Position numbers and translations under genes: made by a program. This document shows, in pieces, positions 1-24,976 of a stretch of DNA of 24,976 bases. The notes under the pieces were generated by a model. That model made no database searches and was not told the DNA's origin. It was given only the letters and a program-made list of their open reading frames with translations. Source of the DNA: an uncultured Candidatus Planktophila sp. (GTDB taxonomy: Bacteria; Actinomycetota; Actinomycetes; Nanopelagicales; Nanopelagicaceae); contig CALEZA010000095.1 in assembly GCA_937927965.1 (NCBI GenBank), forward strand, positions 1-24,976. Reading direction: 5' to 3'. Positions within the stretch are counted from its first letter, which is position 1. Every line of letters starts with the position of its first letter.

Positions 1-328
1 CTTCACCATATTCAGCTAAAGTCTGCGCTTTATCCTTACCTTGGAGCGCTCCATAGTGGCGCTCGTTAAGACGCCAAGAGCGCTTTACTGGAATCCAATG
101 ACGATCACATGAATCTAGCGCGAGCTGTGATGTGTGGATGGCGCGACGAAGAAGTGATGTGTGAACAACATCAGGTAGAAGTCCACGCTCTGCAAGGAGT
201 TTTCCTCCCTTAGATGCCTCTGCTTCGCCAGCTGCTGAGAGACGGACATCAACCCAACCTGTAAAGAGATTCTTGGCGTTCCATTCGGATTCACCGTGGC
301 GCAAAAGGATTAATGTGTATTCAGACAT
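1..328 (-). CDS. gpmA: 2,3-bisphosphoglycerate-dependent phosphoglycerate mutase (partial, 3' end outside window)
   Basis: Glycolytic/gluconeogenic enzyme interconverting 3- and 2-phosphoglycerate in the cytosol through a phosphohistidine. Only the first 109 codons are present; the gene runs off the left edge. I read it by translating the reverse strand. It begins [17 protein letters not shown], with the phosphohistidine motif R10-H11-G12-E13 and the LTGWxD-like [10 protein letters not shown] segment at 22-31. The catalytic acid sits in [11 protein letters not shown] (E89). These are dPGM hallmarks. The ATG lies 30 nt after the YbjN gene stop on the same strand, so it is probably the last or near-last gene of that operon. 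The order mshA - YbjN protein - gpm resembles mycobacterial Rv0486-Rv0489, which supports all three calls. I see no clear Shine-Dalgarno sequence or TANNNT box for it. Confidence 0.95.
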
Positions 329-358
329 GCGCGTATCTTGCCATGAAAACTCTCTAAT

Positions 359-835
359 TTAAATTAAGTGGGCAAATGCTTCTAAATTAGCCAGAGATTC
401 CCCACGAGTAAGCCGCCATGCCCATTCGCGTCGAATAGCATTTGCAAATCCAAGCTCTAAGAGTGGATTAAATGCAGAATCTGCATATTGCAAAACAGAG
501 CCAATAATGCGATCTAGTTCCTGATTATTGACTGCAGGTAGTGGGAGTCTTCCCACAAGATAAATATCTCCCAGTTCATTGATGGCAAAGGCCACCCCAT
601 ACATTGCAGCATTCTTAGTCATGCACCAGTGATGCACATCGGCTTCGTTCTCATCTGGCTTACGGATGACAAATGCATTGATGCTTAAAGAGTGATCTCC
701 CACAATCAAAGCGCAATGTGTTTGAAGTTTCTTTTCGCCAGGCAAAGTAATCAGATATGTTCCTGGTTTAGGTGAATCAAATTCGAGGTGGTGTGATGAG
801 AGAAATTCTTCAATCACATCAATGGGTGAGGCCAT
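359..835 (-). CDS. YbjN-domain protein (type III secretion chaperone-like fold)
   Basis: A 158-residue soluble protein of the YbjN family (PF10722), a fold related to secretion chaperones; its biochemical role is not established. Features consistent with the family are an N-terminal helix (IDVIEEFLSSHHLEF), alternating beta strands, a conserved-looking hydrophobic core (ALIVGDHSLSINAFVIRKP) and the LVGRLPLPAVN segment near residues 92-102. There is no signal peptide or membrane segment. The ATG overlaps the mshA stop by one base (TAATG), so translation is probably coupled to mshA. An equivalent small protein (Rv0487) lies between mshA and gpm1 in mycobacteria. This is positional evidence for the family call, not for a function. 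No direct role in mycothiol synthesis can be claimed. Confidence 0.82.
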   Translation of the reverse strand: MASPIDVIEEFLSSHHLEFDSPKPGTYLITLPGEKKLQTHCALIVGDHSLSINAFVIRKPDENEADVHHWCMTKNAAMYGVAFAINELGDIYLVGRLPLPAVNNQELDRIIGSVLQYADSAFNPLLELGFANAIRREWAWRLTRGESLANLEAFAHLI

Positions 836-2094
836 TACCCCACGCTCTTTTGTTGTGAAGCTTTTGCATCCATAAGACGGTCATAAATATCGAGTGTGCC
901 TCGAGCAGTTGCGCTCCATCCGAAGTGAGAGGCGTGCTCTAGTGCACCCATGGAGAGCAAGACTCGGCGCTGTGGCTCTTGAAGCAAGCGAGCTAAGACA
1001 GAAGACCAGGCGCGAGGATTATGTCCATCAACCAAAACTCCTGAAATACCATCTGCTACAGCAGTTCTTAAGCCTCCTACGGCGCTAGCAACAACAGGAG
1101 TTCCGCAGGCCTGTGCTTCAAGTGCAACAAGTCCAAAGCTCTCTGAATAACTTGGAACGCAGACAAGATCTGCAGCACGATAGTAATTTGCTAGCGCATC
1201 TCTTCCCACAGGAGGTTCAAATTTCACTTTATCTGCAATACCAAGCCACTGAGCAAGTTCCTTCAAGCGATCCACTTCTGCCGTGCTACTTCCTGATGCT
1301 CCGCCCACAATCATGACTGTGAGATCTCTTCTTAAAGCTGGCGAGTGAGAAATCATCTCGGCAATGGCGCGAATAAGAACCTCTGGTCCCTTGTGGGGTT
1401 GAATTCGACCGACAAAGGCGATGATGTTTCCTTGTGTGGCAATTCCAAGAGCTTCTCGCGCTGCAATTCTTCCCTTGCCTGCTGTAAACATCTGAAGATT
1501 AACTCCGGGACTTACGACGGAGACATTATCTGGACATGCCTCGTAGAGAGAGACAAGGCTTGCAGCTTCCGCATCGGTGTTTGCAATAAGAGCATCAGCT
1601 GCTGCAACAACTTGCGATTCACCTTGAACGCGAATCATTGGTTCAGGGCTTTCGCCTTCAGCGAGATTGAGATTCTTTACGCGAGCCATTGTGTGCATGG
1701 TGTGCACAAGTGGAATGTTGAGCTCTGCCGCAACAGGCATCGCAACTTTTCCTGAAATCCAATAATGTGAATGAATCACATCGTATGACTCACCTGAAGT
1801 CAGAGCCTCTTTAAATGCTTTAGAGAGATCTGGAATAAGGGCAGGGAGATCTTCTTTCTTCACTCCATCTACAGGACCGACATTGAGATGAATGATGCGA
1901 ACACCATTACCTTTATCAACAATGTCAGGGTAATCATGATTTGCACGACGAGTAAAAATATCTACAGAAAATCCTAAAGCCGCCATCTGCTCTGCTGCTT
2001 CGCAGACATAGATATTCATTCCACCTGCATCACCAGTACCCGCTTGATCCAGCGGAGATGTGTGCACCATCAAGGTGGCGATACGGCGATTCAC
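835..2094 (-). CDS. mshA: D-inositol-3-phosphate glycosyltransferase (mycothiol synthesis, first step)
   Basis: GT4-family transferase that joins GlcNAc from UDP-GlcNAc to 1L-myo-inositol-1-phosphate, the first committed step of mycothiol, the actinobacterial low-molecular-weight thiol. The length (419 aa) is normal. The N-terminal acceptor domain carries GDAGGMNIYV (21-30), and the HSHYW segment sits near 108-112. The C-terminal GT-B donor domain has R230 and K235 (GRIQPHKG) and the EX7E motif E318/E326 within SESFGLVALEA. The start is GTG at 2092-2094. The 24-nt gap after the asparaginase stop contains TATCCT 6 nt before this GTG, suggesting a leaderless internal promoter. The other mycothiol genes are not in the window. 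Other GT4 sugar transferases are alternatives, but the motifs and the YbjN-gpm neighbourhood favour MshA. Confidence 0.93.
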   Translation of the reverse strand: MNRRIATLMVHTSPLDQAGTGDAGGMNIYVCEAAEQMAALGFSVDIFTRRANHDYPDIVDKGNGVRIIHLNVGPVDGVKKEDLPALIPDLSKAFKEALTSGESYDVIHSHYWISGKVAMPVAAELNIPLVHTMHTMARVKNLNLAEGESPEPMIRVQGESQVVAAADALIANTDAEAASLVSLYEACPDNVSVVSPGVNLQMFTAGKGRIAAREALGIATQGNIIAFVGRIQPHKGPEVLIRAIAEMISHSPALRRDLTVMIVGGASGSSTAEVDRLKELAQWLGIADKVKFEPPVGRDALANYYRAADLVCVPSYSESFGLVALEAQACGTPVVASAVGGLRTAVADGISGVLVDGHNPRAWSSVLARLLQEPQRRVLLSMGALEHASHFGWSATARGTLDIYDRLMDAKASQQKSVG

Positions 2095-2100
2095 CCTGAA

Positions 2101-2106
2101 AGGATA
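2101..2106 (-). promoter_or_regulatory. Candidate leaderless -10 box for mshA
   Basis: TATCCT on the minus strand, followed by 6 nt and the GTG start. It matches TANNNT, and its spacing would place transcription initiation at or next to the start codon. The identical hexamer and spacing occur before pheA. No Shine-Dalgarno sequence is visible. The inference is stronger because the arrangement recurs across the window. Confidence 0.5.
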
Positions 2107-2118
2107 GAGGAGTTGGAA

Positions 2119-3039
2119 TTAAAAGGTAGAGCGGATCTGGCCAATGACCTTATCTCCGCCTAAAACGCTCTCCACCGCATACGGAGAATCCACTCCTAAC
2201 ACCTTCAGCCCTGCATGCAAGACGACTTTAAAGGGACGAATGGATCCATCACTGACCTTAAAGACCAAAGTGCGACCATCTGGCATTGAGGCCACTTCAA
2301 CAGCTTCCACACCATCTTTCATATAGAGGCCAGGGACACTTCTCATCATCTCTGTCGTAAGGCGACCTTCACCTGCCACCATCTCTGGATATTGGCGAGA
2401 TGCAGCCAACACGCTGACATGTGGATTCTCATTAGAGAGTGTGATGGCACGAATGGCTCGCGCAAGACCTGCAACAGAAATCAGAAAGAGTGGAGCCCCG
2501 CAACCATCAGTGCTTGTCAGGGTAATTGTTTCGCCAGAGAGTGTTTCTAATTCACTTCTGCATGCAACTTGGAGTGGATGCTCTGGATCAAGGTAATTCT
2601 CAATAGGCCAGCCATTCTTAACGCAAGTTACCAACATGCCTGCGTGCTTACCGCTGCAATTCATTGCAATTCGAGTTGGTGGATTATCCCCATGAGCACG
2701 CCGCTCTGCCTCACCCAATGGTCTATCCAACATGCACTGCAAAGCTGATTCACTGAGATTAACTGTTGCAAGAATCTCTCTGACTGCATCCTGATGTTCA
2801 AGTGATCCAGAGTGGCTAGAGGCAGCGAGCGCGAGAAGTCGTGGCTCTAGATCTAACCCATGTCGCACCATTGCCGCTGCTTGAAAAGATTTCACAGTAG
2901 AGCGAGGAAAAATTAAATGAGAAGTATCCCCCAGCTCTAACGCGGTGGTTCCATCTGCATTAAGAGCGATGAGGTATCCACGGTGTTGTGATTCAACAAC
3001 TCCGCTGCGAACAAGTTCTGCCAATACTGCGTCGGACAT
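2119..3039 (-). CDS. ansA: L-asparaginase II (PF06089, Rhizobium etli AnsA / ReAV type)
   Basis: Cytosolic amidohydrolase expected to hydrolyse L-asparagine to aspartate and ammonia. The 306 residues are typical of the PF06089 family, which is unrelated to E. coli AnsA/AnsB. Residues equivalent to the published ReAV active site are visible: S47 and K50 in RSTVKSFQA, C128 and K131 in MNCSGKHAGML, and D178 and C180 in TDGCGAP. No signal peptide is present. The ATG directly abuts the stop of the nitrobindin-like gene (TAG-ATG), so the two are in one operon and probably coupled. Its presence beside redox genes is common in actinobacterial gene order, but no mechanistic link follows from the sequence. 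The gene may serve nitrogen scavenging. The family call is firm; the substrate is inferred. Confidence 0.92.
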   Translation of the reverse strand: MSDAVLAELVRSGVVESQHRGYLIALNADGTTALELGDTSHLIFPRSTVKSFQAAAMVRHGLDLEPRLLALAASSHSGSLEHQDAVREILATVNLSESALQCMLDRPLGEAERRAHGDNPPTRIAMNCSGKHAGMLVTCVKNGWPIENYLDPEHPLQVACRSELETLSGETITLTSTDGCGAPLFLISVAGLARAIRAITLSNENPHVSVLAASRQYPEMVAGEGRLTTEMMRSVPGLYMKDGVEAVEVASMPDGRTLVFKVSDGSIRPFKVVLHAGLKVLGVDSPYAVESVLGGDKVIGQIRSTF

Positions 3040-3546
3040 CTACTCGCTCTGCCTCTCAAGTGATGACCAGATGTGAGCTTGGAGTTCCTTGCCCATTGCA
3101 GCCATGTCATAGGATGTAAAGAGTTGTCCCTCAACTAGACCATAGAGGCGAGCGCCGTTTTCAACAGCTTTTGCAGTTGGTGCGATGTAAGCATGATCGA
3201 GCGCCATTTGAATTGATGGTCTCTCTTCGCTAATGCGACCAAGCCATCCTTCTGCAATACCTGTGCTGTGAACAAGAACCAATTCGATAATTCTGTTGGG
3301 TTTGATGCGCCAATAACCAGTCTCAGATGCACCTGGCTTTCCTCGCATCCCATCTTCGGTAATCATCCATGTGTGAGAGGTATATTCCATAAAGGCTCTT
3401 CCATCATGGCGGAAGGTCACTTCTTGCTCAAACTCAAACTTATCAATCCCAGGCCATTCCCCCATGCCTTTTCCGCCCCACTTACCGATCATCCACGCAA
3501 CGGGATAGAGATCTTCGTGAAGTCCCTCAGGGATAACAAAAGCCAT
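3040..3546 (-). CDS. Nitrobindin-like heme-binding beta-barrel protein (FABP-like, DUF1794/THAP4 C-terminal family)
   Basis: A 168-residue single-domain beta barrel. Family members bind ferric heme and have been assigned peroxynitrite isomerase / NO-related chemistry (M. tuberculosis Rv2717c, human THAP4 C-terminus). The diagnostic GxWxGxG motif is GKWGGKG at 21-27. The near-C-terminal histidine H158 (LQAHIWSSL) is at the expected place for the proximal heme ligand. The ATG overlaps by one base the stop of a 44-codon membrane ORF upstream (TAATG) and is followed directly by asparaginase. The operon also carries ygfZ and mshA, so a redox/nitrosative-stress theme is plausible but inferred. Older databases label such proteins fatty-acid-binding-like; the heme ligand argues for nitrobindin. 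Confidence 0.88.
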   Translation of the reverse strand: MAFVIPEGLHEDLYPVAWMIGKWGGKGMGEWPGIDKFEFEQEVTFRHDGRAFMEYTSHTWMITEDGMRGKPGASETGYWRIKPNRIIELVLVHSTGIAEGWLGRISEERPSIQMALDHAYIAPTAKAVENGARLYGLVEGQLFTSYDMAAMGKELQAHIWSSLERQSE

Positions 3547-3680
3547 TAGATTCTGCCTCTCTTATATGTGCGGGAATCTCGTGCCTTTGACTCTCGGCGG
3601 CCGCGAATTCCATAGATGAGAAGTCCAACACCGAGTGCAAGGGCAAATAACCCCAGTAACACCGTTGTGAGAAGCTCCAT
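3546..3680 (-). CDS. 44-aa single-pass membrane protein (unannotated small ORF)
   Basis: I do not recognise a family. The peptide starts MELLTTVLLGLFALALGV, continues with LLIYGIRGRRESKARDSR and ends TYKRGRI. It has one strongly hydrophobic segment (about 3-24) followed by a highly basic tail (R/K about 26-43), so the positive-inside rule predicts N-out/C-in. Two things support translation. Its stop overlaps the nitrobindin ATG by one base (TAATG). A TACGAT box sits 6 nt before its ATG, the same arrangement as in front of pstP. There is no SD. It could be a small regulator or stabiliser of a membrane complex, or an anchor; there is no direct evidence. It might also be a translated leader that couples expression of the downstream genes. 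Confidence 0.6.
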   Translation of the reverse strand: MELLTTVLLGLFALALGVGLLIYGIRGRRESKARDSRTYKRGRI

Positions 3681-3686
3681 GAGGTA

Positions 3687-3692
3687 ATCGTA
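3687..3692 (-). promoter_or_regulatory. Candidate leaderless -10 box for the 44-aa membrane ORF
   Basis: TACGAT on the minus strand with a 6-nt spacer before the ATG at 3680; the same hexamer and spacing as before pstP (15148-15153). It lies between the 24-codon ORF and the 44-codon ORF and would drive the downstream nitrobindin, asparaginase and mshA genes as well. Confidence 0.5.
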
Positions 3693-3695
3693 TCT

Positions 3696-3770
3696 TTAGA
3701 ACTTGCGGACAGCCCACATAATTGCGATGCAGGCGAGAGAAACTATGAGAAGTTGTCCTAAGAACTTCAT
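3696..3770 (-). CDS. 24-aa hydrophobic peptide overlapping the ygfZ stop
   Basis: A very short frame beginning MKFLGQLLIVSLACIAI and ending MWAVRKF, predicted as one membrane helix with a positively charged end. Its ATG overlaps the ygfZ TGA as ATGA, the same 4-nt overlap used by confirmed gene pairs in this window (pheA-serS, pstP-pknB), which argues for coupled translation. Its stop is 15 nt before the 44-codon membrane ORF. No family is recognisable and a chance open frame this short cannot be excluded from one genome. If real, it may be a small membrane protein or a coupling peptide. Confidence 0.42.
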   Translation of the reverse strand: MKFLGQLLIVSLACIAIMWAVRKF

Positions 3771-4678
3771 TTCGTTCCCTTCACAATGATCTCTTGTGCT
3801 GCAGTAATTCCTGAAACTGTCAGTGTTGCATCAGTTGGGGTTGTGCGCTTGACCAAGGCAAGGGCGATGGGACCAAGTTCATGATGGCGGGCAACTGTTC
3901 CTAAGAAACCCACTTGCACGCCATTGTTTTCAACAGGCGTTCCTGGCTCAGGAAAAATCACCGCAGAACCATCGAGGTGAAGCATTACCAATCTGCGTGG
4001 TGGGGCTCCTAAGTTAAATACCTTTGCGACAGTTTCTTGTCCTCTATAACAACCTTTATTCATATGAACAGATTTATTGAGAAGGCCTAATTCATTAGGA
4101 ATACTCTTGTTATCTGTGTCGATGCCATGACGAGGTCGACCTGCAGCTACTCGTTCTGCATCTAGCGCCCAGGTGCCTACTTCTCGTGCGTTTTCATTAA
4201 ATACCTTCTTCATCGCCTCTAGCTCAGAGCGAGGAACAAGTGCAAAGGGACCGCCGATATCAGTGGGAGTACCTGGTGCTCTGAGCACTACAAATTCAGC
4301 AGATGCATTTGCAGGTTCAACCTTTAACATAAAGCGCATCTTCATCAGATATGCCAATAAGTTATCTGCATAATCTGGATCCAGAACTAAGAATGTTGTT
4401 GCACCATCATCAACAAGGTTAAATTGATATTCGACTCTTCCATTGGGATCAAGAATCAATCCATCGCGCCACTGACCCGCAGGAAGGTCTAGAAGATATT
4501 GAGTGGTGAGGTCATGGAGCCACTTGAGTCGATCAAGCCCACCGATAGAGATGATGGAAAGGTGGGAAAGGTCTGCCCATGCTTTTCCTTCTTCGAGTGC
4601 GCGTTGCTCTTGGGCAGGTTGGCCAAAGTGCCAAATTGCACCTTTATCAGGACCACTCTCAACAAGGACTGCGCTCAT
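3767..4678 (-). CDS. ygfZ: Folate-binding YgfZ family protein (Fe-S cluster maintenance)
   Basis: YgfZ/GcvT-like protein (303 aa), homologous to the tetrahydrofolate-binding T-protein fold and to mitochondrial IBA57. In E. coli it supports the activity of certain Fe-S enzymes. The hallmark motif KGCYxGQE is present as K208-G-C210-Y-R-G-Q-E215. The GcvT-like N-terminal domain carries DLSHLSIISIGGLDRLKWLH (36-55), and the C-terminal barrel starts near residue 225. No glycine-cleavage genes lie nearby, which favours YgfZ over GcvT. It is the first gene of the leftward operon and diverges from pepP across 66 bp. A TAGACT box 7 nt before the ATG suggests a leaderless message. It is plausibly relevant to the Fe-S-rich succinate dehydrogenase and Rieske proteins in the window, but that link is inferred. 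Confidence 0.92.
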   Translation of the reverse strand: MSAVLVESGPDKGAIWHFGQPAQEQRALEEGKAWADLSHLSIISIGGLDRLKWLHDLTTQYLLDLPAGQWRDGLILDPNGRVEYQFNLVDDGATTFLVLDPDYADNLLAYLMKMRFMLKVEPANASAEFVVLRAPGTPTDIGGPFALVPRSELEAMKKVFNENAREVGTWALDAERVAAGRPRHGIDTDNKSIPNELGLLNKSVHMNKGCYRGQETVAKVFNLGAPPRRLVMLHLDGSAVIFPEPGTPVENNGVQVGFLGTVARHHELGPIALALVKRTTPTDATLTVSGITAAQEIIVKGTK

Positions 4679-4685
4679 GGTTGCA

Positions 4686-4691
4686 AGTCTA
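4686..4691 (-). promoter_or_regulatory. Candidate leaderless -10 box for ygfZ
   Basis: TAGACT on the minus strand with 7 nt (tgcaacc) before the ATG. It occupies one side of the 66-bp divergent region shared with pepP. No SD is present. Confidence 0.55.
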
Positions 4692-4732
4692 GCGGGCAGT
4701 GATGAGGGGCTCCTTTTTTACTGATAATCACC

Positions 4733-4738
4733 TAATAT
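4733..4738 (+). promoter_or_regulatory. Candidate leaderless -10 box for pepP
   Basis: TAATAT on the plus strand with a 6-nt spacer before the ATG at 4745. It is a near-consensus sigma-70 -10, with no SD between it and the start. No good -35 was found at 17 nt upstream. Confidence 0.58.
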
Positions 4739-4744
4739 TTACTT

Positions 4745-6202
4745 ATGAATAGCAATAACAGCGAAAATACAGAAGCGACAGAGAAGCAGAAGCGAGTCCA
4801 CGATCAAGCTCCATCTGATCGCTTCGCTGAATTTATGCGATCAGGGTGGTCTCCTTCAGATTATGAGGGATTACAACCTCTTGAAGTAGTCACCTACGCA
4901 TATGCTCGTCGCCAAGTGCTTTCTGCAGCTTTCCCAGGTGTGAGACTTGTATTACCTGCTGGTGGAGAGAAAGTTCGGTCAAACGATACTAATTACCAAT
5001 TCCGACCACACAGTGCATTTGCTTACTACAGCGGTGTTCAGGGTGCTGACTCCACTGCAGATGCAGTTCTTGTTATGGAACCAACAGCGGATGGACATTT
5101 GAGCTATCTCTATATCCGTCCACGCTCTACTCGTGACACGGATGCTTTCTATCGTGATTACAAATATGGAGAGTTGTGGGTAGGTCGACGATACACACTC
5201 TCTGAAGCACAAGCTCGCTATCAGATTGATACTCGACTTGTAGATGATCTTGAGACACTACTTAAAGATAATAAGGAAACTCTTGTTATCAGAGAAGTTG
5301 ATTCCACAATTGATTCTCTCGTCAAAGTCAACGAGCGAGATAAGGATTTTCTCACCTTCACATCTGAACAACGCCTCACCAAAGATGAGTATGAGCTTGT
5401 TGAAATGCAGAAGGCAGTAGATGCAACAGGACTTGGATTTAACGATGTTATCTCTGCAATACCTGCAGCAGTGGCAACACCTCGCGGAGAGCGAGTACTA
5501 GAAGCTGCTTTCTATGGTCGAGCAAGAGTTTTAGGCAACGATCTTGGATATAACACCATTGTGGGTGGCGGAGCCCATGCATGCGTACTTCACTGGGTTC
5601 GCAATGATGGAGATGTTCGTCTTGGCGATCTTGTTCTTGTTGATGCGGGAATCGAAGTCGACTCCTTTTACACAGCAGATATCACACGAACTCTTCCCGT
5701 CTCAGGAAAGTTCACACCAGCACAGCGTTCTCTCTACATGCTTGTCTATGAAGCACAGCTTGCTGGCTTTGCAGCTATTAAACCTGGAGTGAAATTCTCT
5801 GAGATCAATGCTGCATGTCAGAAGGTCCTTGCTGAAGGACTTGAAGCAATGGGAGTTCTCACTGTCACAGCAGCCGAATCACTTGAACCAGAGCTTGGAC
5901 TTCATCGTCGATGGACTCTCCATGGAGTCAGCCACCATCTAGGTATTGATGTCCACGATTGTGCACATGCTCGCAAAGAACAATATTTAGATAAGGAGCT
6001 TGAGGTGGGAATGGTTCTCACTGTTGAGCCTGGCCTCTATATCCAACCTGATGATGAGCTCTTTACGCCTGAATACCGTGGAATCGGCATTCGTATTGAA
6101 GATGACATTGTTGTTACTGAAACTGGCTATCGCAATCTCAGTGAAGATATTCCGCGTCACCCTGACGATATTGAAAAGTGGATGAAGGCTCTTCTAGGTT
6201 GA
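4745..6202 (+). CDS. pepP: Xaa-Pro aminopeptidase (M24B, PepP type)
   Basis: Cytosolic metalloprotease removing N-terminal residues that precede proline. It has 485 aa, with an AMP_N domain (about 50-190) and a C-terminal pita-bread peptidase domain. The five metal ligands of PepP are identifiable: D300 (LVDAG), D312 (TADITRT), H397 (HGVSHHLGIDVHD), E428 (TVEPGLY) and E452 (GIRIEDDI). The hydrophilic N-terminal tail of about 25 residues is as seen in many actinobacterial PepP proteins. The ATG follows the TAATAT box by 6 nt. The TGA stop overlaps the ATG of a Tat-exported Rieske protein by one base (TGATG), so the two are cotranscribed, though no functional relation is obvious. Confidence 0.95.
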   Translation: MNSNNSENTEATEKQKRVHDQAPSDRFAEFMRSGWSPSDYEGLQPLEVVTYAYARRQVLSAAFPGVRLVLPAGGEKVRSNDTNYQFRPHSAFAYYSGVQGADSTADAVLVMEPTADGHLSYLYIRPRSTRDTDAFYRDYKYGELWVGRRYTLSEAQARYQIDTRLVDDLETLLKDNKETLVIREVDSTIDSLVKVNERDKDFLTFTSEQRLTKDEYELVEMQKAVDATGLGFNDVISAIPAAVATPRGERVLEAAFYGRARVLGNDLGYNTIVGGGAHACVLHWVRNDGDVRLGDLVLVDAGIEVDSFYTADITRTLPVSGKFTPAQRSLYMLVYEAQLAGFAAIKPGVKFSEINAACQKVLAEGLEAMGVLTVTAAESLEPELGLHRRWTLHGVSHHLGIDVHDCAHARKEQYLDKELEVGMVLTVEPGLYIQPDDELFTPEYRGIGIRIEDDIVVTETGYRNLSEDIPRHPDDIEKWMKALLG

Positions 6203-6717
6203 TGAAATCTCGTCGCAGCGTTCTTCTCGCTCTTATCGCAAGCACCTTAGCTGCAACTCCATTTGCAACTGCTGCTACCGGCCCAACTCTCAAGCCTACA
6301 AAGCTGGGTCAGACAATCATCTGGCGAGGAAAGAAGTACACAGCAATTAAGTCTGGGAAGAAGTTGGTCTGGAATAAGGGAGTACCTGTGGCTTCTCCTT
6401 CTCCAACGAAATCCTCAAATCTCAAAGAGATCGTGATTGCTAAATCTAGCGATGTTGCAGTCGGCGAAACTCGAAGCTTTACACAAGGCAAAACTTATTT
6501 TGTGAGCAGAACTGCCACAGCTCTCTTCGCATTTGATGATGTCTGCACACACCAGGGTTGCTCTGTTGAGCTCTCAGGTAAAGAGATGGTCTGCCCATGC
6601 CATCAAGCTCGATTTAGCGCAGCAGATGGAAAACTTATACAAGGTCCTGCGACGAGGAGTCTTCGTTCTTACGAAGTCAGTGATGTCAATGGATCTATTG
6701 TTATTCGAGGCGTTTAA
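6202..6717 (+). CDS. Tat-exported Rieske [2Fe-2S] protein
   Basis: A 171-residue exported electron-transfer protein of unknown partner. I choose the ATG at 6202 (TGATG overlap with pepP) because it places the twin-arginine motif SRRSVLL at residues 3-9, followed by a hydrophobic core and an ATA-A type cleavage region near 24-26; an in-frame ATG at 6178 would put it internally. The C-terminal Rieske domain has ligands C115 and H117 (CTHQGC) and C131 and H134 (CPCHQARF), with C120 and C133 placed to form the stabilising disulfide of high-potential Rieske centres. Between signal and domain (about 30-75) is a basic, Ser/Pro-rich linker with YTAIKSGKKLVWNKG. There is no transmembrane anchor after the signal. 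The stop codon overlaps the convergent crcB stop. It is not a bc1 Rieske subunit by size or context. Confidence 0.88.
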   Translation: MKSRRSVLLALIASTLAATPFATAATGPTLKPTKLGQTIIWRGKKYTAIKSGKKLVWNKGVPVASPSPTKSSNLKEIVIAKSSDVAVGETRSFTQGKTYFVSRTATALFAFDDVCTHQGCSVELSGKEMVCPCHQARFSAADGKLIQGPATRSLRSYEVSDVNGSIVIRGV

Positions 6718-7055
6718 TTCGCTGCAAGCTGCAAGCCACACCATGCAGCAAGCAAACCGAAGAGAAGTGATGCGCTTAAATTAACTGCCACAGCTCGATA
6801 TCTCCTGAGTTCAAATCCAAGATAGAGATCGAGCATAAATGTTGACCAGGTGGTGAATGTTCCAATAAATCCAACAACGAGAAAATCGTGCCAGTGTTCG
6901 GAACTTCCCAAAGTCAAACCAATAAGAAATGAGCCTGCGACATTAATGAGGAAAATGCCTAGCGGGTGATCGGTTACCTTCCTAAAGCGATTATCAATGA
7001 GAAACCGGGCAGGAGCTCCGATTGCAGCGCCTAGAGCAACAAGGAGAGCTCTCAT
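6714..7055 (-). CDS. crcB: Fluoride exporter CrcB/Fluc, second subunit of a tandem pair
   Basis: A 113-residue four-helix membrane protein of the Fluc family, which exports fluoride as a dual-topology dimer. The start at 7055 (MRALLVALGAAIGAPARF) is chosen because its ATG overlaps the upstream crcB stop as ATGA; an in-frame ATG 18 nt earlier lies inside that gene. Family signatures are the N-terminal GAAIGAPARF, GIFLINVAGSF with N38, and the GFIGTFTTWSTF segment (62-73) containing the central sodium-site and phenylalanine-box region. With the adjacent homologue it probably forms a heterodimeric channel, as in organisms with paired crcB genes. Its stop is shared tail-to-tail with the Rieske gene (4-bp overlap), leaving no room for a terminator between them. 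Confidence 0.92.
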   Translation of the reverse strand: MRALLVALGAAIGAPARFLIDNRFRKVTDHPLGIFLINVAGSFLIGLTLGSSEHWHDFLVVGFIGTFTTWSTFMLDLYLGFELRRYRAVAVNLSASLLFGLLAAWCGLQLAAN

Positions 7056-7405
7056 GCCTTCACCTTGATCCATCTGCGAGAGAGGGGAAGTGCAATTGCG
7101 ACTGCGACAAGGGATGCCAGAACATTGAGTAGGAGATAAGTAAATCCAGCTCCACTCTCTCGCATCACTTCAAATGTGACTCCGCTAAAGGTGGTTAGGC
7201 CACCGCAATAGCCTGGAATCAGGAACCAACGAAGCTCTGTGATGCCTCTGCGTTCCATGAGTACGAGTAGATGAGCAGCTAGACCTGCGCCCACAATATT
7301 GGCGATGAGATTTCCTTCAGCGCTATCGGGGAGCCAGAGACCAAGCAGAAAGCGAGAGAGGGAGCCTAAGACTCCCCCTGCGCTAACAAGTAGTACCGCT
7401 TTCAG
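7052..7405 (-). CDS. crcB: Fluoride exporter CrcB/Fluc, first subunit, apparently starting at CTG
   Basis: A Fluc homologue read as 117 residues. The first ordinary start codon in frame is GTG at 7294, but that would give only 80 aa and remove helix 1. Homologous sequence continues upstream: SAGGVLGSLSRF matches the Fluc N-terminal GGxxGAxxR signature and GNLIANIVGAG matches GxxxxNxxG. The upstream in-frame stretch contains no ATG, GTG or TTG. A CTG at 7403-7405 overlaps the preceding gene's TGA as CTGA, mirroring the ATGA used by the next crcB. The conserved GYCGGLTTFSG segment lies at 65-75. Gene identity is secure; the CTG start is inferred. Other near-cognate starts (for example ATT/ATC) or an assembly error are alternatives. 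The pair likely forms a heterodimer. Confidence 0.85.
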   Translation of the reverse strand: MKAVLLVSAGGVLGSLSRFLLGLWLPDSAEGNLIANIVGAGLAAHLLVLMERRGITELRWFLIPGYCGGLTTFSGVTFEVMRESGAGFTYLLLNVLASLVAVAIALPLSRRWIKVKA

Positions 7406-7752
7406 CGCAGAACCGGCTTCTGCAGCGTCTTTACGATTGTTGTAATCGCACTAATGATCAAAGATGCAAAGAGCGCTGACCAAAAGCCAGTGATATCTAA
7501 CTTATCTGACCAGCGTGCTGTAAGAGAGAGCATTGCTGCGTTGACTACAAAGAGGAAGAGTCCGAATGTGACTATGGAAACTGGAAAGGTTAATACCTTA
7601 ATTAAAGATCCAAAGATTGAATTAATTAATCCGAAGAGCAGAGCCACCCAGAAGTAGGTTGTAAAACCGCCATTAACTGTAATTCCAGGAACGGCGAGAG
7701 TTGCAATCCACATTGCAAAGGCGAGAACTGCCCAACGGATAATCAACTTCAT
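7402..7752 (-). CDS. PF04020 family four-TM membrane protein ('phage holin family', YvlD-like)
   Basis: A 116-residue protein with about four hydrophobic helices (roughly 5-22, 30-52, 56-75 and 88-108), matching the widespread chromosomal PF04020 family (Phage_holin_4_2 / YvlD). The family is named for resemblance to holins, but most members are housekeeping membrane proteins of unknown role; nothing here indicates a prophage. Family-like features are the GITVNGGFTTYFWVALLFGLIN region and FPVSIVTFGLFLFVVNAAML around 57-76. It starts 5 nt after the sdhB stop and its TGA overlaps the probable CTG start of crcB, so it lies in the sdh-crcB operon. I see no SD before it. Confidence 0.85.
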   Translation of the reverse strand: MKLIIRWAVLAFAMWIATLAVPGITVNGGFTTYFWVALLFGLINSIFGSLIKVLTFPVSIVTFGLFLFVVNAAMLSLTARWSDKLDITGFWSALFASLIISAITTIVKTLQKPVLR

Positions 7753-7757
7753 TGAAA

Positions 7758-8516
7758 TTAATCTCTCTTTTCGCGGCGAAGCAATCCACTGAACATGCGA
7801 GCTGGATCGTATTTAATATCAACAACGCGCTCCTTCATAGGAATGATTGCGTTATCTGTAATACGAATATGCTCAGGACATACTTCAGTACAGCACTTAG
7901 TGATGTTACACATTCCTAAGCCGTGCTCTTCTTGAGCGGTGCGCTTACGATTCTTGAGTCGATCCAGTGGGTGCATATCGAGCTCTGCGATTCTGATAAA
8001 GAAGCGAGGACCCGCAAATGACTTCTTATTCTCTTCGTGATCGCGAATCACATGGCATGTGTTCTGACAGAGGAAGCACTCGATGCACTTACGGAACTCT
8101 TGTGAGCGCTCCACATCGATCTGCTCCATGCGAGCCTCTCCTGGGCCAAGCTCTGCTGGATGCTCATATGCAGGGATTTCCATCGCCTTCTTGTAGTTGA
8201 AGGAGACATCTGTGACGAGGTCCTTGATGATTGGGAATGCACGAAGTGGTGTGACGGTGATGGTTTCATCCTCATCAAAGGAGGCAACCTGCGTCATACA
8301 AGCTAGGCGTGGCTTACCGTTGATCTCCATAGAGCAAGATCCGCACTTGCCAGCTTTACAGTTCCAGCGAACAGCGAGGTCACCCATTTGGGTTGCCTGA
8401 ACGCGGTGGATGACATCAAGGACTACTTCGCCCTCGTTCACATCAACAACAACATCCTTTAGGCCGCCATCTGTTGAATCACCGCGCCAAATACGAAGAT
8501 TAAGTTTGCGTGTCAT
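7758..8516 (-). CDS. sdhB: Succinate dehydrogenase iron-sulfur subunit (Sdh1-like)
   Basis: Iron-sulfur subunit of complex II (252 aa), carrying electrons from SdhA flavin to the membrane subunit. All cluster ligands are visible. [2Fe-2S]: C53, C58, C61 and C73. The first C-x2-C-x2-C-x3-C block: C144, C147, C150 and C154. The second block: C203, C208, C209 and C213. Together these form the [4Fe-4S] and [3Fe-4S] sites. The sequence and gene order C-A-B resemble mycobacterial Sdh1 (Rv0249c-Rv0247c) rather than the four-subunit Sdh2. The ATG overlaps the sdhA TAA by one base and is preceded by a full-consensus ribosome binding site inside the sdhA 3' end, presumably to keep SdhB stoichiometric with SdhA. 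Confidence 0.95.
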   Translation of the reverse strand: MTRKLNLRIWRGDSTDGGLKDVVVDVNEGEVVLDVIHRVQATQMGDLAVRWNCKAGKCGSCSMEINGKPRLACMTQVASFDEDETITVTPLRAFPIIKDLVTDVSFNYKKAMEIPAYEHPAELGPGEARMEQIDVERSQEFRKCIECFLCQNTCHVIRDHEENKKSFAGPRFFIRIAELDMHPLDRLKNRKRTAQEEHGLGMCNITKCCTEVCPEHIRITDNAIIPMKERVVDIKYDPARMFSGLLRREKRD

Positions 8517-10402
8517 TAGTTGGCACCTCCTTTCGCAATTTCTTCCGGTGTCATGTATTTCTCCAACTCATGAACATCAAAGAGATCAAAGAGCTCTTTT
8601 GGTAGAGGTGGAAGAGGTTTTGGCGTGACAACAACTTCGCTGCCGTTATAGCTAGCGATGTGGTTGACCTGACGCCATGTGTTGCTCATTCCTGGGAAGT
8701 CATCGCGAGTGTGACCACCGCGAGATTCTTCACGCAAGATTGCTGACTTTGCAGTTGATTCTGCAACAAGCAACATATTGTCGAGATCGAATGCAAGGTG
8801 GAAGCCAGGGTTGAATTTGCGATCTCCTGCAACTGAAACCTTCAAGCTGCGCTTGCGAATATCTGCAATCTTCTCAATTGCTTCCTTGAGCTCTGAACCT
8901 GTGCGGATAATTCCGACAAGGTTGTGAGCGACTTCTTGAAGCTCTTGGTGGAGTGAGTATGCATTCTCGCCACCCTCGTGAGTAAATGGAGCTTGAATGC
9001 GTCCTGCAGCAGCTTGAACAGTTGCATCAGAAACTGGATTTGCACCATTGCTCTTCACATATTCAGCTGCGCCCATTCCTGCGCGACGACCGAATACGAG
9101 AAGGTCTGAGAGGGAGTTTCCACCCAAACGGTTAGATCCATGCATTCCGCCTGCAACTTCACCTGCTGCAAAGAGTCCTGGAACTCCAATTGCAGCTGCT
9201 GTGTCAGGCTCAACATCAACGCCACCCATCACATAGTGGCAAGTTGGACCAACCTCCATAGGCTCCTTCGTAATATCCACGCCGGCTAGCTCATAGAACT
9301 GGTGCCACATAGATGGAAGGCGCTTTTTAATCACTTCAGCTGATAGTCGCTTGGAGACATCAAGGAAGACTCCGCCATGTTCTGTTCCACGACCTGCCTT
9401 AACCTCTGCATTGATAGCACGAGCAACTTCATCACGAGGCAATAGTTCAGGAGGACGACGGTTGTTATCTTGATCTGTATACCAACGATCTGCTTCTTCT
9501 TCAGTCGTTGCATACTTATCTTTAAATACTTCAGGGATGTAATTGAACATGAATCGCTCACCCTTATTGTTGGTGAGCACTCCACCTTCACCGCGAACAG
9601 ATTCTGTTACAAGAATTCCTCGCACTGATGGTGGCCATACCATTCCTGTTGGGTGGAATTGCAAGAACTCCATATCCTTCAAGCTTGCTCCTGCTTTGAG
9701 AGCTAGAGCATGGCCATCGCCTGTGCCCTCCCAAGAGTTGGAAGTGATCTTAAATGTCTTACCGACGCCACCAGTTGCAATAACAACTGCTGGTGCTTCG
9801 ATGAGGACCTCATCTCCATTCTCACGCCAATAACCATAGACCCCAGCAACCTTGCCGTTTTCTTTGAGAACTTCAGTGATAGTTAGCTCTGCAAATACCT
9901 TGAGCTTTGATTCTGCATCACCAAATTCACGAGCATCTTTCTGTTGGAGAGCAACAATCTTCTGCTGCATTGTGCGGATGAGTTCAAGACCAGTGCGGTC
10001 ACCCACATGTGCAAGGCGAGGATATTCATGTCCACCAAAGTTGCGCTGGGAAATCTTTCCTTCTGATGTGCGATCAAAGAGCGCGCCCCACATCTCAAGT
10101 TCCCAGATGCGATCTGGAGATTCTTTCGCGTGAAGTTCTGCCATGCGATAGTGGTTGAGGAACTTTCCTCCACGCATTGTGTCGCGGAAGTGAACCATCC
10201 AGTTATCGTTGCTATTGGCATTACCCATTGAGGCTGCTGCGCCACCTTCAGCCATCACTGTGTGAGCCTTGCCAAATAAGGACTTACAGACGATTGCAAC
10301 GCTGAGACCTGATTCGCGTGCCTCTACAGCAGCGCGGAGTCCAGCTCCACCTGCACCGACGATTACTACGTCGTACTTAAGTTTCTGAAGATTCTGTGCC
10401 AT
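8516..10402 (-). CDS. sdhA: Succinate dehydrogenase flavoprotein subunit (Sdh1-like)
   Basis: Catalytic FAD subunit (628 aa) that oxidises succinate to fumarate at the cytoplasmic face of the membrane. The N-terminal dinucleotide-binding motif is VVIVGAGGAGLRAA (12-25), and H47 in KAHTVMAEGG is the site for covalent FAD attachment. Substrate-site elements include FHPTG (H250) and the RGEGG loop starting at R270; a further arginine lies in LPRDEVARAI. The C-terminal helical domain ends near TPEEIAKGGAN. The gene lies between sdhC (20-nt gap) and sdhB (TAATG overlap). No Shine-Dalgarno site of good spacing precedes it. The Sdh1-like sdhC partner argues for a forward succinate:quinone oxidoreductase, most likely with menaquinone, but direction cannot be proven from sequence. 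Confidence 0.96.
   Translation of the reverse strand: MAQNLQKLKYDVVIVGAGGAGLRAAVEARESGLSVAIVCKSLFGKAHTVMAEGGAAASMGNANSNDNWMVHFRDTMRGGKFLNHYRMAELHAKESPDRIWELEMWGALFDRTSEGKISQRNFGGHEYPRLAHVGDRTGLELIRTMQQKIVALQQKDAREFGDAESKLKVFAELTITEVLKENGKVAGVYGYWRENGDEVLIEAPAVVIATGGVGKTFKITSNSWEGTGDGHALALKAGASLKDMEFLQFHPTGMVWPPSVRGILVTESVRGEGGVLTNNKGERFMFNYIPEVFKDKYATTEEEADRWYTDQDNNRRPPELLPRDEVARAINAEVKAGRGTEHGGVFLDVSKRLSAEVIKKRLPSMWHQFYELAGVDITKEPMEVGPTCHYVMGGVDVEPDTAAAIGVPGLFAAGEVAGGMHGSNRLGGNSLSDLLVFGRRAGMGAAEYVKSNGANPVSDATVQAAAGRIQAPFTHEGGENAYSLHQELQEVAHNLVGIIRTGSELKEAIEKIADIRKRSLKVSVAGDRKFNPGFHLAFDLDNMLLVAESTAKSAILREESRGGHTRDDFPGMSNTWRQVNHIASYNGSEVVVTPKPLPPLPKELFDLFDVHELEKYMTPEEIAKGGAN
8526..8531 (-). 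promoter_or_regulatory. Consensus Shine-Dalgarno site for sdhB
   Basis: AGGAGG (in AAAGGAGGT) on the minus strand, 9 nt before the sdhB ATG and within the last codons of sdhA. It shows that this genome uses strong SD-led initiation as well as the leaderless arrangement seen elsewhere in the window. Confidence 0.85.
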
Positions 10403-10422
10403 GTAAATAGATCCCTATCCGC

Positions 10423-11223
10423 TTAGAAGAAGTAGAAGTTTGTCCAGGCGCCAGATGCAACTTGGCGAACATAGAAATCAGCAAACCAAACGCCTGCGAG
10501 AGAGACCCACGCAAACTGCTGGTGATAGTGATTGAGCACAGAAATCTTTGTCCAGAGCTTGTAGCGAACTGGGTGCTTAGAGAAGTGCTTTAAACGACCA
10601 CCGATTGTGTGGCGGCATGTGTGACATGACAATGAATACAACCAAAGGAGTGTTGCATTGAGTGTGAGAACGAGAGTTCCAACGCTCATATGACCCCACT
10701 CACCGTGGTGATCTTTAAATGCAATCACAGCATCAATGGTGAGGAGAACATTGAAGACAAGTCCTGCATAGAAGAACCAACGGTGTGCATTTTGCATAAT
10801 AAGTGGTGCGCGAGTCTCACCTGTGTACTTCTCATGTGGTTCTGCAACAGCACATGCAGGTGGTGAGAGCCAGAATGAACGGTAGTAAGCCTTGCGGTAG
10901 TAGTAGCAAGTCATACGGAAGCCAAGAGGGAAGATCAAGATAAAGAGAGCTGGCGAAACAATCATTCCAAGGACTGTGATTGTTCCAAAGGGAGTGCCGA
11001 GCATTGTTGAACCATCCACACAGACTTCACCCAAACATGGTGAATAGAATGGTGAGATTAAAGGCTCAACAAAATAGTGAGCATTCTCAAATGCACGCCA
11101 AGTTGCATAGATAATGAATGAAATAAGAACAGCAAAGGTGATCAGCGGTTCAAGCCACCACTTATCTGTTCGTAATGTGCGCTCTGAAATCTTGGCGCGT
11201 GTTGGAGAAAATACTCCTGACAT
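10423..11223 (-). CDS. sdhC: Succinate dehydrogenase membrane subunit, mycobacterial Sdh1 / type F-like
   Basis: A 266-residue membrane subunit with about five to six hydrophobic segments (roughly 27-43, 80-102, 150-168, 180-198 and 236-252). Size and context (a single membrane subunit before SdhA-SdhB) match mycobacterial Sdh1 SdhC. That complex was reported by cryo-EM to carry a membrane-embedded Rieske-type [2Fe-2S] cluster in SdhC instead of relying on b hemes. Consistent cysteine/histidine clusters occur here: C124 and H130 (PPACAVAEPHE) and C200, H201, C203 and H205 (SLSCHTCRHTIGG). H232 and H234 lie in LNHYHQQF. Which of these bind a cluster cannot be settled by eye. A GGGGAG ribosome binding site precedes the ATG. 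This is the first gene of the operon. Confidence 0.85.
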   Translation of the reverse strand: MSGVFSPTRAKISERTLRTDKWWLEPLITFAVLISFIIYATWRAFENAHYFVEPLISPFYSPCLGEVCVDGSTMLGTPFGTITVLGMIVSPALFILIFPLGFRMTCYYYRKAYYRSFWLSPPACAVAEPHEKYTGETRAPLIMQNAHRWFFYAGLVFNVLLTIDAVIAFKDHHGEWGHMSVGTLVLTLNATLLWLYSLSCHTCRHTIGGRLKHFSKHPVRYKLWTKISVLNHYHQQFAWVSLAGVWFADFYVRQVASGAWTNFYFF

Positions 11224-11228
11224 TGCAA

Positions 11229-11234
11229 CTCCCC
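11229..11234 (-). promoter_or_regulatory. Ribosome binding site for sdhC; upstream leader
   Basis: GGGGAG on the minus strand, 5 nt before the sdhC ATG. The upstream region up to the tRNA-Ser gene is AT-rich around 11255-11275 (TATACC / TATTAAT-like strings) and probably holds the sdh promoter. I cannot choose one -10/-35 pair with confidence. Confidence 0.6.
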
Positions 11235-11354
11235 TTGATGGCCACCCAAGGCCTGCTAATTAATAGGTATAAGTGTGCGCTTATTGGGCCGAAGTATCTA
11301 GGCAGTCTCGCGCTTTCGCATTATGAAGTCAGCCACAGCTACCCCTGGAATGAG

Positions 11355-11387
11355 CGAAGCCCGCCCCAGTGCATGGGACGGGCTTCG
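11355..11387 (-). terminator. Stem-loop downstream of tRNA-Ser (possible terminator without U-tract)
   Basis: A 9-bp perfect stem, cgaagcccg (11355-11363) pairing with cgggcttcg (11379-11387). One mismatch follows, then a 4-bp inner stem ccca/tggg and a 5-nt loop. It lies just 3' of the tRNA-Ser gene and upstream of the sdh operon. No T-run follows on either strand, so it may act as an actinobacterial-type U-less terminator or a 3'-processing barrier. The function is inferred. Confidence 0.45.
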
Positions 11388-11395
11388 ACTTACCG

Positions 11396-11478
11396 CGGAG
11401 GACGTGGGATTTGAACCCACGAGGCTTTCACCTGCCGGTTTTCAAGACCGGTGCACTCGGCCGCTATGCGAGTCCTCC
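11396..11478 (-). tRNA. tRNA-Ser (anticodon UGA)
   Basis: A class II tRNA on the minus strand. The acceptor stem GGAGGAC (11472-11478) pairs with GTCCTCC (11397-11403), with discriminator G at 11396. The anticodon stem-loop is ACCGG-TCTTGAAA-ACCGG type with anticodon TGA, reading UCA codons. A long variable arm (around AGGTGAAAGCCT) and the T-arm GTGGG-TTCAAAT-CCCAC complete it. The 3' CCA is not encoded, so it must be added by a nucleotidyltransferase. It sits 43 nt beyond the HAD gene of the serS operon, an attractive but unproven association of a serine tRNA with seryl-tRNA synthetase. Confidence 0.95.
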
Positions 11479-11521
11479 GTGGGAGAGGCTACTAGAGAAT
11501 GTGGGGTTTTTGAAAATCGGC

Positions 11522-12337
11522 TTATGCGGGCAGATCAAGGAGGGCTTCGATAGCTATCGCCACTCCGTCTTCCTCACATGCCCCAGCAACACTCTTTGCA
11601 TATCGGGGACCATCTGGGTGGCCAGATGACATCGCATAGGAGCGACCACTCCATGCAAGCATTGAAAAGTCATTTGGGTTATCGCCGAAGGTGACGCAAT
11701 CGGCTGCATAGATTCCAAGGCGTGATGCCATCTCTGCCAGAGTCGACCCTTTAGAAACGCCAAGTGCAGAGATTTCAAGAAGTGAATCATCCGGGTTGGA
11801 GTGTGTGACCGTTACCAACCCTTCCAGTTCACGGGTTGCAATCTCAAGCATTTGATCGGATGAAAGATTCTGCTGTGAACAGCGTGCAAGCATTTTCAGT
11901 GCTGGTGCCTTAATCACATCTTCAATTGTGACAACACCAATATTGTCGAGTCCAACATCCCAACGAGGGATGTAAGCCTTTTCACGATGGAAGTAGAGAT
12001 GAGATTCAACAGCAAAAGAAACTTGAGGAATTGACTTGCGAAGGCGGTTAACAGTTTCCAACTGATCATCGACTTCAATAAGCCACTCTTCCAAAACTTT
12101 ATCTGCCATGAGGTCATAGAGCATCGCTCCATTACCGCAGATTGCATTTCCAAAACCAAAAGCTTCACGAATCTCTGGCATCCAACGAGGGGGTCTTCCT
12201 GTGACAAAGAAAATCTCAACGCCAAGATCGCGTGCTCTCTTAAATGCATTGATTGTGCGATCTGAAATCACTCCATCATGTGTAACGATGGTGCCATCGA
12301 GATCGGTTGCTATCAGCTTGGGGCGACGATTACTCAC
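11522..12337 (-). CDS. Cof-type HAD-IIB phosphatase
   Basis: A 271-residue cytosolic hydrolase of the HAD superfamily, Cof subfamily. Such enzymes dephosphorylate sugar phosphates or cofactors; the substrate is not deducible. The four motifs are present: D12 and D14 (TDLDGT), T46 (FVTGRPP), K196 (GVSKGSTL) and D219/D223 ([10 protein letters not shown]). A C2B cap lies between about 85 and 185. The start is GTG, overlapping the serS stop as GTGA, and it is probably coupled. A HAD phosphatase directly after serS is a recurrent actinobacterial arrangement, though a link to charging is not established. It ends 43 nt before the tRNA-Ser gene on the same strand. Confidence 0.9.
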
Positions 12338-13602
12338 ACGAGCTCTAACTTAGTTCTGCCAAGAAATGGTTGCAGTGCTGCTGGAACATTGACTGATCCA
12401 TCTGCATTCTGATGATTCTCAAGAATTGCAACAATCATGCGTGGAATTGCCACAAGAGTGCCGTTAAGGGTTGCGATTGCCTTTGTGCCATCTGCATCCT
12501 TGTAACGGATATTGAGTCTGCGAGCCTGGAACTCAGTGCAGTTAGAAGTGCTTGTCACTTCACGATATGCGCCTTGTGTTGGAATCCATGCCTCAATATC
12601 AAATTTACGAGTAGCGCTGGAGCCAAGATCTCCTGATGCCACATCAATTACGCGGTATGGAATCTCCATTGCATTGAGGAAATCCTTCTCCCACTGGAGC
12701 AAGCGCTTATGTTCTTCTTTAGCATCTTCAGGCTTACAGAAGGAGAACATCTCCACCTTATCGAATTGGTGAACACGGATAATTCCACGAGTGTCTTTTC
12801 CATATGTGCCTGCTTCACGGCGGAAGCATGATGAATATCCTGCATAGCGCATCGGCAACTTGTCGCCAGGCAAAATCTCATCCATATGCATCGCTGCAAG
12901 TGGAACTTCAGAAGTTCCCACTAGATAGACATCGTCTTTCTCAATTCGATAAACATTCTCAGCGGCTTGTCCAAGAAATCCTGTTCCCTCCATGGCAGAT
13001 GGATTGACTAGCACTGGAGGAATTACAGGCGTGAAACCATTTTTGAGCGCACTTTGAATTGCGTAATTAACAAGTGCGAACTCAAGCATTGCTCCAGCGC
13101 CAGTGAGGTAGTAGGAGCGAGAGCCTGCAACCTTTGCACCGCGCTCTGTATCAATGGCGCCAAGTAGTTTTCCTAACTCAACATGATCGCGAGGTTCAAA
13201 ACCATCTTTAGCAAAATCTCGTGGAGTCCCCACATGTTCAATTGTGACGAAATCTTCTTCTCCGCCGATAGGAGCTTCAGTGTCGAGAAGGTTTGAAAGC
13301 TGCATCACAAGTTGCTTTGCCTGCTCTTCTACTTCAGCGCGCTTTGAATCGGCTGCCTTGACCTTATCTGCCAACTCTTTTGCATTCGCCAAAAGCGCTG
13401 TCTTCTCATCACCTTTTGCAGCTCCCACACTCTTTGAGAGCGTGTTCTGCTCTTGGCGGAGAGATTCAAACTCTGCAATAGCAGCACGCTTAATCTCATC
13501 GATTGCAAGAATCTGATCCACTAGTTCAACGCTCTCGCCGCGACCCTTTTGAGATTGGCGAACGACATCTGGGTTTTCTCGCAGGAACTTGATATCAATC
13601 AT
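12334..13602 (-). CDS. serS: Seryl-tRNA synthetase
   Basis: Class II synthetase (422 aa) attaching serine to tRNA-Ser. The N-terminal coiled-coil arm (about 30-105, with runs such as [16 protein letters not shown]) recognises the long variable arm of tRNA-Ser. The catalytic domain has [11 protein letters not shown], motif 2 ([18 protein letters not shown], with the following RVHQFDKVE) and motif 3 ([17 protein letters not shown]). The ATG overlaps the pheA stop as ATGA and its own stop overlaps the HAD gene start as GTGA. No independent promoter is visible, so expression depends on the GDPD/pheA promoters. The length is normal for a bacterial serS. Confidence 0.97.
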
Positions 13603-14426
13603 GAACGCACCTCTCGTGGGTAAGAACCTAAGAATCTGATGTCATCGCAGATCTCACGGAGATCTTCCATCGACTTGGCAACTGCCTCATCATGGATATG
13701 GCCCTCAACATCAATAATGAAATGGTAGTGACCGAGTTCGCGTCCTGTTGGACGTGACTGGATAAAGGTGAGGTTCACGCCGTAATTGGCGAAAACAGTC
13801 AGGATTTCAAGGAGCGCTCCCGCGTGGTCAATATCGATATAAACCACAAGTGAGGTTCGGTCATGGCCAGTTGGTGCTGGAATAAAACCTGGCTTCTGGG
13901 CTGCGATAAAACGAGTGACTGCCACCTGATTATCGCCAATGTCTTCTGCAAGCACTGTAAGGCCAAAGTGCTCTGCAGCACTCGATGATGCAATCGCTGC
14001 ATCGAGTTCACCCTTTGCAACCAGTTCTGCAGCTGCTGATGTGGAGTTGGTGGCGATGATCTCTGCATGAGGATAGGTCTGAGAAAGATATGTGCGGCAC
14101 TGTGATTCAGCATGAGGGTGGGTACCAATTCGATTTACTGAAGTTGTTCCCTCTTTCACCATTAAATCAAAGGTGACAGGAAGAGTTACTTCCGCTGCAA
14201 TGGTGAGTGCTTCACCTGTAGCTAATTCATCAAGAGTTCGTGCAACAACACCCTCAACTGAGTTCTCAATCGGAACTAGAGCGTAATCAGCATCGCCGCT
14301 TCGAACAGCATCGAGAGCTGCTGTGACATTGATGTAAGGAATTCGATTATCAGAGCCGTTTGTGATCTTCTTCAACGCCGCTTCTGTAAAGGTCCCGACA
14401 GGACCGAGATAGGCGTATGTAGGCAT
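13599..14426 (-). CDS. pheA: Prephenate dehydratase (phenylalanine synthesis)
   Basis: Monofunctional enzyme (275 aa) converting prephenate to phenylpyruvate. The N-terminal PDT domain (1-180) contains [22 protein letters not shown] (52-61) and the catalytic T171-R172-F173. The C-terminal ACT domain (about 190-265) carries the phenylalanine-binding elements GALLEIL (203-209) and QSRP (223-226, ESRP in the classical form), so feedback inhibition by phenylalanine is expected. No chorismate mutase domain is fused. It lies 12 nt after the GDPD gene and is coupled to serS by ATGA. TATCCT with 6 nt before the ATG suggests a leaderless promoter inside the short gap. The cluster GDPD-pheA-serS resembles the mycobacterial Rv3842c-Rv3834c region with intervening genes lost. 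Confidence 0.96.
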
Positions 14427-14432
14427 TGGCTA

Positions 14433-14438
14433 AGGATA
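14433..14438 (-). promoter_or_regulatory. Candidate leaderless -10 box for pheA
   Basis: TATCCT on the minus strand followed by 6 nt (tagcca) and the pheA ATG. It is identical in hexamer and spacing to the box before mshA. It lies entirely within the 12-nt gap after the GDPD stop. Confidence 0.5.
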
Positions 14439-15125
14439 CTAAAGGAATGAGCGGGCTTGCGACGGCGTATTTGTAATCACTATATCCACGCCTAAATCTC
14501 TACATAGTTCAACATCTGCTTGGCTATCAACAGTCCAAACAGCCACTTTCTTGCCAAGAGATCTCGCCTTGGCGACTAGCTCATTCTTATCCCGCATTAC
14601 TGTGATTCCTGGTGCAAGTGTTTTCGCTGATGAGTAGCGTGCTTGAAACCATCGTGTTCTCTCTGAAATGAGAAAAGTGGTCGGAATCTCAGAATTAATG
14701 CGGCGAAGTTTTTCCACTGCGCTCCAACTAAATGACATCACTGAGACAGGAATTTTCTTCAACACCTTTCGATCTCTCAGAGTGTGAGCCACTACTTCTT
14801 CAATTGCATTTGCTGAGATGACTGGGTGCTTTGTTTCTAGTAACACTCCCTTTGAACTTTCCAGTGCTATATCGAGAAAATCATTGAGTGTGAGAATTTG
14901 CGGATAGGCGCGAGAGATCTCATTAAAAGTCATCTCTGCTATCAGGCCATTATTTCCTGCCCTCTCCAACATTGATGCGTTATGCCAGAGAACTGGGATG
15001 CCATCTCTACTTAAACGAAGGTCACACTCAAATCCATCTGCGCCCTGCTCAATTGCAGCGCGATATGCAGCCTCAGTCAGCTCTGGATACTCAGCAGAGG
15101 CTCCTCGGTGTGCATAGATCAGCAT
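14439..15125 (-). CDS. Glycerophosphodiester phosphodiesterase family protein (GDPD)
   Basis: A 228-residue cytosolic TIM-barrel phosphodiesterase, expected to split glycerophosphodiesters into glycerol-3-phosphate and an alcohol. Catalytic/metal elements are H6-R7 (AHRGAS), E33 and D35 (FECDLRLSRDG), and H48 (VLWHN). Two positions deviate from the common motif: PELT instead of PENT (15-17) and HN instead of HD (48-49). Mycobacterial GlpQ1 also departs from PENT, so activity is not excluded. There is no signal peptide, so it acts on internal lipid-turnover products. It is the first gene of the leftward pheA-serS operon. Its ATG is separated by 34 bp from the divergent pstP ATG, and TACCCT lies 7 nt before it. 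Confidence 0.88.
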   Translation of the reverse strand: MLIYAHRGASAEYPELTEAAYRAAIEQGADGFECDLRLSRDGIPVLWHNASMLERAGNNGLIAEMTFNEISRAYPQILTLNDFLDIALESSKGVLLETKHPVISANAIEEVVAHTLRDRKVLKKIPVSVMSFSWSAVEKLRRINSEIPTTFLISERTRWFQARYSSAKTLAPGITVMRDKNELVAKARSLGKKVAVWTVDSQADVELCRDLGVDIVITNTPSQARSFL

Positions 15126-15132
15126 GTCAATG

Positions 15133-15138
15133 AGGGTA
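15133..15138 (-). promoter_or_regulatory. Candidate leaderless -10 box for the GDPD gene
   Basis: TACCCT on the minus strand, 7 nt (cattgac) before the ATG. It lies inside the 34-bp space between the divergent GDPD and pstP starts. A 17-nt-spaced -35 would overlap the pstP start codon. Confidence 0.5.
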
Positions 15139-15147
15139 GCAAACCAT

Positions 15148-15153
15148 TACGAT
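15148..15153 (+). promoter_or_regulatory. Candidate leaderless -10 box for pstP
   Basis: TACGAT on the plus strand, 6 nt (tacggc) before the ATG at 15160. Its position decides the pstP start: the in-frame ATG at 15124 lies upstream of this box and overlaps the GDPD start. A 17-nt-spaced -35 would fall on the GDPD start codon. Confidence 0.55.
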
Positions 15154-15159
15154 TACGGC

Positions 15160-15936
15160 ATGAGCAGGCTCTACTTCGCAACTGCGGCTAAATCAGCTGT
15201 GGGGCTTGTGCGTGCTGGAAACGAAGATTCAGCCTTTACCTCAAAATCTGTGATTGCCGTTGCAGATGGAATGGGAGGCCATGCAGCTGGTGAAGTTGCT
15301 TCCCGCATCGCAATTACAACTCTTGCGAACGAGTCCCAGATATTCGCGCAGGATGATGTTGATTTTGAATCAGCAGATGATCTCTTCGCATCCTCTATTA
15401 CAGTCATTGACTCGGTAATTGCTGAGTATGCAATTGAGAAGCCAGAACTTGCTGGAATGGGAACTACGCTCTCTTCTTTATTCCTTCGTGGTGATTCGGT
15501 AGCAATGGTTCATGTTGGTGATTCACGCATCTACCGACTTCGTGGAAATGCATTTGAACAACTCTCTATAGACCACACAGTCATTCAAGAACTTCTCGAT
15601 CAAGGCTCCATCACTGAGGCAGATATCGCTACTCATCCTCAACGCTCAGTCCTCACACAAGTGTTAATGGGCGATGGTCGCAATCAACCGAGTCTCTCGG
15701 TCTATCCAGTCAAAGCAGATGATCGATATTTGCTCTGCAGCGATGGACTCACAGGTGTGCTGGGAGATAAAGAGATTAAAGCCATTATTAAGGGCAAAGC
15801 TCGTGGTGCTGCAGTAGAGGCTCTCGTTGAAGCAGCTTACGCCAATGGCGCCCCTGATAATGTCTCCGTGATCGTTGCTGATTTACTGGAAAACGATATT
15901 CAGGAACCCCTCACTATGTTTGGAGCAGCAAAATGA
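15160..15936 (+). CDS. pstP: PP2C-family Ser/Thr protein phosphatase (PstP-like, catalytic domain only)
   Basis: A metal-dependent phosphatase that reverses phosphorylation by the kinase encoded next to it. I place the start at 15160 (MSRLYFATAAKSAVGLVRAGNEDS), as for actinobacterial PstP. Motifs: D23 (GNEDS), D36-G37 (VADGMGGHAAGEVAS), GTTLSSL (101-107), HVGDSRIYRL (118-127), D195 (LLCSDGLTG) and D233 (GAPDNVSV). At 258 aa it has only the cytosolic catalytic domain. Mycobacterial PstP has an additional membrane helix and an extracytoplasmic domain, both absent here. The stop overlaps the pknB start as ATGA. The usual rodA, pbpA and pknA genes are missing between the two. Confidence 0.93.
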   Translation: MSRLYFATAAKSAVGLVRAGNEDSAFTSKSVIAVADGMGGHAAGEVASRIAITTLANESQIFAQDDVDFESADDLFASSITVIDSVIAEYAIEKPELAGMGTTLSSLFLRGDSVAMVHVGDSRIYRLRGNAFEQLSIDHTVIQELLDQGSITEADIATHPQRSVLTQVLMGDGRNQPSLSVYPVKADDRYLLCSDGLTGVLGDKEIKAIIKGKARGAAVEALVEAAYANGAPDNVSVIVADLLENDIQEPLTMFGAAK

Positions 15937-17477
15937 TTGCCAAGCTCTTAGGTGAGAGATATCTCCTTGGAGAGATGATTGGCACTGGTGGAATGGCCGA
16001 TGTTTACATCGCGCAAGACCAACGCCTCTCTCGAGAAGTTGCAGTTAAGATTCTTCGAAGCGATCTTGCTAAAGATCCTGCTTTTGTCTCGCGCTTTCGC
16101 AAAGAAGCAAAGGCTGCTGCAGGTCTTAACCATCCAGGAATTGTCGCTGTGTATGACTCTGGAGAAGATCCTGCTCCATACATTGTGATGGAGCTTGTTG
16201 CAGGACACACACTGCGCCAACTCATCCATCAAGGCGAGCGCGTTCCACTAGAGAGCGCACTTTCAATTGTTGAGCAAGTTCTTGCGGCACTGGAGTATTC
16301 ACATCAGCGCAATATCGTTCACCGAGATATCAAGCCTGCCAATGTGATGATTACGGATTCTGGTGATGTGAAGGTGATGGATTTTGGAATCGCTCGAGCT
16401 CTCGATGATCTTGGTGCAACACTAACGAGCACCTGGAATGTGGTGGGAACAGCGCAGTATCTCTCCCCTGAACAAGCAACTGGCGAAGCAGCCGATGCAC
16501 GAAGTGATATCTACTCTGCAGGGTGCCTGCTCTTTGAACTTCTTACAGGTCAGCCTCCCTTCACTGGTGAGACTCCAGTTTCTATCGCATTCCAACATGT
16601 CTCAGGTGAAATTCCATCTGCTAAATCAATTCAGAGCGATCTACCAGTTGATATCGACACAATCACAAAGGTTGCTCTTGCGAAGCGTGCTGAAGATAGA
16701 TATCAAAGTGCACAAGCGATGCTCGATGATGTTTTGCGAGTTCACCGTGGTCAGAGCGTGGAAACAAAGGTTGCCACAAAGCCATTCTTTACTCGTCGTT
16801 CTGCACTCATCTATGGCGGATCATTCCTTGCAGCTATTGCGCTCTCCATCACTGGTTTTCTCCTCAGTGGCACGCAGGAGTCAGGACCTTTGATCCCCAA
16901 TGTTGTGGGACTTTCAGAAGATCAAGCAAGGAGCCTACTTAAGGGATACATCATCTCTGTGCAGCGAGCTCACGATGGAACTATTCCTAAAGATAGAGTG
17001 GCAAGTCAGAGCCCACTTGCAACCACACACGCTCCGCTTGGCTCTGCAATTGTGCTCACCATTTCAGATGGTCCAGGAGATGCGATTGTTCCTGATGATC
17101 TCGTAGGTATGGCTCTCATCGATGCTCGTGCAGCCCTAACAGCTGTGGGACTTACAGTTTCTCAAACAATTGCTGCCCCTTCAGATCAAGCGCAAGGAAC
17201 TGTCCTTGAAGTTTCACCACCAGTGGGATCGGTGACAACTGCAGGTAGCGGTGTAATTCTCACAATCGCAAGTGGAGATGTTGCTGTTCCTAACCTGCTA
17301 GGCGTTGAAGCTATTCAAGCAAAGACAATGTTGATTCAGGCAGGATTCCTTATCAAAGAATTTTATGATTACGATTCCGCTCAACCACTTGGTGTTGTCA
17401 TTCGCCAAGCACCAGATGCTGGAACAACACAAACAATTGGTAAGTCAGTCACTATTACGATTAATAAGCAACCGTAA
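15933..17477 (+). CDS. pknB: PASTA-domain Ser/Thr protein kinase (PknB-like)
   Basis: A membrane sensor kinase controlling growth and cell-wall synthesis. Cytoplasmic kinase domain (about 10-270): Gly loop GTGGMA (17-22), K39, E58, HRDIKPAN (H130-N137) and the DFG motif at 150-152, followed by an activation loop with Thr/Ser residues (TLTSTWNVVGT). A membrane helix lies at about 293-312. Three PASTA repeats follow (about 319-378, 385-447 and 451-511), expected to bind muropeptides or lipid II; mycobacterial PknB has four. The juxtamembrane region (271-290) is basic. It is coupled to pstP by ATGA and ends 3 nt from the convergent trpG stop. No second kinase (pknA) is adjacent, so this may be the sole kinase of the locus. 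Confidence 0.96.
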   Translation: MIAKLLGERYLLGEMIGTGGMADVYIAQDQRLSREVAVKILRSDLAKDPAFVSRFRKEAKAAAGLNHPGIVAVYDSGEDPAPYIVMELVAGHTLRQLIHQGERVPLESALSIVEQVLAALEYSHQRNIVHRDIKPANVMITDSGDVKVMDFGIARALDDLGATLTSTWNVVGTAQYLSPEQATGEAADARSDIYSAGCLLFELLTGQPPFTGETPVSIAFQHVSGEIPSAKSIQSDLPVDIDTITKVALAKRAEDRYQSAQAMLDDVLRVHRGQSVETKVATKPFFTRRSALIYGGSFLAAIALSITGFLLSGTQESGPLIPNVVGLSEDQARSLLKGYIISVQRAHDGTIPKDRVASQSPLATTHAPLGSAIVLTISDGPGDAIVPDDLVGMALIDARAALTAVGLTVSQTIAAPSDQAQGTVLEVSPPVGSVTTAGSGVILTIASGDVAVPNLLGVEAIQAKTMLIQAGFLIKEFYDYDSAQPLGVVIRQAPDAGTTQTIGKSVTITINKQP

Positions 17478-17492
17478 CTCTTACTTATTAAT
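17460..17492. terminator. AT-rich inverted repeat at the pknB/trpG convergent junction
   Basis: ATTAATAAG (17460-17468) and CTTATTAAT (17484-17492) form a perfect 9-bp inverted repeat around a 15-nt centre that contains both stop codons. Each arm encodes I-N-K at the end of its own protein. The only intergenic sequence is 3 nt. It could be a weak bidirectional terminator, but the stem is AT-rich and a U-tract is lacking. Confidence 0.3.
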
Positions 17493-18110
17493 TACTGGAG
17501 ATAGTCCTTCTGCGCGGGCAGGAGCTCCTGCATCACCGCATTGCACCAAGAAATTGGCGAGCATCTTATGTCCGTGCTCTGTGAGTACAGATTCAGGATG
17601 GAACTGAACACCTTCGATAGGAAGGCTCTTATGACGAAGAGCCATGATCACTCCCGATTCAGTCTCTCCAGTAATTTCTAATTCATCAGGAACTGTCTCT
17701 CGTTCAACTGCAAGTGAGTGGTATCGCGTTGCTGTGAAAGGTGATGGAAGATTGGTCATCACACCTTTTCCGTTGTGGTTCACAACAGATGTCTTTCCAT
17801 GCAGAAGCTCTGGTGCTCGTGAAACAGTTGCTCCAAATGCTTCACCGATTGCTTGGTGGCCAAGGCAGACTCCAAAGAGTGGAATGGAATGTTCTGCACA
17901 GAAGCGAATCATGGGGATAGAGACGCCAGCCTTATCGGGGGTGCCAGGACCTGGAGAGATAAGTACTCCGTCATAGTTGGCGGCTTCGCTTGCCTCAACC
18001 TGATCGTTGCGGACAACAGTGCACTCTGCGCCTAGCTGTGCGAGATATTGCACGAGGTTAAAGACGAAGGAGTCGTAGTTATCGACGACAAGGATGTGGG
18101 CCACGAGCAT
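17481..18110 (-). CDS. trpG: Class I glutamine amidotransferase, anthranilate/aminodeoxychorismate synthase component II
   Basis: Provides ammonia from glutamine to a TrpE or PabB partner for tryptophan or folate synthesis. It has 209 aa with catalytic C82 (GVCLGHQAIGE), H171 and E173 (VQFHPESVLTEHG), plus VDNYDSFVFNLVQYL near the start and the SPGPGTP loop (52-58). No synthase component I gene is in the window, and in actinobacteria the pknB-linked copy is annotated as trpG or pabA, so the dual role is open. ATG at 18110 is annotated; GTG two codons later (18104) has better spacing from the AGGAG upstream and gives the more typical MAHILVVDNYD start. It is divergent from crgA and shares its tiny promoter region. 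It converges on pknB. Confidence 0.92.
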   Translation of the reverse strand: MLVAHILVVDNYDSFVFNLVQYLAQLGAECTVVRNDQVEASEAANYDGVLISPGPGTPDKAGVSIPMIRFCAEHSIPLFGVCLGHQAIGEAFGATVSRAPELLHGKTSVVNHNGKGVMTNLPSPFTATRYHSLAVERETVPDELEITGETESGVIMALRHKSLPIEGVQFHPESVLTEHGHKMLANFLVQCGDAGAPARAEGLSPVINK

Positions 18111-18119
18111 ATTCTCCTG

Positions 18120-18126
18120 TAATCTA
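18120..18126. promoter_or_regulatory. Overlapping -10 boxes for crgA (+) and trpG (-)
   Basis: TAATCT (18120-18125) on the plus strand lies 7 nt before the crgA ATG, giving a leaderless crgA message. TAGATT (18121-18126) on the minus strand overlaps it by five bases and lies 10 nt before the trpG ATG. A minus-strand AGGAG (18113-18117) sits between. The 22-bp space between start codons thus appears to be a bidirectional promoter with a shared -10. Confidence 0.5.
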
Positions 18127-18132
18127 CGGGCT

Positions 18133-18396
18133 ATGCCAAAGTCAAAGTTGCGTAAGAAGGTCCAGCAGAGCCACGCTCATGAGGAGCAGGTTCACGCTGT
18201 TGAAGTAGCTCCGGCAGAGAGCCCAAAGTGGCTTGCGCCTGTCATGGTCGCAAACTTCCTTATCGGCCTCATTTGGATCGTCATCTTCTATGTGAGCCAG
18301 ACTCGCTTTCCTATCTCAGGAATCGGCGCTTGGAACATGATTATTGGCTTTAGCTTCGTTGCAGTGGGATTTTCGCTGGCAACTAAGTGGCGTTAA
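18133..18396 (+). CDS. crgA: Cell division protein CrgA
   Basis: A small actinobacteria-specific membrane protein of the divisome that interacts with FtsZ, FtsQ, FtsI and cell-wall proteins. It has 87 aa from the ATG at 18133 (MPKSKLRKKV), which matches the usual CrgA N-terminus and follows the TAATCT box by 7 nt; an in-frame ATG at 18094 would lie inside trpG and is rejected. It has two membrane helices (about 38-53 and 63-80) in the family pattern SPKWLAPVMVANFLIGLIW, and the C-terminal segment GAWNMIIGFSF ends in ATKWR. Its proximity to pknB and trpG is the conserved actinobacterial arrangement (Rv0011c-Rv0014c). Confidence 0.96.
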   Translation: MPKSKLRKKVQQSHAHEEQVHAVEVAPAESPKWLAPVMVANFLIGLIWIVIFYVSQTRFPISGIGAWNMIIGFSFVAVGFSLATKWR

Positions 18397-18499
18397 TTCA
18401 CAAAACTTCTCATTGAACACTTCAACCCCTACTCTTTAATTCGTCAATCCCTTTCGTGGGGTGAATTGAATTGATTAGATTGAATATACGGGGTGTGAA

Positions 18500-19738
18500 A
18501 TGCCAGCGAAGAAGCGCAATGTAAAGCGTCAGTTTCCTAAACCTTCCGAATTGGCACCTCTCCTTCAATTTACATTGCCCACAATCCATCGCAAGCGTCG
18601 CCGCTTGAAAAATGCTTACACCATCTGGGATCTTCGTGATATCGCTAAGAAACGCACACCTAAAGGTCCCTTTGACTACACCGATGGCTCCGCAGAATCT
18701 GAGACAAGTCTTGAGCGAGCTCGTCAGGCATATCGTGATTTGGAATTCATTCCAAGCATTCTCAAAGATGTTTCAACTGCGGATCTAACTCGCACTACCC
18801 TCGGACAGACATTCTCTATGCCATTTGGAATTGCACCTACTGGCTTCACCAGAATGATGCAGACCGAAGGTGAAATTGCAGGTGCTCGAGCAGCTGAGAA
18901 ATACAACATTCCTTACACACTATCTACTCTTGGCACATCAACAATTGAGAGCGTTGTCGATGCAGCCCCTAATGGAGCCAATTGGTTCCAGTTATATATG
19001 TGGAAAGACCGAGAAGGTTCTATGGCGCTGGTGGAGCGAGCAAAGAAGGCGGGCGTCACCACGCTCATGCTCACTGTTGATGTTCCTGTTGCGGGACAGC
19101 GCACTCGCGATTACTACAACGGACTCACAGTTCCTCCGCGCTTAACAGCGGGAACAATCTTGAATGCGATTCCAAAGCCAGCCTGGTGGATGAACTTCCT
19201 GACAACTCCACCCATTGAATTTGCTTCCATGAAGAATTGGGAAGGGACTGTGGGCGAACTTCTCGACTACATGTTTGATCCGACGATGACTTGGGATGAC
19301 CTCAAGTGGATTCGCGAGCAGTGGGACGGCAACTTGATTGTCAAAGGAATTCAAAACCTTGAGGATGGCAAAAAAGCTGCAAAACTAGGCGCTGATGCAA
19401 TTCTTCTCTCCAATCATGGAGGACGCCAACTAGATCGTGCTCCAGTAATGCTCCACCTACTAAGCGATATCAAAAGGGAATTCAAGAAAGATTTCGAAAT
19501 TCACATCGATACAGGAATCATGCATGGGGCAGATGTTCTCGCCGCAGTTGCATTGGGTGCTCAATATGCCTATGTCGGCCGCGCCTATCTTTATGGATTA
19601 ATGGCAGGTGGCCAAGAGGGTGTGGAGAAGGCGTTAGAGATTATGCGCAGTCAGATGGTACGCAACATGAAGTTGCTCGGTGTTAATTCACTCGATGAGT
19701 TAAAGCCGTCTCATGTTCGATTCCTCAATCGACAGTAA
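18500..19738 (+). CDS. lldD: L-lactate dehydrogenase (quinone), FMN-dependent, LldD2-like
   Basis: FMN-dependent alpha-hydroxy-acid dehydrogenase (412 aa) expected to oxidise L-lactate to pyruvate and pass electrons to quinone. The sequence tracks M. tuberculosis LldD2 along its length (LAPLLQF, FDYTDGSAE, PFGIAPTGFTR, WFQLYMWKDR, TVDVPVAG and RAYLYGLMAGG). FMN/catalytic residues are K282 (VKGIQ), H306 (proton abstraction) and R309 (SNHGGRQLD). It lacks a signal peptide, so it is peripheral on the cytoplasmic membrane face. A GGGGTG sits 4 nt before the ATG. The 103-bp upstream region is AT-rich with a possible -10 (TAGATT, 18 nt before the ATG), and no operator is obvious. Glycolate or mycofactocin-type oxidases are related alternatives. 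It converges on the lacI-type gene with a 14-nt gap. Confidence 0.9.
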   Translation: MPAKKRNVKRQFPKPSELAPLLQFTLPTIHRKRRRLKNAYTIWDLRDIAKKRTPKGPFDYTDGSAESETSLERARQAYRDLEFIPSILKDVSTADLTRTTLGQTFSMPFGIAPTGFTRMMQTEGEIAGARAAEKYNIPYTLSTLGTSTIESVVDAAPNGANWFQLYMWKDREGSMALVERAKKAGVTTLMLTVDVPVAGQRTRDYYNGLTVPPRLTAGTILNAIPKPAWWMNFLTTPPIEFASMKNWEGTVGELLDYMFDPTMTWDDLKWIREQWDGNLIVKGIQNLEDGKKAAKLGADAILLSNHGGRQLDRAPVMLHLLSDIKREFKKDFEIHIDTGIMHGADVLAAVALGAQYAYVGRAYLYGLMAGGQEGVEKALEIMRSQMVRNMKLLGVNSLDELKPSHVRFLNRQ

Positions 19739-19752
19739 CAACGAGCTTTCGA

Positions 19753-20757
19753 TTACTTGGGTGCTGTTGCAGTTGATGCTCGCTCAACCAATTGTGGTTG
19801 GAAACGAATTTGTTGATGGCGGTGATCTTCACCTGCTTCGCATTCATCGAGAAGCAAGTTAGCTGCAGTAATTCCCATCTGATATGAAGGTTGTGCAATA
19901 GATGAGAGTGGGATACCTGCAGAGGATGCGAATTCAATATTGTCATAACCCAATACTGAAATTTGCTCAGGAATTTTAATCTTTTGTGAAGTGAGAGTGC
20001 GCATCACTCCCAGTGCGAGGAGATCATTAGCGCAGAAGATAGCGGTGGGGCGTTGACCAAGTTCGAGGATTACTCTTCCCGCTTCTTCGCCTTGCACAGT
20101 GTTCATCAATGGAACTCTTACCGTTTCAATCTCCACGCTGGCAACCTTTGCTGCCTTTGCAACACCTGCACTTCGATCTCCAACTTGAGGAATGCTCTCT
20201 GGTCCACAGACCCAAGCAATGTATTTATGACCAAGTGATGCTAGGTATTCGATAGCAATCTGTCCGCCATTGACATCGTCAACTGAAACAGAACATTGCA
20301 TCTGACCCTTCATTTCTCGGTCAAGCAGAGTGACTGAAATTCCTCTCTCGCGAAGTGCATCGAGACGATCTGCATGAGTGTCAGCTGGAGTAATAAGCAC
20401 TCCACGCACCTGTTGCTCCATCAAGACATTGATATATCTATCTTCTTTAACTCGAGACTCATCAGAGTTGCAGAGAAAGACTGCGTAATCGCGCTTTGAG
20501 GCCGCATCTTCAACCCCACGGGCTACCTCCGTGAAGAAGGGGTTGGAGACATCTGGGACCACAAGGCCCAGCGTGCGACTTGTGCCAGATCGGAGCTGAC
20601 GGGCAAATCCATTAGGAACGAAGCCCAGCTCCTTGATCGTCGCTTGGACCCGTGCCAGGGTGGAAGGGGCGACTATTTCGGGCTTATTGAGCACATTGGA
20701 GACGGTGCCGACGGAGACCTTGGCAGCTTTGGCTACATCTCTCAGGCTTACGCTCAT
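19753..20757 (-). CDS. LacI-family transcriptional regulator of the adjacent sugar transporter
   Basis: A 334-residue repressor. The N-terminal helix-turn-helix (LRDVAKAAKVSVGTVSNVLN, 5-24) and hinge helix (PNGFARQLRSG) are followed by a periplasmic-binding-protein-like effector domain starting at TLGLVVPDVSNPFF (about 62-75), with GVLITPAD, FCANDLLALGVM and VLGYDNIEFA segments. It probably binds a sugar taken up by the divergent ABC transporter and releases DNA. The promoter (TTGACA, 17 nt, CAAAAT) overlaps a long palindrome, suggesting autoregulation, and the -10 lies 8 nt before the ATG, so its message is also nearly leaderless. The sugar cannot be read from the sequence. Confidence 0.93.
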   Translation of the reverse strand: MSVSLRDVAKAAKVSVGTVSNVLNKPEIVAPSTLARVQATIKELGFVPNGFARQLRSGTSRTLGLVVPDVSNPFFTEVARGVEDAASKRDYAVFLCNSDESRVKEDRYINVLMEQQVRGVLITPADTHADRLDALRERGISVTLLDREMKGQMQCSVSVDDVNGGQIAIEYLASLGHKYIAWVCGPESIPQVGDRSAGVAKAAKVASVEIETVRVPLMNTVQGEEAGRVILELGQRPTAIFCANDLLALGVMRTLTSQKIKIPEQISVLGYDNIEFASSAGIPLSSIAQPSYQMGITAANLLLDECEAGEDHRHQQIRFQPQLVERASTATAPK

Positions 20758-20765
20758 GGGAGGAG

Positions 20766-20794
20766 ATTTTGTCCCTTAAATTGAACAATGTCAA
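20766..20794 (-). promoter_or_regulatory. Promoter of the LacI-type regulator gene
   Basis: Minus-strand TTGACA (20789-20794), 17-nt spacer and CAAAAT (20766-20771), with 8 nt to the start codon. It has a perfect -35 and a weaker -10. The -35 sits exactly in the 10-nt centre of the palindrome at 20775-20812, so a bound protein would block RNA polymerase. Confidence 0.6.
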
Positions 20795-20812
20795 TGTTTT
20801 GTTCAATTTAAG
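20775..20812. repeat. 38-bp palindrome with 14-bp perfect arms (probable operator)
   Basis: CTTAAATTGAACAA (20775-20788) and its exact reverse complement TTGTTCAATTTAAG (20799-20812) are separated by a 10-bp centre. The arms flank the -35 of the regulator gene. It lies 33 bp upstream of the -35 of the transporter promoter, so it could affect both. It is far longer than a standard LacI-family site and has no central CG, so it may be two linked sites or the target of another regulator. Confidence 0.7.
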
Positions 20813-20844
20813 TGAGAATTGACCAAACCGTTATCAAAATACTG

Positions 20845-20874
20845 TTGACCTACGCTTAAAAGAGGGCGTACTTT
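20845..20874 (+). promoter_or_regulatory. Promoter of the sugar ABC transporter operon
   Basis: TTGACC (20845-20850), 18-nt spacer and TACTTT (20869-20874). Predicted initiation is near 20881, giving a leader of about 37 nt that contains an operator-like site and a GGGG-type ribosome binding site before the GTG start. Confidence 0.65.
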
Positions 20875-20887
20875 CCACCTATTGTTA

Positions 20888-20899
20888 TGAATCGTTTCA
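20888..20899 (+). promoter_or_regulatory. LacI-family operator-like site in the transporter leader
   Basis: TGAATCGTTTCA matches its own reverse complement at 10 of 12 positions around a central CG, the typical LacI/GalR-family operator form (compare TGAAACGTTTCA). It lies just downstream of the predicted transcription start, ideal for repression. Confidence 0.6.
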
Positions 20900-20917
20900 A
20901 TCACAAAGGGGTGGGAT

Positions 20918-22411
20918 GTGCCTTCAGTTCTCTTAACTGTCGATGGGGCAGCTAAGAACTTTGGTGGCGTCAAGGCTTTGGTCTCAGCGAGCCTGACCCT
21001 CTATGCCCATGAAATCCATGCCCTTCTTGGCGAAAATGGTGCAGGAAAGTCCACCCTTCTCAAAACATTAGCGGGGGTCCATAGCCTTGATTCTGGATCT
21101 ATTACTCTCAACGCGGCTCCCTTTGAACAAGGCAGCACTCGCGCAGCACGCGAGCAAGGCATAGCAGTTATCTACCAGGAACCAAATCTCTTTCCTGATC
21201 TGACTTTGGCAGAGAATGTTTTTGCAGGTCGCCAACCCCTCAAGGGCGGAAGTGTTGATTGGAAATTTATGGAGGAAGAGGCGGCACGCCTTTTCAACCA
21301 ATTGGGTGTCACCCTCAATCCTCGTGCTCGAGCTCGTGGTCTCTCGATTGCAGATCAGCAGATTGTTGAAATCGCTAAAGCTATTTCAACACAGGCAAAT
21401 GTCATTGTGATGGATGAGCCAACAGCTGCGCTCTCATCCAAAGAAGTGGAGCGACTTTTTGCTGTTGCTCGCAACCTTCGTGAACAAGGTTGCGCTGTTG
21501 TATTTGTAAGCCACCGCCTCGATGAAGTATTTGCCCTCTGCGATCGCATCACAATCATGCGAGATGGAAGCACTGTCAGCACAGCGCCAATCACAGAGAT
21601 GAGTGAGCCTGAAGTTATCCGCGCAATGGTTGGACGCGATGTCTCTGAGCTCTTCCCTAAGTTGGAGACAAAGGTGGGAGATGTTGTTCTCTCCGTGAGG
21701 GACTTAGCGCGTGATGGTCAATTTGAAAACATCAGCTTTGATGTTCGTGCTGGAGAGATTGTTGCTCTCGCAGGACTTGTCGGTTCTGGTCGTTCTGAAG
21801 TTGCTCGTGCAATCTTTGGTGTTGACCAATACAACTCCGGAACAATTTCAATGAGCGGTAAGCCACTCAGCAGTCACTCACCATCTGCTGCTATGCAAGC
21901 TGGAGTGGCACTTGTCCCTGAGGATCGTCGCCAACAGGGATTATTTATGTCTACATCGATTTCAAAGAATGCAGCAGTTACCTCACTTGGCCGAATTCGC
22001 AAAGCATTCTTGATCAGTTCTCGTGCAGAACAGGAACTTTCTGAGCAGTGGACCATGGTGATGCAAACTAAGTTTGCAAGCATTGAAGATCCAGTAGAGC
22101 GACTCTCTGGTGGAAATCAACAGAAAGTGGTGCTCGCTAAGTGGCTTGCTACCAACCCTAAACTTCTTATCGTTGATGAACCTACTCGCGGAATTGATGT
22201 AGGAACAAAATCTGAGGTGCATAGACTTCTCTCACAAAAGGCAAAAGATGGCCTGGCGATTCTGATGATTTCCTCTGAACTTCCAGAAGTTCTAGGAATG
22301 GCAGATCGTGTCCTTGTAATGCGTGAGGGACATATTGTCCGCGAGTTTTCTCGTGCAGAAGCTACCTCAGAGGCAGTTATAGCAGCTGCCACAGGGGCGG
22401 TGCATGTATGA
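20918..22411 (+). CDS. Sugar ABC transporter ATP-binding protein (RbsA/RhaT type, tandem ATPase)
   Basis: Energises uptake of a monosaccharide or related compound. Two fused nucleotide-binding domains in 497 aa. The first has a full Walker A (GENGAGKST, 38-46), signature RGLSIADQQIVEIAKA and Walker B VIVMDEPTAAL. The second has a degenerate Walker A (GLVGSGRSE) but an intact LSGGNQQK signature and Walker B LLIVDEPTRGIDVG. This asymmetry is normal for the RbsA/MglA/RhaT family. The start is GTG at 20918 with a GGGG-type SD; the ATG two bases earlier is out of frame. The stop overlaps the first permease as ATGA. Two separate permeases and the binding protein type favour a RhaSTPQ- or Lsr-like system over ribose, but the substrate is not proven. 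Confidence 0.94.
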   Translation: MPSVLLTVDGAAKNFGGVKALVSASLTLYAHEIHALLGENGAGKSTLLKTLAGVHSLDSGSITLNAAPFEQGSTRAAREQGIAVIYQEPNLFPDLTLAENVFAGRQPLKGGSVDWKFMEEEAARLFNQLGVTLNPRARARGLSIADQQIVEIAKAISTQANVIVMDEPTAALSSKEVERLFAVARNLREQGCAVVFVSHRLDEVFALCDRITIMRDGSTVSTAPITEMSEPEVIRAMVGRDVSELFPKLETKVGDVVLSVRDLARDGQFENISFDVRAGEIVALAGLVGSGRSEVARAIFGVDQYNSGTISMSGKPLSSHSPSAAMQAGVALVPEDRRQQGLFMSTSISKNAAVTSLGRIRKAFLISSRAEQELSEQWTMVMQTKFASIEDPVERLSGGNQQKVVLAKWLATNPKLLIVDEPTRGIDVGTKSEVHRLLSQKAKDGLAILMISSELPEVLGMADRVLVMREGHIVREFSRAEATSEAVIAAATGAVHV

Positions 22412-23388
22412 GCGCCTTCATTACTAAGTTCTTTGCAATCCGTGAAATTCCTGTTGCTATCGCACTCACTATTGTTCTCGGGGTTACTGCAGTAGCAAAT
22501 CCCGCAATCGTCTCTCGTAGTGGAGCTCTTGATATCTTCCTCGGCGTCAGCGTTGTTGCATTCCTTACAGTCGGACAAACTCTGATCATTGCGATGAAGC
22601 ATGTAGATCTCTCGGTGGGCTCAACAATTGGTTTCTCTGCGTGGATGATTGGTAAATCAACTGCAGATGGTCATTCACTTGCATACACATTGACTCTCGT
22701 TCTCCTTTTGGGAGTTATTGTTGGCGGCATCAACGGGTATCTCGTTGCTTATATGAAACTTCCGAGCCTGGTTGTCACTTTGGCAACGATGTATATCGTC
22801 CGTGGTGTATTCAGTCAGATTTCATCTGGTCGCACAATTGTGGCTAGCGAAGTTCCAGGTCCTGTGAGCTTTATTGGTTTGAACTCGCTATGGATTGTTC
22901 CTTACATGTTTATTGTGGTGTTAGTCCTTGTCTTGATTGCAGGATCGATCATGCATCGCCTTCGCCCTGCTCGAGATCTCTATGCGATTGGTTCAAATCT
23001 CTCTGCTGCTCAATTGGCAGGTATTCCTGTGGCAAAGAGAGTTTTCTCTGCATTCCTTATAAACGGACTCCTCGCATCTTTAGGTGGAATCATCCTTCTC
23101 TCCCGCTTTAATGCAGCAGACACCAACTCTGGCATGGGCCTTGAGCTCAATGTGATCGCTGCCTGTGTGGTGGGTGGTGTTGCCATGGCAGGTGGCGTCG
23201 GAACTGTTTATGGCGCACTCATTGGAGCAGTACTCCTCCAATCCATCACAATGGCATTAGGTGCATTAGGCGTGGGTCAGTTCTGGCAACTCGCAGTCAA
23301 CGGCCTATTGCTTATCCTTGCAATCTCACTTGATCGCTATCTCTCTTTGCGTGTGAAACCAACGACAATTCTGAGGGTGAAGAGCTAA
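22408..23388 (+). CDS. Sugar ABC transporter permease 1 (RhaP/LsrC-like)
   Basis: Integral membrane subunit of 326 aa (BPD_transp_2 family, PF02653) with about eight to ten helices. Family landmarks are the early segment VGQTLIIAMKHVDLSVGS (55-72), GGINGYLVAYMKLPSLVVTLAT (106-127), the cytoplasmic ATPase-contact loop ARDLYAIGSNLSAAQLAGIPV (about 189-209) and VGGVAMAGGVGTVYGALIGA near 256-275. It overlaps the ATPase gene (ATGA) and the second permease (TAATG), so the three are translationally coupled. With permease 2 it should form a heterodimeric channel, as in rhamnose and autoinducer-2 transporters. Confidence 0.92.
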   Translation: MSAFITKFFAIREIPVAIALTIVLGVTAVANPAIVSRSGALDIFLGVSVVAFLTVGQTLIIAMKHVDLSVGSTIGFSAWMIGKSTADGHSLAYTLTLVLLLGVIVGGINGYLVAYMKLPSLVVTLATMYIVRGVFSQISSGRTIVASEVPGPVSFIGLNSLWIVPYMFIVVLVLVLIAGSIMHRLRPARDLYAIGSNLSAAQLAGIPVAKRVFSAFLINGLLASLGGIILLSRFNAADTNSGMGLELNVIAACVVGGVAMAGGVGTVYGALIGAVLLQSITMALGALGVGQFWQLAVNGLLLILAISLDRYLSLRVKPTTILRVKS

Positions 23389-24347
23389 TGAAGATTAAAT
23401 TCTCTTGGGATAAGGGCGTAGTTCTGCTCTTGATGATCTCGTGCATCGTTGGCTCTTTTATTACTCCTTACTTTGCAACCAGCAGCAATCTCTCCTTCGT
23501 CATTCAAGATATCGGTGAGATTATGATCATTGCACTACCGATGACCTTCCTCATCATTGCTGGAGAGATTGACCTTTCTGTGGCATCAATAGTGGGTCTG
23601 ACGAGCGCCAGCATGGGATTTGCTTATGTTCGGGGCGTTCCATTCGGTTGGTCAATCGTGATTGGTCTCGTTGTGGGAACTCTCTGCGGATTAATCAATG
23701 GAATTCTTGTCACAAAGTTCGGGCTTCAATCCCTTGCCGTGACGATTGGAACTCTCGCACTCTTTAGAGGCCTCTGTTATGTCCTCCTGGGAAATGAGCC
23801 AGTGGATTTCCTCTCAGCGCCAATTACTCACTTGGGCTATGACAATATTCCTCACACATTCCTTCCTTACTCAACAATTATTTTAGTAATTCTCGGGGCA
23901 GCTGCATGGATCACCTTGCACTACACCCGTATTGGCCGCTGGACTTTCTCTCTGGGCATCAATCCAGAGGCAGCGGTCTTCTCAGGTATTCCAGTTGCAC
24001 GTATGAAGCTTCTGCTTTTTACGATGACTGGATTGATGTCTGGCGTGGCAGGAGTTGTCTATAGCTTCCGCTTTGCTAGCGCATCACCAAGTGGTGCATC
24101 AGGCTTTGAGCTAGCTGTCATTGCCTCTGTTCTATTTGGCGGAGTTGCAATTGCAGGTGGCGTCGGCACTATGTGGGGCGTTCTTGCATCGGTATTGGTT
24201 CTCGGAGTGATTCGTTCCGTCCTCCAACTATCGAATGTCTCATCCAATGCACTACTGATTGTCAGTGGTTCGTTGTTACTTATTTCAGTTGTTCTACCAA
24301 GAGCAATTGAGATTTCCCGTGGTCGCCGCAAGGTTGCTACATCGTAA
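23388..24347 (+). CDS. Sugar ABC transporter permease 2 (RhaQ/LsrD-like)
   Basis: Second PF02653 permease, 319 aa, only distantly similar to permease 1. It has the same landmarks: PMTFLIIAGEIDLSVASIVG (about 51-70), GLINGILVTKFGLQSLAVTI (101-120), RIGRWTFSLGINPEAAVFSG (about 182-201) and FGGVAIAGGVGTMWGVLASV near 249-268. The start overlaps the preceding stop as TAATG. The basic C-terminus (ISRGRRKVATS) is on the cytoplasmic side. A 25-nt gap follows before the binding-protein gene. Divergence between the two permeases suggests an old duplication and a heterodimer. Confidence 0.92.
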   Translation: MKIKFSWDKGVVLLLMISCIVGSFITPYFATSSNLSFVIQDIGEIMIIALPMTFLIIAGEIDLSVASIVGLTSASMGFAYVRGVPFGWSIVIGLVVGTLCGLINGILVTKFGLQSLAVTIGTLALFRGLCYVLLGNEPVDFLSAPITHLGYDNIPHTFLPYSTIILVILGAAAWITLHYTRIGRWTFSLGINPEAAVFSGIPVARMKLLLFTMTGLMSGVAGVVYSFRFASASPSGASGFELAVIASVLFGGVAIAGGVGTMWGVLASVLVLGVIRSVLQLSNVSSNALLIVSGSLLLISVVLPRAIEISRGRRKVATS

Positions 24348-24362
24348 TAAATACCAAACCCT

Positions 24363-24367
24363 AGGAG
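24363..24367 (+). promoter_or_regulatory. Strong ribosome binding site for the binding-protein gene
   Basis: AGGAG with 5 nt (aaaaa-type spacer) before the ATG at 24373; the best-spaced SD in the window, consistent with high production of the binding protein relative to the permeases. Confidence 0.8.
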
Positions 24368-24372
24368 AAAAA

Positions 24373-24976
24373 ATGCAGAAGAAGCTCACACGCAGTCTCG
24401 TGGCTCTTGTTGCTGTCTCAGCACTCGCTGTCTCAGTAGCACCAGCACAGGCGGCAGGAGTTAAGGGCATCAAGACCGGTCTTAAGATCGCGATTATGCC
24501 AAAGGCTCTCAACATCGGTTACTTCGATGCTTGGAACAAGGGTGCACAGACAGCATGTAAGGAAATTGCTGCTAAGTGCACATACCTCGGCCCAACAGAA
24601 GCAACAGGACCTGCACAGGTTCAGTTCATCAACAAGGTTGTACAGCAGAAGTACGATGTTCTCGTAATCTCAGCTGCAGACCAGAATGCAATCATCCCAG
24701 CACTCAACAAGGCAAAGGCTGCAGGAATCACAATCGTGACTTCTGATGCTGATGTTGCAGCTTCAGGTGCATCATCACGCGTTACAGCAATCCTTCCAGC
24801 TGCTTCAGACCGTATTGGTACAGCAGAGGTTGACTGGGCTGCAGAAGCAACAGGTGCAAAGGGTTCAGTTGCAATCCTTTCAGCTGCTGCAACAGCTGCA
24901 AACCAGAATGCATGGATCGCAGCAATGGGTCCATACCTCACAAAGAAGTACCCAAACATGAAGTGGGTTGGCGGCA
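24373..24976 (+). CDS. Sugar ABC transporter substrate-binding protein (RhaS/LsrB-like, partial)
   Basis: Only the first 201 codons are in the window. It encodes an exported PBP type I (PF13407-like) ligand-binding protein. An N-terminal Sec signal peptide (MQKKLTRSLVALVAVSAL...) has a predicted AQA-A cleavage at 27-28 and no lipobox cysteine, so anchoring in this Gram-positive-type cell must be by other means. The mature part has KIAIMPKALNIGYFDAWNKG (38-57), YLGPTEATGPAQVQFINKVV (71-90) and DVLVISAADQNAIIPALNKA (95-114); the GPTEAT...QVQFI pattern recalls rhamnose- and AI-2-type binding proteins. Codon use is visibly biased to AAG, AAC, TAC, TTC and ATC compared with neighbours, as expected for high expression. 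Confidence 0.9.
   Translation, partial: MQKKLTRSLVALVAVSALAVSVAPAQAAGVKGIKTGLKIAIMPKALNIGYFDAWNKGAQTACKEIAAKCTYLGPTEATGPAQVQFINKVVQQKYDVLVISAADQNAIIPALNKAKAAGITIVTSDADVAASGASSRVTAILPAASDRIGTAEVDWAAEATGAKGSVAILSAAATAANQNAWIAAMGPYLTKKYPNMKWVGG

Follow-up and report, generated by a model that had tools for sequence, protein, structure and literature searches.

TANNNT boxes six or seven bases ahead of start codons point to leaderless genes in Nanopelagicales

The window analysed here, a stretch of 24,976 nucleotides from an uncultured Candidatus Planktophila sp. (contig CALEZA010000095.1), contains eight genes preceded by a TANNNT hexamer at a nearly constant distance (Table 1). Upstream sequences of 45 nt were inspected at 29 start positions. 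All eight boxes described in a sequence-only reading of this DNA were found again at 6 or 7 nt (8/8), and the absence of Shine-Dalgarno (SD) sequences it had claimed for these genes was confirmed, as none of the words AGGA, GGAG, GAGG, AAGG and AGGT occurs in the roughly 22 nt ahead of any of the eight. The hexamer CAAAAT reported ahead of the lacI-type gene is likewise present at 8 nt. For pstP, ATG 15160 is also the start chosen by the gene caller.

Table 1. Putative -10 boxes and associated genes in the window
Feature	Positions	Strand	Remarks
mshA -10 box TATCCT	2101..2106	-	6 nt ahead of GTG (first base 2094)
44-aa ORF -10 box TACGAT	3687..3692	-	6 nt ahead of ATG 3680
ygfZ -10 box TAGACT	4686..4691	-	7 nt ahead of ATG 4678
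pepP -10 box TAATAT	4733..4738	+	6 nt ahead of ATG 4745
pheA -10 box TATCCT	14433..14438	-	6 nt ahead of ATG 14426
GDPD -10 box TACCCT	15133..15138	-	7 nt ahead of ATG 15125
pstP -10 box TACGAT	15148..15153	+	6 nt ahead of ATG 15160
crgA -10 box TAATCT	18120..18125	+	7 nt ahead of ATG 18133
trpG probable weak -10 box GAGAAT	18111..18116	-	6 nt ahead of likely GTG 18104; inferred
lacI-type gene CAAAAT	20766..20771	-	8 nt ahead of start; possible weak -10
GDPD/pstP divergent gap, 34 bp	15126..15159	.	contains both genes' -10 boxes
mshA	835..2094	-	TIGR03449 above cut-off
44-aa ORF, conserved	3546..3680	-	
ygfZ	3767..4678	-	TIGR03317 above cut-off
pepP-like aminopeptidase	4745..6202	+	NF008131 top match, under its cut-off
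pheA, prephenate dehydratase	13599..14426	-	PF00800, PF01842
GDPD family gene	14439..15125	-	PF03009
pstP-like PP2C phosphatase	15160..15936	+	PF13672 (scan from 15124)
crgA	18133..18396	+	PF06781 (scan from 18094)

Relative to the 28 genes of the window (an ORF at 115-294 was excluded), the eight boxed genes correspond to P = 2.5e-8 at an expectation of 1.8% for the two spacings. When starts were taken from the gene caller, 6 of 24 genes were boxed (P = 3.5e-6); mshA is missing from this count because the caller places its start at 2070, and the 60-aa cut-off removes the 44-aa ORF. The caller is blind to upstream DNA when choosing starts, and start codons are called, not measured. A scan of start codons, run on relatives, revealed a sharp peak at 6-7 nt. 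In 400-kb samples of complete genomes, the box was found at these spacings in 83/360 called starts of P. lacus and 70/382 of IMCC26103, with TANNNT at about 1% of starts for each other spacing and only 0-3 boxes at each spacing from 3 to 5. Four further members of the order gave 17/93, 13/84, 24/94 and 13/91 genes. In two relatives, in-frame internal ATG/GTG codons (n = 2994 and 2972) carried TANNNT at 0.3-0.4% for spacing 6 and 0.7-0.9% for spacing 7, and far-upstream positions 14-39 at 0.9-1.1% per spacing. Escherichia coli K-12 showed no peak (4/217 starts with a box, 9.1 expected). TANNNT about 12 bp ahead of the start is thus commoner than in the spacing, internal-codon and E. coli controls, and the strong enrichment originally proposed was borne out. 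Twelve other Actinomycetota genomes, picked from 60 by a crgA match on a long contig, gave 0-15% (100 kb each), 10 of the 12 having at least 62% G+C, where the caller is perhaps less accurate.

The context of the boxed starts was derived from 153 pooled sites of two genomes. A G stood out two bases ahead of the box, no position upstream of -16 exceeded 0.15 bits and no -35 motif was found, although a -35 at variable distance would blur in such a logo. Position -1 was C or T at 77% of the boxed sites versus 35% of SD genes. The start codons were ATG at 134 sites, GTG at 19 and TTG at none, compared with 27 TTG starts among 589 other genes. The fifth base of the box was most often C in the two main samples and in two of the four others, and A in the two members of 41% G+C. 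SD and TANNNT occurred together at only 3 of the 153 sites, a mutual exclusion due in part to the lack of room for both in the same 12 nt. The anti-SD is intact, the 16S rRNA end GGATCACCTCCT being present in 13/13 loci read on both strands. Of the genes said to keep an SD, sdhB has one in the window, but SD words were found in 0/76 of its orthologues. The corresponding counts for sdhC and sdhA were 32/67 and 27/80.

At orthologous genes the box is conserved to different degrees, and the following counts refer to distinct upstream sequences, which come from related species and do not represent independent events. It was found at 6-7 nt in 34/34 cases for pheA (in eight different hexamers), 28/28 for crgA and 26/27 for mshA, the remaining one having it at spacing 9. 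For pepP the count was 12/13, with 44 orthologues left out. Conservation was weaker for pstP (22/32) and GDPD (10/20 at 6-7; among 29 GDPD loci, spacing 5 in five and spacing 8 in one), and ygfZ had the box in just 9/28, so that its site is, judged by this distribution, lineage-specific. The 44-aa ORF, with matches in 40/61 Nanopelagicales genomes (E <= 0.1, the tail being weak), carried the box at the aligned start in 23/28 and at an ATG 11 nt upstream in the other five. At trpG, NANNNT at 6-7 nt was present in 23/25. Neighbours judged non-leaderless lacked the box altogether (pknB 0/32, sdhA 0/60, sdhB 0/24, sdhC 0/59). Within the box, T, A and T were invariant (frequency 1.0) at pheA and crgA, while the middle three bases reached top frequencies of only 0.41-0.50 and 0.57-0.82, respectively. 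Orthologues were excluded when their N-termini did not align, the start was shifted by over 3 codons, the match was short or no start was present (pepP 23+12+7+2, pheA 12, crcB1 45+10+1, plus others; in the comparison of mshA, 44-aa ORF and ygfZ, 0, 9 and 4 rows, respectively), and in two of the searches loci were extracted for 30/60 and 30/61 matches. The idea that crgA has been leaderless since early in the history of the phylum found no support: the box lay at 6-7 nt in 6/30 crgA loci, one of them P. lacus itself, leaving 5/29 others, and at spacings 8, 9 and 10 in three, three and one.

The boxes had been said to mark most operon heads, which proved too broad, since strict TANNNT occurs at 5 of 10 heads in the window. 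In our reading these are ygfZ, pepP, GDPD, pstP and crgA; sdhC, trpG, lldD, lacI and the rbsA-like gene are heads without it. In the two relatives, 50/154 and 34/149 heads were boxed, about a quarter to a third. Divergent heads were boxed most (39/96 and 23/82), and overlapping co-directional genes were at background level (2/69 and 2/93).

Boxes ahead of other ATG/GTG codons were surveyed in six genomes, over 883 genes judged non-leaderless. Upstream in-frame ATG/GTG codons were boxed at 6 and 7 nt in 21 and 9 cases versus 0-7 at other spacings, and this excess indicates mis-called starts. Out-of-frame codons gave 13 and 3 versus 3-12 elsewhere, no clear excess, and leaderless upstream ORFs as a general feature were rejected.

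We interpret TANNNT as very probably the housekeeping -10 element, with the transcription start site at the start codon, yielding leaderless mRNA. The position of the box, its enrichment, its conservation and the start-site context are observed; from these we infer transcription start at the start codon, the sigma factor involved and translation of leaderless mRNA. RNA polymerase would take the initial A or G of the start codon as +1 and, for a spacing of 6, the T, A and last T of the box would fall at -12, -11 and -7. The mRNA would have no 5' leader and the ribosome would bind the 5' AUG or GUG directly, the other genes relying on SD. Because a promoter box lies 6-7 bases ahead, the message would begin exactly at the start codon in many genes. 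The spacing peak, the conservation at orthologues, the pyrimidine at -1 and the use of ATG and GTG without TTG all support this reading. An improbable variant retains a true -10 and puts the start site a few bases away, giving a very short leader or a start inside the codon. Boxes at spacings 8 and 9 are compatible with it (for each of the two, P. lacus has 9 of 360 starts and IMCC26103 has 5 of 382), as are the lacI box and the displaced boxes of GDPD and mshA orthologues, whereas the sharp peak at 6 and 7, the scarcity at 3-5 and the pyrimidine at -1 followed by a purine at codon position +1 argue for a start at the codon itself.

Chance or base composition, including a TAA or TAG stop of the upstream gene that supplies the TA, is barely credible as the origin of the boxes. 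TANNNT is not rare in a genome of about 48% G+C and some boxes do overlap the end of the upstream gene, but divergent heads, which have no upstream stop codon, are the richest and overlapping co-directional genes are at background level, and the internal-codon and E. coli controls that were run already contradict this explanation. The nearly fixed distance between box and start would also suit a translational signal, an A/T-rich ribosome-binding element within a longer mRNA. We give this next to no weight, since T, A and T stay constant around a variable middle, as expected for sigma contacts, the box is rare at overlapping operon genes, and two gene families have lengthened leaders, mostly with an SD word, behind a kept box.

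These leaders belong to two situations in which the -10 has apparently stayed in place. Six loci of the 44-aa ORF have an 11-nt leader behind an unmoved -10, and three loci of one divergent pair have 21, 22 and 62 nt more. Among 30 loci of this pair, the gap measured 17 bp with boxes in 11 (start codons 18 bp apart; minus-strand box weak, GAGAAT or CAGACT) and 18 bp in three (start codons 19 bp apart). In these gaps a single -10 may be common to the two divergent genes, both of them leaderless. We slightly favour a divergent promoter that leaderless starts would squeeze to its theoretical minimum, a gap of 17-18 bp with little in it beyond one symmetrical -10, which would be read both ways to give two leaderless mRNAs, together with switching between leaderless and SD starts by gain or loss of a short leader behind the unmoved -10. 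As a common arrangement the shared -10 found no support: among 127 divergent pairs of six genomes, only one called pair was separated by 17-18 bp, with three further candidates of 16-18 bp at alternative starts. Altogether 20 candidates were boxed on both sides with gaps of 8-40 bp, nine of them at called starts, and three of the six genomes had none.

The acI/Nanopelagicales are very abundant lake bacteria. Leaderless genes are a known habit of Actinobacteria, and this lake group, whose genomes are small (1.1-2.2 Mb), would be a further case. Should some 20% of its genes be leaderless, start annotation that relies on SD would be wrong for some, and 5' ends in metatranscriptomes would be expected to pile up at start codons. 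The box would help to fix start codons from sequence. The data further suggest that TANNNT leaderless promoters are independent of high G+C.

In a literature search that left most subscription papers outside, no title on leaderless genes of Nanopelagicales or acI was returned, nothing for Planktophila with Shine-Dalgarno, no title describing a shared leaderless -10 among the matches listed, and only an unrelated title for tandem duplication with leaderless and SD starts. The architecture matches the TA-led genes of Zheng et al. 2011 (PMC3160421), which, in the accessible part of that paper, have TANNNT about 12 bp ahead of the start, lack SD and average 19.2% in Actinobacteria (range 2.3-29.8); no treatment of Nanopelagicales was found in that part. 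There, TAnnnT is assigned to high-GC and TAtaaT to medium-GC groups, whereas Nanopelagicales at 41-51% G+C still have TANNNT. Mycobacterium tuberculosis, according to the accessible text of Cortes et al. 2013 (PMC3898074), has 26% leaderless genes among those with a primary start site, with a TANNNT -10, no -35 motif and often a purine two bases ahead of the box, features shared here, where that base is G. Its leaderless set is depleted in energy metabolism, and sdhA, sdhB and sdhC are likewise not leaderless here; 5' ends were mapped in that species, whereas the Nanopelagicales case is known from sequence. An identical architecture in a different phylum, Deinococcus-Thermus, consists of a -10 motif adjoining ORFs that is described, in the portion of PMC12340547 available, as experimentally reported to drive leaderless genes. 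The bidirectional promoters of Warman et al. 2021, as outlined in the accessible part of PMC10268837, have start sites 18 bp apart, where -7T of one promoter pairs with -11A of the other and vice versa; by sequence the 17-bp gap has this geometry, and start sites on its two start codons would lie at that distance. Unlike in those promoters, both transcripts are here predicted to be leaderless, so that a single box would nearly fill the intergenic region.

TANNNT boxes lie at a spacing of 6 or 7 nt before the start codons of all eight genes for which the sequence-only reading had proposed them, and an SD-like word was found near none of the eight boxes, in agreement with the same reading. With its start codons the box precedes 8 of 28 window genes, an enrichment beyond chance as had been claimed (P = 2.5e-8 at p = 0.018), and start codons called blind to upstream DNA gave 6 of 24 genes (P = 3.5e-6). 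Identity checks covered the genes mshA, ygfZ, pepP, pheA, GDPD, pstP and crgA. The 44-aa ORF encodes a hydrophobic small protein flanked by ygfZ and a THAP4/nitrobindin-like gene; it had no match in Pfam or NCBIfam. A search of 61 Nanopelagicales genomes at E <= 0.1 matched it in 40, weakly so in the tail. A weak-box case is trpG, where NANNNT was present at 6-7 nt in 23 of 25 distinct orthologue upstreams; the weak box favours GTG 18104 over ATG 18110, and the former is probably the start in the window. The window also has a pair of CrcB-type fluoride channel genes that lie side by side and overlap; the start of the second is uncertain and the listed matches are all below family cut-offs.

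Boxes and associated features in the window
Feature	Position (strand)	Box	Spacing (nt)
mshA		TATCCT	6
44-aa ORF	3546-3680 (-)	TACGAT	6
ygfZ		TAGACT	7
pepP		TAATAT	6
pheA		TATCCT	6
GDPD		TACCCT	7
pstP	ATG 15160	TACGAT	6
crgA		TAATCT	7
trpG, weak box	18102-18116 (-)	GAGAAT	
CrcB-type gene pair	6714-7399 (-)		
Gene behind sdhB	7402-7752 (-)	absent	
Strong SD of sdhB	8516-8530 (-)		

Conservation was followed in orthologues whose start codons were placed from protein alignment alone, counting distinct upstreams with a box at 6-7 nt. The box was present in 34/34 for pheA (eight hexamers), in 28/28 for crgA (nine hexamers; 20 upstreams at spacing 6, 8 at 7), in 26/27 for mshA and in 12/13 for pepP, many orthologues of which could not be anchored. 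The 44-aa ORF (23/28), pstP (22/32) and GDPD (10/20) followed. ygfZ (9/28) lacks the leaderless arrangement in most relatives, and the letters upstream suggest a possible reason, namely a further gene lying in front of it. Outside the list of the sequence-only reading, serS carried the box in 18/40 and the gene behind sdhB in 25/37. Negative neighbours had it in none or, for one gene, in a single upstream: pknB 0/32, sdhA 0/60, sdhB 0/24, sdhC 0/59 and the HAD gene 1/38. In both pheA and crgA the T, A and final T were invariant (1.0), and the commonest letter at the middle three bases reached just 0.41-0.50 and 0.57-0.82, respectively. As related species are not independent, these counts show retention and not numbers of events. 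In the wider phylum just 5 of 29 crgA loci had a box at 6-7 nt. The strong SD that sdhB has in the window sits within the end of sdhA; the searched SD words occurred in 0/76 sdhB orthologues, whose corresponding letters are GAAAGGCGGT or similar among the rows inspected.

The genome-scale tests were carried out on relatives of the window organism, using a gene caller based on a dicodon score and a start-codon prior and blind to upstream DNA. The G+C content of the window is 48%, and its sdhA product is 92% identical to that of MAG contig WLDB01000005.1. Among the sdhA relatives (best 80 of 282 kept), those titled by group were often Ca. Nanopelagicaceae, Ca. Planktophila or acI, and many were just 'actinobacterium'. 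Products 85-89% identical to the sdhA product of the window were encoded in public MAG records that bear the names Bifidobacterium breve or Streptomycetaceae bacterium and are seemingly mislabelled (loci L021, L024, L029, L038, L046, L060, L067, L075; also L005, L050). The enrichment extends beyond the window: TANNNT stood at 6-7 nt before 83/360 starts in P. lacus and 70/382 in IMCC26103 (81/359 and 71/383 with a slightly differently trained caller). Spacings of 3-5 gave 0-3 each in these two 400-kb samples, and the background was 0.9-1.1% per spacing at far-upstream positions and 0.3-0.9% at internal in-frame ATG/GTG codons. No enrichment was seen in E. coli K-12 (4/217 starts vs 9.1 expected). 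Four further genomes of the order gave 17/93, 13/84, 24/94 and 13/91, and twelve other genomes of the phylum 0-15% of starts, the caller possibly being harmed there by high G+C. About 20 more leaderless starts in six genomes were likely missed by the caller, in-frame upstream starts with a box numbering 30 at spacings 6-7 vs the usual ~4 per spacing.

In P. lacus and IMCC26103, respectively, the box preceded 39/96 and 23/82 divergent heads, 11/58 and 11/67 co-directional genes behind a gap of at least 50 bp, and 2/69 and 2/93 overlapping co-directional genes, the last being background. The excess at divergent heads together with the background level at overlapping genes is the pattern expected of promoters and not of translation-only signals. 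The claim that the box marks most operon heads was too strong, as 50/154 and 34/149 heads of these relatives carry it.

In 153 pooled sites from both relatives (106 at spacing 6, 47 at 7) every position upstream of -16 was at or below 0.15 bits, so that no -35 motif was seen at a fixed distance. G (or A) was favoured at the position two bases before the box, and the fifth box base was C-rich (43-47%) vs A in TATAAT; in the two genomes of 41% G+C, A was commonest there. The -1 base was C or T at 77% of boxed starts vs 35% of SD-led starts, and boxed start codons were ATG 134, GTG 19 and TTG 0, compared to TTG in 27/589 of the others (Fisher P = 0.003). Transcription starting on the first codon base would explain both biases. 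The box, its spacing, conservation and context are shown here. The most likely account, drawn from sequence, is that the primary sigma factor would recognise the box through its A and last T, polymerase would start at the start codon, and the ribosome would bind the 5' AUG or GUG without an SD. The 16S rRNA end GGATCACCTCCT was intact in 13/13 loci read and the SD route therefore remains available; an SD word of 4 letters preceded 21% and 28% of starts.

Of the window's four divergent pairs, three had boxes on both sides: ygfZ/pepP within 66 bp, GDPD/pstP within 34 bp and trpG/crgA within 22-28 bp, counting the weak trpG box. Median divergent gaps were 75.5 and 119 bp in the relatives; the E. 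coli sample had 178.5 bp and nine further genomes of the phylum 80-267.5 bp. The divergent pair at L229-L258 presumably consists of a response-regulator-like and a thioredoxin-like gene, as named from the translated starts. In 14 of these 30 loci (L229, L231, L232, L235-L239, L248, L249, L252, L255-L257; five distinct sequences) a boxed gap of 17 or 18 bp lies around locus position 1500, in which one gene's box, shifted by one base, is the other gene's box; gTATTCTC, for example, reads back GAGAATAc. The three 18-bp gaps had TANNNT on both strands, and in the eleven 17-bp gaps the minus-strand box was weak (GAGAAT, CAGACT). One symmetrical -10 box may serve both putative leaderless starts. A 17-bp gap would set the two putative start sites 18 bp from each other, a distance that lets -7T and -11A pair mutually across the strands, according to the portion of PMC10268837 consulted. 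The arrangement is rare, with one called instance among 127 divergent pairs. L242 and L247 had a 17-bp gap without boxes. L245, L250 and L254 kept the box with a longer stretch before the response-regulator-like gene; towards the end of this stretch L245 and L250 had an SD word.

At six loci of the 44-aa ORF (L296, L299, L300, L334, L337, L338) an ATG lies 11 nt ahead of the aligned start and has the box at 6-7 nt. An 11-nt leader opening with ATGGAG separates this -10 box from the main start. The GGAG of the leader could act as an SD for the main start, a reading from sequence like those of the divergent pair. In the five loci translated, a six-codon frame, out of frame with the main ORF, begins at the 5' ATG and stops just inside that ORF (MEKRWN*, MEIRWN*, MEARWN*, MEQEWS*, MELQWN*).

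In summary, the feature is real, well conserved, correctly read by the earlier analysis and of an ordinary kind. Its assignment to a leaderless type known in Actinobacteria agrees with the parts consulted of Zheng et al. 2011 (PMC3160421), where such genes are classed as TA-led and leaderless with an Actinobacteria average of 19.2%, and of Cortes et al. 2013 (PMC3898074), where leaderless genes were mapped in M. tuberculosis (26% of the genes having a primary start site), no -35 motif was found and closely juxtaposed divergent promoters are common. A matching arrangement is reported by experiment in the excerpted 2025 Deinococcus-Thermus study (PMC12340547). Our literature search found no paper treating leaderless genes of Nanopelagicales; added to the known kind are this order, TANNNT at 41-51% G+C, and the proposed compressed and switching promoters. 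Whereas the 5' ends of M. tuberculosis were mapped, according to the same portion of Cortes et al. 2013 (PMC3898074), the Nanopelagicales boxes are known here from sequence, and as far as sequence can tell they fit the TA-led and leaderless genes.
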